Shown piece by piece: positions 1 through 49,164 of a DNA stretch of 49,164 bases. The position numbers were made by a program, and so were the translations under genes. The notes below the pieces were generated by a model, which worked only from the letters and a program-made list of their open reading frames with translations, was not told the origin of the DNA and did not search any database. The DNA lies in the IMG/VR virus record IMGVR_UViG_3300027908_000031, positions 1-49,164 of that record. One strand, written 5' to 3'. Numbering within the stretch: position 1 is the first letter of the stretch; each line of letters opens with the position of its first letter. The DNA comes from a virus.

Positions 1-117
1 GGGTCGTGGTCGGGGTCGCGGTCGTGGTCGCGGTCGTGGTCGCGGTCGTGGTCTTGGTCTTGGTCGGGGTCGGGGTCGAGGGAGAGGTCGTGGTCGGGGT
101 CGAGGGAGAGGTCTTGG
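1..117. repeat. GGTCGN hexamer low-complexity repeat (left end)
   Basis: Degenerate tandem hexamers GGTCGN fill the left edge and pass into two copies of a block containing GAGGGAGAGGTC. The phase matches the repeat that runs off the right edge at 49164. The last block supplies a purine-rich Shine-Dalgarno-like AGGGAG just before the polymerase start. Confidence 0.9.
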
Positions 118-120
118 TAA
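1..120 (+). CDS. C-terminal part of third Ser-Arg/Ser-Trp repeat ORF (continues from window end)
   Basis: Read from base 1, this frame is an uninterrupted run of Ser-X dipeptides (X is Trp, Gly or Arg) with two Arg-Glu-Arg motifs, and it stops at TAA 118-120. The repeat ORF that starts at 49051 reaches base 49164 in exactly this frame (38 whole codons). If the ends join, the gene would be 77 codons, close to the 84 and 85 of its two upstream copies. The stop overlaps the proposed polymerase start at 114. Function is unknown. The link across the ends is inferred from repeat phase and frame. Confidence 0.5.
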   Translation, partial: GSWSGSRSWSRSWSRSWSWSWSGSGSRERSWSGSRERSW

Positions 121-2039
121 TTTCTTGGGATACAGAGACGGGACTTATCCGTCCGGGATGTCTTGCGCCACCTATGGTGTGCTTGTCTTCCTGTCGTCCG
201 GGGCTAGAACCTAGACTCATACACGCCGGAGACGCTAAGCCAAGACTATTGGAGTGGCTATCGGGTAGGGATATTCTGGTGGGGCATAACGTAGCCTATG
301 ATTGTGCTGTAGTCTCTTCGGAATTCCCTGAGCTCCTACCTTATGTTTTCGAAGCGTACAAAGCCAATCTCGTAACCGACACCAAGATACGTCAACAGCT
401 ACTAGATATCGCGGCGGGCTGCTACCGAGGTCGCATGGGCGACGGAAATAAGTGGGTCAAGTACGACTACACTCTCGATGCCTGCCACAGGCGCGCCGTA
501 GGTTCAGGCTTGAATAAGGACGGATGGCGACTTTCTTATTCATTTTTCCGAGACGTACCGCTAGATCGTTGGGAGGAGCGCGCAAGAGATCTGCAAGCAC
601 GCCTTATGGCTGGCGACCTACTACCGCAACCTGGAATGGAAGAGGGGCTACCTGAAAAAGATCGACAGGCGATCCTATCTTCCGACCCTGCTACTGTCTT
701 GCAATACCCTAAGGACGATGCTGTTGCGACTCTTACGGTGTTCGAAGCACAAGAGAAACACGCAGAATACCTAGTAGACCAATACCGTCAGTCCTATGCC
801 GCGTTCTGCATGCATCTCACCTCGTGCTGGGGTATATCCACCGACCCCGCGAAGGTGGAAGAGATACGACAAGCCACTGAAGGTGAACTACAAGACATAA
901 CCTACCGCCTTATGCAAACTGGACTCGTGAGACAGGACGGGTCACGGGACACTAAGAAGGCAGCGCTGTACATGACGGAGGTGTGCGCTAGGGAAGGCTT
1001 GCCTTTGCGCGAAACTGCCAAAGGCGGCGTGTGCCTGGACTCGGATGCCTGTACCTCTGCAGGTGACCCGCTGCTCAAGGACTACGCCGACTTCACTGGA
1101 TACCGCACCGTCCTGGATAAGGACATCCCGATGCTCCGTTCGGGGTTAGTCCAAACGTCCTTCGGATTGGCGGAATCCGGCCGGACGACCTCCGCGAAGC
1201 CCAATCTGCAGAATATGCGAAAAGCCGGAGACGTGCGCGCGTGCTTTGTCCCGCGCCCGGGGTATGTATTTGCTCAGGCCGACTACGACGGCCTGGAATT
1301 GCGCACCTTGGCGCAATGCTGCATGACCATGTTCGGACATTCGAAGCTTGCAGAGGTTCTCAACGCCGGCAAAGACCCACACACTGAGTTGGCTTGTGCT
1401 ATTCTTGGTATTCCGCCAGAAGAGGGAGCGCGTCGGCGAAAGGATAGGGAGGACAAAGAATTTGACAATGCGCGTCAGACAGCAAAGGTGGGACATTTCG
1501 GCATCCCCGGCGGACTTGGCCCAGCCAAGCTATCTCTTTTCGCCAAGAAGGGATACGGCGTTGAAATTACAGAATATCGAGCGAAGCAACTGAAGGAAGA
1601 GACGTTGGAGCATTACCCAGAATGGCGGGAGTTCTTCGCCAAGGTCAACGAGATGGACGGTTCCGTGGAACAATTGTTTACGAAACGCTTCCGAGGGGGT
1701 TGTTCCTACACCGCGGCCTGTAACACCTTGTTCCAAGGTTTGGGAGCGGACTGTGCGAAGGCGGCGTACTGCCTGATATCGGAGGCTTGCTACGTGGACA
1801 AGGCTTCGCACCTTTTTGGCTCCAGGGTGGTCGCGTTCATTCACGACGAATTCATCCTTGAAGTGCCGGACGACCCCCGTGCGCACGATGCCGCGCAGGA
1901 GTTGGCAAGGCTAATGATTCGTGGCGCGGGGACGTATCTGCCTGACGTCCCCGCGACCACGGAACCACTCTTGATGCGCTACTGGTCCAAGAAGGCTACG
2001 CCTGTTTACGAGAATGGGAGACTAGTGCCGTGGGGTTAG
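114..2039 (+). CDS. Family A DNA polymerase with 3'-5' exonuclease domain
   Basis: Replicative DNA polymerase of the PolA family, about 641 residues. The N-terminal exonuclease carries the D-x-E motif (DTETG, residues 6-10) and a later GHNVAYD. The polymerase domain shows motif A (DYDGLELR), the O-helix motif B (RQTAKVGHFGIPGGLG) and motif C (HDE within FIHDEFILEV). In the O-helix the Tyr of E. coli Pol I is replaced by Gly, a variant I recall from other phage PolA proteins. The frame stays open upstream through the hexamer repeat, but that Val-rich extension is not protein-like. TTG at 114, 5 nt after AGGGAG and two codons before the conserved ISWDTETG, is the best start. It meets a zinc-finger gene tail to tail. 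Confidence 0.9.
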   Translation: MVISWDTETGLIRPGCLAPPMVCLSSCRPGLEPRLIHAGDAKPRLLEWLSGRDILVGHNVAYDCAVVSSEFPELLPYVFEAYKANLVTDTKIRQQLLDIAAGCYRGRMGDGNKWVKYDYTLDACHRRAVGSGLNKDGWRLSYSFFRDVPLDRWEERARDLQARLMAGDLLPQPGMEEGLPEKDRQAILSSDPATVLQYPKDDAVATLTVFEAQEKHAEYLVDQYRQSYAAFCMHLTSCWGISTDPAKVEEIRQATEGELQDITYRLMQTGLVRQDGSRDTKKAALYMTEVCAREGLPLRETAKGGVCLDSDACTSAGDPLLKDYADFTGYRTVLDKDIPMLRSGLVQTSFGLAESGRTTSAKPNLQNMRKAGDVRACFVPRPGYVFAQADYDGLELRTLAQCCMTMFGHSKLAEVLNAGKDPHTELACAILGIPPEEGARRRKDREDKEFDNARQTAKVGHFGIPGGLGPAKLSLFAKKGYGVEITEYRAKQLKEETLEHYPEWREFFAKVNEMDGSVEQLFTKRFRGGCSYTAACNTLFQGLGADCAKAAYCLISEACYVDKASHLFGSRVVAFIHDEFILEVPDDPRAHDAAQELARLMIRGAGTYLPDVPATTEPLLMRYWSKKATPVYENGRLVPWG

Positions 2040-2383
2040 TCCGCTACGGGGTGTCTAAATGATACTCCGTCTAGGAACATGGGAGAAGGCAACGGCTTGG
2101 AAAGAAGGTTCGCCGTTGTGTCCAGCATTCTGCGCAACTGGTCCAATTGAGCCTGAAAAGGGGCAAGGTCAGGCAACTCTGGTGCGGGGATTTTTGTGGG
2201 AAAAAAGGTTGGGAACTGTTCTCGGAACGCGAGGGCTCTTGCATCCGGCTCCGCGACGCCCGGCATCCAGTAAGGATGGTTTTTCAAGCTGCGGACGTGC
2301 TTGTACCACCCCACCTTGGCAAGTGCGTATTCAAAATTGCATCCGGGTATGGGGCATCGGCACTTCTTTTTGGTCTGTTTCAT
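2036..2383 (-). CDS. Small zinc-finger protein, C2H2-like
   Basis: 115 residues, unrecognised family. The N-terminus has a Cys-x4-Cys followed by two His about a dozen residues later (CPIPGC, then WYKH and KNH), a plausible C2H2 zinc finger. The rest is Pro-rich with a short helical stretch. On the minus strand the start is preceded by a textbook AGGAGG about 4 nt before ATG, which strongly supports translation. The 3' end overlaps the polymerase stop by 4 nt in convergent orientation, so it lies opposite to the surrounding replication operon. A DNA-binding or regulatory role is possible but is inference. Confidence 0.75.
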   Translation of the reverse strand: MKQTKKKCRCPIPGCNFEYALAKVGWYKHVRSLKNHPYWMPGVAEPDARALAFREQFPTFFPTKIPAPELPDLAPFQAQLDQLRRMLDTTANLLSKPLPSPMFLDGVSFRHPVAD

Positions 2384-2435
2384 AGGTCCTCCTAGGTATC
2401 AAATCAACAATTTCGTACGCTTGAGGTTCTCTTTG

Positions 2436-2690
2436 CTAGATCTACAAATCGGCATCCTTTCTGAGTTCGCGGAGGGCGCGAGTAAGTTCCGAGATTGGAC
2501 TGGTTTGATTGTTCGTACTTGCTCCTACTTTCCGCCGTTGGCTACGTGCCCTTGCGGGCGTTCCGTTCGCTGTCTTGGTCTATGTAGCAGATGTTATGCC
2601 AGGGGGCGTTGGAAGCGAGTTCGCGTAGATAGGCTTGCTCAGCAAAAGGCGAAACGCGCAAATGCTCGCACATTGCGGAAACAAGTGTAG
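2436..2690 (+). CDS. Possible small basic zinc-ribbon protein upstream of sigma factor
   Basis: The open frame ends at TAG directly before the sigma factor ATG (zero gap). Its C-terminal half reads CPCGRSVRCLGLCSRCYARG followed by a Lys/Arg-rich tail, which looks like a real zinc-binding segment. The frame opens further upstream, but that part lies antisense to the start of the 2383 gene. TTG at 2436 with TGAGG 6 nt upstream is the most defensible start, giving 84 residues. No ATG or GTG is available. Moderate to low confidence that it is expressed. Confidence 0.4.
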   Translation, partial: LDLQIGILSEFAEGASKFRDWTGLIVRTCSYFPPLATCPCGRSVRCLGLCSRCYARGRWKRVRVDRLAQQKAKRANARTLRKQV

Positions 2691-3449
2691 ATGAACAAGG
2701 AACTTTTTTTAGAGTACCGCGCCGCCCCAGACGGGGCAAAAAAGAGGCTACTGCTCGAACGGCTAGTGAAAGAGAACATAGGCCTTGTAAAGAAGTTCGT
2801 CGATCGCTTCATGAAGCACACCAGCATTCCGCTACCCCGCGAGGACATGGAGCAAGCAGCCCTAATCGGGCTTACGCGTGCCTTGCAAAAACTAGACCCT
2901 GAGAAAGGGAAACTCTCCACTTATGCCGCCCACTGGATCCGACGCGAGATGCAAACAGAGTCGCGGCTTCACACCGATATCTACCGTCCCGAGGGGACAG
3001 GCGTGCCGTGGGACGTCGTACGTGCGAACGAGGGCATTCAAGCTGCCTTGGGGCGTCCTGGCACTGCTGAGGAGCTATCGTTCGAAACCGGTAAGGATAT
3101 ATCAGATGACGACGTCGAGCGCTACCGTACCGAAGCTCCCAAGTATGATCGTGGAATTATGAACTATTCGGGGGACACGGACACCCCTCAGGCCGTCGTG
3201 CCCCAGGCACTTCTAGACATCTCTAAGCCCACTGAGCCCGACGAGCGCCTTATGGCGTCCGAGACGGCACAGAGGCTCTACCGCTTCGTGGACACGCTAG
3301 AAGGCAAGCAGCGGGCCGTTATGTCCTATCTGGCACAGGGGATGGAGGATAAGGCAATTTGCCTAAAGTGTCAGATCACGGACGGGGAGCTCCGCAGGTA
3401 CCGAGGTGTGCTCAAACGAAAGGCGAAGAGGTCGCTCAATGCCGGATGA
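2691..3449 (+). CDS. Phage RNA polymerase sigma factor (sigma-70 family)
   Basis: 252 residues. Residues 20-90 match sigma region 2: helical KENIGLVKKFVDRFMK, then EDMEQAALIGLTRALQKLDP (region 2.1-2.2 core-binding type) and KLSTYAAHWIRREMQTE (region 2.3-2.4, -10 recognition). The middle is region 3-like. The C-terminus (EGKQRAVMSYLAQGMEDKAI onward) has a helix-turn-helix-like region 4. It would redirect host RNA polymerase to phage promoters. The recurrent GTAAACT element before many late genes is its most likely target (inference). It overlaps the next gene by 11 nt. Confidence 0.85.
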   Translation: MNKELFLEYRAAPDGAKKRLLLERLVKENIGLVKKFVDRFMKHTSIPLPREDMEQAALIGLTRALQKLDPEKGKLSTYAAHWIRREMQTESRLHTDIYRPEGTGVPWDVVRANEGIQAALGRPGTAEELSFETGKDISDDDVERYRTEAPKYDRGIMNYSGDTDTPQAVVPQALLDISKPTEPDERLMASETAQRLYRFVDTLEGKQRAVMSYLAQGMEDKAICLKCQITDGELRRYRGVLKRKAKRSLNAG

Positions 3450-3774
3450 GATTCGAATTACAGATCCAGTAACGGGCGGGATGAAGGGTCGCAAGTTAGA
3501 GCGCTACGATCTCATCCCGTTCGAGGCATTGGACGAAGTAGCTCGGCTCTATGGCCGAGGCGCTTTGAAATACGAGGACCACAATTGGCGCAAGTCGTAT
3601 GCTTGGAGTCTATCTCTAGGGGCGCTTCTGCGGCACGCGTCTCTGTGGGCTCAGGGAGAAGACTTCGATCCGGAAACGAAGTGTCACCATATGGCTGCGG
3701 TGGCATGGCACGCCCTAGCTTTGCTTACCTTTAGCATTCGGAGTTCTGGCACGGATGATCGGGTGAAGAGATGA
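3439..3774 (+). CDS. dATP/dGTP diphosphohydrolase-like protein (DUF5664)
   Basis: 111 residues. Central motif GRGALKYEDHNWRKSYAWSL, then LLRHASLWAQGEDFDPET and HHMAAVAWHALALL, which is the conserved pattern of the DUF5664 family (dATP/dGTP diphosphohydrolase N-terminal domain, MazG-like all-alpha fold), with acidic and His residues for metal and nucleotide binding. ATG at 3439 is chosen over an upstream in-frame start because AGGCGAAGAGG precedes it and the 11-nt overlap fits the operon style. It is followed by a nucleotidase, suggesting dNTP pool editing. No PurZ-like gene is seen, so a modified-base genome is not supported. Confidence 0.8.
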   Translation: MPDEIRITDPVTGGMKGRKLERYDLIPFEALDEVARLYGRGALKYEDHNWRKSYAWSLSLGALLRHASLWAQGEDFDPETKCHHMAAVAWHALALLTFSIRSSGTDDRVKR

Positions 3775-4307
3775 CCCTCCTGTGTGATTGCGATGGCGTT
3801 TTGGCGGATTTCATCGGTGGCATGTGTCGAGAGCTACGCGCCTACGGCTTCCCCTATACCGAGGACTCTTTCGACTGCTTTAGCCCTACGATGCCCCCTG
3901 CCGTCCAAGAGGCCTGGGATGAGATATACCGCCGCCCGGGTTTCTGTTACGGGCTAGATTGGTATCCGGGTGCGAAGGACTTTTTTCTAGAACTCCAAAG
4001 ACTAGACAAGGTGATTGTAGTTACGGCGCCAGGCCCGGGCTCCACGTGGCACTACGAGCGACAGGAGTGGCTTAGCGGCGTGGTTCACTCTCGGGATGTA
4101 GTCTTCTGCGATGCGTCAGTGAAGCCCTTGCTCCTAGGACGGCTCTTGGTAGAGGACCGAGCCGAGACCGTCGAGCATTGGGGTGGTGCTTCAATTCTTA
4201 TCGACAGACCCTGGAACCGTGTGTTGAAGAGCACACCCATGTGCACCCGCTCCTATTCTTATGACGGTGCGCTAGAGAGGATTCGACACTACTATGACCG
4301 TCTCTAA
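3771..4307 (+). CDS. HAD-family 5'(3')-deoxyribonucleotidase-like phosphatase
   Basis: 178 residues. Begins with HAD motif I, LLCDCDGVLADF (nucleophile D6, acid D8), has a motif II Thr in VVTAPGPG, and the acidic LLVEDRAETV as motif IV. Cap and spacing fit the NT5C-type deoxyribonucleotidases found in phages, which dephosphorylate dNMPs. ATGA overlap with the DUF5664 gene before it and 14-nt overlap with the phosphoesterase after it place it in the nucleotide metabolism part of the operon. Exact substrate cannot be read from sequence. Confidence 0.8.
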   Translation: MTLLCDCDGVLADFIGGMCRELRAYGFPYTEDSFDCFSPTMPPAVQEAWDEIYRRPGFCYGLDWYPGAKDFFLELQRLDKVIVVTAPGPGSTWHYERQEWLSGVVHSRDVVFCDASVKPLLLGRLLVEDRAETVEHWGGASILIDRPWNRVLKSTPMCTRSYSYDGALERIRHYYDRL

Positions 4308-5031
4308 GATTCTTATCGTCCCCGATGCGCACATCCCTTTCGAAGACGAGAAGGCTTACGGGCTTATGCTTAAGGCGGCGCGAGTTATCAAGCCTGAGAC
4401 CGTTGTCATTCTCGGCGACTTTGCGGACTTCATGAGCGTGTCATCGTTCGACAAGTCCCCGGATCAGGCGATTCAATTCGAATACGAACTGGAGAAGGCG
4501 AATGCCAGGCTAGACGAGCTTGATGCTTTGGGGGCGAAACACAAGTACTATCTGTGCGGGAATCATGAAGACCGCTTGCCGCGTCTACTGAAGCGCCAGG
4601 CACTTGCACTTTATTCGACCTTGACCGTTGCGAAGGTTCTCAGGCTCAAAGAAAGGGGTTGGCACTACTCACACTATGGCGACCACATCACGATCGGTAA
4701 AGTGTCGTACACTCACGATACAGGCAATCTTGGGCCTTACGCTCACATTCGTTCTGGGCAAGTGTTCGAATCCTCTGTCGTTCACGGTCATACCCATTAC
4801 GCTGGTGTGGGTTACTTTGGTAACGCTAGAGGGGATACACACGTGGCGATCCAATCGGGCTGGCTTGGCGGTAAGAAAGCCGCCGAATACCTTTCGCAGA
4901 TAAAGCAGTCCAGGAACTGGCAACACGGATTCACGTTCGGGTACAAGGAACTTGGTGGAGAGACCCACCTACAGTTCATCCCTATCATCAAGGGTGTTTG
5001 TTGGGTGGACGGCAAGAGGATTTCGGCGTGA
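4294..5031 (+). CDS. Calcineurin-like metallophosphoesterase
   Basis: 245 residues with the full metallophosphoesterase signature in order: D-x-H (VPDAHIP, D11/H13), GD (ILGDFADF), GNHE (CGNHEDRLPR), an isolated His (YTHDTG) and GHTH (VVHGHTHYAG). These bind two metal ions. Phage members act on nucleic acid ends or cyclic nucleotides; the substrate here is unknown. Translation is coupled to the upstream phosphatase by a 14-nt overlap. It is followed by about 50 nt without an obvious feature before the terminase. Confidence 0.85.
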   Translation: MTVSKILIVPDAHIPFEDEKAYGLMLKAARVIKPETVVILGDFADFMSVSSFDKSPDQAIQFEYELEKANARLDELDALGAKHKYYLCGNHEDRLPRLLKRQALALYSTLTVAKVLRLKERGWHYSHYGDHITIGKVSYTHDTGNLGPYAHIRSGQVFESSVVHGHTHYAGVGYFGNARGDTHVAIQSGWLGGKKAAEYLSQIKQSRNWQHGFTFGYKELGGETHLQFIPIIKGVCWVDGKRISA

Positions 5032-5081
5032 GTGGCAAAGCCCAGACGTAGAATAACTCGAAGTGTAAGCCGGTTTAGGGC

Positions 5082-6518
5082 ATGACCGACGTTCTCTCAG
5101 AGCAAGACACGGTAGGACTAGAGGCCGCTAGGCTTTCACGCCCGGGCATCCCCGGAGTCTTCAAGGAATTCGTGCAAGCGGCCTGGCACGTCGTGGAGCC
5201 TGGTAACGAATTCATCGACGGCAAGCACATTGACCTAGTATGCTCTGAGCTTCAGAACTGGCGCAGCACCCGGGACTTGATGGTAACAATACCTCCTGGG
5301 TGCTGCAAGAGTCTACTGGTGAGCGTATTCTTTCCAGCTTGGGTGTGGACCTTCCTGCCTGACCATCGTTTTATCGTATCATCTTTCGATGCGGCCCTCA
5401 CCCGGCGGGACGCACTCAAGTCGATTGACATCATGAAAAGCCCTTGGTACCAAGCCAGGTGGGGAGGTAAGTTCCTGCTGGGCACAGACCCTGCGGCGAG
5501 TGATTTCACGAATAGCCAAAAAGGCTGGCGCTTCTCTACATCCGTCGGCGGAAAGGCGACGGGGCGACACGCGGACACCCATATTTACGACGACCTTTTG
5601 AAGCCCCTTACGATATCAGATGCCACGCTGGACGAAGCTCGGCGGTACGTCCGTGAGACCATGCCTACGCGTTTTCGGGACTATTCCAAGGGCTGCCGTA
5701 TATTGATCATGCAGCGACTATCCGAGCTAGACCCCGCCGGAGAGCTTCTAAAAGACGGTACGTTCAAGCTACTGCGGCTACCCATGCGCGCGGAGAAAGA
5801 ACGGTGTGAGGGCGACTGGCGTACGGAAGAGGGGCAACTTCTGTGGCCGGAACGGTTCCCGGAAAGTGCCGTTGCCCACCTAGAGCGGCAGATAGGGGGC
5901 CCCCGCGCGATCGCAGCCCAATTGCAGCAACGCCCCGCGCCCGAGAGCGGTAACCTTTTCCAAAAGGCGTGGTTCAAGCGCTACACGACTCTTCCCAAGA
6001 TGGATCTGACTATCCAGTCTTGGGACCTTTCCTTTAAGGATGCGGACGACTCAGACTACGTCGCGGCCGTGCTTATCGGGCGGTGCGGGGTGGACTATTA
6101 CCTTATCGACCTGCTAAAGCAGTGCTTGAATTTCCCCGCTACCCTAGCCGCCTTCCGCGCTAAGGCGAAGGACCCCGTATGGGGTAAGGCTTCGGTCAAG
6201 CTCGTAGAGGACAAGGCGAATGGTCCCGCGGTGGTGTCGTCGCTCGAGAAGGAGATACCCGGGATACTTGCAGTAACGCCCGAAGGTGGTAAGGTAGCGC
6301 GTGCGAATGCGGTGGCGCCCATTCTCGAGTGCGGGCATTTCTACGTCCCCGAATTCTCTGCTTGGGCGGAGGAATACCTTTACGAAATGTGCGCCTTCCC
6401 TTTTGCCGCGCACGATGATACGGTCGATGCGACTACCCAAGGCTTGCACTACTTCCACATAAATACTACAAGATTTGCATCGGCGATGGCTAGGCTGAGA
6501 GGAGATAAGAATGGCTAG
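5082..6518 (+). CDS. Terminase large subunit
   Basis: 478 residues, the DNA packaging motor. The ATPase domain has a Walker A at residues 71-77 reading PPGCCKS, Walker B HIYDDLL and adenine/coupling segments (KGWRFSTSVGGKATGRHAD). The C-terminal RNase H-like nuclease shows SWDLSFKDADDSDY, VEDKANG and HDDTVDATTQ, the three acidic positions. In Walker A the usual Gly before Lys is Cys, an uncommon substitution in this motif. No strong Shine-Dalgarno is visible before the ATG. Its small-subunit partner candidate is about 4 kb away at 10873, separated by an operon on the other strand. Confidence 0.92.
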   Translation: MTDVLSEQDTVGLEAARLSRPGIPGVFKEFVQAAWHVVEPGNEFIDGKHIDLVCSELQNWRSTRDLMVTIPPGCCKSLLVSVFFPAWVWTFLPDHRFIVSSFDAALTRRDALKSIDIMKSPWYQARWGGKFLLGTDPAASDFTNSQKGWRFSTSVGGKATGRHADTHIYDDLLKPLTISDATLDEARRYVRETMPTRFRDYSKGCRILIMQRLSELDPAGELLKDGTFKLLRLPMRAEKERCEGDWRTEEGQLLWPERFPESAVAHLERQIGGPRAIAAQLQQRPAPESGNLFQKAWFKRYTTLPKMDLTIQSWDLSFKDADDSDYVAAVLIGRCGVDYYLIDLLKQCLNFPATLAAFRAKAKDPVWGKASVKLVEDKANGPAVVSSLEKEIPGILAVTPEGGKVARANAVAPILECGHFYVPEFSAWAEEYLYEMCAFPFAAHDDTVDATTQGLHYFHINTTRFASAMARLRGDKNG

Positions 6519-6579
6519 TTATAGAGCGCTTGAATACACCGAAAAGGGAGATTGCGTCTCCTGGGAGTACCATCGATAA
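6511..6579 (+). CDS. Micro-ORF, 22 residues, after terminase
   Basis: Starts inside the terminase stop region with GAGAGGAGAT placed a few nt before ATG, a strong ribosome site. Encodes a 22-residue peptide beginning MASYRALEY and ending EYHR. Its TAA shares a base with the ATG of the next micro-ORF (TAATG). No family recognised. The ribosome site and coupling support translation; it may act as a leader for the membrane peptide that follows. Confidence 0.5.
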   Translation: MASYRALEYTEKGDCVSWEYHR

Positions 6580-6659
6580 TGGATACGCTACTTGTTTCGC
6601 TCTTTGTAGCAGTGGTAATAATCCTATCACTAGCATATTATATATGGGTTATACGCTGA
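6579..6659 (+). CDS. Micro-ORF, 26-residue single-span membrane peptide
   Basis: Encodes MDTLLVSLFVAVV, then IILSLAYYIWVIR, and stops: one continuous hydrophobic span with a basic C-terminus, the shape of a small phage membrane protein. Start codon overlaps the preceding stop as TAATG. It overlaps the methyltransferase-like frame by 16 nt. Role unknown; a holin-like, membrane-anchoring or superinfection role would be guesswork. Confidence 0.55.
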   Translation: MDTLLVSLFVAVVIILSLAYYIWVIR

Positions 6660-7348
6660 ATAATTCCGGGGCAACACGAAAGACACAATTCGGAGGAAAC
6701 CCTGGTTCGGCTCTAGCAGGATCCGTAGATGGCTCCCTCAATGGGTACTCCATAGGACCCATTGAGGGAGTAGGACGTTGGCCAGCGAACCTTCTCTTTG
6801 ACGAAGATGCGGCTGCTGTCTTGGACGAGCAAACTGGCAACATCCAAAGCAGGCCTAGCGTCACGGAAAACGGCGGAGGGGGTAAGATATTCCGTACCCG
6901 CAAAGGTCAAGGCAAGAAGGCGAACGGAGGTTACTCAGATTCTGGGGGCGCGTCTAGATTCTTCTACTGTGCTAAGGCTAACACGAAAGAGCGAGAGTAC
7001 GGGTGCGAGTCATTACCTCGCAAGTCTGCGGGGGAGGCTACGGATCGCGAGGATGGTTCGGACGGCTTGAATAGCCCTCGCGCTGGCGCCAACCGAACTG
7101 GTGGCGCGCAAAATTATCACCCCACGGTAAAGCCGCTCAAGGTGACGGAATGGCTTGCTAGGCTTATCCTCCCGCCCAATCCAGGAGGACTTCTGCTGGT
7201 ACCCTACTGCGGTTCGGGTTCGGAAATCATTGGAGCCTTGCGGGCGGGGTGGGAGAATGTCCTAGGAATCAAACTTGACGAGGGTTATATTTCTATTGCT
7301 CACGCCCGTATTCCTGCTAACGTCGAAGGAGTGGAGGTTATCAAATGA
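6644..7348 (+). CDS. DNA methyltransferase C-terminal half, apparently lacking the catalytic motif
   Basis: The second half matches the N6/N4 adenine/cytosine methyltransferase fold used by phages: GRWPANLLFDE, SRFFYCAKANTKERE, HPTVKPLKVTEWLARLILPP and the AdoMet-binding VPYCGSGSEIIGALRAGW. The N-terminal half normally holding the catalytic DPPY-type motif is absent; only about 45 residues precede GRWPAN. ATG at 6644 is preferred over 6530 because two micro-ORFs occupy that stretch, though no good ribosome site is seen. It may be a truncated remnant, one half of a split enzyme, or a non-catalytic AdoMet-fold protein. Ends in an ATGA overlap with the next gene. Confidence 0.65.
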   Translation: MGYTLNNSGATRKTQFGGNPGSALAGSVDGSLNGYSIGPIEGVGRWPANLLFDEDAAAVLDEQTGNIQSRPSVTENGGGGKIFRTRKGQGKKANGGYSDSGGASRFFYCAKANTKEREYGCESLPRKSAGEATDREDGSDGLNSPRAGANRTGGAQNYHPTVKPLKVTEWLARLILPPNPGGLLLVPYCGSGSEIIGALRAGWENVLGIKLDEGYISIAHARIPANVEGVEVIK

Positions 7349-7878
7349 AGACCGTCAGGAATTACAACGGGGAAGAGGTGGGTAGCAGCGTCCACAAATT
7401 TCAGCTTGCCGGACTAGGCAAGGCGCCCTTTCGCTTTGATGGGCAAGAGGTTATCCTACATCAGGTACCAGGGTTGCCGCCTCGCGCTGGAAGTTCTTGT
7501 GACTTCTGCGGGATGTCTATTGCCAATGTTTTTTGGATCAAGAGTTCGGACGGCAGACGATTCAAGGTTGGTTGGGATTGCGCCGCCAAGACGGGCGACG
7601 CCGGGCTGTGCCGTGTAATAGACAAGAAGGTGGCAGAAGCGAAGGTAAAGGCCACGCACGCTCGCCAAGATGCTTTGATTCTCAAAGGGAAGGAAGTCCT
7701 CGCTAACGCGAACATTCGTGGCATGCTGGCGCTTGAGCCGCACCCCTATTCTTTTCGTGCGGAGAGGGGGGACTCTCTTCTAGATTTCGCCGAATACGCT
7801 ATGCGCAATTCGGGACGTAGGGGTTGCTGTGAGGTGTCCAAAGACTTGCTAGTGCTCGCGTCCGTGGTGGGTGTCTAA
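7345..7878 (+). CDS. Hypothetical zinc-binding phage protein
   Basis: 177 residues. A zinc-ribbon-like core, CDFCGMSIANVFWIKSSDG followed by FKVGWDC, resembles a recurrent phage protein type in which Cys pairs flank a short beta hairpin. The C-terminal part is helical. No enzyme motif seen. Coupled to both neighbours (ATGA upstream, TAATG downstream). Confidence 0.7.
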   Translation: MKTVRNYNGEEVGSSVHKFQLAGLGKAPFRFDGQEVILHQVPGLPPRAGSSCDFCGMSIANVFWIKSSDGRRFKVGWDCAAKTGDAGLCRVIDKKVAEAKVKATHARQDALILKGKEVLANANIRGMLALEPHPYSFRAERGDSLLDFAEYAMRNSGRRGCCEVSKDLLVLASVVGV

Positions 7879-8039
7879 TGCGACCCGAATGCACCACGAA
7901 CGTGTTTCAGTACATGTACGACGATGAGGAAGAGCAAACCGTGCCCGGGCTGCTCTGTTGGGTGGAGTGCGATTGCGAGAACCTTGACGAGGACTGCGAA
8001 GCGTGCGAGGGTAGTGGACGAGTCAGGAGGCTAGTATGA
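7878..8039 (+). CDS. Small acidic Cys-rich protein
   Basis: 53 residues. Ends in CDCENLDEDCEACEGSGRVR, a DnaJ-like C-x2-C-x-G-x-G zinc knuckle, after an acidic N-terminus. Start overlaps the previous stop (TAATG) and the stop overlaps the next start. The 8228 gene has the same plan (acidic N-terminus, C-E-A-C-x-G-x-G-x-V), so the two look like diverged paralogues flanking a basic small protein. Confidence 0.65.
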   Translation: MRPECTTNVFQYMYDDEEEQTVPGLLCWVECDCENLDEDCEACEGSGRVRRLV

Positions 8040-8218
8040 ACCGTACGATCACGCGTCCAGCCACGCCGCAAGCTTTCCACCCTGGCCGCTACGTCATCCT
8101 TCCCCCCGCCGTCCGAGCGATCGTGCGAGCCCGTCCGCATTCCGACGCCCCCTCCTGGGCGTTTCGAGCGCACAACGGTGCGTCCAGGAAAGCCCTAACC
8201 TACATCTACCACCTGTAA
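8036..8218 (+). CDS. Small basic hypothetical protein
   Basis: 60 residues, Arg/Pro/Ala-rich, beginning MNRTITRPATPQAF. A good AGGAGG lies 6 nt before the ATG, and the start overlaps the preceding stop. No family recognised. Its TAA stop coincides with the first three bases of a TAAACT promoter-like element for the next gene. Confidence 0.6.
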   Translation: MNRTITRPATPQAFHPGRYVILPPAVRAIVRARPHSDAPSWAFRAHNGASRKALTYIYHL

Positions 8219-8221
8219 ACT
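8216..8221 (+). promoter_or_regulatory. TAAACT element, 6 nt before ATG 8228
   Basis: GTAAACT then GGGAGG then ATG. Spacing of 6 nt matches the genome-wide element. A classical GGGAGG lies in the spacer, too close to serve ATG 8228 but usable by ATG 8240, so two start modes are possible. It overlaps a stop codon, so chance is a real alternative. Confidence 0.4.
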
Positions 8222-8227
8222 GGGAGG

Positions 8228-8431
8228 ATGACGAAGCACATGGACACCGTAGAATTCATGCTAGAGCAATTCCTAGCGGATGAGGACGAACCGACCACGC
8301 CAGGCGAAATGGCGTGGGTCCCGTGCGAGCATCTCGAGTCCACGAAGTGCCCTACGTGTAACGTGTGCGAAGCTTGCCGTGGTACGGGACAGGTTCTGTT
8401 GCCAGTGAACGCGGAGCGGAAGGTTATCTAA
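8228..8431 (+). CDS. Small Cys-rich protein with DnaJ-like knuckle
   Basis: 67 residues: acidic N-terminal helix (MDTVEFMLEQFLADEDE), then CEHLESTKCPTCNVCEACRG with C-x2-C-x-G-x-G, likely zinc binding. ATG 8228 sits 6 nt after TAAACT. The in-frame ATG at 8240 would instead use GGGAGG with 12-nt spacing and give 63 residues. The gene ends overlapping the stop of the convergent head morphogenesis gene by 4 nt. Confidence 0.65.
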   Translation: MTKHMDTVEFMLEQFLADEDEPTTPGEMAWVPCEHLESTKCPTCNVCEACRGTGQVLLPVNAERKVI

Positions 8432-9174
8432 AGGTCCAAACCTTCTAGCTCCTCTACGATAGGCAAACCGACGCAGCGGCAAGAATAGTCTTGTCCAGGG
8501 TGATTCACGGACCCATCCTCGGCCGTGATGGGCGGATCGTTCCAATCTTGCTCGGTGCCTTCTAGGTCCTGGTGCATCGGCCTGACACGCTCGTCTTTCG
8601 ACGTGGACCAAATGTACGACGTAACTCCAGCGTTCTCTTGGCGAGTTTGGTTAATCTGCCCGTTCAACTTAAGCGTCTGGTCCCTTGCGATGAGTTCCGC
8701 TCGTCCCTCGCAATCGGGTAGGAGTTTCTGAACCTCCTCCACGCGAAGCCCGAAATTAGTGGGGTCGTTAATGACCTTGCGCACCTTCGAGGCGTACTCC
8801 CTGTGCGCGTCCTCCACGAGCTTGATGTTTTTATCGCGGGCGACGGCTATCTGTCCTGCCACGCGGGTATCGCTGGGCTTGATTCCAAACAGCTTGGGGA
8901 AGGGCTGTTTCCGCACAGTATTCGACATGCGGTCGAACATCTTACCTACCGCGCTGGGGATGTCTTCCACGATGCTCTTGTCCACGACGTCCAGGTGCGA
9001 GCCGTGCGGGGTGATGGCGTCCGTGCGGTGAGGCAGCGGTACGCTTAGGTAAGCCCTACGCCAGGCTTGGACGTACCTTTTGAGTTCTCTAACGTACCTG
9101 GCCTCGGCCGTGCGGGAGGCGCTAAGCGCGGCGGCTAGGCGGGCACGTTGGGCTCTATCGGCGAAGCGGCCCAT
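8428..9174 (-). CDS. Head morphogenesis protein (Mu F / SPP1 gp7 family)
   Basis: 248 residues. The C-terminal half has the signature of this minor capsid family: helical DQTLKLNGQINQTRQ, then VTSYIWSTSKDERVRPMHQD, then HPGQDYSCRCVGLP with the conserved Cys residues. The N-terminal half is helical. These proteins sit near the portal and assist head assembly or DNA injection. The start abuts the portal stop (1-nt overlap), the usual portal-morphogenesis order. Confidence 0.85.
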   Translation of the reverse strand: MGRFADRAQRARLAAALSASRTAEARYVRELKRYVQAWRRAYLSVPLPHRTDAITPHGSHLDVVDKSIVEDIPSAVGKMFDRMSNTVRKQPFPKLFGIKPSDTRVAGQIAVARDKNIKLVEDAHREYASKVRKVINDPTNFGLRVEEVQKLLPDCEGRAELIARDQTLKLNGQINQTRQENAGVTSYIWSTSKDERVRPMHQDLEGTEQDWNDPPITAEDGSVNHPGQDYSCRCVGLPIVEELEGLDL

Positions 9175-10832
9175 TAGGAAGTCTCCCCCTTCTTACCTCC
9201 CTGTGGCCCTGGGAGAGGTATTGTCGAATTCTCGTCTTGGCCGGATTGTTTCATGCCAGCTACCGTGATTTCAGTGGGCTCGCCGACTCCCGCATGCGTG
9301 GGACCGTGCTGCGTCTGGATGCTTCCTGGACCTTCTTCCACCTTCTTTTCCGCCACCTGGACGTTGAAGTCGTGCGAGGCTGCTAGCGACTCCTCGCGGG
9401 GCGCTACCTCGATATGTATCGAAGGATCGAACTTGCCCTTGCGGAAGTGACTAAGAGCAACCTCCTCCGGCAACAGAACGCCAGCCGTAACCATCGCCGC
9501 ATCCCGCGTACCGTACTGAAGTTCGATAGCAGCCTGCTCGGCTTCTGTCATTTGCCACAAGCTCTCGAATTCAATGGTCATCTTGTCAGGAACTACGCCG
9601 CCCGTAGGCCCGTCCTTCGCGAGACAAATAAGTCGGTACAGCTTCAGCAATTGTGGCGCCAAGTACGTTTTCTGTTCGGAGGCTACCGTGTCGTAGAAAG
9701 CGCGAAAGTCACTATCTCCGGTGGCGCCCATGCCTTGGTTTGCACGCCCGAAGAGGACGTTGACGGGAATTTGCGCCGCCATGGAGATCTGTAACATAAA
9801 CCTATCGAGAATCTCGGGCACCCCGGAGAGTGGCGTTGCCTTGCGTTCGAAGGTCTCTGACTCGTCCAAGATAAGGCTGCGCGCACTAGAGCGTTGCATA
9901 TCCACCATGGCCATGCGCGTCTGAAGGTCGCCAACGTTGTTACTGGCGATCATGTCCCACAAGCCCTTCATGGTGAAAACGCCCTGTGCGGCGTCTACCA
10001 TGAGGTTCGCAGCGGCCTGGTAACTGGTGTCGTACGCGCGCAGGACTTCGTACACGGACTGAAGCACGCTCAGGCTCCAGCCCGCCAGCTGACGCCGCTT
10101 GATGATATCCACTGGCGCGCCGTCAAAGCGGATGACGCGGCTGGCGTGGACGATGAGAACGGCTTTCTTTTCCTTCTGTCCTAGCGGACCATCCATCGTA
10201 TTCGTAATCATGTACGACGACGGCTCCCCGAAGTTAGGGGCCATGGGGTCGGCGAAGTATGTATGGGCGTACGCGAAGCGTTTGTCAACGTTGTTCAGGA
10301 AGCGGAGGCTTTTGATATTGTCCTCGTTCGCGGGTAGCGACGGATCTAGCCCATCGTCGATGCCCATGATCATGAGGTTACCACCGAAGAGCCTTCCCCA
10401 AATCCAGCCACTAAGAAAACGCTCGTTCAGGCGGATTTTCTTGGCGTAGTTCTCTGCGTCTTCTGCCACCTGCGGATCGCTGTCGCCTGCGTACCGGTCG
10501 CCTTTCTCTTTCGCGGATTTATCCGGTACGCACAGCGTGTAGCCTTTGCGAAACATCTCGTTGGGCTTGAACTCGACGATGCGACGGGCGAGGGCATTGT
10601 TGTGGAAGAGCGCGGAAAGTTCGGGCCAAGGCTGGAAGCCGGGGTCGAAGTAGTGCCCGAGTTGGACCTTATCTCGAGGCGCATATCCGGACCACTCGGA
10701 GCCGAAACCCGTCGCGGAGCCTGTGCCCAACCCTGTTGCGGGGTTTTCCCAAGCGTCCTTACGGATCAACCCCCGGGCTTGCGCAAAGGCCTTATTCTGC
10801 TGGGCGGGGGAAATCTTAGTTTTCTTGCGCAT
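9174..10832 (-). CDS. Portal protein (DUF1073 / phage portal family)
   Basis: 552 residues, the DNA entry and exit ring at the head vertex. Recognisable stretches are NNALARRIVEFKPNEMFRKG, the RSLILDESETFERKATPLSG region, and the conserved segment QIPVNVLFGRANQGMGATGD, followed by FRAFYDTVASEQKTYLAPQL. The Gly/Glu-rich C-terminal tail is likely disordered. The start is preceded on the minus strand by the TAAACT element and by no Shine-Dalgarno. The small terminase gene diverges from the same 40-bp gap. Confidence 0.88.
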   Translation of the reverse strand: MRKKTKISPAQQNKAFAQARGLIRKDAWENPATGLGTGSATGFGSEWSGYAPRDKVQLGHYFDPGFQPWPELSALFHNNALARRIVEFKPNEMFRKGYTLCVPDKSAKEKGDRYAGDSDPQVAEDAENYAKKIRLNERFLSGWIWGRLFGGNLMIMGIDDGLDPSLPANEDNIKSLRFLNNVDKRFAYAHTYFADPMAPNFGEPSSYMITNTMDGPLGQKEKKAVLIVHASRVIRFDGAPVDIIKRRQLAGWSLSVLQSVYEVLRAYDTSYQAAANLMVDAAQGVFTMKGLWDMIASNNVGDLQTRMAMVDMQRSSARSLILDESETFERKATPLSGVPEILDRFMLQISMAAQIPVNVLFGRANQGMGATGDSDFRAFYDTVASEQKTYLAPQLLKLYRLICLAKDGPTGGVVPDKMTIEFESLWQMTEAEQAAIELQYGTRDAAMVTAGVLLPEEVALSHFRKGKFDPSIHIEVAPREESLAASHDFNVQVAEKKVEEGPGSIQTQHGPTHAGVGEPTEITVAGMKQSGQDENSTIPLPGPQGGKKGETS

Positions 10833-10841
10833 ATACGCGTG

Positions 10842-10847
10842 AGTTTA
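10842..10847 (-). promoter_or_regulatory. TAAACT element for portal gene
   Basis: Minus strand GGGTAAACT, 9 nt before ATG 10832. Lies back to back with the plus-strand copy at 10861, giving an inverted repeat AGTTTA-N13-TAAACT that serves two divergent genes. Confidence 0.65.
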
Positions 10848-10860
10848 CCCCTAAAAACGA

Positions 10861-10866
10861 TAAACT
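10861..10866 (+). promoter_or_regulatory. TAAACT element for small terminase gene
   Basis: TAAACT followed by a 6-nt C-rich spacer and the GTG start at 10873. No Shine-Dalgarno exists in the gap. A -10 box here would place the transcript start on the GTG itself. Confidence 0.7.
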
Positions 10867-10872
10867 CCCCCT

Positions 10873-11409
10873 GTGCCCCCCTGGGAAAGACAAGAGAACG
10901 AAGGCGAAGCCGCATGGGCCGCTTTTTTGAGGTACCGAGATAGCGTGGGCCCCCGAAAGCTTTTTGCTATCAAGGGGATGCACGCCATGATTCAACTTCA
11001 GGAGTGGTTTAACAATCATACCTGGGAAGACCGCTGCAAGGCTTTTGACCGCTACCTGGATTCCGCCCGCGTTGCGGAACGCGTCGCCATCCTAAAGGTG
11101 GACGAAAACGAGCGCAACGCCCGCACGCTTATGGCTTGCCACGAAGCTAAACAGGTCGCTTCCCTTGAACTCGAGAAGCTTCTAGACGCCGCCAAGTCCA
11201 GCGATGCGCACGGCTTTCTAAAGCCTGCGGACATTGTAAAAATTTTCGAGTGCGCGGTGAAGTGCGAGCGTCTGGTAAAAGGCGAAGCTACGGAGATAGT
11301 GGAAACCCAGGGACCGGCTATCGACTACTCGAAACTGTCGGATCAGGACCTGGAGGCGCTTGCGGCCGCGCACTCCGTAGTGGAAGAGATGAGAAAGAAA
11401 TGTAAATGA
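10873..11409 (+). CDS. Terminase small subunit-like protein
   Basis: 178 residues. Opens with PPWERQENEGEAAWAAFLRY, the N-terminal signature of a phage small-terminase family (PWERQ-GES-A--AF--YRD), followed by a helix-turn-helix-like stretch (FAIKGMHAMIQLQEWFNN, then WEDRCKAFDRYLD) and a helical oligomerisation region. It would bind packaging sites for the 5082 large terminase. The GTG start is set by the TAAACT element 6 nt upstream and by the conserved N-terminus. It overlaps the next gene as ATGTAAATGA. Confidence 0.75.
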   Translation: MPPWERQENEGEAAWAAFLRYRDSVGPRKLFAIKGMHAMIQLQEWFNNHTWEDRCKAFDRYLDSARVAERVAILKVDENERNARTLMACHEAKQVASLELEKLLDAAKSSDAHGFLKPADIVKIFECAVKCERLVKGEATEIVETQGPAIDYSKLSDQDLEALAAAHSVVEEMRKKCK

Positions 11410-11606
11410 ATTCGGATCGAAGCGGGAACCGTAGCAAATCCGTATGGTTATGCTGTGCGTGCAACCGCCGCGCAAAAACTTTGCTTGACATGAAAAAAGC
11501 CTGTCGTAGCATGTCCGTATGGGTGGAGGAGTCCTCCATCATCCTAAAGGACGGTAAGCCCATTGAAGCCCGAGCTAGCGACGAAATCCCCATCCTCCCC
11601 CTGTGA
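11406..11606 (+). CDS. Small hypothetical protein with Cys pair
   Basis: 66 residues. The ATG overlaps the preceding stop. A CCACNRRAK motif may be half of a zinc site. The rest (WVEESSIILKDGKPIEARAS) looks like a small beta structure. No family recognised. The last 44 nt overlap the RuvC-like gene. Confidence 0.5.
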   Translation: MNSDRSGNRSKSVWLCCACNRRAKTLLDMKKACRSMSVWVEESSIILKDGKPIEARASDEIPILPL

Positions 11607-12021
11607 GTATCTTCTAGCGATAGATCCTGGCATTTGCACGGGTTGGGCTTGGTTCTGGCAAAAGAATCTGATAGCAGCTGGGGTGGGTGAGCCGTGCACC
11701 TTATCGTCGCAATACGACTGCATTTGCGAGTGTCCGCAAGTCTATCCTAGATCTCCCGTCCCGCCGAACGACTTAATTACTCTAGCCGTACTAGTAGGTA
11801 CGTTCGTGGAGCGCTACGCTGCCAAGATGGTCTTCCCCGCGACGTGGAAGGGTCAACTAAAGAAGCACGTCTGCCATGCTAGGATTGATTTAGCCTTGAC
11901 ACCCGGGGAGAGGAAAATTATTCCCAAGCTCGCAAAAACATACTTACACAACATGCTGGACGCGGTGGGCATTGGGCTGTGGTACCTAGGAAGGTTGCCG
12001 AAGTCGGGAGTGTTGAAATGA
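11563..12021 (+). CDS. RuvC-like Holliday junction / crossover junction nuclease
   Basis: 152 residues. RNase H-fold signature: first Asp strand YLLAIDPGICTGWAW (D-P-G-x-x-T-G), a middle segment PPNDLITLAVLVG, then WKGQLKKHV, and the C-terminal HNMLDAVGIGLWYL giving the last catalytic Asp. Phage members resolve branched DNA before packaging, which fits its place next to the small terminase. The only in-frame start is TTG 11563, with AAAGGA 11 nt upstream, so the start is uncertain. Confidence 0.75.
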   Translation: MKPELATKSPSSPCEYLLAIDPGICTGWAWFWQKNLIAAGVGEPCTLSSQYDCICECPQVYPRSPVPPNDLITLAVLVGTFVERYAAKMVFPATWKGQLKKHVCHARIDLALTPGERKIIPKLAKTYLHNMLDAVGIGLWYLGRLPKSGVLK

Positions 12022-12230
12022 GTTTCTGGCTAACTGATGTCATCACACGCTGTTATAGGTGCGGCATACGTAACGAGCGCAGAATCGAACGTCAACGGGC
12101 AGGAGGTGCGTACCCTTGCGGCGTGTGCAAAGCCTATATTTACTTTCCGCACGTGCCCGAGCGGCTTATAGCTCAAATAGATTCCGATCTAAACGTTCGC
12201 CAGTGGTGGAGGAAAGGGGGGCGGAAATGA
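12018..12230 (+). CDS. Small zinc-ribbon protein
   Basis: 70 residues. Two Cys pairs (CYRCG and CGVCK) about 25 residues apart form a likely zinc ribbon; the C-terminus is helical and basic. ATG 12018 overlaps the RuvC stop (ATGA), which decides the start over an upstream frame opening at 11979. Function unknown. Confidence 0.65.
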   Translation: MSFWLTDVITRCYRCGIRNERRIERQRAGGAYPCGVCKAYIYFPHVPERLIAQIDSDLNVRQWWRKGGRK

Positions 12231-12409
12231 AAGGAAGACTCAAAAAGACGCAGACCCTTGAACAACTATTTCCCAACGTAGCCGCCCGTCGCGCCGCGGA
12301 TGCGTCCATTGACCGGCTGGACGTTACTAAGAGCATGAACGAATACTTGGACACATGGGAATGTGCGTACTTTACCGTCGCACAGAGCTCCCCCTTTCGA
12401 GAAGGCTAG
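12227..12409 (+). CDS. Small hypothetical protein
   Basis: 60 residues beginning MKGRLKKTQTLEQLFPNV, basic N-terminus then a helical middle. ATGA overlap with the previous gene and a 4-nt convergent overlap with the baseplate gene at 12406. No family recognised. Confidence 0.55.
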   Translation: MKGRLKKTQTLEQLFPNVAARRAADASIDRLDVTKSMNEYLDTWECAYFTVAQSSPFREG

Positions 12410-13017
12410 ACTAGCGCCGCGCCCGCAACCATAAACCCACCCACGGTCGCATCGTATCGGCTACCCCACGTGCCCTCGCCGGTCACTCCACCGTACCGGC
12501 TAACGAACTTGAAATCGTTCCCCGGGGGCCACGTAGTGTAGTGCAGCATCCCATACGTGCCCGCCGCTTTGGTGTCCGTAAGCAGCTCTTGCGCGCTGGA
12601 CGGGCTTAGGAGCTCCTTTATCTCTACCAGGAAGCTCGCTGGCCATTGCTCTACGTAGTCCACGCTCGTGGCTGCTAGCCCCACGGGGAGTAGATTCGCG
12701 ACGGCTATGACGTCCTCGTCCCGCCCTTGGGAGCGGTTCACCCGGATGCGAAGGAGAATGGCCACGTAGTAGTCGGAGTCGCTTCGCCCGTTCCTAGGCT
12801 CACCTACGATAGCCCCGAGCTTGTCCTCCTGGTCGCCCGTTACCGTTGGCGTTAGCTGGCGAAGATTGATAATGTCCCAAAAGGTGTCTTCGAGAGTTTG
12901 CACGCTTTGCGTGAAGGACGTAATCATCCCACGCAGAACCTCGGCGTTCTTGAACTGTTCAATAAGGAACGCCAGCGCCTCAGCAACGTGGTTGTTATCT
13001 ACAGTAGGAACAGGCAC
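12406..13017 (-). CDS. Baseplate-associated tail protein (DUF2612-like)
   Basis: 203 residues. The N-terminal two thirds match the DUF2612 pattern: a helical start, LEDTFWDIINLRQLTPTVTG, then DKLGAIVGEPRNGRSDSDYY and RIRVNRSQGRDEDVI, usually found directly after baseplate J proteins. The C-terminus is Gly-rich, as in proteins that contact tail fibres. It starts directly after the baseplate J stop. Probably a tail-tip or fibre-connecting baseplate component. Confidence 0.8.
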   Translation of the reverse strand: MPVPTVDNNHVAEALAFLIEQFKNAEVLRGMITSFTQSVQTLEDTFWDIINLRQLTPTVTGDQEDKLGAIVGEPRNGRSDSDYYVAILLRIRVNRSQGRDEDVIAVANLLPVGLAATSVDYVEQWPASFLVEIKELLSPSSAQELLTDTKAAGTYGMLHYTTWPPGNDFKFVSRYGGVTGEGTWGSRYDATVGGFMVAGAALV

Positions 13018-14241
13018 TTAGATACCGTTCACGAGTATGCGGGACGTATCAAGAAGATATACGGTAAACGGACTACCAGAAATATTCGCTGTATTCACGG
13101 GGGGATAAACTGTGTCCACTTCACATGTCGGGACATCAATCGTAATCCCGGGAACGATAGCCGATGCGCGCACGCCCAGGATTACGACCTCCGCCCCTGG
13201 CACGAGGTCCTGCTGACCATACGCCACGATAGCGGCCTTCACGGCATTCGCTTGATCCGTTGTGAGGCTATTAGGTGTCGTCGTAACGTCGACATACAAG
13301 TCGACCACGGTAACTCGTGTGAACGAGACGGTATGGCTATTCCCCGAGGCATCCGTTGCCGTTCCAGTAAGGGTTCCGTAGGCTTGAATACCCGAGGGCT
13401 TGTCATCCCAAATAGTCTGGGCTATGCTATTGTTCGGCACTGCAGGGCTTACACCGTCCCAAATCAGCGCCTGAAAGGACTTGGCGGGTTGGTTATTGCC
13501 GTCCGTGAACATTGTGGTGTTCTCTGGAACGGAGCAGGAAATCATTCCCGCCAATTGGTCTAGGGCTGCTTGGATAGCATCGACCGTGCAGGCGCCGGGG
13601 GCTGCAAGTTCGGCTTCGCGCTTCTGTCGGAGTTCGGTGGACGAGCCCGTAAGGTTCGGGTCGTCGCCAAGCGAACCTAGCACCGCATCGAGCGGATTCG
13701 TAACCGCCGACCATCCCGATACGGGCGCTGTGATAACCGTCAACGTCCCAGAGTTGGCGACGATGGGTCCGGTTTGGGTACTCTGGAACACGCCTTGGTA
13801 AGTGCCGGCGGAGGTACTTACGACGGGGCCTGGAACAGGGTTGCCGTCGACATCAGGGGGACCTACGAGCGTCCAAGTGTTCGTGGGCTGCCCCGCGACA
13901 TTGGCCACGCTCCCGGCCGGGATGGACGAGGACGAGGCCAGGGTCATATTGCAAGTAACCTGACTCGGCGTAGGCGGGTCGGGAATGGTGCCAGTTAGGC
14001 TGGCAAGGGCTACGAGTAGCTGTCCTTCTGAGGCGTCGGGGTCGAAACCGTTGTATGCGGTCGCCCCGAGCTCCCACAAGCTGGCGAGTTCATTGGCAAT
14101 GATTCCGATGAGTTGCCCGATAGGTTGGTCGGGCGATGTGTCCAAACCCGGGTCGACATTCGCCAGTAGGGCCGTCGTGATATTCGCGACGATCTGTTGC
14201 TGTGTTAGGGCGACGAAACCAGTAGGGGATACACCGCTCAC
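13018..14241 (-). CDS. Baseplate J-like protein (wedge component)
   Basis: 407 residues. Typical baseplate J/gp47 features: N-terminal PDQPIGQLIGIIANELASLW, the DASEGQLLVALASLTGTIP segment, a beta-rich domain with SSSIPAGSVANV, the conserved GSSTELRQKREAELAAPGAC (TDAELR-R-like) and a C-terminal tail-lysozyme-like region. The open frame extends to 14400, but the GTG at 14241 overlaps the previous stop as GTGA and begins the conserved part, so it is chosen. Assembles the baseplate wedge. Confidence 0.85.
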   Translation of the reverse strand: MSGVSPTGFVALTQQQIVANITTALLANVDPGLDTSPDQPIGQLIGIIANELASLWELGATAYNGFDPDASEGQLLVALASLTGTIPDPPTPSQVTCNMTLASSSSIPAGSVANVAGQPTNTWTLVGPPDVDGNPVPGPVVSTSAGTYQGVFQSTQTGPIVANSGTLTVITAPVSGWSAVTNPLDAVLGSLGDDPNLTGSSTELRQKREAELAAPGACTVDAIQAALDQLAGMISCSVPENTTMFTDGNNQPAKSFQALIWDGVSPAVPNNSIAQTIWDDKPSGIQAYGTLTGTATDASGNSHTVSFTRVTVVDLYVDVTTTPNSLTTDQANAVKAAIVAYGQQDLVPGAEVVILGVRASAIVPGITIDVPTCEVDTVYPPVNTANISGSPFTVYLLDTSRILVNGI

Positions 14242-14645
14242 GACAAGCTCCCAGCGCTGCCTGACGGGATCGTCACAAGAAAAGGCACCCCGGTCCCCCC
14301 TTGGATAGTCGCCCCGCTTTGCGTCGTGCAGGCGAAGATAAGGTTGAGCTGTCGGTTCGCGTTCAGCGTCACCGTAAGCGCCGTGACCTGATTCACCCAC
14401 GGGACGGAGAGGATAACCTCCCGGAAAAGCTGCGAGATGATTCCCAGGTTGGGATTCTTCTGTCCTAGGATCGCTTGAAAGTACGGCACCCCGATACGGA
14501 CGTCGAAAGCCCAGTTGCCGAGGAACGAAAGGAAAAGGTTCCTAAGTTTCTGCGCGGCTTGCGCGTCGGGGTCTGTGACGATGCTAAGTTGTTTAGCGTT
14601 AGAGATGTCGAAATCGCCCGACGTCGTTTGCAGAAAGGTCGTCAT
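14238..14645 (-). CDS. Baseplate wedge protein (gp25/W or Mu gp46-like)
   Basis: 135 residues. AQKLRNLFLSFLGNWAFDVR, then IGVPYFQAILGQ, is the gp25/gp46-type pattern (start of helix, Trp/Asp, Gly-Val-Pro-Tyr). A beta C-terminal half follows. It lies immediately before baseplate J as in other myophages. The ATG is preceded by TAAACT at 9-nt spacing, inside the 3' end of the overlapping membrane-protein gene. Confidence 0.78.
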   Translation of the reverse strand: MTTFLQTTSGDFDISNAKQLSIVTDPDAQAAQKLRNLFLSFLGNWAFDVRIGVPYFQAILGQKNPNLGIISQLFREVILSVPWVNQVTALTVTLNANRQLNLIFACTTQSGATIQGGTGVPFLVTIPSGSAGSLS

Positions 14646-14880
14646 CTTTTCGGGAGTTTACCCGCAAAACTAGCCAGGTTCCGACGAAGGCCCCCGCGGC
14701 GGAGAACGGGATTAGCCAAGGATTCTCAAGGTATAGGTATACCGAAACTCCCGAACAGGCGACTAGAGCCGCACTACACGTGGATGCCTTCCAGGCGGCA
14801 CCCTCCGCAACCCATTTGACGTTCAACGTCCAAAGGACGTCCACGAGAATGGCGAGCCAATAGACTAGGAGGTATGTCAC
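14599..14880 (-). CDS. Small multi-span membrane protein
   Basis: 93 residues with about three hydrophobic segments (LLVYWLAILVDVLWTL, ACSGVSVYLYL, PFSAAGAFVGTWLVL) and a charged C-terminus. GTG start overlaps the spike gene stop (GTGA). The last 47 nt overlap the next gene. It sits between spike and wedge genes, an unusual place for a membrane protein; a role in injection or lysis is conceivable but unsupported. Confidence 0.6.
   Translation of the reverse strand: MTYLLVYWLAILVDVLWTLNVKWVAEGAAWKASTCSAALVACSGVSVYLYLENPWLIPFSAAGAFVGTWLVLRVNSRKDDDLSANDVGRFRHL
14655..14660 (-). promoter_or_regulatory. TAAACT element for baseplate wedge gene
   Basis: Minus strand GCGGGTAAACTC, 9 nt before ATG 14645. 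It lies within the coding end of the 14880 gene, so it would start a sub-operon of baseplate genes. Confidence 0.6.
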
Positions 14881-15539
14881 TCTGCCTTGGCGACGGTAGC
14901 GGCCACGTTGCCAACCGTGGTGTAGGGTGTTCCGTAGGTCACGGGACCACCGCCCGAGGGCGCCGCCGCACTGGCCAGGGCGTTCTTTATCTTGGTGAGT
15001 TCCCCTGACACCAGGTTGGCCAATGCGACGAAACCCGTAGGCGAAGCCCCTAGGTCAATCTCCCCCCCAGCACTGGGGATGCGAATCTGCGCGGACTTCC
15101 CTGCGATGCCTATCACTAGGTCAGAGGAGATGGGGTCGCCCACGGGCGTCACCGTATTGCAAGGCATCGCCACGCAGTACATACCATGAACGGTCGCATC
15201 CGTGGGCGAGGAGAGTTGCCCCGTTTGGCGCCATTCCGCGTCCGAATACATACGGAATACGACCGTCACTTCGTCCCCCGAGTTCAGGGGGAAGGCCATA
15301 ACGAACCCGCCCCCGCGCGGGTACGCGATGGGTACCTGTGGAAGTACGGGCAGGGTCTCGTACGCCTTTAGCCCCGTCGTTCCCTCGATGTAGGGGCGAC
15401 GTATGGCCAGCTGGATGTCTGCCGTTTGCGTGCTGGGGTAGAAGGTCTGCACCGTGCCAGGGAGGCTAGTGTGGACTTGCTCCCGCATCTCATCCATTGC
15501 CAGGCGGATGATTTCGGTTAAAGTTCTATCAAGAGACAT
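14877..15539 (-). CDS. Baseplate central spike protein (gp138 N-terminal OB-fold type)
   Basis: 220 residues. LPGTVQTFYPSTQTADIQLA opens an OB-fold like that of gp138/gpV puncturing proteins, with GDEVTVVFRMYSDAEW and the conserved GQLSSPTDATVHGM (Ser-Pro-x-D-x-x-x-H-G) characteristic of this family. The C-terminus is a short helical or beta tip. ATG 15539 (MSLDRTLTE) has AGAGG 7 nt upstream and overlaps the HNH stop; a TTG two codons earlier is less likely. It pierces the outer membrane at the tail tip. Confidence 0.8.
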   Translation of the reverse strand: MSLDRTLTEIIRLAMDEMREQVHTSLPGTVQTFYPSTQTADIQLAIRRPYIEGTTGLKAYETLPVLPQVPIAYPRGGGFVMAFPLNSGDEVTVVFRMYSDAEWRQTGQLSSPTDATVHGMYCVAMPCNTVTPVGDPISSDLVIGIAGKSAQIRIPSAGGEIDLGASPTGFVALANLVSGELTKIKNALASAAAPSGGGPVTYGTPYTTVGNVAATVAKAE

Positions 15540-16059
15540 TTGCAAGCCTCTTCTTTAGTCCTGCTACTATAGATTCCAACTGGGCTAGCGTTGCGTCCTG
15601 TTTGAGTTGATTCGCCTTCCAGGAGATTATCCAAACGTTTCCCCTTACATATCCTTTGGATGAATCTATGCGGTCGATGGATGCAGTGCCGTCCGTGAAC
15701 GTTCTAGGACCTAGCCAAGGCTTATTTTTGCCTCTTCCGAAGTTGGCCCCGCAGGGGAGTACTGGAATGCCCAGTAAAGGGCACACATCCGGCCACGGCA
15801 AGTCGTCCGCCGTTATGTTGAACTCCATTCCGTTTCGTCTACAGCGAGCTCTTGCTTTGTTTACCAGGTATTTTACTGGATGGGCTTTCCTCCATTTGAT
15901 TGTAGATATTCTTTTCTCTTCCGAGTGCGTTCGATTGTATTCTCGCCCTTTAGCAGTCTGGCACGGTATGCAAACACGCACATGTCCGTCCCTGTGCCTT
16001 TTGTGCTTGTAGTAGCTTTCCAAGGGCTTCACTACGCGGCACACGTTACAAGGTCTCAT
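15529..16059 (-). CDS. HNH-type endonuclease (homing-like)
   Basis: 176 residues. N-terminal Cys-pair zinc site (CNVCRVVKPLESYYKH, then VCIPC), then CPLLGIPV and the conserved TDGTASIDRIDSSKGYVRGN leading into VWIISWKANQLKQDA, the typical C-terminal signature of phage HNH homing endonucleases. It interrupts the baseplate cluster between hub and spike, as mobile endonucleases do. It has its own TAAACT element 6 nt before ATG and is bracketed by an 11-bp inverted repeat, so it seems to have inserted with its own control. Confidence 0.85.
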   Translation of the reverse strand: MRPCNVCRVVKPLESYYKHKRHRDGHVRVCIPCQTAKGREYNRTHSEEKRISTIKWRKAHPVKYLVNKARARCRRNGMEFNITADDLPWPDVCPLLGIPVLPCGANFGRGKNKPWLGPRTFTDGTASIDRIDSSKGYVRGNVWIISWKANQLKQDATLAQLESIVAGLKKRLANVS

Positions 16060-16093
16060 ACCAATAGTTTATAGCTAGATAGATTGGTATGAG
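16055..16093. repeat. 11-bp perfect inverted repeat around HNH start
   Basis: Arms CTCATACCAAT (16055-16065) and ATTGGTATGAG (16083-16093), 17-nt loop. The left arm covers the HNH start codon. On the plus strand the right arm is followed by TTTTT, so it also resembles a weak terminator in that direction. Confidence 0.75.
16066..16071 (-). promoter_or_regulatory. TAAACT element for HNH endonuclease
   Basis: Minus strand CTATAAACT, exactly 6 nt before ATG 16059. It lies in the 17-nt loop between inverted repeat arms 16055-16065 and 16083-16093, so a protein bound to the palindrome, or the hairpin itself, could block it. Confidence 0.65.
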
Positions 16094-16096
16094 TTT

Positions 16097-17059
16097 TTAA
16101 TCTCCAGAATCGTCGTCGGAGTCTTGAGCGTCCTCCGCGTCTTGTGCGTCTGCTTGCACACTTTGCGTGGGGGTGGTACTGTATTTTTTAAGGGATAGAT
16201 TCATTTGCCACGGATCGCCGTAGCTTTGACCTTCTGCCTCTGTTTCAAAGATGCGAAATACGCCTTGCAGTGACTTAGCCTGAATGGATACTAGGCGCCC
16301 TGGCGTGAGCCCTGGGATAAGCAAAGCACTGCACTGGACCACGCCTTTGTTATCTACGCTAGGCGAGCCCAAAAGTCCAGTAGATGCTGAGAGAATGATA
16401 GCCGTAGCGTTGAGGGGCTTGTTTTTCTCGAGAAATTGCAACGCTCCGTTTTGTACCGACCACTCTAGGTTGCTGGATTTGCATAGGTTATTCAGCCAGT
16501 AAGACGCCTTTCCGGAGATTCCTGCACCCGAGAACATCGACGCCACTCCCTTGGCGCCTAGCACTTGCACGGCGTGCCCGATGTTCCCCACGCCTACGCC
16601 CATGGCGGCGGCGATGGATTGGATGACTTGCTGCGGCGACGTGCCCGCGGCGAAGTTTGTATTGATTCTAGACTGAGCCAAAGCGTGCGCCTTATCTCCG
16701 CTAGAGAGATGCGAAACGATATCGGGACCTTCGGTAACGGCGGGAAGGGAGCCGCGCACGGTCCCCTGGAATAGAACGCTCATCCCCACAGGATCAGCGT
16801 ACCCAGCGCTTAGCGTTACGGGGATGCTTGGTCCCAGCATGCCGAAGTAAAGCCGGGTGTCCTCACTGAGGTTCCTAACCTTCAGGTCACAGGAATTTGG
16901 AGTGCCCGGCTTAAGAGACTTTTTTACCGAGAACTCGATAGCCAGCTTAGAGATGTCTTGCGTGCCGACGACAAGAGAATACGCGCGACGGAAGAGTGCT
17001 TGGTTGGCCTCGCTTATCTGTTGCGGTACCTGCGATGCGTTTGCTGCAAGCCCCATCAT
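16097..17059 (-). CDS. Baseplate hub protein (gp27/gpD-like)
   Basis: 320 residues. Early FRRAYSLVVGTQDISKLAIE, then KKSLKPGTPNSCDLKVRNLS with beta-sheet repeats, GYADPVGMSVLFQGTVRGS and a late-domain PGLTPGRLVSIQAKSLQGVF, GDPWQMNLSL, all typical of tail hub proteins that cap the tube and hold the spike. The C-terminus is a very acidic Asp/Ala tail. ATGA overlap with the plug gene upstream. Confidence 0.78.
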   Translation of the reverse strand: MMGLAANASQVPQQISEANQALFRRAYSLVVGTQDISKLAIEFSVKKSLKPGTPNSCDLKVRNLSEDTRLYFGMLGPSIPVTLSAGYADPVGMSVLFQGTVRGSLPAVTEGPDIVSHLSSGDKAHALAQSRINTNFAAGTSPQQVIQSIAAAMGVGVGNIGHAVQVLGAKGVASMFSGAGISGKASYWLNNLCKSSNLEWSVQNGALQFLEKNKPLNATAIILSASTGLLGSPSVDNKGVVQCSALLIPGLTPGRLVSIQAKSLQGVFRIFETEAEGQSYGDPWQMNLSLKKYSTTPTQSVQADAQDAEDAQDSDDDSGD

Positions 17060-17391
17060 CCACCTGCGAGCGTCATGGTATCCCAGTAGGTCAAGTCAAC
17101 CCGAAGCCCGGGGCCAAAGTCGTTTAAGCCGGGGTTTGTCAAGTCGTTCGTGGTACTGATAGCAAACATCTCGCCTGGCGGCAAGCGTGGGTCCACGAAA
17201 CGTCGAAGGAGCGCCCAGTTTGTGACTATCTTTACCGAAGCCAAGAGCGTCTCGTCCGGTAGGGAGATGCTCATGTACCAAGACGACTCCCGTTGATTCC
17301 ACTGGAACGAGAGAAGGTAGTCGGAGCCCTCCAGGTTTACTGTGGTCTGGTTAAATGGATCCGACGTCACCGGAATGCTAAGGATACTCAT
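17056..17391 (-). CDS. Baseplate plug protein (Pam3 gp18-like)
   Basis: 111 residues, nearly all beta: SILSIPVTSDPFNQTTVNLE, LLSFQWNQRESSWYMSISLP and GPGLRVDLTYWD match the small baseplate plug family seen in Pam3-like myophages (DUF6983-type). It plugs the hub channel before contraction. Coupled to its neighbours by 4-nt overlaps. Confidence 0.72.
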   Translation of the reverse strand: MSILSIPVTSDPFNQTTVNLEGSDYLLSFQWNQRESSWYMSISLPDETLLASVKIVTNWALLRRFVDPRLPPGEMFAISTTNDLTNPGLNDFGPGLRVDLTYWDTMTLAGG

Positions 17392-18179
17392 AGTCCCAGT
17401 AGGTTCTCTAAAAGGCTGGAATCCTGCGTAGTTACATCCACGGGGGCCTTCGCGCCCTTGTTCACCTTTGGCGTAGCTCGAATAACGGCGGCCTGGGGGA
17501 CGTTCGTGGTCGTTGTGGTCGCGACGATAAGAACCTCTTTCAACGACATCGTAATGTTGCCACCTGTGCCTGAATCCTGCGTCTTGGAGACACTGTAGGA
17601 CTCTAGAGCCATGTTCGAGTAGGTGTGCTCGGGTGTGATAACCGTTAGCAGGGTGGAGTTCTGTTTGAACAGGCGCAACTGATCAAGGGTATCTTTGACT
17701 GCATCGAACAGGGACGTGAATTGCCACGTGGATACGTTCAGGACCTCGGGCGGTCCGCTAGGGAGGGCACCCGTGGCGAGTAGCGCAACAGCCGTCAATG
17801 GTCCACCCTCGACCGCCGTAGCCGCATCCTCGGCGAGCTGCAGGTACGTCAAAGATGTTGACGGATGAAACTGGGGGGCAAAGAGAGTCTGAGGAAGGTT
17901 CGTTCCCGTTCCGTACAGGGGGGAATTGGATACGAAAACCTCTAGGGTGATTTTGTCCAGGTTCGGGCGTATGTGGTCCGCGATATTCGCGCCCGTTTCC
18001 ACCGGGTGTTCAGTGACGTCACTTGAACCCTCATGTGTGCGTGTGGTACACACATCAAAAGTTAGGAAGTTCGTAGTGTCCCATTGTAGCATAACCGCGC
18101 TAACGGTACCCGCTCCCGCGGGGTCTTGCCAGGAATAGGACTGCGGCTGAACTCCGGTTTGGATTGCTGAACTACTCAT
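17388..18179 (-). CDS. Dit-like / distal baseplate tail protein
   Basis: 263 residues. Beta-rich start, then EHPVETGANIADHIRPNLDK and ITLEVFVSNSP, the hallmark of the Dit-like N-terminal domain of phage baseplate proteins, and SYSVSKTQDSGTGGNITMSL with KEVLIV. A Thr/Val/Pro linker and short C-terminal helix follow. Position between tape measure and plug is conserved in myophages. Confidence 0.75.
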   Translation of the reverse strand: MSSSAIQTGVQPQSYSWQDPAGAGTVSAVMLQWDTTNFLTFDVCTTRTHEGSSDVTEHPVETGANIADHIRPNLDKITLEVFVSNSPLYGTGTNLPQTLFAPQFHPSTSLTYLQLAEDAATAVEGGPLTAVALLATGALPSGPPEVLNVSTWQFTSLFDAVKDTLDQLRLFKQNSTLLTVITPEHTYSNMALESYSVSKTQDSGTGGNITMSLKEVLIVATTTTTNVPQAAVIRATPKVNKGAKAPVDVTTQDSSLLENLLGL

Positions 18180-19669
18180 GATCCCGTATCCGTCCCGCCG
18201 AAGTCCTCGTAAGCCTGTTGATGCCCGCGGCTATCCGACAGCGCTTTCTTGACATGCTTGGCAACGGCAGCGCCCGTTGCGTTGGGATCGGACGAACCGT
18301 GCACGTTGATTTCTACGCTGTTGGTTTGGTGTCCATATGCTGCGAAGCCTTCACGGAAAGGAATACGCGCGTGGTCTGCCTGTGCCAGGGGGGCCTCGGG
18401 CGGCCCAGCGGGCGCGTGGCGTCGCAATGCCTGCACTGCATCGAACTGTTCCGAAGTAAGCGCTACCCCACCCTTGTCTGGTTTTAGAATGCCCAGTTTC
18501 TCCGAGATGCTCGCCATTCCTTCGCCGAGCTTTTCCACCCACCCGAAGAGTTCCTTGACGTCGGAGAGGGCTTGTCCTAGGAAGCCCCCCAAAGCCTGCC
18601 CGATAGCGATGACAGCCGCAAGCCCGTCCCCTTTCCAAAACACTACCAGGGCGTCCCAAACGTCGTGTAAATCCTGGACAATCTTTTGCGTCGTACCTAT
18701 ACCGAAAAGCTTGTCGATAAGCGTCCCAATAGCGCTCTTACCACCTGTGAATAGGTGAAAGAGATCATCGAACAGAAGATACAGTGCGCCCGCCATTATC
18801 AGTGGCACGGCAAGCTCCAGGGCGAGCGGCGCCAAAGCAATCGCAGCAGCCGCGCCGAACGCGATTACGGCGGTCTTCATAAAGCCCGTGCGCTTCTCTA
18901 GATTCTGTGTCCAGACGACGAGTTTCGTCACCTTTTCCGTAATCCAAGTAAACGCGGGCAAGAGCGCCGTGGCCAGGTTCGTCTTCAAGGAAGTAAACGC
19001 AAAGTTCATCTTCGCGGTTTGGACTTCGGCATCTTTGGCGTGCTTGATGAAGTCCTCGGAGATACCCCCGCCTAGAGCATCGAAGTCCTTCGCGGCTTCC
19101 TTTAGGCCCTCGCTTCCCTTCATGAGAAGGGGAAGCATAGCTTGTCCCTGACGCCCCATTAACCGGAAGGCTTCGGCGCCTCGCTTGCCGGGGTCTTCGA
19201 TAGCCTGGAAATGATCGGCAAGGTCCCCCATGACGTCTAGGACGGGTCTAGCCTTCCCATCCTGATCTTTTAGGGATATGCCAGCCGCTTGAAATGCAGA
19301 GCCCGCTTTCTTGCTACCAGAGCCGGCAAGCCCCATGTTTCTCGTGAGAAAGCGAAGGCTATTATTAATCTGGTCTACCGACAGCCCGGCTTCTGTGCCT
19401 GCAAGCTGGAATTTTTGCAGTTCGTCCGTCGTGCTTCCAAGCATAGCCGCTTGGCGCTCTAGCGCTGTGGCGGACTCGACCTGGCTAGAGATGAACTCGT
19501 GAGCCTTCTCCAAGAAAAAGCCCCCGGCCGCGAACTCCGCCACCTTGGTAAAGGTCGACGCTAAGCCTTCGGCTTTTTTCTTGAAAGCTTCTATTCCCTT
19601 ATCGGCATGCTCCAGTGGTTTAGTGTCGACATTCATGCCGAACGTAAGGAGCAACTCTCTAAGCGCCAT
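18176..19669 (-). CDS. Tail tape measure protein
   Basis: 497 residues. Helical and Ala/Leu-rich with tape-measure phrases: SATALERQAAMLGSTTDELQ, LAGTEAGLSVDQINNSLRFL, EAFRLMGRQGQAMLPLLMKG, and a hydrophobic membrane-like block (AVIAFGAAAAIALAPLALEL, then AVPLIMAGALYLLFDDLFH). Sets tail length and helps DNA entry. Short for this family, implying a short tail. ATG overlaps the stop of the frameshifted chaperone (TAATG). Confidence 0.85.
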   Translation of the reverse strand: MALRELLLTFGMNVDTKPLEHADKGIEAFKKKAEGLASTFTKVAEFAAGGFFLEKAHEFISSQVESATALERQAAMLGSTTDELQKFQLAGTEAGLSVDQINNSLRFLTRNMGLAGSGSKKAGSAFQAAGISLKDQDGKARPVLDVMGDLADHFQAIEDPGKRGAEAFRLMGRQGQAMLPLLMKGSEGLKEAAKDFDALGGGISEDFIKHAKDAEVQTAKMNFAFTSLKTNLATALLPAFTWITEKVTKLVVWTQNLEKRTGFMKTAVIAFGAAAAIALAPLALELAVPLIMAGALYLLFDDLFHLFTGGKSAIGTLIDKLFGIGTTQKIVQDLHDVWDALVVFWKGDGLAAVIAIGQALGGFLGQALSDVKELFGWVEKLGEGMASISEKLGILKPDKGGVALTSEQFDAVQALRRHAPAGPPEAPLAQADHARIPFREGFAAYGHQTNSVEINVHGSSDPNATGAAVAKHVKKALSDSRGHQQAYEDFGGTDTGS

Positions 19670-19911
19670 TAGAGCTTGCCCTTAGGTTTGCGGGCTTTCG
19701 CCTCGGCTTCCTCTAGGCAATCCAGGATAGCGTGTGCTTGCATGACGTCATCCCAGGACCAGTGGCATTCGAGTTCTTGCAAGGTCACGGTTAACCGTTC
19801 GCTGGTACAGAGACGCCAACAATCCCAGTCACACCCTCTGGGAATTTTGATGCGGACTCCGTCGCTGGGGCGCTCTTTTCCGCGAGACCCGTCCCCAGCA
19901 CGGCTAAAAAA
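19669..19911 (-). CDS. Tail assembly chaperone -1 frameshift extension (GT-like)
   Basis: The -1 frame opens at the slippery heptamer T TTT TTA (19911-19905, in the zero frame as GAT TTT TTA) and runs 78 codons to TAA 19671-19669. It ends in QELECHWSWDDVMQAHAILD and a helical Glu/Ala/Lys tail that reads like real protein. It has no start of its own upstream of the useful part. A 7-bp GC stem (GCTGGGG with CCCCAGC, 19893-19899 and 19864-19870) begins 5 nt after the heptamer. This is the classic design in which a fraction of ribosomes make a fused chaperone, here about 198 residues. Confidence 0.8.
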   Translation of the reverse strand, partial: FFSRAGDGSRGKERPSDGVRIKIPRGCDWDCWRLCTSERLTVTLQELECHWSWDDVMQAHAILDCLEEAEAKARKPKGKL

Positions 19912-20264
19912 TCAGAAAAATCGTTCTTAATGCAAAGCATTAACCACTTCGTCATGTCGACCATACGGCCCGCAAAGTGTTCCTCGATGATGCTGTCGAG
20001 GTTAGGTGAGCCTTTGAATTCTCCACCTGACACAGTGGTCATAGGGGCGTATGTGGTGCAAAGGAAGTCCAGGTCTGCGTCCGAGAGCCCCTGGACAATC
20101 TTCCCGATAGCTTTCATAGCGCCCCCGCCGTCACCTTCGAAGCCCTCTGCGGCACCTCCCACGAGGTTCAGGATTCGGCGATAGACCTTCTTGCCGTCGC
20201 TAAAGCCAAGCTGTGTAACCGTGTATCGGTAGCCTCCGATTGCTTCGGTTTTCGTCTTCCGCAT
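19791..20264 (-). CDS. Tail assembly chaperone (G-like), zero-frame product
   Basis: 157 residues: RKTKTEAIGGYRYTVTQLGF then YRRILNLVGGAAEGFEG and a helical MTKWLMLCIKNDFSDFLAVL, matching phage tail chaperones placed directly before the tape measure. They coat the tape measure during tail assembly. The slippery site lies at codons 118-120; downstream of it the zero-frame tail is Pro/Ser/Val-rich. No Shine-Dalgarno; the ATG lies 6 nt after a TAAACT element. Confidence 0.8.
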   Translation of the reverse strand: MRKTKTEAIGGYRYTVTQLGFSDGKKVYRRILNLVGGAAEGFEGDGGGAMKAIGKIVQGLSDADLDFLCTTYAPMTTVSGGEFKGSPNLDSIIEEHFAGRMVDMTKWLMLCIKNDFSDFLAVLGTGLAEKSAPATESASKFPEGVTGIVGVSVPANG

Positions 20265-20270
20265 ACCGGA

Positions 20271-20276
20271 AGTTTA
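20271..20276 (-). promoter_or_regulatory. TAAACT element for tail chaperone gene
   Basis: Minus strand CTCGTAAACT, 6 nt before ATG 20264. The intervening TCCGGT has no ribosome-site character, so a leaderless start is suggested. Confidence 0.65.
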
Positions 20277-20291
20277 CGAGGAAAAACGCCT

Positions 20292-20690
20292 CTATGAGCC
20301 GAAAACGGCGTAGGCGATTGCCCCGTCCGCTGCCTGTACCTGGGTGAGAAAGAATCGAAGAGACGTGATCACGCCCGCATTAGGAGCTTGGGGCAGCGCA
20401 TAGCAAAGGATACCGTTAGGTGGAAGCGAGGGCATGAAGTTCCCTCCCCAAGCCATGCCCAACTCTTGTCCGGACATATTACAAATGTAGATGAACGTTG
20501 CCGCGGTTCGAATGCCCGGGAACGAGATGTCAATCTCTGTTCCTTGGGCCGTTCCTGCTGGCACTGGCATAGTGCTTTCAAGCGGGATGTTGAAAGGACA
20601 AGCACCGAGCTTGGGCGCGAAGTTCCTAGGATTCCCGTCCGCAGTAGTCCACTGGAACGCCAGGCGATAGGCCAGTGAGAGCGGGGTCAT
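20292..20690 (-). CDS. Hypothetical virion-associated protein
   Basis: 132 residues, Pro/Gly/Ala-rich and mostly beta (FIYICNMSGQELGMAWGGNF and LRFFLTQVQAADGAIAYAVF). Preceded by a proper ribosome site (AGTAGGGGA, about 6 nt). Between tail tube and chaperone genes, so a minor tail or decoration protein is likely, but no family is recognised. Confidence 0.6.
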   Translation of the reverse strand: MTPLSLAYRLAFQWTTADGNPRNFAPKLGACPFNIPLESTMPVPAGTAQGTEIDISFPGIRTAATFIYICNMSGQELGMAWGGNFMPSLPPNGILCYALPQAPNAGVITSLRFFLTQVQAADGAIAYAVFGS

Positions 20691-20698
20691 GTTGTCCC

Positions 20699-21085
20699 CT
20701 ACTTACGATCGCCCATCTTCTCGTGCCACGCGTCCCAACCGGATTTCTCTTCGTGCTCAGCGGCCGCTCGGTCATGCGCAGAGGCCTGGGCTTCGTGATC
20801 ACGCTGTGCGGCGGACTTACCTCCCAGTCCAGCCTTAACGCTCTTCTTGGCCTCTTCCGCGGCTGCTTCCCGATGCGCTGAGGCTGCTAGGCGGTGTGCC
20901 CCACCCGCTTCGGCGTGGGCTGCCGTCTGATTTGCGGACGACACGACTTTTGCATGCCCCGACGCGCGGCTAGCGGCGAGAGTCTTCTCCGCTGCCTCCT
21001 TGGCTTTGGGGGACATCTTGGCATCTTCCCTTATAAGGACATCGGCGCTGAGTACCCAAGGCAACTGCGGAACGTTCGGACGCAT
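20699..21085 (-). CDS. Ala-rich helical hypothetical protein
   Basis: 128 residues, dominated by Ala, Lys, Glu and His in a long heptad-like helix (KAKEAAEKTLAASRASGHAK onward). ATG overlaps the tail tube stop (TAATG); an internal ATG at 21016 begins the helical part. Coiled-coil structure is likely. Function unknown. Confidence 0.6.
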   Translation of the reverse strand: MRPNVPQLPWVLSADVLIREDAKMSPKAKEAAEKTLAASRASGHAKVVSSANQTAAHAEAGGAHRLAASAHREAAAEEAKKSVKAGLGGKSAAQRDHEAQASAHDRAAAEHEEKSGWDAWHEKMGDRK

Positions 21086-21519
21086 TAGTTACCACCCGTA
21101 ACCGCCGCAAGGTCCGCAACTTGGATTTCCCAAACACGCTCTTTCGCCGTCTTGGAGAACGAGGCATCGGGGTGCTTCACAAGCCACGCCTTGGCGCCCG
21201 AGTAGAGCGAGGTGCCCTGGCGATCCTTTACGAGAACAGGGGCCACCGAAGCGCCGCCCGCCGTATAGATATCCGCATTCAGCAAGGCCGAGAGGGCAAT
21301 ATTCGCGCTCGACGTCTGCATGAGCTTGAATTGAATCTTAGCCGTTCGGTTGTTTGTTTTCGATCGCGTTACCTCGCCGTCCGCCCCAACCACGAGCTTG
21401 AACGCTTCTTCCATGAATTCAATTGTACAGAACTCGTCCTCGGCGTAGCCTGAGACAATAGGAATAGCCGCGAAAACAAGGGAGACTTCACTCCCATCGT
21501 AAATCCGGAGGTCCCCCAT
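21085..21519 (-). CDS. Tail tube protein (DUF3277-like)
   Basis: 144 residues. IYDGSEVSLVFAAIPIVSGY, then FCTIEFMEEAFKLVVGADGE, TRSKTNNRTAKIQFKLMQTS and ANIALSALLN follow the pattern of KPP10-type tube proteins (DUF3277), whose beta barrel forms the inner tail tube. A ribosome site AAGGTAGG precedes the start. Located two genes from the sheath, the expected sheath-tube pairing, but split by an endonuclease gene. Confidence 0.82.
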   Translation of the reverse strand: MGDLRIYDGSEVSLVFAAIPIVSGYAEDEFCTIEFMEEAFKLVVGADGEVTRSKTNNRTAKIQFKLMQTSSANIALSALLNADIYTAGGASVAPVLVKDRQGTSLYSGAKAWLVKHPDASFSKTAKERVWEIQVADLAAVTGGN

Positions 21520-21522
21520 TTG

Positions 21523-21918
21523 CTACCTACCTTCCGGAAACGTCAGAGATTCGACGTAAAAAGCAGGTTCTGACTCGAGATACATGGCGGCTTCCCTGAC
21601 TAACGACGGGTTGTGTTTCAATTGACCGATAGCGAAATTACAGTTAGAACAGAGCAGCCCGCGAACGCTCTTTGTATCTGCACAATGATCCACGAACAAT
21701 CCTTTTTTGCCGCCACTGCCACCGCAGATTTGACACGCTTTAACTTCTCGAAGTTTCTCGTGCTGCTCGATGGTCAAACCGTAGGCTCTTTTTAGGAACC
21801 AACGCTGTTGATCGGACTTGACCTTCTCTGGCTGTGCTGCTCGCAACGCTCTGCGTCGAAGCCTCCCATAGGTTCGCTTCTGCTCACGACTTGCTTCGCT
21901 TCTATGAGCCTCGCTCAT
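21523..21918 (-). CDS. Recombination endonuclease VII-like HNH nuclease
   Basis: 131 residues. Basic helical N-terminus, zinc Cys pairs (CQICGGSGG and CSNC) and the catalytic FVDHCADTKSVRGLLCSNCN followed by FAIGQLKHNPSL, the core of the endonuclease VII family (His-Me finger). It interrupts the sheath and tube genes, suggesting a free-standing homing endonuclease. ATG overlaps the sheath stop (ATGA). Confidence 0.85.
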   Translation of the reverse strand: MSEAHRSEASREQKRTYGRLRRRALRAAQPEKVKSDQQRWFLKRAYGLTIEQHEKLREVKACQICGGSGGKKGLFVDHCADTKSVRGLLCSNCNFAIGQLKHNPSLVREAAMYLESEPAFYVESLTFPEGR

Positions 21919-23516
21919 GACAACACAACAGTCCCGTTAATAACCAAAGTATTGACCGCGCCGGCCAACGAGGCCTGAAAGGTGATCCCGGGCACGTTGC
22001 GGATAGCCACGTTCGAAAGGTTCTGTGTCGCCACCGGAGGAATCGTAACCGTGGGCGCAGGCTGCGAAGAGAAGAGCCCTGTTTTTACGTAGCGGTCGAG
22101 CGAGCCAAGCATGACGCTCTGTAGCGTAGTCATTCCCGCGTCCGTGTAGGGAATCTTCGCGTTCGCTAGCAACGCAGCCAGCAGGCTGACTTGCATGTCA
22201 TTCTCGAAGGCGTCCAGCCCGCGGACCGTATCGAAGTACGTCCCCGCGCCCGCCGTGCCCATGACGACGAAGTCCGAATTGGCAACGGTCTGGTACAGGT
22301 TCCCATTCTTGGCGAGGACGTTCAGGTAGACGGATTCGCTGGGATTGTCGACGGGCACCGTGGCCAGCGGTCCCTTGTACGCCCAGTTATCCGAGCCTGG
22401 GACTGCCGTAAGACGCGTCGCCATGAGGGCGAGACCCGAATAACAAAGCAATTCGCTCTGTGCGAAAATAGCCCCCGTGCGCGTGTAAGACGAGTTCTTG
22501 AGATGGTAAAGCAGGCTCGTGGTGTCGGTTGCAACCGTCGAACCATTCGCCGTGTCGCTGTTGTTCGCGAGGAAGACCTTTTGATTACTCTCAACCCAGC
22601 CGGCTGCGGCCTGGACCTCAGCCGAGCTCATCGAGTCCAGCGTAAGCGCGTACCAGGTGTTATTCGCCGCTGCGATTGCGACGAGGTCGGCGACGATGCC
22701 CGGGTCGGTCGTCGCGTCCGCAACGGACATATGATTGACGTCGGGCTCGACGTTAATCAGGGTGCCCGAAGACATAGCAAGTTCGACCACCGCGCTCGAG
22801 GGGGTTACCGTCAGATTCGCGAAGGGGAGCGTCGTCGTAAAGGTGTAAACGTTATCCGTCGCGTACGTCCCCGAAACGAAGTCCACCACCACGCCGTCGA
22901 TCGTAATCGCCGAGCCCGTGGTAACGTTCGTAGTGTAACTGGCGCCACCATTCGAGGACCACTTGAATACCGCCGTGCCGCTAGACCCGCCCGTGGTAAT
23001 GGCGATAATAAAGGTACCTGCCACGCTGGGCGTGCCAGAAATCGTAATCGTCGGGGGGCTAGTTCCCGCCTTGGTAACTGGCCCCATACCCTCGATGAGA
23101 AGGCCAATTGCCGCGGCCACCGTCGTCGTGGACGCGCCCGAGGGCACCGTATAGGAGAAGGGGGTAGGGACGCTCCCAGGCAGTCCTACGCCGAACTGGT
23201 ATACATCTCCCTGGACCGCGTCCGTGCACGTAAGGTTTACAGCCTGGCTATACGCATTCGCCCTGCGTCCAACGAGAAAGTTCGGCGGGTGCGGGGTCTG
23301 AGAAACAAGAACGTTTGCGGCTACATAGGCAGGGTCGTTGACGGTAAACCCGTCGCCGATCATTTGCTGGAGCCCGGCCGCGGAGCCGGCATAGGACCTA
23401 ACGCGGTCTCCATAGTGGGTGTGATACGCCGCGATAAGCGGGACCCCAAAGCCCGAAAGGCTGGGCGCCGAGGCCGAAACGACCACGGAAAGATTGATCA
23501 AGTCAGATAGCGCCAT
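21915..23516 (-). CDS. Tail sheath protein (DUF3383-like)
   Basis: 533 residues, Ser/Thr/Ala/Val-rich. Start ALSDLINLSVVVSASAPSLS then GFGVPLIAAYHTHYGDRVRS and VAANVLVSQTPHPPNFLVGR is the DUF3383/sheath signature; the C-terminal RNVPGITFQASLAGAVNTLV region is the invading arm. The middle contains a Gly/Thr beta insertion. The contractile sheath defines this as a myovirus. TAAACT lies 8 nt before ATG. Confidence 0.85.
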   Translation of the reverse strand: MALSDLINLSVVVSASAPSLSGFGVPLIAAYHTHYGDRVRSYAGSAAGLQQMIGDGFTVNDPAYVAANVLVSQTPHPPNFLVGRRANAYSQAVNLTCTDAVQGDVYQFGVGLPGSVPTPFSYTVPSGASTTTVAAAIGLLIEGMGPVTKAGTSPPTITISGTPSVAGTFIIAITTGGSSGTAVFKWSSNGGASYTTNVTTGSAITIDGVVVDFVSGTYATDNVYTFTTTLPFANLTVTPSSAVVELAMSSGTLINVEPDVNHMSVADATTDPGIVADLVAIAAANNTWYALTLDSMSSAEVQAAAGWVESNQKVFLANNSDTANGSTVATDTTSLLYHLKNSSYTRTGAIFAQSELLCYSGLALMATRLTAVPGSDNWAYKGPLATVPVDNPSESVYLNVLAKNGNLYQTVANSDFVVMGTAGAGTYFDTVRGLDAFENDMQVSLLAALLANAKIPYTDAGMTTLQSVMLGSLDRYVKTGLFSSQPAPTVTIPPVATQNLSNVAIRNVPGITFQASLAGAVNTLVINGTVVLS

Positions 23517-23524
23517 GTAACGGG

Positions 23525-23530
23525 AGTTTA
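23525..23530 (-). promoter_or_regulatory. TAAACT element for tail sheath gene
   Basis: Minus strand GCGGTAAACTC, 8 nt before ATG 23516, with no Shine-Dalgarno in between. Confidence 0.65.
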
Positions 23531-23554
23531 CCGCGAAGCCCGCCGCTACCTACA

Positions 23555-23648
23555 AGGTACGATAAATCGACGCACGAACGTAAAAGAAGACTTTACCGGT
23601 GCGTGAGATAGACGTATTGTTATTCAAGAGAGGCAGGAGAGAACATGA
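23555..23648 (+). repeat. Duplicated early promoter/operator, copy A
   Basis: 94-bp near-identical to 24055-24148 (offset exactly 500). Contains the palindrome GTAAA-N7-TTTAC (23580-23596), -35 TTTACC (23592-23597), 17-nt spacer, -10 TATTGT (23615-23620) and ribosome site AGGCAGGAGAG before ATG 23645. The palindrome overlaps the -35 box, as an operator would. Both copies keep box spacing and ribosome site. Confidence 0.75.
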
Positions 23649-23836
23649 ACCTCGCAGAGATGAAAGCCCGACTTGCCACTCGCCGTGCGGAACGTCTCTC
23701 GCGCAGTCCTTCGCGTTGTTTCTGCCACTCATGTAACAATGTATCTCGCGCGTCCTTTGGCATGGTCCGCTGGACCGAAACCTTCATGATCGGCGGGGCC
23801 TGCCGTCGCAGGCTTCACCTCACGGTAGTGAAGTGA
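23645..23836 (+). CDS. Small basic Cys-rich protein
   Basis: 63 residues, beginning MNLAEMKARLATRRAERLSR, then CFCHSCNN and a further Cys, likely a zinc knuckle on a basic helix. Strong ribosome site AGGAG 5 nt upstream, within copy A of the duplicated promoter. Unrecognised; an early regulatory or host-takeover role is inference. Confidence 0.65.
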   Translation: MNLAEMKARLATRRAERLSRSPSRCFCHSCNNVSRASFGMVRWTETFMIGGACRRRLHLTVVK

Positions 23837-23843
23837 GTCCTAA

Positions 23844-24056
23844 ATGAAACGCGTTTTGACCATTGAAAGAGTGAGATCTCTAGTGCACAAGGTCCGTGCC
23901 GCAAGCCCAGATCCAGAGAAGGCACACGATCTGGAAGACTCCGCATTTCGAACGGTTCTCAGCGCCATCGCCCTTGGCACTTGCGAGGACCCTAAAGCTT
24001 GCGCCGAGGAAGTGTTGCTAACGAACTACATTGATTTCCCAAGGGGGTGCGCGTAG
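23844..24056 (+). CDS. Small helical hypothetical protein
   Basis: 70 residues: TIERVRSLVHKVRAASPDPE, then LEDSAFRTVLSAIALGTCED and CAEEVLLTNYIDF. Fully helical. Follows the previous gene by 7 nt, so co-transcribed from copy A. No family recognised. Confidence 0.6.
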   Translation: MKRVLTIERVRSLVHKVRAASPDPEKAHDLEDSAFRTVLSAIALGTCEDPKACAEEVLLTNYIDFPRGCA

Positions 24057-24148
24057 GTACGACAAAACGACGCACGAACGTAAAAGAACGCTTTACCCGC
24101 GCGCGGAATGGACGTACTGTTATTCAAGAGAGGCAGGAGAGAACATGA
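24055..24148 (+). repeat. Duplicated early promoter/operator, copy B
   Basis: Second copy: palindrome GTAAA-N7-TTTAC (24080-24096), -35 TTTACC (24092-24097), 17-nt spacer, -10-like TACTGT (24115-24120), same ribosome site before ATG 24145. Differences from copy A fall mostly in the spacer, where constraint is low. Confidence 0.75.
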
Positions 24149-24228
24149 CCCCCACCGAATGTGCCGCCCTTGCTATTCGAATGAACCTCGTCATTGCCCG
24201 TCTCGCAGCGCTTCGAGGTGGCAAGTGA
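24145..24228 (+). CDS. Micro-ORF, 27 residues, downstream of promoter copy B
   Basis: Encodes MTPTECAALAIRMNLVIARL and a short basic tail. It uses the duplicated ribosome site. Its end overlaps the lipoprotein GTG (GTGA). The MNL-xx-ARLA pattern echoes the start of the 23645 protein, so it may be a decayed duplicate made with the promoter, now acting as a leader peptide. Confidence 0.5.
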   Translation: MTPTECAALAIRMNLVIARLAALRGGK

Positions 24229-24464
24229 AAATCCTAGCTGCTATCGCCGTTGTCGCCTTAAGCGCCCTCGCGGGCTGCACCGTCACCACGCAGGAGCCCG
24301 ACAGCAACTTCACGACGGATCCTACCGCAATCAACCCCTGCATGGAGATCGGCCACCCCGAACAGACTTGGGGCGTCTATAAGACGATTCCTGATCAATT
24401 CAAGTGCGAGGTCTACGACTGGAATGACACCTACGGGTTTTGCTGCCCTAAGGGGGTAGAATGA
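24225..24464 (+). CDS. Small lipoprotein
   Basis: 79 residues. Signal peptide KILAAIAVVALSALAGC with a clear lipobox (LAGC), then Thr/Asp-rich segment and four further Cys likely paired in disulfides (PCME, KCEVYD, CCPKG). GTG start overlaps the previous stop. Exported and lipid-anchored; could be a superinfection-exclusion or spanin-type protein, not decidable here. Confidence 0.65.
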   Translation: MKILAAIAVVALSALAGCTVTTQEPDSNFTTDPTAINPCMEIGHPEQTWGVYKTIPDQFKCEVYDWNDTYGFCCPKGVE

Positions 24465-24691
24465 ACCTCTACTTGTTGGAACGCACTGGAATTATAGCGC
24501 GTTATGAATACGTGGGTCACGTTGTTCGAACTGAAAGTGAATCCCAAGCCAGGCGCTTGGTCTCCCACCTACATGTAAACGAAAGTCCAAAAGACTGGTT
24601 AGACCCTAAGCGTAGCCGATGCCACTGTATTGGTTATACCAATGCAATTGAAGCGGGTGTTATTTTGTCGTCCTTCAAAGAAACAGGATAA
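24461..24691 (+). CDS. Small hypothetical protein
   Basis: 76 residues starting MNLYLLERTGIIARYEYVGH, alpha/beta, with a CHC motif late. This opening resembles small phage or plasmid proteins of the type MNLYLLTQ that carry data-poor annotations. ATGA overlap with the lipoprotein gene. Confidence 0.6.
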   Translation: MNLYLLERTGIIARYEYVGHVVRTESESQARRLVSHLHVNESPKDWLDPKRSRCHCIGYTNAIEAGVILSSFKETG

Positions 24692-24694
24692 ACT
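24689..24694 (+). promoter_or_regulatory. TAAACT element for second lipoprotein gene
   Basis: GGATAAACT, exactly 6 nt before GTG 24701, overlapping the previous stop codon. A plus-strand copy with the same geometry as the minus-strand late genes. Confidence 0.65.
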
Positions 24695-24700
24695 TCCAGC

Positions 24701-25105
24701 GTGCAGCACTCCCTTCTTATTTCTCTTTTTCTTGCTGCATCCGTCCTACCAGCGGCCCTGTCCTCCTGTTCCTCTCCTGCATCGCAAGCCGGGCCTGACG
24801 CCAGTAACGTAGAAGTTAGCGTCGCCTCTCCCGACGCGGCGTCAGGCCCGGCTTTCGATGCAGGAATACAGCCCTTCAGTCCACCCAACAAGACTCCTCC
24901 GGATGCCGGAAACCCTTGGTGTCAACTCCTACAGTGTTATGACGTGCAAATACTCTTGCCAGAATGCGCGACGGAGTGCACACTTCTTCCTCCTGACGAG
25001 CAACACCTTATCGTTGGACCACAGTGTCAAGACTGCGCTAACCCAGTCGACGTCACGAATTGCGGGGCGTACTGTGTGGAGACGAGCGAACAGGATGGAG
25101 GCTAA
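24701..25105 (+). CDS. Asp-Ala-Gly-rich lipoprotein
   Basis: 134 residues. Signal peptide LLISLFLAASVLPAALSSCS with a Cys at the lipobox, then a low-complexity Ser/Pro/Asp/Ala linker (SQAGPDASNVEVSVASPDAA), then about eight Cys in the C-terminal domain, suggesting a disulfide-rich fold. GTG start set by TAAACT 6 nt upstream. Linker DNA contains a 28-bp inverted repeat. The style resembles Myxococcota lipoproteins, a clue to host or origin. Confidence 0.65.
   Translation: MQHSLLISLFLAASVLPAALSSCSSPASQAGPDASNVEVSVASPDAASGPAFDAGIQPFSPPNKTPPDAGNPWCQLLQCYDVQILLPECATECTLLPPDEQHLIVGPQCQDCANPVDVTNCGAYCVETSEQDGG
24775..24865. repeat. 28-bp inverted repeat inside lipoprotein gene
   Basis: Arms 24775-24802 and 24838-24865 are reverse complements with one mismatch, separated by 35 nt. 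They encode the Pro/Ala/Asp-rich linker on both sides. The mRNA would fold into a very stable hairpin. It may be structural, a decayed mobile hairpin, or selected at the RNA level. Confidence 0.85.
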
Positions 25106-25288
25106 ATGAGCTCCGTCTGTCTACTCCACGGCAAGGAAATATCGGAGCACCAATGCCTCTATTGTTGTCTCTGCTATCGTGATCTAACCGAAGATGAATG
25201 CCACGTACTCGACAGTGGAGAGCGCGAAGATGTGTGCAACGAGTGTGCGAGTAAAGAATTGGCCCGTATGCGGGCTATAGCCCGGTGA
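25106..25288 (+). CDS. Small zinc-binding protein
   Basis: 60 residues with CLLHGKEISEHQCLYCCLCY and later CNECASKE: two Cys pairs typical of a zinc ribbon. Start directly follows the previous stop. The last 14 nt overlap the convergent lysozyme gene. Function unknown. Confidence 0.6.
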   Translation: MSSVCLLHGKEISEHQCLYCCLCYRDLTEDECHVLDSGEREDVCNECASKELARMRAIAR

Positions 25289-25871
25289 TCTGCGAAGGAT
25301 CTGCGCACGTGAGGCACGCCAGGAACAGTGCCTTGTTCGCCAAGTTCCTTGGCACAAGCCCGGGGTTTCCCGCCGCATCCGTCTGACACTCCACCGCGCA
25401 CGTAGCCCAGTCTCGTACGGCCAGTGCGGCTTCCAACTTTGGGAAATCGAAGCCAGGCCCGCAAGCCCAAGCTAGGCTATGAACGGCAAGCTGCGCATCT
25501 GCGGGCAGGGTATCCCAATTCGTGAATCTGGAATGTAGAACATTTTCATTCTCCTGCATCTTTTGAACGGTGATAGCGTCCACGCTAGCCTTCGAAAGTC
25601 TAAGGGTCGTGAACTGGGCGAAGGCGCCTCCTCCCGCCAAGCGCTTGCCTTGGTTGGCCTTTACCATGGTCCACGCGGCTGTGATCTCCGAAGGGCTGGC
25701 CGCAGTACCGTCCCTGTGAAGCCAGGGTAGTCCTAACGCCTCGGCCACGGGGTCGATTAGAAGCCCCACGGCGGTCGTTACGAGCCCTCGGACGTCCAGG
25801 TACATCCACGTTGTGTAGCCCTCAAACTTCGCCGTAAAGGCGGGGAATGCGGCTAAGATGGAAGGCCACAT
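25275..25871 (-). CDS. Phage lysozyme-like endolysin
   Basis: 198 residues. FTAKFEGYTTWMYLDVRGLV followed by TTAVGLLIDP is the lysozyme-superfamily active-site region (catalytic Glu in KFEG, then a Thr in the beta hairpin), and DAQLAVHSLAWACGPGFDFP, then NPGLVPRNLANKALFLAC is the conserved C-terminal half of this phage family. It would cleave peptidoglycan. No signal peptide, so release depends on a holin from the neighbouring membrane genes. A TACAGT sits 6 nt before ATG, a weak relative of the TAAACT box. Confidence 0.75.
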   Translation of the reverse strand: MWPSILAAFPAFTAKFEGYTTWMYLDVRGLVTTAVGLLIDPVAEALGLPWLHRDGTAASPSEITAAWTMVKANQGKRLAGGGAFAQFTTLRLSKASVDAITVQKMQENENVLHSRFTNWDTLPADAQLAVHSLAWACGPGFDFPKLEAALAVRDWATCAVECQTDAAGNPGLVPRNLANKALFLACLTCADPSQITGL

Positions 25872-26035
25872 ACGTCCACTGTACTAGCTGGCATAAAGAC
25901 CTGTTCAACCGTCACCGGCATGGCGAGAATCTCTCGACAGAGATCGTCATGTCTTGCATCGGGCATCGAGCGGATAACGTCGCATGTAGCCTCAAGCACG
26001 CAACGGATTAGTTCCCGAACGTCTTCCTCAGTCAT
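25853..26035 (-). CDS. Small hypothetical protein in lysis region
   Basis: 60 residues, helical N-terminus MTEEDVRELIRCVLEATCDV, no membrane segment. ATGA overlap with the preceding membrane protein and 19-nt overlap with the endolysin. Unknown. Confidence 0.55.
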   Translation of the reverse strand: MTEEDVRELIRCVLEATCDVIRSMPDARHDDLCREILAMPVTVEQVFMPASTVDVCGLPS

Positions 26036-26292
26036 AGCAAACCTTTCACGGCGACCACGGCGGATGCCGCGCCTGCGACGCCAGAGACAACACCCGCAAC
26101 CGTACCGATGACCCCCAGCACTTCGAGGACGGCTAGAAGAACGTTCTTATCCTTGGTCCAATTGGCATCCGCATAGTTCTGCAGGATGATACGTTGCTGA
26201 TCTTCCGTGCAGTCCAGGAAGTCCGCCCAAGCCGCTACGGACATGCCGGTAAGTGCCGACAACTGCACAAGATTGTCTTCTACGGTTGGCAT
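26032..26292 (-). CDS. Candidate holin: small protein with C-terminal membrane segment
   Basis: 86 residues. Soluble helical N-terminal half, then a hydrophobic glycine-alanine span (VLEVLGVIGTVAGVVSGVAG). Start ATG 26292 has GGAGGGG at ideal spacing; the longer frame to 26352 is not needed. Proximity to the endolysin makes a holin or antiholin plausible, but the sequence is not diagnostic. Confidence 0.55.
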   Translation of the reverse strand: MPTVEDNLVQLSALTGMSVAAWADFLDCTEDQQRIILQNYADANWTKDKNVLLAVLEVLGVIGTVAGVVSGVAGAASAVVAVKGLL

Positions 26293-26540
26293 TGTACCCC
26301 TCCGTCGATACTGATGTCGCCGTGTCGATAGAGCATCGACGCGTTGCCGCAATAGGCGGCACGTTCTAGAGCTCGGACCACTGAAGGTTTACAAGGCCCC
26401 GCGTCCGCACAATAGGCTTCGAGGGCCGATTCCGCGCGCAAAGCATCGGTAGCGCTCTCGGTATCCTTACTAGTCCACTTGGACGAGCAGGATACCAAGA
26501 AAACTAGACAGAGGACAAGTCCTTTAGCAAATCGGCCCAT
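26280..26540 (-). CDS. Small lipoprotein in lysis region (o-spanin candidate)
   Basis: 86 residues. Signal peptide GRFAKGLVLCLVFLVSC with lipobox LVSC, then a charged helix (SKDTESATDALRAESALEAY) and several Cys. It overlaps both neighbours by small out-of-frame stretches. Outer-membrane lipoprotein next to endolysin is where spanins sit; family unproven. The frame opens to 26723 but that part is antisense-like within the peptidase gene. Confidence 0.6.
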   Translation of the reverse strand: MGRFAKGLVLCLVFLVSCSSKWTSKDTESATDALRAESALEAYCADAGPCKPSVVRALERAAYCGNASMLYRHGDISIDGGVQCQP

Positions 26541-27256
26541 GCAACACCATTCGGAGCCTTCTGTTGGCCCGCTGCTAGCATATCTGGAGTAAGCAGGGCA
26601 TACAGCGCGCCCCCCGCGGAAGGCACAGCGTACTTGGCGACCGCGGCCCAAGTCAACGTCCCGAGCATCCCCCAAGAGCAGATTTTGACTCCCGTGGCGT
26701 TGTATCCCATAGCCATAATGCAATGCCCGTTGCTAGGGTTAGGGTCGCCAGCAACATCCCAAACGAACCCAGAGCTTGCCGGAAAAGGTGTGACCCACGC
26801 ATCGGGAAGAGCCAATCCAAAGTAAAGGGTTTCGAAAAGGTCGAGCGCTTGCATGCACTCGGTTTGATTCGAAGCGTCTACAGACGCGGAGCCCGCAAGG
26901 CTACTCCCGTCCGCCGCGGGGTTTGTTTTCCAATAGGTGATAGCCGCGTCTTCGTCACAACCTTGGTCCGTCGAATCGTCTCCAGGGGTGTACCCGCCAA
27001 TGGCGGAATAGTCGTGGATGATCTGGTCCTGCGTCGCAAGGAATTCCTTGCCGGCGTTTCCGGTTGCTACGCCGAGGACGTGGTAGTAGCCCGCGATGAC
27101 GCAATCCCCTAGGGTATCGTTGCAGTACATCTCCGCGAGCGCCTGTGTGGCCGCGGGAGAATAGTCAACGCTTGCGGGGGGTGCGGGGAGCGAAGCGCAA
27201 AGATGGTCCTTTAGTCTCGTCTTCGGCTGGTGATTCCCCCTTCGGCCGAACTTCAT
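26504..27256 (-). CDS. Papain-like (C1-type) cysteine peptidase domain protein
   Basis: 250 residues. EMYCNDTLGDCVIAGYYHVL holds the candidate nucleophile Cys in the LGDC motif seen in phage and bacterial C1-like peptidases; GHCIMAMGYN gives the His, and CSWGMLGTLTWA the Asn/Trp region. No signal peptide. Between holin-like and lipoprotein genes, so a lysis or peptidoglycan/peptide-cleaving role is possible; a virion role cannot be excluded. ATGA overlap upstream. Confidence 0.65.
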   Translation of the reverse strand: MKFGRRGNHQPKTRLKDHLCASLPAPPASVDYSPAATQALAEMYCNDTLGDCVIAGYYHVLGVATGNAGKEFLATQDQIIHDYSAIGGYTPGDDSTDQGCDEDAAITYWKTNPAADGSSLAGSASVDASNQTECMQALDLFETLYFGLALPDAWVTPFPASSGFVWDVAGDPNPSNGHCIMAMGYNATGVKICSWGMLGTLTWAAVAKYAVPSAGGALYALLTPDMLAAGQQKAPNGVAWADLLKDLSSV

Positions 27257-27531
27257 CGGTGCGCAACCCTAGAGAGTTTTTCCGAGAGACTAGACGGTAC
27301 AGGGTTTTGCTTTTCAGCCGCGAGGACGGCAGCGATAATTGCCTCAACGTCCGTAACCGTGACGCCAGCGCACGCTGTTGCGACAGATTCAAACGTCGCG
27401 CCCGGTTGCTGAGCCTCTGAGATAACGCAAGCCGCAGCCTGGCCAACGTCGGTAACAATCGGTGCAACAGCTCCGCAGCCACACACAAGGCAAAAAAGGA
27501 CAGAAAAGATAGCACGGTGGGCGGTTTTCAT
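27253..27531 (-). CDS. Small lipoprotein
   Basis: 92 residues. Signal peptide AIFSVLFCLVCGC with lipobox-like LVCGC, then an Ala/Val-rich helix (DVEAIIAAVLAAEKQ). Coupled to the upstream membrane gene (ATGA). Possibly works with the holin-like neighbour. Confidence 0.6.
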   Translation of the reverse strand: MKTAHRAIFSVLFCLVCGCGAVAPIVTDVGQAAACVISEAQQPGATFESVATACAGVTVTDVEAIIAAVLAAEKQNPVPSSLSEKLSRVAHR

Positions 27532-27716
27532 GCTTTCACCTGGAGCGGCGAGGGCTTGAGTAGCGCAAGCACGGTAGTAAGCAGGCTAAGCACTGGGCCT
27601 AGATACGCAGAGACAGCGGCAACCGTAGTCGGACTAAGGTGTCCTACGACCGTGGGACCTACCGCCGTAAGCACGGCAGCGATAAGGATTACAATGTGTT
27701 GAACGTCGAGCTTCAT
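27528..27716 (-). CDS. Small two-span membrane protein (holin candidate)
   Basis: 62 residues: HIVILIAAVLTAVGPTVVGH then a second hydrophobic span LGPVLSLLTTVLALL and a short basic tail. Size and topology suit a class II holin. First gene of the lysis run, with TAAACT 6 nt before ATG. A stronger holin candidate than the 26292 gene. Confidence 0.6.
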   Translation of the reverse strand: MKLDVQHIVILIAAVLTAVGPTVVGHLSPTTVAAVSAYLGPVLSLLTTVLALLKPSPLQVKA

Positions 27717-27722
27717 ACGCGG

Positions 27723-27728
27723 AGTTTA
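27723..27728 (-). promoter_or_regulatory. TAAACT element for lysis run
   Basis: Minus strand GCAGGTAAACTC, exactly 6 nt before ATG 27716. Heads the membrane protein, lipoproteins, peptidase and endolysin series. Confidence 0.7.
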
Positions 27729-27740
27729 CCTGCGAAAAGA

Positions 27741-28862
27741 CTAAACGTGGTCAGCGTATTGGTAGAAGTACAGGAGACAGTATCCCGTCCCACCCGCACC
27801 ACCAGCCGCGCCCGCACCTATCGTACCGCTTGCGCAGCCCCCCGTTCCGCCGCCCCCACCGCCTGCTCCGCTATTCGCCGCGGCCGCACTGCCAGCGGAC
27901 GCTGGACCGCCCGCGCCAGAGGAATTGGCGAATCCCCCCGCGCCGCCATTTCCACCACTACCGCCGGGGCCCCCACCGCCACCGCCACCGCCGGGGCCGC
28001 CAAAATACGAGCCCGACAGTGCCCCGAAAGCACCCCCTGCACCGCCCACAAAACCTGCGCCAGTAGTACTAGAATTCGCACTACCATCAAAGCCGCTAGG
28101 GCTTGCGGCGATTGTCGTGGTGTTAATAGTCACCCAAGCCGGGCCACCCGCCCCTGGTTCTAGGGGGAGTCCAGAAGGGATGAGAATATTGCTACCGATG
28201 CCAGAAGACGAACCGTCTAGTGCGATAGAGGGCTTGGCCGCATTCCCCAGGCCTGTACCAGAACCCCCGGGCATGAACAAATCAACTGTGTTCGAGGTCG
28301 TGTCTGCCACCCCCCCGATGCCGCCTGCCCCACCGTGAAAGTGCGCTAGCACGCCGCTAACGGAACCCACGACGGTGACCGTGCCACCATTCGCTCCGTT
28401 CGTAGACAAGCCACCTCCCGCAGCGGCCGCGGGAATAGTAACAGTGATCGTCTCACCCGGGGAAACGAGCCTTCGGTACCGACCCGCAATCGCACCCGCT
28501 CCACCACTCCCAGAGAGGAATTGTACTCCCGTACCACCTGAACCTGGAGCTCGTCCGCCGCCGCCGCCGCCGCCGCCACCCCAGCCTTCGATATCAACAT
28601 CGAAGCAATCCGCAGGGACTACATATGTAGCCGTCGTCGTGAACGGCACGGTGAACGGGTCGAAAGAGTTCCCGTAGAGGAAGTTGACGTTATTGACTAG
28701 GTTGCCCACCAGGAAGTTGAGATCTTCCGCCGCGGGATAGGTGTTGGGCGTAAACCAAGTTCCAGCGGGAGCCAAGGCTAGGGGTTGCCCGTTCCAAGCA
28801 TTTGCGCCAGCAGGGTAGTTCCCGCTATTACTCCAAGTCATCGGGACGTAAACGATAGTCAT
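27741..28862 (-). CDS. Glycine-rich tail fibre / receptor-binding protein
   Basis: 373 residues. The N-terminal 90 residues include FNPNTYP-type attachment (WFTPNTYPAAEDLNFLVGNL), then TTTATYVVPADCFDVDIEGW followed by very long Gly runs with Asn/Ser/Ala spacers, the glycine-rich adhesin domain of phage tail tips (polyglycine-II type). Likely contacts the host surface. ATGA overlap with the preceding gene. Confidence 0.75.
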   Translation of the reverse strand: MTIVYVPMTWSNSGNYPAGANAWNGQPLALAPAGTWFTPNTYPAAEDLNFLVGNLVNNVNFLYGNSFDPFTVPFTTTATYVVPADCFDVDIEGWGGGGGGGGGRAPGSGGTGVQFLSGSGGAGAIAGRYRRLVSPGETITVTIPAAAAGGGLSTNGANGGTVTVVGSVSGVLAHFHGGAGGIGGVADTTSNTVDLFMPGGSGTGLGNAAKPSIALDGSSSGIGSNILIPSGLPLEPGAGGPAWVTINTTTIAASPSGFDGSANSSTTGAGFVGGAGGAFGALSGSYFGGPGGGGGGGGPGGSGGNGGAGGFANSSGAGGPASAGSAAAANSGAGGGGGGTGGCASGTIGAGAAGGAGGTGYCLLYFYQYADHV

Positions 28863-29071
28863 TTCTCTACAATCCTTTTGACGAAGAATCTCACGCGAAC
28901 GTACTCTACGACAATCATCCCAAGTTTATGCAACGCGCCCGCCACAAGCCCGGTAATAGCAGCAACAAGAATCTTACCCGCGAACGAGACTACGCCGTCG
29001 GGTACAGCCATGCTGCCGATAGCACACCCCATCCCCGTGAGAGACGGGTAGAAGTTGCCGTGGTTAGTCAT
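28859..29071 (-). CDS. Small membrane protein next to fibre genes
   Basis: 70 residues with one clear hydrophobic span (ILVAAITGLVAGALHKLGMI) and a basic C-terminus. ATG 29071 overlaps the preceding stop (TGATG); a GTG one codon earlier is equally possible. Unknown function; perhaps part of lysis or host-surface modification. Confidence 0.5.
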   Translation of the reverse strand: MTNHGNFYPSLTGMGCAIGSMAVPDGVVSFAGKILVAAITGLVAGALHKLGMIVVEYVRVRFFVKRIVEK

Positions 29072-29379
29072 CACTGTTCGGCGTTGATGTACGTAGCTGT
29101 CGTCCCGTGCCCCGAAGAGCCGACCTTGATCCAGCAGCCATCCATAAAGGTACCCGCGGGTATAGCCTTGTATAGGATTAGCCCCGTGTCTCCCACCTTC
29201 TGAGCCGCAACATCGCCAGCCCCGCCAATGTACAAGCGCCGAGCGTATACCGCGCCACTAGAATCGCCTAGAATTCCCGTGGTCCCCGTTACTCGAAGGT
29301 CGACGTCCGATGCGGGCGCAGACGAAGTGCATACCACGTATGTGCGGACGGGCAAAAGCTGGTAGTTATTCTGGTCCAT
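29071..29379 (-). CDS. Tail spike base-like protein
   Basis: 102 residues. NYQLLPVRTYVVCTSSAPAS, then LRVTGTTGILGDSSG and a final IPAGTFMDGCWIKVGSSGHG resemble the small spike-base family found near tail fibres of phages and gene transfer agents (RCAP_Rcc01079-like). Has a normal ribosome site AGAGAGGA plus an upstream TAAACT 25 nt before ATG, so its mRNA would carry a short leader. Confidence 0.55.
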   Translation of the reverse strand: MDQNNYQLLPVRTYVVCTSSAPASDVDLRVTGTTGILGDSSGAVYARRLYIGGAGDVAAQKVGDTGLILYKAIPAGTFMDGCWIKVGSSGHGTTATYINAEQ

Positions 29380-29399
29380 TGTTTGGTGTTTTTTCCTCT

Positions 29400-29526
29400 C
29401 TAGAAGTTTACCGCGTATAAGATGCCTCTGGCGCTTTTACGGCTGTTACACCGCTTACAGCAAGGCACGGTGTTTTCAATAGTGTTTGGACCTCCCAAAC
29501 TCGTGGCAAACGGTACACTTTTTCAT
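29400..29526 (-). pseudogene. Decayed HNH endonuclease fragment
   Basis: The 126-bp gap between two virion genes holds, on the minus strand, ATG 29526 with MKKCTVCHEFGRSKHY then stop, while the neighbouring frame reads LGGPNTIENTVPCCKRCNSR then KSARG, a typical HNH C-terminal half (NTIENTVPCCKRCN). The two parts in different frames look like one small HNH gene broken by frameshift or deletion. ATGA overlap with the upstream stop suggests it was once translated. Confidence 0.5.
29405..29410 (-). promoter_or_regulatory. TAAACT element for spike-base gene
   Basis: Minus strand GCGGTAAACT, 25 nt before ATG 29379. A start about 7 nt downstream would fall just before the ribosome site AGAGAGGA. 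This copy argues that the element is a promoter and not a translation signal, because here it is uncoupled from the start codon. Confidence 0.65.
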
Positions 29527-30164
29527 GTGATGGGCAAAGTATTTGTCCCATTAACGCTTTGTACCCACCCCGGCGAGCCTGGGCCGACCTGGGACGTCTG
29601 AATAGCCACGCCCCAATTGAACAGAAAGTCGCACTGGGCTGCGGTCACGACTCGGTTGTCGAAACAGGTGTTAGTGTCGTACCCCGTGGGAAGAGATTGG
29701 ATGTTGTGGTCCTCCGCCACGCTGAGGTTCACTAGATGCAAGGTCGCGCGCGCGGCGTCCTCGTAGATAAGCGTCCGAAGGACCTCGAGATAGTCGTCGG
29801 CTTGCAAGGCATTGTCCAACGTCGAAAAGGACTCCACCTTGGCGCTTACTACGACCGTGCGCACGCCGTTCAAGCGGTCGATTAGGTTCCCGTTAGGCTG
29901 CAAGGTATATCGATGCTCGTCCCAGCCCAGCCCCGTGCGATTGCCTACCGTGATAATGCACCTAGCTTGCGTCACGGGACTGATCTGCGGTTCAGGCTCC
30001 ACGTTCGTCCGTACGTCAATGCCCATGATGGACGCGAAGAGGGACTTAATGGTCCCGCGCGGGAAGATGCCCTGGCTGCTAGAGTAGCCCGGGACTTGCG
30101 GTCCTAGTCCTTCGGGCAAGAAGGCAGCGCCTTGGATGCTGGTAGCAAAGTTGACAGCGCTCAT
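29523..30164 (-). CDS. Neck / tail terminator-type structural protein
   Basis: 213 residues, alpha/beta, with QGIFPRGTIKSLFASIMGID, then RCIITVGNRTGLGWDEHRYT and LEVLRTLIYEDAARATLHLV. The layout resembles phage neck proteins that follow head-tail completion genes (LIC_12616-type). Position after the gp10-like gene fits. ATG overlaps the upstream stop. Confidence 0.6.
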   Translation of the reverse strand: MSAVNFATSIQGAAFLPEGLGPQVPGYSSSQGIFPRGTIKSLFASIMGIDVRTNVEPEPQISPVTQARCIITVGNRTGLGWDEHRYTLQPNGNLIDRLNGVRTVVVSAKVESFSTLDNALQADDYLEVLRTLIYEDAARATLHLVNLSVAEDHNIQSLPTGYDTNTCFDNRVVTAAQCDFLFNWGVAIQTSQVGPGSPGWVQSVNGTNTLPIT

Positions 30165-30679
30165 ATTCCGCCACCTTTGGACGTAACAGTTTCGCCCTTG
30201 ATGGTTACGGAGTACGAGAGCGAACTTCGTAATTGACCTGTCGAGATTAAAGGAACATCCGAGCCCTTGCGCTTAACCGTTTCGTCCGCCAAGGACGGCG
30301 GGATGTGCTCTGTGATGCGCTTCTGAATTCCCCCAACGAACGCCTGGCCTAGAACGTTCAAAGCAGGTTCGGGCTCCCGATTGCCCGCAAGCACGCTCTC
30401 TGCCATTCGGGTCATAGCTTTCTTAACGTCGCCCTGCTTCTCGTCCAGCCACCCGCGAAGAAAGGACCGTTCTGGCACGCCCAGCCCGAACTCGTGGAAA
30501 TATCCCACATCTAGGACCGTAAGCTTGGACTCTTTGCCGTCGGGCTCCTCTTTAGGGCACGCCCCCTCGGCCGCTAGAATGCCTACCTGAATCTTCCAGT
30601 CGGCTCCGAAGGCCTTCTTTAGAAGTGCCTTGTAGCCCCGATCACGGTCTTTCAGCACGCTAACACACGCGAAATCCAC
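30161..30679 (-). CDS. Head-tail completion / neck protein (HK97 gp10-like)
   Basis: 172 residues. VGYFHEFGLGVPERSFLRGW, then GQAFVGGIQKRITEHIPPSL and PLISTGQLRSSLSYSV follow the family pattern (HEFG-x-x-x-PxRSFLR, then IPPL---T---KG---PLIDTG-L). Joins the capsid connector to the tail. Overlaps both neighbours. Confidence 0.8.
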   Translation of the reverse strand: MDFACVSVLKDRDRGYKALLKKAFGADWKIQVGILAAEGACPKEEPDGKESKLTVLDVGYFHEFGLGVPERSFLRGWLDEKQGDVKKAMTRMAESVLAGNREPEPALNVLGQAFVGGIQKRITEHIPPSLADETVKRKGSDVPLISTGQLRSSLSYSVTIKGETVTSKGGGI

Positions 30680-30974
30680 TAGAAACTTGCAACTGTAAGC
30701 GCTGGTAATTCTTCAAGTAAGTAGTAGTCCCATCTTTTGCAACGAGCCTAGCCTGTTGCCCAAACGGACTCGACGCAAGTTTGTGCGCCGCTAAGTACCG
30801 ATGCCCTTGATCCGCTTTCGTGTACGCGGCCGTCGAGGACACTGGCTGCGCCGCCATGTCGCCCCACACACCTTGGTCTATCTCAAGGAACGCTGCGTCC
30901 AGTTCCCCCTGAACAATTGCATCGGGAACATTTATGAATTCTGCGCTGTACGTGCGAAAACCCGCGAGATCCAT
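30660..30974 (-). CDS. Head-tail adaptor (DUF4054-like)
   Basis: 104 residues. FINVPDAIVQGELDAAFLEI, then VWGDMAAQ, HRYLAAHKLASSPFGQQARL and VAKDGTTTYLKNYQRL match the DUF4054 connector family. ATG 30974 overlaps the preceding stop (TGATG), which decides the start over the frame opening at 31061. Confidence 0.8.
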   Translation of the reverse strand: MDLAGFRTYSAEFINVPDAIVQGELDAAFLEIDQGVWGDMAAQPVSSTAAYTKADQGHRYLAAHKLASSPFGQQARLVAKDGTTTYLKNYQRLQLQVSSGFRVC

Positions 30975-31120
30975 CAGCTGAACCCCCCACCGAACACCTT
31001 CTTGCCACAGTGCTTGCACGTGCTGTAGCCTTCTACGGGCCATTGCCAATCGTGCATACAAGAGTCCGACTTTGATGTATCCAGCAGTTTCTTAAGCAGT
31101 GCTTCGTCCTTCTTTTTCAC
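30974..31120 (-). CDS. Very small zinc-binding protein
   Basis: 48 residues: Lys-rich helix KKKDEALLKKLLDTSKS then CMHDW and CKHCGKK, likely one zinc site. GTG 31120 overlaps the previous stop (GTGA). Unknown function, unusual as a zinc protein between neck genes. Confidence 0.55.
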   Translation of the reverse strand: MKKKDEALLKKLLDTSKSDSCMHDWQWPVEGYSTCKHCGKKVFGGGFS

Positions 31121-31350
31121 GTTACCTCGTCTGGTACATCGGGGAGTGGGGTCTTGTCGATGTCGAACGCCCACCTACCGAGCTCGATAACGTTCGCGAA
31201 CGAGTACCCATACTTAGCCGCAAAAGCTGTGATGCTCGCTCGGATCTCTTCCGCATCCTTCACGGCATCTCCAAGGCAGGGCTCACAAATCTTGCAAAAA
31301 GGGTAGCGAGCTTTAGGCACAAGAATCCCTGCGGCACAACAGACACACAT
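31117..31350 (-). CDS. Small Cys-rich protein
   Basis: 77 residues. CVCCAAG and CKICEPC at the N-terminus could bind zinc; the rest is a short alpha/beta domain. GGAGGAGA ribosome site lies between a TAAACT element and the ATG. Unknown. Confidence 0.6.
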   Translation of the reverse strand: MCVCCAAGILVPKARYPFCKICEPCLGDAVKDAEEIRASITAFAAKYGYSFANVIELGRWAFDIDKTPLPDVPDEVT

Positions 31351-31362
31351 GTTTCTCCTCCA

Positions 31363-31368
31363 AGTTTA
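31363..31368 (-). promoter_or_regulatory. TAAACT element before 31350 gene
   Basis: Minus strand CTGTAAACTT, 12 nt before ATG, with GGAGGAG directly after it. If transcription began about 7 nt downstream, part of the ribosome site would be lost. Confidence 0.55.
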
Positions 31369-31371
31369 CAG

Positions 31372-31623
31372 TCAATTCTCGACCAATTGCCTCGTAACTT
31401 TCTCAATCATTTCGGGTACATGCGTGGAATAGGCCTTTACCATGTGCTCGATGTAGTAATCTGCGTCCTCGATGTGTCGGGTGACGAAGTCTGCCTCCGC
31501 ATCAAGCATATCCGCTACTGCATCTGCCTGCGCCATAAGATCGTGGTATTTCTTTCGAAGGGATGCCGCATCCTTGCGAAGGTCTTTGATGATCTGCTTC
31601 ATAACGAGTCTATTGTCCCGCAT
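31372..31623 (-). CDS. Small coiled-coil protein
   Basis: 83 residues, helical throughout (KQIIKDLRKDAASLRKKYHD and AVADMLDAEADFVTRHIEDA). Ribosome site GGAGGACAAG before ATG 31623. GTAGACGG just upstream is a weak relative of the promoter box. Function unknown. Confidence 0.6.
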   Translation of the reverse strand: MRDNRLVMKQIIKDLRKDAASLRKKYHDLMAQADAVADMLDAEADFVTRHIEDADYYIEHMVKAYSTHVPEMIEKVTRQLVEN

Positions 31624-31762
31624 CTTGTCCTCCGTCTACATGGCATACCGTCTGGCTGCCCCCAGGAACCGTTATCACCACACACTCCACGTCTACCTCC
31701 ACAATTGGCGGTTCAATGCGTAGAGTGCAACCAAACGCGAGTAATAGCCATAGCCAGCGCAT
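31610..31762 (-). CDS. Very small lipoprotein, 50 residues
   Basis: Starts MRWLWLLLAFGCTLRIEPPI: a short signal peptide with lipobox AFGC, then a Val-rich strand, a second Cys and a DGGQDAGQ tail. It fills an otherwise empty gap after the lipoprotein protease and overlaps the next start by 14 nt. Rz1-like spanins have this size, but Pro content is low. The Asp-Ala-Gly tail matches the style of the larger phage lipoproteins. Confidence 0.55.
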   Translation of the reverse strand: MRWLWLLLAFGCTLRIEPPIVEVDVECVVITVPGGSQTVCHVDGGQDAGQ

Positions 31763-31770
31763 GAGGTATC

Positions 31771-32511
31771 TTAGCGTTGGGGCGTAGAAGGGTCAAGAAA
31801 CAATCTAACGCTCCCGAGGGCAATGCAAAAGGCGATACCCGGAGCAGGTGCCAGAAAATCCGCCACCCCTACTAATCCTCCCGAACTATCAAAGCAACCC
31901 CCTCCGCTATTGCCGAAGTATATCGGTGCCTGCACCTCAAGGTACGGACCACCGGCATCCATAGGAAGGCTGTTGCGGTAGGCGCTAACGTAGCCTTTGG
32001 CGTAGGTCCACCCCATGCTTTTGGTATGCCCCATGAAGTGCAACTCATCCCCGATAGAGGGAGATGTGTCTGGAATTGAGGCGCTGTCGTGATCTGGGTA
32101 GGGCGGGAGAGCTGTAATGAGGGCCAAGTCGTGAAGATGATTCCACTTCACCACTGAACCTAGGTGTACCGCAGAGGGCTCTTGCTTCACCTCCCGGGAC
32201 TCCTCCTGGGTATAGTAGTGCAGCGCGGTCTTGGACCACACGGACACGGGGGGCGCCTTAGGATCGAAATCGTCGTCCTCGTCCATGTCCGCCTCGATCT
32301 GCGCTGAGACACAGTGCGCCGCGGTCAGGATTTCCGCACGGGATATCCACGTTCCCGTGCAAAAAAGCATATTAGTCTTGGGATGATACAGCGCTACCGT
32401 GGAGGACGATAGATGCCTTATAAGGCTATTGGGCTGGTAGACAAACCAGGACGATTTAGGTGGGCAGCATGCGAGCAAGAAAAGGAAGGCTAAGACAAGC
32501 CAGCGGCGCAT
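31771..32511 (-). CDS. Lipoprotein trypsin-like serine protease
   Basis: 246 residues. Signal peptide RRWLVLAFLFLLACC with lipobox, then a chymotrypsin-fold protease: TWISRAEILTAAHCVSAQ (catalytic His), WNHLHDLALITALP (catalytic Asp) and YFGNSGGGCFDSSGGLVGVA (catalytic Ser in GNSGGG). All three residues are intact. It would be exported and lipid-anchored in the infected cell. Surrounded by fibre and spike genes. TAAACT lies 6 nt before ATG. Unusual cargo for a phage; possibly acts on surface proteins or superinfecting phages. Confidence 0.8.
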   Translation of the reverse strand: MRRWLVLAFLFLLACCPPKSSWFVYQPNSLIRHLSSSTVALYHPKTNMLFCTGTWISRAEILTAAHCVSAQIEADMDEDDDFDPKAPPVSVWSKTALHYYTQEESREVKQEPSAVHLGSVVKWNHLHDLALITALPPYPDHDSASIPDTSPSIGDELHFMGHTKSMGWTYAKGYVSAYRNSLPMDAGGPYLEVQAPIYFGNSGGGCFDSSGGLVGVADFLAPAPGIAFCIALGSVRLFLDPSTPQR

Positions 32512-32517
32512 ACATAG

Positions 32518-32523
32518 AGTTTA
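32518..32523 (-). promoter_or_regulatory. TAAACT element for lipoprotein protease
   Basis: Minus strand CTAGTAAACTC, exactly 6 nt before ATG 32511, in the 12-bp gap after the spike gene stop. Confidence 0.7.
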
Positions 32524-33222
32524 CTAGGCGATCGCCCACTTGGCCTTGATGTAGGCGACCAAGGTGGCCTCGTCAGGTGCTGAGATCGCGCCACCGAATA
32601 CGTACATGCCAAGCCACTTACACGGCATTCCGCGACCGATACCATTCAGCGTATTGATTCCGATACCGTTCACTGCAGAGCCCGCGGACGTCGTCCCGGA
32701 TGTCGCCGTACCTGCGCCATTCGCAACATCTATACGCGAAGTAGCGTTGTTGAAAACCGCGGTAACGATGTTGTACACGGAACTGGACAGTGCCGTCGCT
32801 GGACTTTTTTGTAGCGATCCCCCGTTATAAAGGTAGGTCTCTGGCGTCGTGTCCGAGAGCAACGCGGCGTAGGCTGCTTTACCGTCAACAACGGCATCTG
32901 CCACACCAGACGCGCCCGGAGTGCACTGGACGACGGCAACGTATGACATTATTGGACCTAGCGAAGACGTCCCCGTCTGCATATACTGTGACGCCGTACC
33001 GACGATGGCTGGGAAACCGTTTTGTTGATTCGCCGCCGACGTCAGTTGTAATGCGCCAGTTGCTTGCAACAAGTGCCTGGCGTTGCCGCTTTGATCGCTC
33101 CACTGCGCAGGAGCGAATCCTTTATCGGACTCGAAATACGCCCAGTAAGGCGTTGATAACGCTGGTGCAACTGAGGCTCTAGACCTCGAAGTGAACAATC
33201 CTAGACCTAAACCCATTTTCAC
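32524..33222 (-). CDS. Tail appendage protein with LamG/ConA-like domain
   Basis: 232 residues. FAPAQWSDQSGNARHLLQAT then FPAIVGTASQYMQTGTSSLG is the motif of concanavalin-like (LamG) domains in phage tail appendages (W-x-D-x-S-G-N), ending in the GAISAPDEATLVAYIKAKW helix typical of such proteins. GTG 33222 overlaps the spike stop. Likely binds host glycans. Confidence 0.68.
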   Translation of the reverse strand: MKMGLGLGLFTSRSRASVAPALSTPYWAYFESDKGFAPAQWSDQSGNARHLLQATGALQLTSAANQQNGFPAIVGTASQYMQTGTSSLGPIMSYVAVVQCTPGASGVADAVVDGKAAYAALLSDTTPETYLYNGGSLQKSPATALSSSVYNIVTAVFNNATSRIDVANGAGTATSGTTSAGSAVNGIGINTLNGIGRGMPCKWLGMYVFGGAISAPDEATLVAYIKAKWAIA

Positions 33223-35198
33223 GACGACGCCACCCAACGATTCAGTCCGGAAACGGCTCCCATATAGACAAGAGACACGTACGAGAAACCACCAGAGACG
33301 GGGGTAAAGACAGCGTCTGCATTACTGGGCGTCATTATACGATTAGCGGCACTAGACTCGTCTGACGAATCTTGATTTTTTATTGTCATCGCCTGCCCGC
33401 TAGCATTGACAATCGTCAACTGTTGTCCATCGTAGCCAGCGGCTATCCCAGCAATAGAGAACGCGCCCGTTGGGCCCGTCACATACCAAGTGGGCGTCCC
33501 TGGGTTGGCTACATCCGCGTTTGCGCCGTTGATCATGCTAACGGCAGACGTCCCAGGCGGGCCACTTGTCCCAACCAAGAACCATTGCGACAGCGTTAGA
33601 TCATATTTAACCTTTGCCCAACCCGGCCCCGCAACCGGTACATTCGTGCCGTTGCGCAGGCAGGCAATCTTGTTGCCAGAGGAGGACGCGCTAGTGGACG
33701 TGTCCACGAGCGTCATGATACGAGAGGACGGGTTGTAAATTGTCAGTTCCTGCCCGTCTAAGCCCTGACTAAGCACGCCATCGATTGAGAACCCGGCCGA
33801 TAGCGAGCCCGTACTTAGGTACCAGTATCCCCACGTGTTGAGGAATGACCCGGCAAGGTTTGAATTTACTCCGTTCACAACACCAACACCGATGTCTGCA
33901 GGTTGAGCGTATGCGTCAGCATTCACCGCACCAGACACAAAGCCGAGGGGGCGGTTCTGTCCGTTATAGCTGTTGACCTGGCACCCGATTGTGACGAGCG
34001 TGGAGCCCGCCGCCTCCGATGAACCGGAGCCGTTGTCAACGTAGTTCAGGAAACATCCGATCGCTGTGGTCCCAAGGTCGGTGGCGTAGTCGGTCAGTAC
34101 CGTAGCGTGTGTAGTGCTGCTCCAAGATGTGTCAGATTGCAAGCCCGAGATCACGTTCATGCCAGATGGGACAGCGCCGCCAGTGGACGACTTCAGGATA
34201 GATATAAGCGGTGCGGTCGGGGATCCGAGTCCGCTCAGTTGCAGATCGCCAGCCCAACAGTCTGCGATCGTAGAATTTGTAACTGACTTGAGCACAAATC
34301 CGCCAGCGACCGGCTCTTCAAGCTGAACGTGCTCGAAATGAATGTTTGTAACAATGGCGCCCGAGAGGCCCTCCACGTGCACGAAAGCTGCAGTGTTCGA
34401 GTAGTCGCCCGGTCCGTGAATTGTGAGGTGCGGGAAAGAAACCGTGTTGAGAGCGCCTCCGTAGAGGGCGATAGCCTCCTTTGAGGCGGAGGTGGGCAGC
34501 GCGATTGTTAGATGCTCGAAGGAGCTGAACTCCAGACCGCACCCGCCGCTACTAGAGCCGGCCGTAATAGCTGGAACCGATGCAGCACGGTGATTGATAC
34601 TGACGTGTGAGCATCTAATGTTGGCTATACCTGTACCTGCCGCAAAGGCTAAAGCTGATCCGGTAGTAGTGTATATGTATAGGTGATCTAGAACAATGTC
34701 TGACGACCCGTCAGGTACCAAGAAACCGTTAGAGCCAGAAGTAAAGTTAATTTGGGAGCCTATTTGAAAAGATCCCGATGCAGCGTCTGGCGCGAATTGT
34801 CCAAGAATCCTAACATGTGAAGGCAGTGTTATGGTGCTGCCAACGTTCATAGACCCAGGAGCCAGCCTTACTACACCGCCCACAGCCGCCGCAGCGGCCA
34901 AACAGGCTTCAAACGCGGAGGAGTCATCGGCAACTCCGTCAGCTTTTGCTCCAAACTGCGGATCTGTGACTAGAAACTCGCTTTGATACGCAACGTTTCG
35001 TATACGCCCGTTTGTGTCTTTCGTCGTCGGCACTGACGAGTTAGACGTATCAAAAAACCCCGTCTGCCCAAGAGCGGGGGTCGCGACCGTGTCCCTAGCT
35101 TGGGACGGGAACCCTAACGCCGCACCCGCCGGCCCCGCTGGACCTGGATCTCCCTTCGGTCCAATAATTACCGCTGTCGAACGTGAGATCACCGCCAT
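33219..35198 (-). CDS. Tail spike with beta-helix (pectate lyase-like) domain
   Basis: 659 residues. Short attachment region with collagen-like GPKGDPGPAGPAG, then QFGAKADGVADDSSAFEACL (classic start of phage pectate-lyase superfamily spikes), VRLAPGSMNVGSTITLPSHV and long beta-helix rungs; two similar C-terminal repeats each carry QxLTIYN/QxLTIVN-type motifs (DGQELTIYNPSSRIMTL and DGQQLTIVNASGQAMTI). Probably degrades or binds host polysaccharide. TAAACT 6 nt before ATG, no Shine-Dalgarno. Confidence 0.82.
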   Translation of the reverse strand: MAVISRSTAVIIGPKGDPGPAGPAGAALGFPSQARDTVATPALGQTGFFDTSNSSVPTTKDTNGRIRNVAYQSEFLVTDPQFGAKADGVADDSSAFEACLAAAAAVGGVVRLAPGSMNVGSTITLPSHVRILGQFAPDAASGSFQIGSQINFTSGSNGFLVPDGSSDIVLDHLYIYTTTGSALAFAAGTGIANIRCSHVSINHRAASVPAITAGSSSGGCGLEFSSFEHLTIALPTSASKEAIALYGGALNTVSFPHLTIHGPGDYSNTAAFVHVEGLSGAIVTNIHFEHVQLEEPVAGGFVLKSVTNSTIADCWAGDLQLSGLGSPTAPLISILKSSTGGAVPSGMNVISGLQSDTSWSSTTHATVLTDYATDLGTTAIGCFLNYVDNGSGSSEAAGSTLVTIGCQVNSYNGQNRPLGFVSGAVNADAYAQPADIGVGVVNGVNSNLAGSFLNTWGYWYLSTGSLSAGFSIDGVLSQGLDGQELTIYNPSSRIMTLVDTSTSASSSGNKIACLRNGTNVPVAGPGWAKVKYDLTLSQWFLVGTSGPPGTSAVSMINGANADVANPGTPTWYVTGPTGAFSIAGIAAGYDGQQLTIVNASGQAMTIKNQDSSDESSAANRIMTPSNADAVFTPVSGGFSYVSLVYMGAVSGLNRWVASS

Positions 35199-35204
35199 GT
35201 GGCG

Positions 35205-35210
35205 AGTTTA
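35205..35210 (-). promoter_or_regulatory. TAAACT element for tail spike gene
   Basis: Minus strand ACGGGTAAACTC, exactly 6 nt before ATG 35198; the spacer CGCCAC has no ribosome-site character. Confidence 0.7.
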
Positions 35211-35215
35211 CCCGT

Positions 35216-35476
35216 CTAAACCGTTGTTCCCGCGCCGTTTTTCCGCTTCGCCGTGTTCGGGCTAGGAGAATCTTCTTGTCCACTAGAGGCCTCTGCGCTC
35301 ATGGCGGGGACCTTACTCATAGAACCGTCCTTATTCATGCGACAATCGCTCTTGGAGAGAATGCTGTCTCGGTTGCCATTGCTCCCACCGACCACGTCGC
35401 CACGGTCCACGCGAGACATCGAACCGGCCACGTTCTGACGGGCATCGTATTTCTTGAGAAGGTCTTCTCGTTTCAT
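35216..35476 (-). CDS. Small charged hypothetical protein
   Basis: 86 residues, Ser/Asp/Lys-rich and probably disordered, beginning MKREDLLKKYDARQ. ATG 35476 overlaps the previous stop (ATGA); the TTG at 35485 is not needed. No family recognised. Confidence 0.55.
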   Translation of the reverse strand: MKREDLLKKYDARQNVAGSMSRVDRGDVVGGSNGNRDSILSKSDCRMNKDGSMSKVPAMSAEASSGQEDSPSPNTAKRKNGAGTTV

Positions 35477-35862
35477 AGACTGCAATATCCTAACTTCGTA
35501 AGTAGTCCTCTAAGCGACGAGACGTCGTCGTATCCTAGCGCCGTCAAAAGCGTAACGTTGTTGTATTTCAAGGTCACGCCACTTGACGTGGTCTGAAGCG
35601 TCCACTTGGTAGGGTACTTCCCGCCCGACCTTCCGTACCCCGCCTGGAACAGCCCAGCCATGAGCCCTGAGAGATCGTCCTTCGAGTACTCGCCCACGTC
35701 CGTCCAGACACCTGCGGTCTTGTGCTGAAGCAAGCGTGAAGTGGCAGGACTCCGCTGCAAGCGCCAGTTGTGATCGGTGTTGTAGGATCCCCCACCAATC
35801 TGGAAGTTTGCTAGGACGCTCGATCCGCCAGTTGCCGATACGACAAAGTCTACCGCACTCAT
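35473..35862 (-). CDS. Hypothetical virion protein
   Basis: 129 residues, beta-rich with Ser/Gly/Thr (VSATGGSSVLANFQIGGGSY, KWTLQTTSSGVTLKYNN). Downstream of capsid genes; possibly a head fibre or minor structural protein. Not recognised. Confidence 0.55.
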   Translation of the reverse strand: MSAVDFVVSATGGSSVLANFQIGGGSYNTDHNWRLQRSPATSRLLQHKTAGVWTDVGEYSKDDLSGLMAGLFQAGYGRSGGKYPTKWTLQTTSSGVTLKYNNVTLLTALGYDDVSSLRGLLTKLGYCSL

Positions 35863-35869
35863 GCGCGGC

Positions 35870-36298
35870 CTAAGTCTCGGTAACGGCTAGAGTCCCTGCC
35901 GTGAACGTGGGCACCTGACCTGAAGCCGTAATTGCCGCGGGCGTAACAACATCCCCGTAATAGAGCAGGTTACCGCTCGTAAGGGCATCAAACAAACCCA
36001 CGCCCACGATGTTCGCCGACGAAGAGACAGCGCCCGAAGCCGTGAACATGGAAATGGTTCCCGCGTTCGCCACGCCGTTGTTCGTAACGGTCCATTTCGT
36101 TGTGTCCGCCGTCTCCACCGCGAGACGTGTATAGCCCCCACCAGTGGCTTCCGTACCACCCGAGTACGACCCGCCCGAGCCCGTGGGCGCGGTCGTGAAT
36201 AGGGCAACGTATACGTTCGCTAAACTTACGGCCGCTGCACTATTGAAGAGCTGGGCTAGCAGAGCATTCGCAAGATGTGCTGATTTACCGGAAGCCAT
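35870..36298 (-). CDS. Virion-associated protein of the KSxxLANALL family
   Basis: 142 residues. SGKSAHLANALLAQLFNSAA, NVYVALFTTAPTGSGGSYSG, TEATGGGYTRLAVE and GLFDALTSGNLLYYGDV are highly characteristic of a widespread phage structural protein family of unknown function (usually annotated as a tail fibre or head-decoration protein). TAATG overlap upstream. Confidence 0.7.
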   Translation of the reverse strand: MASGKSAHLANALLAQLFNSAAAVSLANVYVALFTTAPTGSGGSYSGGTEATGGGYTRLAVETADTTKWTVTNNGVANAGTISMFTASGAVSSSANIVGVGLFDALTSGNLLYYGDVVTPAAITASGQVPTFTAGTLAVTET

Positions 36299-36582
36299 TA
36301 CTTGTAAGCCCTCGTCTTCGCGCCAGAGGCAACGCTGTAGCCCTCCTCGGTCTCGTCCTCTGCATCGGGCTTGCGACCCTGCCAGTGGGGGGCCTTAGTC
36401 CTACTTGAGAAAGCATGGTCCGTCTTACCCGCGCGCACGGCGTCTTGCCGCTCTTCCACTGACACACGCCGCGGCATGCCAGCATTGGGGGAACCCAATA
36501 GCCCCGCCGTGACTGCCTCTTGCAGTTCCTGCATGTTCTTGAACGAAGCCGGGGAGCCTTGCAAACCGTTTTTTCTTGCCAT
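36298..36582 (-). CDS. Small charged hypothetical protein after capsid gene
   Basis: 94 residues, charged and likely disordered (KNGLQGSPASFKNMQELQEA, then KPDAEDETEEGYS). Has both AGAGGA and TAAACT before the ATG. Unknown. Confidence 0.55.
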   Translation of the reverse strand: MARKNGLQGSPASFKNMQELQEAVTAGLLGSPNAGMPRRVSVEERQDAVRAGKTDHAFSSRTKAPHWQGRKPDAEDETEEGYSVASGAKTRAYK

Positions 36583-36591
36583 GATTCCTCT

Positions 36592-36597
36592 AGTTTA
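36592..36597 (-). promoter_or_regulatory. TAAACT element after capsid terminator
   Basis: Minus strand CATGTAAACT, 9 nt before ATG 36582, immediately downstream of the terminator hairpin. Arrangement terminator then promoter separates capsid transcription from the genes below. Confidence 0.65.
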
Positions 36598-36601
36598 CAT
36601 G

Positions 36602-36637
36602 AAAAAGGCCCGATACGATATCTCGAACCGGGCCTTT
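36602..36637 (-). terminator. Rho-independent terminator after major capsid gene
   Basis: Stem AAAGGCCCG / CGGGCCTTT (36604-36612 with 36629-36637), 16-nt loop, followed on the minus strand by a short T-run. Lies about 55 nt after the capsid stop. The clearest intrinsic terminator in the window. Confidence 0.85.
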
Positions 36638-36690
36638 ACTTGTTTCCTTTCGGAGCAACCCGCTATAAGTGTTGCTCCATCGAGCGGGGG

Positions 36691-37743
36691 TTATCCATTC
36701 GTGCCGTCGCAGAGCACCATCGAAAGCGGGTAGCGAACACTGAGTCCGCCCCAACGCATGTGACAGGGAATACGGAAACTCAGGTTGATAATCTGGGGAG
36801 CGAACTGTTCGAACTCTTGCGAGATGTTCATCGCAAGTGCACGTGGATCTTTCTTGTACATCCAGATACGACCGAGCGAGCCAGCGCCAGCAACGGACGA
36901 AGAAGAAGACGTATTCAGACGCGGCCAAAACTCGATGTTCTTGAGCCAGGGGCTAGACTTAAGGATATACTGAAGAAGCGTGTCATCCGTGAAGGTAACC
37001 GAGCGCTGGGTAGTATTAAGAACCGTCCAAGCATCGGTGTAGAGAACCATCGTGTCAGGTTCCCAAATGCCTTGCGTCGCCGAAACGATACCCGCCTGCA
37101 TGGCATTGACATCTCGAAGGACGTCTTGTGCCGTAATTGCAGGATTAAAAACGGCAGTAGAGCCAACGTAGGTAACCCACTGCGAGCCTGAAGCCAGCGT
37201 CGGGATATCTACGTCCGTGCTGAGGCCTTTCAGCCCGGCAAGCTGAGCGGAAAGCCCGCCACCAAGGTTTAGGTTGCCCGAGACGCCGTCCTCGAGAAGG
37301 GTCTCAAGGTAGTAACGAGCCGCATCCGCACGCTTCTCTTCCAGCGGAATACCGCTCATCGCGGCTGAGCGCATATCCTGAATCGTGTACTGATAGGACG
37401 CACCCATGCTACGGAACACGCCAGGGAACTCTTGTCCCTTGACATCCGCGTTCGGCATGTCGTCCGAGTACGAATCGATGTACCCAGCCCCACCCGCGGG
37501 CGAGCCCAGCTTATCAAACTGACGCCAAACGAAGGCGTCGGCACCAGGGTTGAACCGGTTATCAACCGGGAACAACTTACGAGCCTTGAGCTCGGGGTAC
37601 TCGATATCGTACGTTTGCGTAATGATATCGGTAAGTTGTCGAAGAAACATCGCCGTAGTGCTTGCGTCCCAGCGCATGCCAGGAAGCGAAAACTGACGGT
37701 TCAGAACGTCGGGGGTAAAGATGCTGTCGAGTCTGGTTTTCAT
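36691..37743 (-). CDS. Major capsid protein (DUF2184-like, HK97 fold)
   Basis: 350 residues. RQLTDIITQTYDIEYPELKA, KLFPVDNRFNPGADAFVWRQ, then MGASYQYTIQDMRSAAMSGI and EKRADAARYYLETLLEDGVS belong to the DUF2184 capsid family. C-terminal RIPCHMRWGGLSVRYPLSMV is the conserved end. Builds the icosahedral shell. Flanked by the cement protein upstream and a strong terminator downstream, as expected for the most expressed gene. Confidence 0.88.
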   Translation of the reverse strand: MKTRLDSIFTPDVLNRQFSLPGMRWDASTTAMFLRQLTDIITQTYDIEYPELKARKLFPVDNRFNPGADAFVWRQFDKLGSPAGGAGYIDSYSDDMPNADVKGQEFPGVFRSMGASYQYTIQDMRSAAMSGIPLEEKRADAARYYLETLLEDGVSGNLNLGGGLSAQLAGLKGLSTDVDIPTLASGSQWVTYVGSTAVFNPAITAQDVLRDVNAMQAGIVSATQGIWEPDTMVLYTDAWTVLNTTQRSVTFTDDTLLQYILKSSPWLKNIEFWPRLNTSSSSSVAGAGSLGRIWMYKKDPRALAMNISQEFEQFAPQIINLSFRIPCHMRWGGLSVRYPLSMVLCDGTNG

Positions 37744-37745
37744 GA

Positions 37746-38324
37746 TTAAGCCGAGCTTCCCGGCAAATTAATTTCCAAAAGCGCGATATTCCCACTGGTC
37801 GTGCGTGCGGGGGGTTTGAGGCGCATCCCACCGGGGACGGGAAGGATTTCCGAACCTCCCGTATCGGACGCTGTGTTCGCCGTGAACTTGCCGTTGTTAG
37901 TTCCCGTCGATGCTGTCGAGGACGAGTAGATGTTCAGCCCAACGTTAGTGCCAACGGGCTGAGCCGTGGTCGAGGACCACTCCACGAAGACCTTGCCACG
38001 CTTCATGACCGGGACCATTTCGCCGATCTGGTATTGCTGGGGTGTTCCCGTGTAGGAGAACCCCGCATCCGCGGGCGCTCGGGCCGTCTTCAGCACTGCA
38101 ACGCCCAAAACCTTGTTAGGCGGCGTCGTCGTGCTTGAGGACGTTTGCGAAACCTGGTTACAGCTCTTGCCGTCCGCCGACAACTGAACCGCGCGACCCG
38201 GGTTCACAACAGCCGAAGCAACGAAGCTCTCGATGCTGTAGTCTTCCAAGTCACCAATTTGACCTGGACTCGCCTCTGCAGGCGAAAGGTTATACGTTGT
38301 CTGACCTTCCGAAGGAAAACTCAT
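37746..38324 (-). CDS. Structural cement / decoration protein
   Basis: 192 residues. EGQTTYNLSPAEASPGQIGD, then VNPGRAVQLSADGKSCNQVS and KVLGVAVLKTARAPADAGFS, GEMVPVMKRGKVFVEWS follow the phage cement-protein pattern (DUF2190/gp24-like) that stabilises the capsid. ATG 38324 overlaps the scaffold stop (ATGA) with AAGAAGG upstream, preferred over TTG 38330. Confidence 0.78.
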   Translation of the reverse strand: MSFPSEGQTTYNLSPAEASPGQIGDLEDYSIESFVASAVVNPGRAVQLSADGKSCNQVSQTSSSTTTPPNKVLGVAVLKTARAPADAGFSYTGTPQQYQIGEMVPVMKRGKVFVEWSSTTAQPVGTNVGLNIYSSSTASTGTNNGKFTANTASDTGGSEILPVPGGMRLKPPARTTSGNIALLEINLPGSSA

Positions 38325-38785
38325 TTCCAAGCCTTCTTGTTACGTTCAAGCATTCGAATCTGCGCATCTTCACAATCGTTTCGCTCTTCCGTCGGGACGG
38401 CAGCTGCCGCACCCGGCTGCACCGTTGCCAAGCCAGCGGCGGGCATTGCAAGCGCCAATTCAAAGGCAGCCTTGATACCGTCGTCACTAAGCCCGTCCGC
38501 GCGGAAGGTCGAGGCCTTCGCCTGGATGGTTGCAACCATCACTTCGCGGTCCGTGCCTTTGACGGCCTTGCCCGTCGCCTGCATCGCCTTCTCGCGAATG
38601 TCCAGGCTCGCAGCCACGGCCGCGTCCAGACGCTTCGGATCCGCTTGCGCGGTCAGCGTGGCGACCTGGGCCTTGAGGGCCTCGTTCTCGCCTTTAGTTT
38701 TCTCGTGCGCCGCTTTGAGGTCAGCCACTTCCTTGGCGTCTTGACGCAAGGTCGTGATTTCCTTCTGAAGAGATTCCAAGTCCAT
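38321..38785 (-). CDS. Nested scaffold protein from internal start
   Basis: 154 residues in the same frame as the protease fusion, beginning MDLESLQKEITTLRQDAKEV at the exact junction between protease domain and coiled-coil scaffold. A perfect GGTAAACTC lies 7 nt before this ATG. Nested scaffolds within protease genes are known in other phages (lambda C/Nu3). Here the internal product appears to have its own promoter. Confidence 0.65.
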   Translation of the reverse strand: MDLESLQKEITTLRQDAKEVADLKAAHEKTKGENEALKAQVATLTAQADPKRLDAAVAASLDIREKAMQATGKAVKGTDREVMVATIQAKASTFRADGLSDDGIKAAFELALAMPAAGLATVQPGAAAAVPTEERNDCEDAQIRMLERNKKAWK

Positions 38786-39400
38786 TACGCTGAGTTTACC
38801 GTTAGGCGTACGGGAGCCGGCATCGGTGTAGACATCGGGGATAAGTTGGTATGTCGTCCCGTCCAACCGAAGCCCGACATCTCGCCCCGCACGGCCGAAT
38901 CCGGCGCAGCCTAAAGCCGCGTGGTTATACCGGGGGTTCAATTGCTTGTGGGTGTACTCCTCCCCGTCGAAATTCCCTTTTTCTTCTTTGAGGTCGACCT
39001 CGTAGCCAAGGCTGATCTCCCTCAGGGCTCCGGTTTCAATCTTCGCGATGGTCGCGGCATCGTTGATCACCAGCGTCGCAGCGATCTTGTCCCCATCGCG
39101 CCGTACGTCGCTGCCAACGTGTCCCACAGCCAACGTGCGGTGGTTTTGGGTGTTGACGACAGCTTGGTGCCCTTCGGTGACAGGGATGTCTGCAATCGTC
39201 TTCAGCGACGCATCCTCGAAGACCACCTCGGGGGTGCGGAGTTCCTTCCGCGTCGACCCGTCGGAGTTCTGGTAGGTGAAGACACCCGTGCGGCTCAGGT
39301 AGGCGGGGATGCGCAAAGCACCACTGCCAGTGCGCTCAAACTTGTCTAGCTTGCTGAAATCCCAGCGGAAAGATAGCGCGCCGCTTGCTTCTGTTGCCAC
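38321..39400 (-). CDS. Prohead protease-scaffold fusion (DUF2213-like)
   Basis: 359 residues. N-terminal half (ALRIPAYLSRTGVFTYQNSD, TPEVVFEDASLKTIADIPVT, EGHQAVVNTQNHRTLAVGHV, ALREISLGYEVDL) is the DUF2213 protease-like domain with candidate His/Ser in EGHQ and REISLGY. From residue about 206 it becomes a helical coiled-coil scaffold (DLESLQKEITTLRQDAKEVA onward). GTG start is set by TAAACT exactly 6 nt upstream. An internal start makes the scaffold alone. Confidence 0.82.
   Translation of the reverse strand: MATEASGALSFRWDFSKLDKFERTGSGALRIPAYLSRTGVFTYQNSDGSTRKELRTPEVVFEDASLKTIADIPVTEGHQAVVNTQNHRTLAVGHVGSDVRRDGDKIAATLVINDAATIAKIETGALREISLGYEVDLKEEKGNFDGEEYTHKQLNPRYNHAALGCAGFGRAGRDVGLRLDGTTYQLIPDVYTDAGSRTPNGKLSVMDLESLQKEITTLRQDAKEVADLKAAHEKTKGENEALKAQVATLTAQADPKRLDAAVAASLDIREKAMQATGKAVKGTDREVMVATIQAKASTFRADGLSDDGIKAAFELALAMPAAGLATVQPGAAAAVPTEERNDCEDAQIRMLERNKKAWK
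38793..38798 (-). promoter_or_regulatory. Internal TAAACT element for nested scaffold
   Basis: Minus strand AACGGTAAACTC inside the protease-scaffold gene, 7 nt before in-frame ATG 38785. Coding constraint does not demand this 9-mer, and the position matches the domain boundary. Confidence 0.65.
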
Positions 39401-39406
39401 GGGGGG

Positions 39407-39412
39407 AGTTTA
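39407..39412 (-). promoter_or_regulatory. TAAACT element for protease-scaffold gene
   Basis: Minus strand CTCGTAAACTC, followed by CCCCC and GTG 39400; the box ends exactly 6 nt before GTG. Same C-rich spacer and GTG start as the small terminase gene, and no ribosome site. Confidence 0.7.
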
Positions 39413-39636
39413 CGAGCGTGTCTGAGTGTCCGTGCCTGACCCCAAAAACTTAGTATTACCTAGATGGGGGGTTGCGCTTCTATGAACTGTAGTGCTATAT
39501 ATAGAAGACGCTAACTTTCTTATTTTTTTCAGTCACAGTCACTAATAATAATATATACTTAGGTGTGACTAAGACACTTTGAATACAATAGCCTACACGA
39601 AAAATATATGTAAAACAATTACATGTAAGGTGATAT
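39413..39636. other. AT-rich intergenic region with palindromes
   Basis: 224 nt between the divergent capsid operon and the CoiA-like gene, visibly richer in A/T than its surroundings. Holds palindrome CTATATATAG (39495-39504), inverted repeat AGTCACA / TGTGACT (39531-39537, 39564-39570) enclosing a -10-like TATACT (39554-39559), and TTACATGTAA just before the gene. Looks like a regulatory or origin-type region. No ORF of note seen. Confidence 0.5.
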
Positions 39637-40353
39637 ATGCAATTCGCGAACGATTTAAAAGGGGAAAGAATTCAAGCCACGAGTGGCACTTACGCACACT
39701 GTCCCACATGCAAAGGGCCCGTTTTGTCAAAATGTGGTAGTATAAATGTACACCATTGGGCACACCAAAGTAGACTGGAATGTGACCCTTGGTCAGAGCC
39801 TGAGAGCCCATGGCACCGAAGCTGGAAGGACGCCGTTCCGGAGGATTGGCGGGAGGTATCCATGGGACCGCACCGCGCCGACATACGCACGCCAGGGGGG
39901 CTGGTCGTAGAGATACAGCACTCTGGTATCTCTTCGGAAGATGTTGCAGCTAGGGAGGCGTTCTACGGCAACATGGTGTGGCTATTGGACGGTCGGAATT
40001 TCGTGCTAAAGCAAAGAAGATTTGGCCCGATATGTGGGCAATTCGCTATAGCCCGTGCGCTCACCAACGGACGCGCAAGCCAGGATGTTCTTAACAAGCT
40101 GTACGAAGACCAAAAGAATCTATTGATAGTGGAAGACCCACACTGGTCTTTTGGCACGAACCGCCGCACGTTCCAGGTAAGTACGAAGCCTATTGCTTTC
40201 GACTTGGGGGACTTTTTGGTGGTGTGTGACGGTCTTCGTCTGTGGACCAAGGGCCGTAGTCCCCGTCTGTATCTTCAAGACCCTACGAAGGTGACGACGG
40301 AGGCTTTCACCTCATGGCTTATGACGGCTGGCGTATCTTCTCCGCCAACGTGA
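39637..40353 (+). CDS. CoiA-like competence/nuclease family protein
   Basis: 238 residues. Zinc-ribbon-like start (AHCPTCKGPVLSKCG), then VHHWAHQSRLECDPWSEPES PWHRSWK, and the nuclease core EVSMGPHRADIRTPGGLVVE with IQHSGISSEDVAAREAFYGN MVWLLDG, matching CoiA proteins (PD-(D/E)XK-like; His/Asp and E-x-Q motif). Ribosome site AAGGTG before ATG. It stands alone on the plus strand after an AT-rich gap and converges on the primase (35-nt overlap), which suggests later acquisition. Confidence 0.78.
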   Translation: MQFANDLKGERIQATSGTYAHCPTCKGPVLSKCGSINVHHWAHQSRLECDPWSEPESPWHRSWKDAVPEDWREVSMGPHRADIRTPGGLVVEIQHSGISSEDVAAREAFYGNMVWLLDGRNFVLKQRRFGPICGQFAIARALTNGRASQDVLNKLYEDQKNLLIVEDPHWSFGTNRRTFQVSTKPIAFDLGDFLVVCDGLRLWTKGRSPRLYLQDPTKVTTEAFTSWLMTAGVSSPPT

Positions 40354-42571
40354 GTCCTGTGCCCTGAACCGAGTACTTGTCTGGTACAATCCAAGGTTTC
40401 CTGGCGCTTGTTCGTTTCCCCCTAACGCACCCAAGTTTTTCAAGAAGCACGGTAACTCTAAGCACGTCCACTCTGGTAGTCCTGTAGGTATCTGGCTGAA
40501 TAGACCTAACAATTTCGCTGGGTGTAACGTCCTTCTTGCCTAGAAGGTACTTCTCTACCTTGTCGGTCCAAGGGTCATCAAGAGCCGTGTCACTTTCTTC
40601 GCGGTAGGCATCTACGGCTTCCGTGACAGCAGCTGGTTCTTGCAGTCCGCTCTCGACCCAAAGGCGACACCCCTCAAGCGCCCAATTCAGGATGCCGCTG
40701 AGTTCAGCCTGCAACTTCTCCTTGAGTGCCTTGTCCTGTTTTTCTTTGGGAATGCTGACCTTACAGGGGATGAGCTTGATGCGCGTCCATATGGCAGTGT
40801 CCGTGCCTTGAACTACGGGCTTATCGTTCGCGCACACCCAGAACTTGTGCGTTGGGGCAAAGTCCCAGAAATTCTCGCGCATGAAACGAGCCGTTATGAT
40901 GTCACCCCCCGTTAGCTGCTTAACGGTTTTTTCCGCCCAAGTCTTGCCCTTCTCTGCTTCTTGACATACCGCCAACCTAGCGCCAAAGAGTTTGGCCATG
41001 CCGGCGGGGTGTTCCTCCTCCGAGACCAAGAGCTTAGATGGAGCAGTCGTAGCGAACTCCCCTAAAAGGGACATGAGCAGGTCAGCGAATACGCTTTTGC
41101 CGTTGTCGCCGCTTCCCCAAAGGAAGAACAGGCACTTTTCCCGAACGGAGCCAGTAAGGGAGTACCCAACGCTTCGCTGGATATAGTTTAGCATTTCAGG
41201 GTCGCCGCTGAACATGGTGTCCAGGAAAGACGTCCACACGGGACACTGCGCCTCAGGGTCGTAGACCGCCTCTGTGGACTGCGTAAATAGGTTCGTCTTG
41301 TCGTGGTCGTGTGGTTTTCCCGTTCGCAGGTCAATAGTAACTTCAGGGGTGCTGAGTAACCAAGGATTCGTGTTGAAATCTATGGGTTTAGCGGATACGT
41401 ACTTGCGAAACAATCTACTCATTTCCGTGCGATGCTTGCCGCTTTGGCTGGTATTTGCCCATTTCAGAATAGCGAGTTTTTTGGCGCTGGCTTCTATTTC
41501 CTGCTCCTCTTCTTTGCTTAGGTCTTGCTTATGCGCCTTTGCTCTCAGGGCTTCGGCTAGCCGATCCTTGTCAATCTTAATCTCATCCGCTTCTTTGGCG
41601 ATGTCGTAGACCACCTGTTCAGTAAGCCCTACGACCAGACAGTCCGGAGTCTTCTCCCACTTAGTGCCGTTCCAGCAGAGCCACTCTTTCCAATCTGGTA
41701 CGTATTTGACATCTTCGCCGTGCGCCCGTTGGAACCTTCGAGCGTTGCCCGTGTCCGTTAGGTCAAAGCGAACCTCCTCAGATTCTTTTGGGAGCGCACG
41801 CGCCTTCTGAGTAAAAGAATCCCACCATGCGGGCGCGCAACCCCTGGGGAGGTCGCTGCGTTCGGCGCCCGCTAGCTTGTGGAATAGTTCGTCCTCGCTC
41901 CACGGGGGAAGGCATCGTGCGTTATAGTTCGCCATAAAGGCGTCGCACACGCTGTCGGGCAATTCGTACGTGCACACCAGCTTACAAGCAACGTTCCACA
42001 GCGCTAGAGACCCACCCTGTCCTTCAATGGCAGCGGGGGCGCTTGCGACGTAGTCGGACGCTAACTTTAGCCGGTACGAGAGTTCAGCCTCGCCCAGTGG
42101 GGGGCGTGTGCTCGGCGCCCTTTCGACCCGCTCATCCGAACGAAGAATCGCCGCAAGCCACCCTGGCAAAGGTGCGACGGGGAGGTCTTGTATGACCGTA
42201 TACCCGTTCCCATCGCCCGGCGCTACGACGAACCCGCCCTCGCCCCGGATGTCAACACCGTCGCCAAGTTTGCTGGCACTGTTGCGTATGTCGGCATCTC
42301 CGTGGACAAAATAGAGATGGAAGCCACCGGATTTGGTTTTGACCGTAAACGTCTCAGGTACGACCTGCCCAGTAGCCAGTTTTTCAAACGAGCCGAGTCC
42401 ATCGTGCCCATTCTTTATGTCTAAGTCCACGACAACAATACCGGAACGATGTCCAGTAAGGATGCCTACGTTGTCGTCCCATCCGTACGGTACCGTGTCC
42501 TCCCCTATACCTACTTCCTTGTATGTCCTAGCAGGAATCTTGCCACGAAGCGGGATGCGTGCATAATTCAA
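40319..42571 (-). CDS. Primase-polymerase / SF3 helicase replication protein (D5-like)
   Basis: About 750 residues. N-terminal primase-polymerase domain: VGILTGHRSGIVVVDLDIKN (catalytic D-x-D), TVKTKSGGFHLYF (S-x-H) and DIRGEGGFVVAPG. Then a linker and D5-type domain, and a superfamily 3 helicase with Walker A FLWGSGDNGKSVFADL, Walker B-like RLAVCQEAEKG and sensor KFWVCANDKPVV. Primes and unwinds DNA at the origin. TTG 42571 has GCAGGAGA 8 nt upstream; a GTG at 42589 is the alternative. TAGACT lies upstream. Confidence 0.88.
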   Translation of the reverse strand: MNYARIPLRGKIPARTYKEVGIGEDTVPYGWDDNVGILTGHRSGIVVVDLDIKNGHDGLGSFEKLATGQVVPETFTVKTKSGGFHLYFVHGDADIRNSASKLGDGVDIRGEGGFVVAPGDGNGYTVIQDLPVAPLPGWLAAILRSDERVERAPSTRPPLGEAELSYRLKLASDYVASAPAAIEGQGGSLALWNVACKLVCTYELPDSVCDAFMANYNARCLPPWSEDELFHKLAGAERSDLPRGCAPAWWDSFTQKARALPKESEEVRFDLTDTGNARRFQRAHGEDVKYVPDWKEWLCWNGTKWEKTPDCLVVGLTEQVVYDIAKEADEIKIDKDRLAEALRAKAHKQDLSKEEEQEIEASAKKLAILKWANTSQSGKHRTEMSRLFRKYVSAKPIDFNTNPWLLSTPEVTIDLRTGKPHDHDKTNLFTQSTEAVYDPEAQCPVWTSFLDTMFSGDPEMLNYIQRSVGYSLTGSVREKCLFFLWGSGDNGKSVFADLLMSLLGEFATTAPSKLLVSEEEHPAGMAKLFGARLAVCQEAEKGKTWAEKTVKQLTGGDIITARFMRENFWDFAPTHKFWVCANDKPVVQGTDTAIWTRIKLIPCKVSIPKEKQDKALKEKLQAELSGILNWALEGCRLWVESGLQEPAAVTEAVDAYREESDTALDDPWTDKVEKYLLGKKDVTPSEIVRSIQPDTYRTTRVDVLRVTVLLEKLGCVRGKRTSARKPWIVPDKYSVQGTGLTLAEKIRQPS

Positions 42572-42591
42572 GGTAGTAGTCTCCTGCACCT

Positions 42592-42597
42592 AGTCTA
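42592..42597 (-). promoter_or_regulatory. TAGACT variant element for primase gene
   Basis: Minus strand CTTGTAGACT. About 7 nt downstream begins AGGAGA, followed by TTG 42571, so the predicted transcript would carry just the ribosome site. Diverges from the copy at 42651. Confidence 0.5.
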
Positions 42598-42650
42598 CAA
42601 GAATTCTGGCTTTCATTCCGGGCACCGAGTCGATTTATGGGTTTTGTCTG

Positions 42651-42656
42651 TAGACT
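42651..42656 (+). promoter_or_regulatory. TAGACT variant element for endonuclease VII gene
   Basis: CTGTAGACT, exactly 6 nt before ATG 42663; spacer GTTGGC has no ribosome-site character. Same geometry as the TAAACT series with one substitution. Confidence 0.6.
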
Positions 42657-42662
42657 GTTGGC

Positions 42663-43184
42663 ATGCGTTCGGAGAGAAAGTGCACCGTCGAGGGTTGCGG
42701 GAGGAGGCACCACGCCAAGGGCTGGTGTCAGAAGCACCACTACCATATGGTGCCAGGTCAGAAAGAGAAACAAGCAATACGCGGACAGGGCTACTACCGG
42801 CGTCCTGGTGTGAAACAGAGGCTACAAGCCAGAGGACGCACGCTAGAGCACAAGGCAAAGTGCAGGGAACGAACGACTCTTTTTTCTGCCGAACTGGTAG
42901 AGAGGTGTAGGTCGTTTCAGAGGGGTCGTTGTGATATCTGTCAAGTTGTTTTGCTTTTAGGGGGTAAAAAACCGGATTCTGAATGCGCAGACCATTGCCA
43001 TAGGCATAGAGTGCCTAGAGGTTTGTTGTGTATGTGTTGCAACGTTGCCCTTGGCATATACGAAAACCACCAAAGACGTAGAGGGGTTACTATCAAGGCT
43101 TACGAGTTCTATCTCACATACCCGCCTGTGCGGAGGATGAACAATCTTCCAGCTTTTGCACATTTTTTGAAAGCCTCGGCGTGA
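42663..43184 (+). CDS. Recombination endonuclease VII-like protein
   Basis: 173 residues. N-terminal zinc motif CTVEGCGRRHHAKGWCQKHH typical of phage HNH-associated fingers, then CDICQVV and the catalytic DHCHRHRVPRGLLCMCCNVA with LGIYENH. Endonuclease VII resolves branched DNA or acts as a homing nuclease. Starts the plus-strand replication run. Overlaps the next gene by 4 nt. Confidence 0.85.
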   Translation: MRSERKCTVEGCGRRHHAKGWCQKHHYHMVPGQKEKQAIRGQGYYRRPGVKQRLQARGRTLEHKAKCRERTTLFSAELVERCRSFQRGRCDICQVVLLLGGKKPDSECADHCHRHRVPRGLLCMCCNVALGIYENHQRRRGVTIKAYEFYLTYPPVRRMNNLPAFAHFLKASA

Positions 43185-44521
43185 GAGTTTCAGCCTCTCA
43201 AATATCCTCGTTCCGAGCGTGTCGACGCCAGTGGTCTTTTCGTTCTCGTGACAAGCTTAGTACGCCTGCGGGCGCAGGTGCTCAGCTTGGATCGGATGTT
43301 CATGCGGAACTTGAGCGCTACCTGAAAGGGGGGAGTATCAACTATAGCATCGAAGCCGGCAACATAGCTGCAGAAGGCTTGGAGTACTTGCCCATGCCTC
43401 TATCAAAGCCCTACACCGTGGAAGGGTCTTTCGAACTGGAGGCCCCCGATGACATTCTTTACACGGGGCGCATAGACTTAGAGATACCAGGAGATCCGCC
43501 AACAATTCTAGACCATAAGACGTCCAAGAATTTGAGATTTGTCAAGTCTCCTGAGGAGTTGAGAGGTGACCCTCAGGCCATTATCTACGGTGCTCATGCG
43601 TTGACTCGCTACGAATCCTCTGCCGTGGATTTAGTGTGGGTGTATTACGACACTGGAAAGTCTAAGCGTTCTAAGCGTGTGCACTTGCGCATGCTGAAAG
43701 ACGAGGTGATTACGGGATTTGAAAAAGTACACTTGACAGCATTGACCATGCAGGATATTGTAGCGTCAGGAGTACCAACGCTAGAGCTTCCTCCCTCACC
43801 AGAAGCCTGTGAGATGTTCGGAGGGTGCCCATTTCGTGCCGATTGTAACCTATCCCCCGCCCAGAGGAGAAAATCCATCATGACCCAGAGTGCGAATGAT
43901 TTCCTATCGCGTCTCAAGTCCCAAGTAACCGGTACCGCGGCCGCTCCGACGATGCCCGAACCTCCGTCCATGCCTAAGGCGCCTGAATTGCCGAAGTGGG
44001 CGACGGATGCCGTGGACCCCCGACAGCTAACCCGAACCCTTCAGCCTATTAACCCGCCCGCGCCCATCGCCGCGCCCGCGCCCGCGCCCGTGCCCCTTGA
44101 CCTCTCCGTGCCAGTGTCCTTCGCTGCTACCATGACAGCGTCGGCTAATGTCTCGCCAGAGAAACCCAAGCGCGGGCGACCCAAGAAGGAAGCCGATACT
44201 ATCCCCGCGCCTTCCCTGCCCGAGAACGCAGCGCAGACAACCCAAGCGTTCCGTTTCGACACGGTATACGTGGACTGTATGCCATTGAACGAGAACGTAA
44301 GCAGCGTCGCGTCCTATCTTCCTGTTATCCAACGGCTTATCGAGGAGGAATACCAGGTAGAGGATTGGCGCGCGGTGCCTTACGTGTCCGGCGCGGCGTT
44401 CTGTAAGGCGCTTCTGGCTATCGCCGACCGTAATATCGTGGTGGAGTCCGGCACGGCGGAGGGTGCGGCTTGTCTTACAACGCTCCTAGCAAATGCGGGG
44501 CGCGTGGTTAGGGGGATTTGA
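43181..44521 (+). CDS. PD-(D/E)XK nuclease (RecB/Cas4-like) with AT-hook
   Basis: 446 residues. SASQISSFRACRRQWSFRSR is the N-terminal Cys/arginine motif of PDDEXK_1 nucleases; GSDVHAELERYL gives the His, YTGRIDLEIPGDPPTILDHK carries the D and D-x-K catalytic pair, QAIIYGAHAL the QxxxY motif, and GGCPFRADC the distal Cys cluster of Cas4/AddB-type iron-sulfur nucleases. A Pro/Ala linker follows, with an AT-hook KPKRGRPKK, then a separate C-terminal domain. GTG start overlaps the previous stop. Confidence 0.82.
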   Translation: MRVSASQISSFRACRRQWSFRSRDKLSTPAGAGAQLGSDVHAELERYLKGGSINYSIEAGNIAAEGLEYLPMPLSKPYTVEGSFELEAPDDILYTGRIDLEIPGDPPTILDHKTSKNLRFVKSPEELRGDPQAIIYGAHALTRYESSAVDLVWVYYDTGKSKRSKRVHLRMLKDEVITGFEKVHLTALTMQDIVASGVPTLELPPSPEACEMFGGCPFRADCNLSPAQRRKSIMTQSANDFLSRLKSQVTGTAAAPTMPEPPSMPKAPELPKWATDAVDPRQLTRTLQPINPPAPIAAPAPAPVPLDLSVPVSFAATMTASANVSPEKPKRGRPKKEADTIPAPSLPENAAQTTQAFRFDTVYVDCMPLNENVSSVASYLPVIQRLIEEEYQVEDWRAVPYVSGAAFCKALLAIADRNIVVESGTAEGAACLTTLLANAGRVVRGI

Positions 44522-45384
44522 TGATCACTATCCGGGATGTATTGAGCAAACCACTTCTGGAAGTGGCGGACCTGCGGGGCGCGGACCTGCGGGGCGCGTA
44601 CCTGCGGGGCGCGTACCTGACGGGCGCGGACCTGCGGGGCGCGGACCTGCGGGGCGCGTACCTGCGGGGTGCGAACCTAAAGGGCGCGAACCTGACGGGC
44701 GCGAACCTGCGGGGTGTGGACCTGCGGGGCGCGAACCTGACGGGCGCGGACCTGCGGGGTGCGAACCTAACGGGCGCATACCTAACGGGCGCGAACCTGC
44801 CGGGCGCGGAATTGAGGGGCGCGGAATTGGGGGGCGCGAACCTGATGGGCGTCAACCTGACGGACGTCAACCTGACGGACGTCAACCTGACGGGCGCGAA
44901 CCTGATGGGCGTCAACCTGACGGACGTCAACCTGACGGACGTCAGGTTGACGGGCGCGAACCTGATGGGCGCGAACCTGATGGGCGCGAACCTGACGGGC
45001 GCGGACCTGACGGACGCGAACCTGATGGGCGCGAACCTGACGGGCGCGGACCTGACGGACGCGGACCTGAAGGACGCGGACCTGAAGGACGCCAACCTGG
45101 AGGATGTCGTATTACCAGACGGGCAAAAACTAATTGAATACATTCAGAAGCTTCCATATGCTCTCCTTACCAAAGGAGGCAAGACACTCGAGGAGGTTGT
45201 CGCTGCGTGGGACTCTCATACCTGGGAGGGCTGCCCGATGCACGTCGCGTTCGGGGCAGGTGGAATTCAGGAAGTTCCCGAATGCTACCGCGATGCGGCC
45301 AAGACCTTCGTTGCATTATTCGACGGGAAGCACATTCCGAAGCCCGCGGACCCCGAAATCAAGCCGGGCGATGCCCCAGCGTAG
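44521..45384 (+). CDS. Pentapeptide repeat protein with C-terminal domain
   Basis: 287 residues. About 35 tandem A-(D/N/Y)-L-x-x repeats form a predicted right-handed quadrilateral beta-helix, the fold of DNA-mimic proteins such as Qnr/MfpA. A 90-residue C-terminal domain follows (KLPYALLTKGGKTLEEVVAA, then WEGCPMHVAFGAG, CYRDAAKTFVALFDGKHIP) of a type seen after phage pentapeptide repeats. The DNA repeats are nearly identical 15-mers, so the array expanded recently. ATG 44521 overlaps the previous stop (TGATG). Function not established. Confidence 0.85.
   Translation: MITIRDVLSKPLLEVADLRGADLRGAYLRGAYLTGADLRGADLRGAYLRGANLKGANLTGANLRGVDLRGANLTGADLRGANLTGAYLTGANLPGAELRGAELGGANLMGVNLTDVNLTDVNLTGANLMGVNLTDVNLTDVRLTGANLMGANLMGANLTGADLTDANLMGANLTGADLTDADLKDADLKDANLEDVVLPDGQKLIEYIQKLPYALLTKGGKTLEEVVAAWDSHTWEGCPMHVAFGAGGIQEVPECYRDAAKTFVALFDGKHIPKPADPEIKPGDAPA
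44560..45105. repeat. 15-bp tandem DNA repeats encoding the pentapeptides
   Basis: GCGGACCTGCGGGGC-like units repeated about 35 times with drift from CTGCGGGGC (5' part) to CTGACGGAC and CTGATGGGC (3' part). Lack of stop codons produces long open frames on both strands that should not be read as genes. Confidence 0.9.
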
Positions 45385-47002
45385 ACTCTATCGAACACCA
45401 GAACACCATCGCATCTTCTCGCTTCCTACTAAACAACCCGTAGCCGATCTCTCCCCCTTGGACGACATTCTACGCCGTCCGGGGGGGACCATGTCGTTAC
45501 GTCCGGTGCAGCGGGAATCCTTGTACGAGCTCGGAACGTCTGGCGGGTTGTTCGGGCCATTAAGCGTAGGTACCGGGAAGACTTTGCTTTCCCTACTGGC
45601 GCCGGTCGTCGTCCAGTCCGCGCGTCCGATTCTTTTGATACCCGCAGCTCTTATCGAGAAGACCGAAAGGGACCGCAGGGAACTGTCTAAGCACTGGCTA
45701 AGCCCTAATACCTTGCGGGTAATGTCCTACGAGAGGCTCTCGCAGGTACAGAGCGAGAATACACTTACTTACTATAGACCCGACCTTATAATTTTAGACG
45801 AGGCACATCGTGTTAAGAATCGGCGCGCTGGCGTGACCCGACGTATCTTGAGGTACATGCACGCCAATCCCGAGACGAAGTGCGTTGCTATATCTGGTAC
45901 GATAATTTCCAAGTCCATCAAAGATTTCGCGCACATCATACGCTGGTGTCTTAAGGACAAGGCGCCCGTTCCTGAGACGGAAGACGAGGTCCAGTTGTGG
46001 GCGGATGCTTTGGACAGTGACGTGAACTTCCTAAATCGTGTGGACTCGTCCATCCTGGCGCCCACGATCGAGGAAGCGCGCAAGGTCTTCGCGGACCGTG
46101 TGCTGTCGACCCCCGGCGTGGTCTATTCCCGAGACGGCGGGATACCGAACGCCTTGAACATTAAAGGGCACATCATCGAAGCCCCCCCGGTGACGCAAGC
46201 GAATTTCAAGGGCATTCGGGAGACTATGGTAACCCCTACGGGGTGGGCTTTCGCTGAGGCTGCGCAACTATGGCAATACTGTAGGGAACTGGCTTTGGGC
46301 TTAATCTACCGCTGGAATCCCTACCCCCCAGAAGATTGGCGCAATGCTCGGCGGGATTGGGCTTCGTTCGTTAGAGAGACTATTGCCCACAGCCACACTC
46401 TAGATACTGAGCTGCATGTTGCACAGGCCGTAGACAGGGGCGACTTGGATAGCGCCGAGCTCGTGGCGTGGCGAGCGGTGCGGGATTCCTTCAAGCCCAA
46501 CGTCGTGCCAGTGTGGTACTCCGAGAACGTGATCGAGTGGTGCGCGCGATGGTTGCAAGAGCCCGGGATCTGCTGGGTGGAGCACACACTCTTTGCGCAA
46601 AGATTGTCCGAACGCACGGGGGTTCCTTATTACGGAGGGGAGGGCCTGGATGCGCAAGGTAAGTTCATAGAGGACAATCCCGGAGGACCTACCATCGCCT
46701 CCATTGATGCTAATTGCACGGGTAGGAATCTTCAGTACAAGTGGTCTCGGAATCTCATCGTCTCACCGTTGTCGTCCGCCAAGAAGTGTGAGCAGCTGCT
46801 AGGTAGGACACATCGCACGGGACAGCCGCAGGACGAGGTTACGTGCGATGTCCTATTTGCTTGTAGAGAGAATTTCGAGAGTTGGGAAAAAGCGCTAACT
46901 TTGGCGCGTGCGACTCAGGACCTTACGGGAACACCAAAGCTGCTCTTGGCGACCTTAGACATCCCCTCCCAGGAAGGGCTTACGGGCGCGGTGTGGAAAT
47001 AA
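45371..47002 (+). CDS. SNF2/DEAD-like superfamily 2 helicase
   Basis: 543 residues. Walker A GPLSVGTGKTLLSLLAP, motif Ia PILLIPAAL, motif II LIILDEAHRVKNRRAG (DEAH), motif III CVAISGTIIS and motif VI CEQLLGRTHRTGQPQDEVTC, the SNF2-type arrangement (LLGR-HR-GQ). An ATP-driven DNA translocase for replication or recombination. ATG 45371 (14-nt overlap with the pentapeptide gene) is chosen; the frame opening from 45134 is shadow sequence. Confidence 0.85.
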   Translation: MPQRRLYRTPEHHRIFSLPTKQPVADLSPLDDILRRPGGTMSLRPVQRESLYELGTSGGLFGPLSVGTGKTLLSLLAPVVVQSARPILLIPAALIEKTERDRRELSKHWLSPNTLRVMSYERLSQVQSENTLTYYRPDLIILDEAHRVKNRRAGVTRRILRYMHANPETKCVAISGTIISKSIKDFAHIIRWCLKDKAPVPETEDEVQLWADALDSDVNFLNRVDSSILAPTIEEARKVFADRVLSTPGVVYSRDGGIPNALNIKGHIIEAPPVTQANFKGIRETMVTPTGWAFAEAAQLWQYCRELALGLIYRWNPYPPEDWRNARRDWASFVRETIAHSHTLDTELHVAQAVDRGDLDSAELVAWRAVRDSFKPNVVPVWYSENVIEWCARWLQEPGICWVEHTLFAQRLSERTGVPYYGGEGLDAQGKFIEDNPGGPTIASIDANCTGRNLQYKWSRNLIVSPLSSAKKCEQLLGRTHRTGQPQDEVTCDVLFACRENFESWEKALTLARATQDLTGTPKLLLATLDIPSQEGLTGAVWK

Positions 47003-47021
47003 TTAGAAATCGTATGTCGTG

Positions 47022-47052
47022 TTGAGAGAAAAGCACCCCTACGCAGTATACT
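47022..47052 (+). promoter_or_regulatory. Sigma-70-like promoter before structured leader
   Basis: -35 TTGAGA (47022-47027, 5/6 match), 19-nt spacer, -10 TATACT (47047-47052, 5/6 match). Transcription would start near 47059-47060, immediately before the large hairpin, giving an mRNA that begins with it. Looks host-type and differs from the TAAACT series, suggesting early expression. Confidence 0.6.
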
Positions 47053-47060
47053 CCCCATAG

Positions 47061-47152
47061 CAAGTAGGAAGGCGGCGGCGGAGCGACGGGGCGACCGGTG
47101 CCCTCCTCACCGACGAAACACAGCTCCCGTTCCGCCGTTGCCTTCCTACTTG
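47061..47152 (+). ncRNA. Large 5' leader hairpin with anti-Shine-Dalgarno loop
   Basis: Arms 47061-47082 and 47131-47152 pair over 22 positions (two G-U wobbles), continued after a 3-nt bulge by ACGGG/CCCGT. The enclosed region has a second hairpin CGGTG-CCCTCCT-CACCG (47096-47112) whose loop is complementary to the GAGGA ribosome site at 47168-47172. Suggests translational control or mRNA stabilisation of the downstream gene. A weak terminator (TTTC after the stem) is an alternative. Confidence 0.65.
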
Positions 47153-47178
47153 TTTCTAACCTAGAACGAGGACTAACA

Positions 47179-47652
47179 ATGGGTATCTTTGAAGGCTTGA
47201 AACATGCTAAGACGAAGACGAGCGACCGCGGCGTTTGGTTGAACCCTGGCGTATACCGTGTCAAGGTTGCCAAGTGCATCTGGAAGCAGACCAGATCCAA
47301 AGGAGAGGCTTTCATTATGGAGATGGACATTCTAAAGTCGACGTACAACCCACAACAGCACGTTGTGGACGGGCGAAAGATTGCGGAGGCGCCGAACGAA
47401 GCAGGCACCCGAGCAACCTGGTATCAGTCGTGCCGTGATAGGGACGTTGGCTTTGGAGCCCTGAAGGGTTTTGCGGCGGACATTACCGGAGCGAAAGTGG
47501 AAGACCCCGTCTTCGTTTCGGCTGTTGAGGGTCTGCTTGAACAGTTTCTTGAGGGGGCAATTGACGGCGTGGAGTTGAATGTTGAAGTATTGAAGGTGAA
47601 AACTAAGGCGGGTACCGACTTTTCTTTGCACAGGTTCAAGAAGGCTGCATAG
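47179..47652 (+). CDS. DUF669-like protein (probable ssDNA-binding/recombination accessory)
   Basis: 157 residues. MGIFEGLKHAKTKTSDRGVW, LNPGVYRVKVAKCIWKQTRS and KGEAFIMEMDILKSTYNP resemble the DUF669 group of phage proteins that accompany nucleases and helicases and are thought to bind single-stranded DNA (OB-like beta barrel). Start ATG 47179 has GAGGA 6 nt upstream; the longer frame to 47098 is not used. Controlled by the hairpin leader. Family call moderate. Confidence 0.65.
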   Translation: MGIFEGLKHAKTKTSDRGVWLNPGVYRVKVAKCIWKQTRSKGEAFIMEMDILKSTYNPQQHVVDGRKIAEAPNEAGTRATWYQSCRDRDVGFGALKGFAADITGAKVEDPVFVSAVEGLLEQFLEGAIDGVELNVEVLKVKTKAGTDFSLHRFKKAA

Positions 47653-47661
47653 GTCTTTCTT

Positions 47662-47730
47662 AGCCCTCGGCGTCATGCCGGCTAGGTGTAGGTGGGTTCA
47701 AGTCCCAAACGCCTAGGGCTCTTTTTCTTT
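47662..47730 (+). ncRNA. tRNA-like three-way junction followed by T-run
   Basis: Outer stem AGCCCT/AGGGCT (47662-47667, 47715-47720) encloses hairpin CGGC-GTCAT-GCCG and an arm AGGTGT/ACGCCT topped by GGG-TTCAAGT-CCC, whose loop matches the tRNA T-loop consensus. An anticodon arm is missing, so it is not a working tRNA. CTTTTTCTTT follows, making a plausible terminator. Could be a tRNA relic, a tRNA-like regulatory element or a fancy terminator. Confidence 0.55.
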
Positions 47731-47740
47731 AGGAGGAAAC

Positions 47741-48013
47741 ATGTACCACGTTACTGCGTCGGTATCGGGCAAGGCGCCACCCATCAAGACCTTCGTGGTT
47801 TTGGATAGTGCTATCGAGTTCGCGCGCAAGTGCGCGGGGCAGGGATGGCAAGTGGTCGCCGTGGTGGACCATGACGGTTACGATACCCATATCCGAGGTT
47901 TCGGGTTAAGCGGTATCTTCCGCTGGGCGTTGCCGTGCAAGTCTTGCGACGAAGAGGGTTGCGAACGTTGCCAGGAATGGGGCGCGGTAGTGGACAACAC
48001 TAAGCAGGTGTAG
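47741..48013 (+). CDS. Small zinc-binding hypothetical protein
   Basis: 90 residues. Alpha/beta first half (FVVLDSAIEFARKCAGQGWQ) and CKSCDEEGCERCQEWG with four Cys near the end. Ideal AGGAGG ribosome site. Unknown function. Confidence 0.65.
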   Translation: MYHVTASVSGKAPPIKTFVVLDSAIEFARKCAGQGWQVVAVVDHDGYDTHIRGFGLSGIFRWALPCKSCDEEGCERCQEWGAVVDNTKQV

Positions 48014-48020
48014 GAGTGAA

Positions 48021-48110
48021 ATGACCGTCACATCACCACTGGCGAGTGGAATAGCGAGACCAAGCCTAGCAGCCTATAAATGCCCCTCAACTCTACGGAA
48101 GCAAGGGTGA
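48021..48110 (+). CDS. Possible micro-ORF, 29 residues
   Basis: ATG with AGGAG 4 nt upstream, encoding MTVTSPLASGIARPSLAAYK and a short basic tail. No family; plausible from ribosome site and tight spacing only. Confidence 0.35.
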   Translation: MTVTSPLASGIARPSLAAYKCPSTLRKQG

Positions 48111-48116
48111 CAAGTG

Positions 48117-48263
48117 ATGCGAGATTCTTGCCTTCTACTCTCGTTCTTTTGCTTGGTCGCCTGCGCTCTTGCGGGACTTGCAAATTTATACGGATGGTCT
48201 ATACTCTGTTTTGCCATTGGCCTTAGCTGGTACGGGCTGGGCACGGCTACTGACAACAAATAA
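48117..48263 (+). CDS. Small two-span membrane protein
   Basis: 48 residues: LLLSFFCLVACALAGLANLY then SILCFAIGLSWYGLGTA, two hydrophobic segments with a short loop. Follows the micro-ORF closely and ends 10 nt before the next gene. Could be an early membrane-acting protein. Confidence 0.55.
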   Translation: MRDSCLLLSFFCLVACALAGLANLYGWSILCFAIGLSWYGLGTATDNK

Positions 48264-48273
48264 GGAGCATGAC

Positions 48274-48537
48274 ATGAAAAAGATTGTGGAAATTGATCCG
48301 AAGTCGGGAATGGAGTCTTTGCTGGGCGCGCGAGTCTTGCTCATGTGTATGAATTATTTCTATGTTGGCAAACTCATGGGCGTGAATCGTTCGTGCGTGT
48401 TGCTACACGATGCATCAATCGTGTATGAAACGGGTGACTGGTCCGCGGCATCGTGGAAAGATGCGCAATCGATCAAGCGCTCCGCGGTCTACGTACGGTT
48501 GGCAGCCATAGAGTCGTTCATGCCCGAGAGAGGGTGA
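48274..48537 (+). CDS. Conserved hypothetical phage protein
   Basis: 87 residues. VLLMCMNYFYVGKLMGVNRS, LHDASIVYETGDWSAASWKD AQ and a final RLAAIESF match a small phage family common near replication genes (form VFLFC--Y-Y-G-L-GV--D-V-L--A-IVYETG). Ribosome site AAGGAG before ATG. Function unknown. Confidence 0.7.
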   Translation: MKKIVEIDPKSGMESLLGARVLLMCMNYFYVGKLMGVNRSCVLLHDASIVYETGDWSAASWKDAQSIKRSAVYVRLAAIESFMPERG

Positions 48538-48545
48538 GCGCCACG

Positions 48546-48800
48546 ATGCGCAGTCGGCGCCAGATATATCTCCGGTCGCGGTCGCGGTCGGGGTCGGGGT
48601 CGCAGTCGGGGTCTTGGTCGTGGTCGCGGCCGCGGTCGTGGTCGTGGTCGTGGTCGTGGTCGGGGTCGTGGTCGGGGTCGCGGTCGTGGTCACAGTCGCG
48701 GTCGCGGTCGTGGTCTTGGTCTTGGTCTTGGTCGGGGTCGAGGGAGAGGTCGTGGTCGCGGTCGCGGGAGCGGGAGCGGTCGGGGTCTTGGTCGTTATGA
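48546..48800 (+). CDS. Ser-Arg/Ser-Trp dipeptide repeat ORF, copy 1
   Basis: 84 residues: head MRSRRQIYLRS, then about 35 Ser-X dipeptides (X is Arg, Gly, Trp or Gln) and an R-E-R-E-R-S-G terminal motif. Encoded by GGTCGN hexamers. The ATG follows GAGGGTGAG; the stop shares bases with an ATGATG restart of the next copy. Resembles eukaryotic RS domains in composition; likely nucleic acid-binding or phase-separating if expressed. No known phage family comes to mind. Confidence 0.5.
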   Translation: MRSRRQIYLRSRSRSGSGSQSGSWSWSRPRSWSWSWSWSGSWSGSRSWSQSRSRSWSWSWSWSGSRERSWSRSRERERSGSWSL

Positions 48801-49054
48801 TGCGCAGTCGGCGCCAGATATATCTCCGGTCGCAGTCGGGGTCTTGGTCGGGGTCGCAGTCGGGGTCTTGGTCGGGGTCGCGGCCGCGGTCGTGGTCGTG
48901 GTCGCGGTCGTGGTCACAGTCGGGGTCGCGGCCGCGGTCGTGGTCGGGGTCGCGGTCGTGGTCACAGTCGCGGTCGTGGTCGTGGTCGTGGTCGGGGTCG
49001 TGGTCGTGGTCGGGGTCGCGGTCGTGGGAGCGGGAGCGGTCGGGGTCGCTATGA
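48797..49054 (+). CDS. Ser-Arg/Ser-Trp dipeptide repeat ORF, copy 2
   Basis: 85 residues with the same MRSRRQIYLRS head and RERERSG ending, joined to copy 1 by an ATGATGA-type overlap (stop TGA within ATGATG). The head DNA (first about 33 bp after the ATG) is identical to copy 1, while the internal Trp/Gly/Gln pattern differs, so tandem duplication was followed by repeat-length turnover. Confidence 0.5.
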   Translation: MMRSRRQIYLRSQSGSWSGSQSGSWSGSRPRSWSWSRSWSQSGSRPRSWSGSRSWSQSRSWSWSWSGSWSWSGSRSWERERSGSL

Positions 49055-49164
49055 TGCGAGGGCGCAAGCAGTGCTATCTCCGGTCGCGGTCGCGGTCGCG
49101 GGAGCGGGAGCGGTCGGGGTCTTGGTCGTGGTCGCGGTCGTGGTCGTGGTCGTGGTCGTGGTCG
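49051..49164 (+). CDS. Ser-Arg/Ser-Trp dipeptide repeat ORF, copy 3 (runs off window)
   Basis: Head MRGRKQCYLRS, diverged from copies 1 and 2, then SRSRSREREERS-like and Ser-Trp repeats up to the end of the window without stop. In-frame continuation at base 1 would end at TAA 118-120. It again begins with ATGATG overlapping the previous stop. Confidence 0.5.
   Translation, partial: MMRGRKQCYLRSRSRSRERERSGSWSWSRSWSWSWSWS

Follow-up and report, generated by a model that had tools for sequence, protein, structure and literature searches.

A recurrent GTAAACT box before virion-gene starts, a candidate -10 element of leaderless late promoters in a phage genome

The phage sequence IMGVR_UViG_3300027908_000031 (positions 1 to 49,164; this whole stretch of 49,164 nt is referred to as the window) contains a short box, GTAAACT, which recurs just upstream of gene starts and whose last six letters end exactly 6 nt before the start codon in many of them. 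The reading preferred here, with a probability of about 0.65, is that GTAAACT represents the -10 element of leaderless late promoters, a sigma factor encoded by the phage being its likeliest reader. Since the same box is found about 6 nt before most virion-gene clusters, the late messages probably begin at the start codon. The interpretation given in the original prediction was retained in part, several sequence tests pointing to a -10-type box placed for leaderless transcription of virion genes. Its description as phage-wide was too broad, because the TAAACT boxes are confined to the region from 8.2 to 39.4 kb and the replication arm contains none.

Recurrence and spacing of the box

GTAAACT occurs 13 times in the window compared to 3.8 ± 1.9 times in shuffled sequences, none of 100 shuffles reaching 13. 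All 13 copies lie 5' of a gene start, one of these being a nested in-frame start in the head protease gene. Motif discovery on the 60 nt upstream of 76 curated starts, as proposed with the original prediction, placed TAAACT first among 4096 hexamers. The hexamer preceded 15 of the 76 genes versus 0.85 expected (p = 7e-15), which bears out the predicted recurrence near starts, and 15 of its 20 genomic copies fall within these upstream regions. Among 16 boxes the hexamer is nearly invariant (TAAACT in 15, TAGACT in one), and in 13 of them it is directly preceded by G.

The combination of TAAACT with a distance of 6 nt was found nine times, compared to two for the next unrelated hexamer/offset pair. 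When TAGACT is included, ten genes show a spacing of exactly 6 nt, namely 8228, 10873, 16059, 20264, 24701, 27716, 32511, 35198, 39400 and 42663. The permutation of this spacing, also proposed beforehand, was carried out as 6967 rotations of the gene map, and the count at any single distance never exceeded two, versus ten observed. The 6-nt spacing had been claimed for eight of these genes and for 42663 and holds for all nine, gene 8228 having been overlooked. The boxes assigned originally to 16 starts are real, but in six of them the distance is 8–25 nt: 8 nt at 23516, 9 nt at 10832, 14645 and 36582, 12 nt at 31350 and 25 nt at 29379. The TAGACT variant holds for the copy at 42651..42656 (+), the sole one with the 6-nt spacing, located before ATG 42663 of an endonuclease VII gene; as a general variant TAGACT was not enriched, TARACT being present 39 times overall versus 30 expected. 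The phage thus has the TANNNT hexamer ending 6–7 nt before the start codon by which leaderless -10 promoters are recognized.

Boxed genes and their sequence context

Three TAAACT boxes are on the plus strand, each 6 nt before its start: 8216..8221 (ATG 8228, a small Cys-rich protein), 10861..10866 (GTG 10873, terminase small subunit) and 24689..24694 (GTG 24701, a lipoprotein-like protein). The second is divergent from the portal box at 10842..10847 (-), 9 nt before ATG 10832. Also on the minus strand, the box at 14655..14660 lies 9 nt before ATG 14645 of a small protein, the position of whose gene upstream of the baseplate wedge gene suggests a gp25-like product. Those at 20271..20276 (-, 6 nt before ATG 20264) and 23525..23530 (-, 8 nt before ATG 23516) precede the genes of the tail assembly chaperone, with the tape measure gene downstream, and of the tail sheath. 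Further boxes with the 6-nt spacing precede ATG 27716 (27723..27728, -; a hydrophobic protein of 62 aa), ATG 32511 (32518..32523, -; a trypsin-like protease), ATG 35198 (35205..35210, -; a putative tail fibre or spike) and GTG 39400 (39407..39412, -; the head maturation protease, with the major head protein gene downstream). The box at 29405..29410 (-), 25 nt before ATG 29379, is a leadered case with an AGAGGA stretch in between, and GGAGG separates the box at 31363..31368 (-) from ATG 31350, 12 nt away. The box at 36592..36597 (-), 9 nt before ATG 36582, has directly upstream of it an inverted repeat, AAAGGCCCG, with a T run; the number of intrinsic terminators between 8 and 45 kb was not above that in shuffled sequences.

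The box at 16066..16071 (-), 6 nt before ATG 16059 of an HNH/endonuclease VII-type gene, lies between the arms of a perfect 11-bp inverted repeat (CTCATACCAAT / ATTGGTATGAG; 16055..16093, -). The resulting hairpin buries the start codon and holds the box in its loop. The unpaired value of the start codon was 0.00 in read-through RNA and 0.82 in leaderless RNA, and a leaderless transcript driven by the box would bypass the hairpin.

The box at 38793..38798 (-) lies 7 nt before ATG 38785, which had been taken for a gene start and is in fact an in-frame ATG, codon 206 of the protease gene 38321–39400, at the protease/scaffold junction. TARACT at 5–7 nt before an internal in-frame ATG or GTG was found at one of 560 codons, namely at this junction. 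ATG 38785 is predicted from the sequence to be the nested start of a 154-aa scaffold, which would be driven by its own TAAACT box. In phage lambda, too, the scaffold is encoded by the C-terminal portion of the protease gene and arises from an in-frame internal start (C/Nu3); unlike that start, the one described here bears its own putative promoter box.

The mean Shine-Dalgarno pairing of the boxed genes (-2.3 kcal/mol) resembled that of random positions (-2.4 kcal/mol), compared to -4.8 kcal/mol for unboxed genes, in agreement with the claim that most boxed genes lack a Shine-Dalgarno sequence. A gap of less than 10 nt to the upstream gene was found for 18% of boxed versus 76% of unboxed genes; the boxed genes are mostly the first of their transcription units. 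A pyrimidine, expected directly before the start codon where the latter is the +1 position, was present in nine of the ten genes with 6-nt spacing versus 26 of 59 unboxed genes (p = 0.008).

As predicted, the boxes have no -35 element in common. TTGACA matches 15–19 nt from the box averaged 2.81 versus 2.73 at random, no shared hexamer in the -35 region exceeded random expectation, and a canonical sigma-70 promoter, with a -35 hexamer 15–19 nt from the -10, was not found. A T-rich stretch was observed 6–9 nt before the box, TTTT being present in 6 of 16 cases versus 3.5% of random sites. Promoters of the SigB/SigF type (GTTT...GGGTA) were considered as well, since a few boxes have GTTTA upstream, but on inspection by eye GTTT was missing from most boxes and the idea was abandoned.

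The sigma factor and the related phages

The predicted phage sigma factor at 2691..3449 (+) is genuine, matching Sigma70_r2 with 47.1 bits (cut-off 24); its own gene is unboxed. Pfam region 4 was not matched in it but was matched in its ortholog in G008, a relative with 30–50% protein identity to the window phage. The structure model was poor (pLDDT 57), with regions 2–3 moderate and the C-terminal half poor, and a fold search with it retrieved sigma-S/sigma-A chains at low TM-scores. A search for nearer sigma relatives retrieved nothing beyond G008 and a weak match of 64 residues. In another phage, G001, a region-4 match corresponded to a small-terminase-like helix-turn-helix and no sigma factor.

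G008 has a box of its own, CTANNCT, 5–6 nt before starts, in which the T, A and final T of a -10 box are invariant and the preceding C occurs in 16 of 16. A pyrimidine directly before the start was found there in 15 of 16 boxed versus 31 of 65 unboxed genes (p = 0.0006). Of the boxed genes with a G008 ortholog, seven of eight are boxed in G008 as well, versus 4 of 25 unboxed ones (p = 5e-4). Boxed orthologs were found for the portal (boxed also in G001), the small protein at 14645, the tail assembly chaperone, the tail sheath, the trypsin-like protease, the head maturation protease and, as a partial ortholog, the tail fibre or spike, and in the G008 protease gene an ATG at the equivalent scaffold junction is preceded by a TANNNT box. 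The comparison with relatives proposed earlier showed that in G008 position and target genes are kept, but not the spelling. In a survey of 90 related loci, TANNNT at 5–7 nt was clear only in G008 pieces and one G001 piece.

Among nine phages, sigma region 2 was found only in the window phage and G008, which suggests the phage sigma as the reader of the box; judged from this association across two genomes, such recognition is somewhat favoured. On the preferred reading, RNA polymerase would melt TAAACT and initiate 6–7 nt downstream, either on the first base (A or G) of the start codon or 2–3 nt upstream of it, a -35 element not being required. The boxed mRNAs would then be leaderless or nearly so and be translated without a Shine-Dalgarno sequence. 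A promoter role of the box is the reading suggested by the sequence, the leaderless 5' end is very probable on the same grounds, and late timing of the boxed genes is likely. The sigma factor would be expressed from the replication arm, which is unboxed, and would be loaded onto the host polymerase, GTAAACT acting as the -10 element of the late, virion-gene promoters. There is about an even chance that sigma and box co-evolve, the phage sigma running a -35-independent leaderless late regulon whose box differs (GTAAACT versus CTANNCT) while its targets, the nested scaffold included, stay constant.

If this is true, the leaderless late mRNAs of the phage are tied to a sigma factor of their own, and the control of transcription would at the same time decide how these messages are translated. 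The two phages would offer a natural sigma/promoter pair that has diverged, with which the sigma residues that recognize the -10 box could be sought. Leaderless late regulons could also be tested for in uncultured phages from sequence alone, which may help to narrow the range of their hosts.

Alternative readings and comparison with known systems

A possible though less probable explanation is that the host housekeeping sigma reads the same leaderless -10 box, the phage following the practice of a leaderless-rich host. In Actinobacteria and Deinococcus-Thermus, leaderless genes are marked by TANNNT about 12 bp before the start (PMC3160421, PMC12340547), and some TANNNT boxes at 6–7 nt occur in G001 and G004, which have no region-2 sigma match, so that a leaderless-prone host sigma is conceivable. 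However, the middle positions of host leaderless boxes are uninformative in high-GC groups (PMC3160421), in contrast to the nearly fixed hexamer of the window with its preceding G and the preceding C of G008. The replication arm, which a host sigma should serve too, lacks TAAACT boxes, and the boxed regulon is common to only two of the nine related phages, the window phage and G008, both with a region-2 sigma match. A genome scan with the sheath alignment for the host gave only distant Firmicutes prophage-like matches (25–31% identity).

It is very unlikely that the box acts as a signal in translation initiation or at the level of the mRNA, even though it occupies the position of a ribosome-binding site and resembles the start-associated sequences of Cluster K mycobacteriophages, a motif repeated 3–7 bp before many starts (PMC3203893). 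Those sequences are 13-bp elements with AGGAG that pair with 16S rRNA, whereas the boxes of the window do not, the anti-Shine-Dalgarno pairing of boxed genes being no better than that of random DNA. The bases that relatives have in common fit a -10 element and not a complement to 16S rRNA, the boxes are mostly at the first genes of runs, and at 16059 the box forms part of a hairpin loop, and this hairpin would keep any longer RNA from being translated. The probability that the copies arose by chance, or as a recently duplicated repeat with no role in expression, is negligible: the seven-base string is short, but neither the shuffles nor the rotations came near the observed counts, the flanks of the copies are mutually unrelated, and the target genes are shared with G008.

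The promoters proposed here resemble those of leaderless genes in Actinobacteria and Deinococcus-Thermus in having a -10-like box some 12 bp before the start, no Shine-Dalgarno sequence and a dispensable -35 element. They differ in that a near-fixed 7-mer is placed on virion genes and has a putative sigma factor of its own, while the host sets are variable and genome-wide. The middle and late promoters of Thermus phage P23-45 are of the extended -10 class (PMC7403470) and are likewise -10-only; in its first 50 kb, used as a control, three starts have TANNNT at a distance of exactly 6 nt, versus 0.75 expected. There, host sigma-A reads TATTAT/TATTCT hexamers and gp39 weakens the use of -35, whereas the window phage has TAAACT and encodes its own sigma. 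Promoters with the first start-codon base as +1 were predicted in Cluster O mycobacteriophages (PL1, PR2 and PL2; PMC4351075), but these are three SigA-like promoters, compared to a regulon of about 17 boxes. In the T4 I-TevI, segB, soc and e genes the start region is sequestered by hairpins in longer transcripts, with an internal late promoter (PMC2988022). The hairpin at 16059 is similar in that the putative late promoter is placed so that the late RNA escapes it; unlike in T4, the start codon itself is covered by the stem, and the late RNA would have no leader.

Enrichment and spacing of the box

Within 60 nt ahead of 76 curated starts no other hexamer was as enriched as TAAACT, which precedes 15 genes against 0.85 expected, and its extended form GTAAACT occurs 13 times in the window against 3.8 expected. 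In nine of the 15 genes exactly 6 nt separate the last T of the box from the start codon, and ten genes show this spacing once the TAGACT copy at 42651 is included; the maximum at any single distance in 6967 rotations of the gene map was two, which bears out the original prediction of a recurring box at a fixed 6-nt distance. The starts used are nearly all the first of their open frame and were therefore not picked to suit the motif. Twelve copies of GTAAACT stand ahead of gene starts, and the remaining one (38793-38799) is internal to the head protease gene, where an in-frame ATG comes 7 nt after it. TAAACT boxes are confined to 8.2-39.4 kb of the window; the replication arm (39.6-49.2 plus 0-8.2 kb) has none. 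The small Cys-rich proteins encoded at 7878-8039 and 8228-8431 appear by eye to be paralogs, and the second has its own box.

A probable -10 element with a leaderless start

When an ordinary -10 element ends 6 nt ahead of a start codon, that codon falls at +1, and three independent features fit a reading of the box as such an element with a leaderless start. Shine-Dalgarno pairing was found to be no higher at boxed genes than in random DNA and higher at unboxed genes, so that the lack of ribosome sites claimed for most boxed genes was upheld. A pyrimidine directly precedes the start in 9 of the 10 window genes with the 6-nt spacing versus 26 of 59 unboxed ones, and in 15 of 16 boxed versus 31 of 65 unboxed genes of the related phage contig G008; this matches RNA polymerase, which usually prefers a pyrimidine at -1 and a purine at +1. 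Boxes were found at the first genes of runs. Where the spacing is 8-9 nt the predicted leader is 2-3 nt long, and boxes at 12 and 25 nt are separated from the start by purine-rich, ribosome-site-like sequence. A search upstream of the boxes found no shared -35 element, in line with what had been noted. A T-rich stretch 6-9 nt upstream of many boxes (TTTT at 6 of 16, compared with 3.5% at random sites) could represent terminator tails or a promoter spacer element.

An 11-bp perfect inverted repeat (16055-16093) spans the start codon of the HNH/endonuclease VII-type endonuclease gene (15529-16059) and contains the box in its loop. The hairpin has an energy of -12.6 kcal/mol (z = -4), and inverted repeats of this kind cover 0.13% of random positions. 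Since the predicted unpaired probability of the start codon is 0.00 in read-through RNA versus 0.82 in leaderless RNA, the former would hide the start codon and the latter would expose it, an arrangement which independently supports the box as a putative promoter. The same hairpin logic, with late promoters, is found at T4 I-TevI and other genes (PMC2988022).

Conservation in relatives and recognition of the box

The window, an IMG/VR virus record of 49,164 bases, comes from a contractile-tailed phage with genes for sheath, baseplate, tape measure, portal, terminase, DNA polymerase, primase and a sigma-70 family protein. No near relative was found in a phage collection search; the best relatives found were IMG/VR contigs, G008 being the closest (33 reciprocal best hits, protein identity 30-50%). 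In G008, 16 of 81 genes have TANNNT at a distance of 5 or 6 nt from the start (about 0.1 expected per position), the box sets of relatives depending on predicted starts and the window gene calls being our own. T, A and the final T never vary in the G008 box, which follows a C in 16 of 16 and has C as its fifth base in 14 of 16; the window box is preceded by G in 13 of 16 and its middle AAC is nearly fixed. Eight boxed window genes have an ortholog in G008, and seven of them are boxed there too (those for portal, tail assembly chaperone, sheath, trypsin-like protease, tail fibre and head protease, and the 14645 gene), versus 4 of 25 unboxed genes (p = 5e-4). No such agreement was found with the contigs G001, G004 or G005. 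Many of these genes differ in order and orientation between the window and G008, which suggests that the promoters either move along with these genes or arise at them anew.

The proposal that the phage sigma factor (2691-3449, plus strand) reads the box stands in part. Region-2 sigma factors were found in only two of nine phages tested, the window and G008, which are also the two with the common regulon; neither sigma gene carries a box. Where RpoS has its conserved -10-reading tryptophans, the aligned residues are H-W in the window sigma and Y-R in that of G008, which would be consistent with altered recognition. However, a host sigma can be enough for such boxes, because G001 has seven genes with TANNNT at 6-7 nt despite having no sigma match. 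Recognition by the phage sigma, an association from two genomes, is given a probability of roughly 0.6. The G001 boxes (L019-L021) are GTAGGGT-like, and their genes are mostly not orthologs of the boxed window genes.

Bacteria are known to have leaderless TANNNT boxes (PMC3160421, PMC12340547), and among phages, promoters of the leaderless or -10-only kind have been described or predicted for P23-45 (PMC7403470), used as a control from which three boxes were recovered at exactly 6 nt, and for Cluster O (PMC4351075). Within the openly searchable literature, what looks new is the combination of a nearly invariant box on most units of virion genes, a candidate sigma dedicated to it, and conservation as a regulon despite a change in the sequence of the box.

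A predicted nested scaffold and repeat arrays

TARACT at 5-7 nt precedes just one of 560 internal in-frame ATG/GTG codons of window genes; this codon, number 206 in the head protease gene, lies where the conserved DUF2213 protease domain (residues 23-176) gives way to a coiled-coil-like tail. TACAAT, preceded by C, lies 6 nt ahead of codon 190 in the G008 protease gene (12769-13770); by alignment this codon is at the same protease/tail junction. A box before an in-frame ATG at this junction in both phages suggests that a 154-aa scaffold may be expressed from its own promoter within the gene, the probable product being encoded in frame by its 3' part (38321-38785). The predicted arrangement resembles that of lambda, in which Nu3 lies within the C gene.

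Both window ends (1-110 and 48600-49164) lie in GGTCGT/GGTCGC-type hexanucleotide repeats, and the contig break therefore probably falls inside a single repeat array, the genome then being circular or permuted; this hexanucleotide repeat also makes up the 5' extremity of the DNA polymerase frame. Short repeats also occupy 44493-45384, with PAGR/VPAGR-like coding units in one frame; two long frames overlap and compete there, and the coding model favours 44521-45384.

Follow-up and report, generated by a model that had tools for sequence, protein, structure and literature searches.

A head-maturation protease gene in the viral DNA analyzed here probably contains, within its own reading frame, a promoter without a –35 element that would start a leaderless mRNA for scaffold, cement, and major capsid proteins. 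The evidence is comparative and comes from DNA sequence. The DNA, hereafter called the window, comprises all 49,164 nucleotides of IMG/VR record IMGVR_UViG_3300027908_000031. On its minus strand, a 359-residue frame that opens with GTG (38321–39400) encodes a DUF2213 head-maturation protease with an in-frame scaffold-like tail (PF09979, 4.5e-35; phrog_530, 1.1e-65). The Pfam match scores 121.6 bits against a curated cut-off of 22, and cement and capsid genes adjoin, which identifies the product as a DUF2213 protease. Two same-frame proteins would be made from this gene: GTG 39400 would open the full protease-scaffold fusion, and ATG 38785 a 154-residue scaffold. Each start would have its own promoter of a single class, consisting of a –10 hexamer (TAAACT) and no –35 element, with transcription beginning at or beside the start codon to give a leaderless mRNA. 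The internal promoter would produce a separate mRNA carrying the scaffold followed by cement and major capsid protein, raising these products above the protease. We envisage that this –10-only class serves head, tail, and DNA-processing genes and has one member within the protease gene.

At the internal site, the minus strand from 38800 to 38783 reads GGTAAACTC AGCGTA ATG, with the ATG (38785–38783) in frame with the DUF2213 gene. A preliminary description of this DNA had reported a perfect box 7 nt before this ATG. Box and ATG are both present; the box, found by motif and weight-matrix scans, spans 38792–38800 (minus strand), and its spacing from the ATG is 6 nt when counted from the end of GGTAAACTC and 7 nt only from the TAAACT core (38793–38798). 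The same description predicted a 154-residue product, and translation of the nested frame (38321–38785, minus strand), which has a coiled coil at its N-terminus, gives exactly that length. Its placement of the box precisely at the end of the protease domain needs correction, as the DUF2213 match covers residues 23–176 (38873–39334, minus strand, after conversion to window coordinates) and the nested methionine, at residue 206, lies about 30 residues beyond. Weak coiled-coil matches begin at this methionine. When a weight matrix was trained on 10 starts, with the internal site excluded, the internal box was one of 9 equal-top positions among 98,296, and all 9 precede starts.

The start of the protease gene itself is boxed: TAAACT at 39407–39412 (minus strand) stands 6 nt before GTG 39400, and the longer box CGTAAACTC ends 5 nt upstream. 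Downstream of the scaffold lie genes for a structural cement protein of the E217 gp24/Pam3 gp6 type (37746–38324, minus strand; PF22758, 1.3e-19), whose ATG overlaps the scaffold stop, and for the major capsid protein (36691–37743, minus strand; PF09950, 6.3e-34). Neither of these genes has a box of its own in the window or in three relatives discussed below (records G001, G003, and G004), and an internal promoter would therefore raise scaffold, cement, and capsid together. Phage heads require far more scaffold and capsid protein than protease. The earlier proposal that the box sets scaffold dosage independently of protease is plausible, but too narrow, with cement and capsid downstream and unboxed. 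Among GenBank phages, we found no near-identical DNA for positions 36000–49164 of the window. On the other side of the protease gene, a frame at 39637–40353 encodes a protein with a CoiA N-terminal match and lies behind an AT-rich stretch.

The internal box belongs to a family whose position is far more unusual than its number. Exact GGTAAACTC occurs 6 times in the window, always on the minus strand, compared to 0.29 copies expected from shuffles, and all 8 copies of GTAAACTC are located 5–8 nt before a start codon. TAAACT as such is unremarkable in total (20 copies versus 15.2 expected); what stands out is placement, as 14 of the 20 copies lie 6–9 nt before an ATG or GTG that opens a frame of 60 residues or longer, versus 3.3% for 59 other hexamers composed of the same letters. 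All 14 boxed sites fall between 8.2 and 39.4 kb. In addition to the two in the protease gene, plus-strand boxes precede ATG 8228 (8216–8221), the small terminase GTG 10873 (10861–10866), and GTG 24701 (24689–24694). Minus-strand boxes precede ATG codons of the portal gene (10832; box 10842–10847), a baseplate wedge gene (14645; 14655–14660), a DUF3383 sheath-like gene (23516; 23525–23530), a trypsin-like protease gene (32511; 32518–32523), and a tailspike-like gene (35198; 35205–35210), as well as ATG 16059 (16066–16071), ATG 20264 (20271–20276), ATG 27716 (27723–27728), and, at a distance of 9 nt, ATG 36582 (36592–36597). The trypsin-like gene covers 31771–32511 (PF13365, 7e-15), and a protease-like gene of G003 is boxed too. 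A variant box, TAGACT, stands at 42651, 6 nt before an endonuclease VII gene, and the endonuclease VII gene of G004 is also boxed. Across phages, boxes occur at portal, terminase, sheath, baseplate, exonuclease, and endonuclease VII genes. None was found at DNA polymerase, helicase, sigma, cement, or capsid genes in the window and in those phages where these genes were found, or at the window's primase gene. Because endonuclease VII and exonuclease genes are boxed too, "late" is not a strict label for the boxed set.

Several features of the box resemble a –10 element. First, in Deinococcus, TANNNT 6–7 bp before open reading frames acts as the –10 element of leaderless genes, according to the accessible part of one report (PMC12340547); that of another (PMC3160421) describes, for Actinobacteria and Deinococcus-Thermus, TA-like signals about 12 bp upstream that mark leaderless genes. 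In the window, TANNNT ending 5–8 nt before start codons is likewise enriched over background, the pattern by which leaderless genes are recognized. Second, upstream of position –4, neither the 14 sites of the window nor the 13 sites of G003 show a column of at least 0.6 bit, and no clear –35 element is thus evident; the 8 sites of G004 have a single such column, an A at –24. Third, the portal and small terminase genes start divergently 40 bp apart (10832–10873) with two inverted TAAACT boxes between them, a spacing that leaves no room for leaders. G004 and G099 have comparable divergent boxed pairs. The preliminary description called the box a genome-wide promoter; placement at starts, the –10 position, likeness to TANNNT, the divergent pairs, and a phage sigma factor all agree with this, and we regard the box as a putative promoter.

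Could the box instead be a signal for translation, used by ribosomes that initiate at the nested ATG on the long protease mRNA without any internal transcript and without a Shine-Dalgarno (SD) sequence? It occupies the position of an SD and, as described below, substitutes for one at the same start in relatives; moreover, those window genes that lack a box mostly overlap the preceding gene or have an SD. We nevertheless consider this reading unlikely. The box fits a –10 hexamer and varies among TAAACT, TAAAAT, and TAnnCT, so that no single fixed rRNA complement accounts for it, and back-to-back boxes serve divergent starts only 40 bp apart. In addition, the TAAACT copy at 29410 is 25 nt upstream of its start with an SD-like GAGAGG in between, as a promoter followed by a leader would be. 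Three copies (29410, 31368, and 36597) have an SD lying between the box and its start. They were considered as proof of a promoter and dropped in that role, as only 29410, to which we give little weight, fits a leader plus SD; deciding between promoter and ribosome-binding site by position alone was likewise given up as indecisive.

The nested start, as distinct from its box, appears to be ancient. In the first 14 relatives, of which 13 are GenBank phages and the other an IMG/VR contig, inspection by eye found a nested ATG just past the protease domain with an SD-like stretch in 13 of the 14; the fourteenth, ctsHD2, has a nested GTG with AAAGGA. A scan of viral contigs with a three-row alignment (A2) contributed 80 further loci, whereas scans with a single protein yielded no loci for the protease and 2 for the portal. 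From 96 loci we dropped 16 near-duplicates, 6 without the anchor motif, and 2 with short tails (L004 and L053), and considered in-frame starts 5–60 codons from the anchor. Once four loci encoding a close relative of the window's sigma factor are set aside, 68 deduplicated relatives remain, among them L029 with its weak sigma match. In 64 of these 68, an SD-like signal of at least 4 nt accompanied an in-frame start past the domain. The signal was at least 5 nt in 32, 4 nt in 32, and absent in 4. The 6 loci lacking the anchor all have an SD-like signal of at least 4 nt at the boundary. As the 4-nt criterion is lax, we place weight not on the raw 64 of 68 but on the contrast with controls: per start codon, 20% (5 nt) and 44% (4 nt) of nested-region starts had an SD, whereas the corresponding values were 4.8% and 15% for starts further upstream, inside the domain, and, for frame +1, 4.6% and 13%. 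That the signal recurs in 64 of the 68 relatives indicates that the nested start is old, and comparison supports well both a nested scaffold start and the use there of the phage's own start-site box.

These results also bear on whether a nested product is needed at all. Self-processing of protease-scaffold fusions is well known from phage heads, and the protease could free the scaffold from the fusion, leaving the box and ATG incidental. We regard this as improbable, given that start signals are enriched at the nested position across relatives and that the box recurs there in several distant phages.

At the boundary start of some relatives, a box takes the place of the SD. TAnnnT stands 6–7 nt before this start, with no SD of at least 5 nt before the same codon, in the window (TAAACT), L023 and L024 (TAAAAT), L056 (TACAAT), and L068 (TACACT); L023, L056, and L068 belong to records G001, G003, and G004, respectively. 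In L015, L032, L051, and L077, four relatives that lack a close relative of the sigma factor, TAnnnT at a gap of 5–7 nt has an SD-like signal alongside. The protease's own start is also boxed in G001, G003, and G004. Each phage has its own consensus, TAAAAT in G001, CCTAnnCTGAAGC in G003, and TAnnCTGATyr in G004. In G026, a longer copy of G001 of which 20 kb were read, all 8 copies of TAAAAT lie 5–7 nt before a start codon, and gap 5 is where TAnnnT is most frequent in both G003 (11 versus a background of about 1) and G004 (9 versus about 0.5). The nested boxes are weak by the standard of their own phages, scoring 8.8 against 13–21 in G003 and 5.9 against mostly 19–23 in G004, where an alternative GTG with AAGGA lies downstream.

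A second set tested a prediction made beforehand, namely that phages with the sigma factor have a box at the nested start and those without it an SD. A DNA polymerase alignment gave 60 loci, and 36 new records were searched for DUF2213 and sigma, leaving out records already searched and the weaker end of the list. DUF2213 matches were found in 14, of which 11 were full and three (G088, G089, and G119, with 50–75 profile positions covered) were dropped. The prediction was borne out only by half. Among five sigma-positive phages, G092 (gap 5) and G113 (gap 8) have TAAACT without an SD, G087 and G097 have an SD (AAGG and AAGGA, respectively) and no box, and G116 has neither. Five of six sigma-negative loci have a 4-nt SD-like signal (L208, L209, L211, L212, and, by eye, GAGG in L210); the sixth, G099, has TAAAAT at gap 5 and no SD. 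The contig of G099 stops about 90 nt past its DNA polymerase gene, so a sigma gene could simply be missing from it. This contig (L246) also has, at 9409–13037, a repeated CGATCGGCCG ahead of TAnnnT and several ATG starts.

Over both sets, the distant clade with boxed starts comprises 10 phages, and a sigma factor resembling that of the window is encoded by most of them: the window itself, G001, G003, G004, G087, G092, G097, G113, G116, and G099. Conservation of the box at the domain boundary, the check proposed with the preliminary description, was found in part: 7 of the 10 have a box at the nested start (one of them at gap 8), 2 have an SD, and 1 has neither, and most other relatives have SD-like signals. 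The gap is 7 in the window and G001, 6 in G003 and G004, and 5 in G092 and G099, so that the box occupies every one of the three possible codon registers; the peptides encoded just ahead of the nested start differ (NGKLSV, PSKILP, AYNEA, PYTYL, ALNSG, and ELKSY). Because the register changes, the box is not a by-product of a conserved peptide. As a lone site of 9 letters, the window's GGT AAA CTC could be a coincidence that merely encodes Gly-Lys-Leu, and we judge this very improbable in view of the three registers and of the fact that TAAACT precedes just one of the window's 289 internal in-frame starts, namely the nested one. The looser TAnnnT at gap 5–7 is rare too before internal in-frame starts, with 18 of 1104, including the nested sites of the window and G004. 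In a DUF2213 tree, the four sigma phages of the first set do not group, in a region where long branches meet, and they have many other genes in common (27–52% identity). We do not claim that the switch from SD to box arose repeatedly, as the tree splits these phages but the long branches and shared genes disagree.

What might read the box? The candidate is a 252-residue sigma-70 family factor (2691–3449, plus strand), identified by domain and profile matches (PF04542, 2.1e-12; TIGR02937, 3.5e-15; phrog_351, 8.7e-22), whose gene has no box of its own. A structure predicted with modest confidence (pLDDT 68.8) has several helix groups and matches sigma factors in Foldseek (best E 4.6e-9). When the window sigma alone was searched against 10 chosen records, G001, G003, and G004 matched with E values of 1e-19 to 1e-27 and G007 matched weakly; its relatives in IMG/VR phages are 31–43% identical. 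A four-sequence profile found no further strong member in 94 records with DUF2213 relatives (15, 50, and 29), and only this negative is new, the profile having been built from its own hits. A tblastn search of 50,697 GenBank phage records found no match to the window sigma at 1e-5. Strong matches were present in 3 of the 94 first-set records, exactly those with boxed nested starts, and sigma and nested box occurred together in four of four cases including the window; in the second set this association was borne out only by half. The idea that the sigma factor strictly predicts the nested box was rejected after that second set (G087, G097, and G116 on one side and G099 on the other). Most records of relatives are fragments, in which absence of a sigma gene says little.

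We lean slightly toward the phage's own sigma as the reader of the box, with a host sigma as the fallback. In that second case, the same internal leaderless promoter would be read by the host housekeeping sigma, and the phage sigma would have another role, a possibility that we take seriously while thinking it on the doubtful side. TANNNT occurs at this distance in hosts rich in leaderless genes, where it acts like a classical –10 element, as stated in the accessible part of PMC12340547, and G116 has the sigma gene, little enrichment of a box of its own, and few boxed starts. By contrast, the 14 boxed sites of the window all lie in 8.2–39.4 kb, and none is at the polymerase, primase, helicase, or sigma genes, which would be expected to be the first targets of a host sigma.

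With phage sigma and promoter taken together, the broadest proposal, which we advance tentatively and with a little less than even confidence, is that the clade runs a –35-less leaderless regulon with its own sigma family, in which an in-gene promoter may have replaced the ancient ribosome-binding site of the nested scaffold. Known nested scaffolds achieve their excess through translation. If the promoter reading is correct, control of the scaffold-to-protease ratio has moved from translation to transcription; the same old start was apparently rewired, and relatives show both the earlier and the later evolutionary state. A phage sigma family not described before would come with a readable candidate target box, making late-gene timing of such phages testable in vitro. 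In literature searches with thin coverage of subscription papers, we found no account of DUF2213 together with a scaffold and none of a nested scaffold expressed from an internal promoter; the accessible part of one DUF2213 paper (PMC8770471) does not concern a nested scaffold promoter.

The arrangement can be compared with several known systems. In lambda C/Nu3 and Mu I/Z, an internal scaffold start is used on a shared mRNA. As in the window, the scaffold in both corresponds to the C-terminal portion of the protease gene and has an internal in-frame start; unlike theirs, the window's start has the phage's own –10-like box rather than an SD. Closer to the window, phiEt88, LBR48, and AHP42 (phrog_530) have the same domain order and a nested ATG in the same place, followed in the case of phiEt88 and LBR48 by structural and capsid genes, but the nested start of all three has an SD-like signal. 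The leaderless genes of Deinococcus-Thermus and Actinobacteria share TANNNT about 6–7 bp before the start codon, as far as the accessible parts of PMC12340547 and PMC3160421 go; the window differs in being a phage, in keeping to a fixed hexamer, and in having one copy of it within an open reading frame. T4 late promoters depend on gp55, a phage-encoded protein of the sigma family, with recognition restricted to a downstream site (accessible part of PMC2988020), which parallels the sigma-family protein and the putative downstream-only promoter without a –35 element in the window. According to the same portion of that source, the late RNA polymerase of T4 operates with no sigma-4 equivalent, whereas the window sigma has extra predicted C-terminal helices. 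Finally, the window starts, unlike T4 late promoters, appear to be leaderless.

Follow-up and report, generated by a model that had tools for sequence, protein, structure and literature searches.

We analyzed a window of 49,164 bases, the whole virus record of an uncultured tailed phage that encodes a contractile-tail sheath and a D5-type primase. Its right-hand genes, from about 42.4 kb onward, are all oriented rightward (Table 1). Inside this rightward unit, the 176-nt spacer between the helicase cistron and the SSB-like cistron contains a long hairpin; to judge from gene order, the two genes probably share one transcript. A DNA search of phage records with positions 46000-49000 found no match. 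Low-complexity GGTCGT/GGTCGC repeats make up both contig ends (1-130 and 48560-49164), which makes a circular or circularly permuted genome probable, with the assembly broken within the repeat. At the right end, a recurring start, MRSRRQIYLRS, precedes the repeats, whose coding potential is for proteins rich in Arg-Ser/Arg-Gly. The pentapeptide-repeat-type gene (44493-45137) consists of strongly repetitive DNA and yields very stable but repeat-derived folds.

Table 1. Features of the helicase-SSB region of the window.
Feature	Position	Strand or direction	Remarks
Endonuclease VII-like, PD-(D/E)XK exonuclease, pentapeptide-repeat protein, SNF2/DEAD-type helicase, SSB-like gene	from ~42.4 kb, in this order	rightward	
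SNF2/DEAD-type helicase gene	45134..47002	+	conserved family neighbor, upstream of SSB-like gene
Promoter-like TTGAGA-19 nt-TATACT	47022..47052	+	weak; spacer too long
CCCAU	47054..47058	+	predicted pairing with AUGGG 47179-47183 (start codon), only in transcripts beginning upstream; model-dependent
Long hairpin	47059..47154	+	27 contiguous pairs (47059-47085 with 47128-47154), 42-nt apical region
Nested hairpin CGGTG/CACCG	47096..47112	+	7-nt loop CCCTCCT (proposed anti-Shine-Dalgarno); present in MFE structure
Spacer between hairpin and ATG	47155..47178	+	Shine-Dalgarno GAGGA at 47168-47172; 42% A
SSB-like OB-fold gene	47179..47652	+	157 aa; weak DUF669, PrgE-like fold

An earlier note on this DNA had called the gene behind the hairpin DUF669-like, a label that its sequence supports only weakly. 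The Pfam DUF669 match is below the cutoff (13.7 bits against 21, E 0.071), no member of set A3 reaches E 0.01 for this family, and a profile search of PDB sequences returned chance-level matches only. For an AlphaFold2 model of the protein, computed with eight relatives and reaching a mean pLDDT of 77, PrgE is the best Foldseek match (E 2e-3, prob 1.00), and VIA-align superimposes PrgE at Z 8.3 over 114 residues (rmsd 5.5), the next unrelated rows scoring 5.4. Because SSB function has been demonstrated for a DUF669 protein from phage HK620 (PMC5928155) and PrgE is the best fold match, we call the protein SSB-like; most likely it is an OB-fold SSB of the DUF669/PrgE type, which would bind ssDNA. 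An in-frame GTG within the hairpin, at 47098, could lengthen the reading frame; the ATG at 47179 fits the N-termini of the relatives, which align from that codon (MGIF/MGIM/MGFM). Right after the gene, at 47651-47731, lies a tRNA-like element with the T-arm motif GTGGGTTCAAGTCCCAA, acceptor-like pairing and then CTTTTTCTTT, which ARAGORN rejects as a tRNA. Since a tRNA gene directly follows the SSB-like gene in three relatives (L005, L008 and L010), this element may represent a degenerate or atypical tRNA.

As + strand RNA, the stem of the junction hairpin comprises 23 Watson-Crick and 4 G-U pairs with 0 mismatches, and its arms are 88% Watson-Crick complementary over 25 nt (47061-47085 and 47128-47152). 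The segment 47040-47200 folds to -69.9 kcal/mol (z -5.62; 0/200 shuffles as good), the stem by itself giving about -60 kcal/mol, whereas the opposite (minus) strand of the same segment reaches a z of only -2.69. In a contig-wide stem scan the junction scored 28 pairs, compared with 18-19 for the best stems in three Markov-shuffled genomes; the only stems above the shuffled level were the junction, a second site at 24775-24865 (26 pairs) and low-complexity repeats. With scan and fold this far beyond shuffles, the hairpin that the earlier note drew at 47061-47152, with an extension, is real, and the inner hairpin is part of the predicted minimum-energy structure. All 4 non-Watson-Crick positions of the stem are G-U on the + strand and none is A-C, as all would be on the other strand; because random transitions would produce this pattern with a chance of 1 in 16, it hints at, and does no more than hint at, relevance of the + strand RNA. 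No Rfam family exceeded its gathering cutoff in the window, where the sub-threshold matches were hairpin-shape matches to microRNA models only, and a pattern search of IMG/VR found no other copies of the junction stem.

The second site holds an even stronger hairpin, 91 nt in total with 28-nt arms that are 96% complementary, in frame within a lipoprotein ORF (24701-25105). It too has a nested hairpin with a 7-nt pyrimidine loop (CCTCTCC); its length is about that of the SSB-leader hairpin (92 nt) and the loops are similar, but the two have no common sequence. Its presence inside a lipoprotein gene means that long hairpins in this contig need not be regulatory.

Searching IMG/VR with one protein at a time (SSB, helicase or primase) found no relatives. 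A two-sequence helicase alignment (with MW202816.1) opened the family, giving seven loci, and a nine-sequence alignment then added 67 new or overlapping loci; bacterial genomes searched with the helicase alignment yielded no relatives. The helicase gene is followed by the SSB-like gene in nearly all of about 65 relatives, often across a spacer of just 3-40 nt. None of the roughly 60 relatives with the same gene order has a window-like stem at this junction, where most show at most 14 pairs; in the sister contig L011, nearest to the window in a quick version of a helicase tree, the spacer is 42 nt and has no hairpin. The hairpin is therefore not a conserved leader of the SSB-like gene.

Without homologues of the stem, the covariation proposed as a check cannot be sought for the window's own hairpin; compensatory changes do appear in a neighboring clade. 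Three relatives (L015, L041 and L060), next nearest by tree path, carry a hairpin of their own at the same junction, with shared flanks (GATCG...CGCGGGAATTTTTCCCGTC) around a stem that differs in sequence. In their alignment 96.1% of cells are paired and 5 of 17 pairs have changed on both sides; pairing as good arises in 2/500 shuffles, and sliding the partners abolishes the signal. These data, from three sequences only, point to a structure kept by selection. The GGGAATTTTTCCC motif of this clade's leader has 51 other matches in IMG/VR, which look like ordinary terminators of unrelated phages and were set aside.

Across the family, long hairpins gather around the SSB gene. When 63 loci were scanned for hairpins of at least 16 pairs with at most 1 mismatch, 16 of the 57 found lay within 200 nt of the SSB gene, in 4% of the sequence (p 9e-10). 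Their density is 0.094/kb overall, rising to 1.04/kb over the 200 nt that follow the SSB stop and to 0.24/kb over the 200 nt that precede the start. Counted per gene, against a control of other genes from the same loci, called crudely as longest ORFs, the downstream excess is clear (11/56 SSB stops followed by a long hairpin versus 12/361 other genes, p 4e-5) and the upstream excess is not significant (3/56 versus 12/361, p 0.33). The downstream hairpins of L038, L068, L029 and L009 carry T-runs and may simply be terminators; those of L037, L011 and L053, also downstream, lack a U-run and immediately precede the ribosome site of the following gene. In L055 and L065, the hairpin after the SSB gene keeps its pairing through changes. 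Further, the leaders and ribosome sites of the family's SSB genes are rich in A, with a fraction of 0.38 that exceeds the values of other genes (0.25, p 5e-16) and of the helicase (0.23, p 4e-10). This fits strong translation or an SSB-binding site alike and does not discriminate between them. The window's own -40 leader has 0.275 A, against the 42% A of the 24 nt after the stem.

The earlier note had also placed a sigma-70-like promoter so that the mRNA would begin at the hairpin. Both hexamers are present and match the consensus at 10/12 positions, but chance alone would place about 3 equally good sites on each strand of the contig, and a promoter scan allowing 16-18 nt spacers does not list the site, whose spacer is 19 nt. 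Its placement close to the hairpin is its sole notable feature, and no relative supports a start near 47060. Where the transcript begins bears on the predicted state of the start codon, which is unpaired with a probability of 0.07-0.53 in transcripts that start upstream, compared with 0.54-0.77 for RNA starting at 47058 or 47061; the masking by CCCAU behind the lower values varies with the length folded. The Shine-Dalgarno sequence is predicted to be unpaired with a probability of about 0.15-0.6.

According to the same note, the CCCTCCT loop could pair with the GAGGA ribosome site, in a switchable RNA that might be a thermosensor; as an anti-Shine-Dalgarno switch, such pairing would turn translation off. 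TCCTC can indeed pair with GAGGA, but its final C is already within the inner stem. An exact complement of that particular 5-mer in the apical region has a P of 0.023 in shuffled loops, which favors such a switch, whereas any match of at least 5 nt between the loop and the ribosome-site region has a P of 0.16, and the best loop-to-leader duplex energy is ordinary (P 0.285). The loops of the covarying hairpins in L015, L041 and L060 hold no complement of their own Shine-Dalgarno sequences. As for a thermosensor, melting of a stem of this stability is not credible. We consider a switch of either kind very improbable. A better candidate for masking of a Shine-Dalgarno sequence than the window's hairpin occurs in the relative L010, where a hairpin of about 17-20 pairs (8228-8306) lies between tRNA-Glu and the next gene, and its 3' arm contains that gene's GGGAGGG, directly before the ATG.

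Our leading explanation, to which we give a little less than an even chance, is that the hairpin is an intercistronic (or 5'-terminal) mRNA element that sets the SSB cistron off from that of the helicase by cleavage, protection or both, and leaves the ribosome site open. RNase III or another double-strand nuclease of the host would cut the long double-stranded stem, and/or the stem would block exonucleases and 5'-end-dependent decay. The SSB message would then become a separate unit, more stable than that of the helicase, and its ribosome site would be accessible just downstream of the stem. In transcripts that start upstream, CCCAU beside the stem may mask the start codon; if this masking is real, processing or an internal start would act as the step that switches translation on. 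RNase III hairpins are known from T7 early mRNA and from the lambda N leader, where cleavage relieves translational repression. The junction hairpin resembles them as a long intercistronic or leader double-stranded RNA stem in a phage, and differs in that its sequence and position are unrelated and its cleavage is a proposal. The stability of the stem and the same-strand neighboring genes on both sides favor separation of the cistrons; against it, L011 and most relatives have no upstream hairpin. In its broader form, the earlier suggestion of a stabilizer or other cis-regulatory RNA is plausible, given an SSB-like gene product, hairpins that recur beside the gene in relatives and compensatory pairs in one clade.

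The hairpin might instead have no role in mRNA: errors of replication or repair may have left a neutral quasi-palindrome in the DNA, or the palindrome may be a small mobile element. The almost perfect 28-nt stem inside the lipoprotein ORF and the bare junction of the nearest relative are what such an origin would lead one to expect. A mobile or neutral palindrome is harder to reconcile with the failure to find stem copies in IMG/VR by pattern, with the fact that the window's two hairpins share no sequence family, with non-Watson-Crick positions that all keep the + strand RNA paired, and with the clustering of the relatives' hairpins at SSB borders with compensatory changes; we regard it as rather unlikely. 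The hairpin could also act as a terminator or attenuator of transcription between the helicase and SSB genes, perhaps with antiterminator read-through. Its G+C stem is strong and, if the last stem pairs are assigned to the tail, leads into UUGUUUCU, and T-runs do occur in the SSB-flanking hairpins of L038 and L068. At the junction, however, a scan lists no terminator-like site on either strand, the stem is followed by TCTAACC with no U-run of at least 4, a 27-bp stem with a 42-nt apical region is atypical, and termination here would deprive the SSB gene of its transcript, since no promoter fits between stem and ATG. An intrinsic terminator was rejected for want of the U-run, and termination or attenuation in general seems decidedly unlikely.

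Autogenous control, another of the earlier suggestions, would have the SSB-like protein nucleate at the structured leader, spread over the open A-rich ribosome site and repress its own translation, as gp32 of phage T4 does. The SSB-like predicted fold, the proven SSB of HK620 and the A-rich SSB leaders of the family are consistent with such an operator, and the T4 operator likewise combines a 5' structure with an unstructured ribosome site (PMC535899). Yet the MFE structure, from folding programs that cannot predict pseudoknots, is a nested hairpin, the window's -40 leader is hardly A-rich, an A-rich open ribosome site is expected of any highly expressed gene, and most relatives lack the 5' structure. 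We judge an operator of this kind unlikely here. A wider version, in which phages with PrgE/DUF669-type SSBs control SSB at the RNA level, independently of T4 gp32, through border hairpins whose stems change sequence and keep pairing and through an A-rich open ribosome site bound by the SSB itself, we consider quite unlikely.

Separation of the SSB cistron from the helicase cistron would have precedents in their working. In phage T4, an RNase E cut at -71 frees the gene 32 message from a polycistron; this very stable message (PMC3014915) also contains the structured operator on which its own product acts (PMC535899). At the junction described here, too, structured RNA immediately precedes a phage SSB cistron within a putative polycistronic unit, and a putatively open ribosome site follows. 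Unlike the T4 element, a pseudoknot of about 28 nt with UUAAA repeats, it is a 27-bp stem with a nested hairpin and no such repeats, and its SSB is of the unrelated DUF669/PrgE type, known here from sequence and predicted fold. In the Clostridium cip-cel operon, stem-loops set cistron ratios through selective RNA processing and stabilization (PMC4423207), and the likeness is that of intergenic stem-loops at the borders of cistrons needed in differing amounts; there, the effective stem-loops are mapped to the 3' ends of highly transcribed genes, whereas the window's hairpin is 5' of its gene. The parallels with T4 gene 32 and cip-cel are of apparent working, not of descent.

SSB is needed in stoichiometric and helicase in catalytic amounts, and a hairpin that sets the SSB message apart would explain how both can come from one operon. 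If so, these phages would offer a second, independent system beside T4 gene 32 for studying the control of SSB levels. The downstream SSB hairpins, the A-rich SSB ribosome sites and the compensatory stems of one clade make the question testable by comparison.

Hairpins also occur at other genes of the family. Several relatives have hairpin matches near the helicase start, which may lie within the coding N-terminus, and in L005 a nearly perfect short-loop hairpin of about 22 bp (237-302) precedes the primase gene by about 32 nt.
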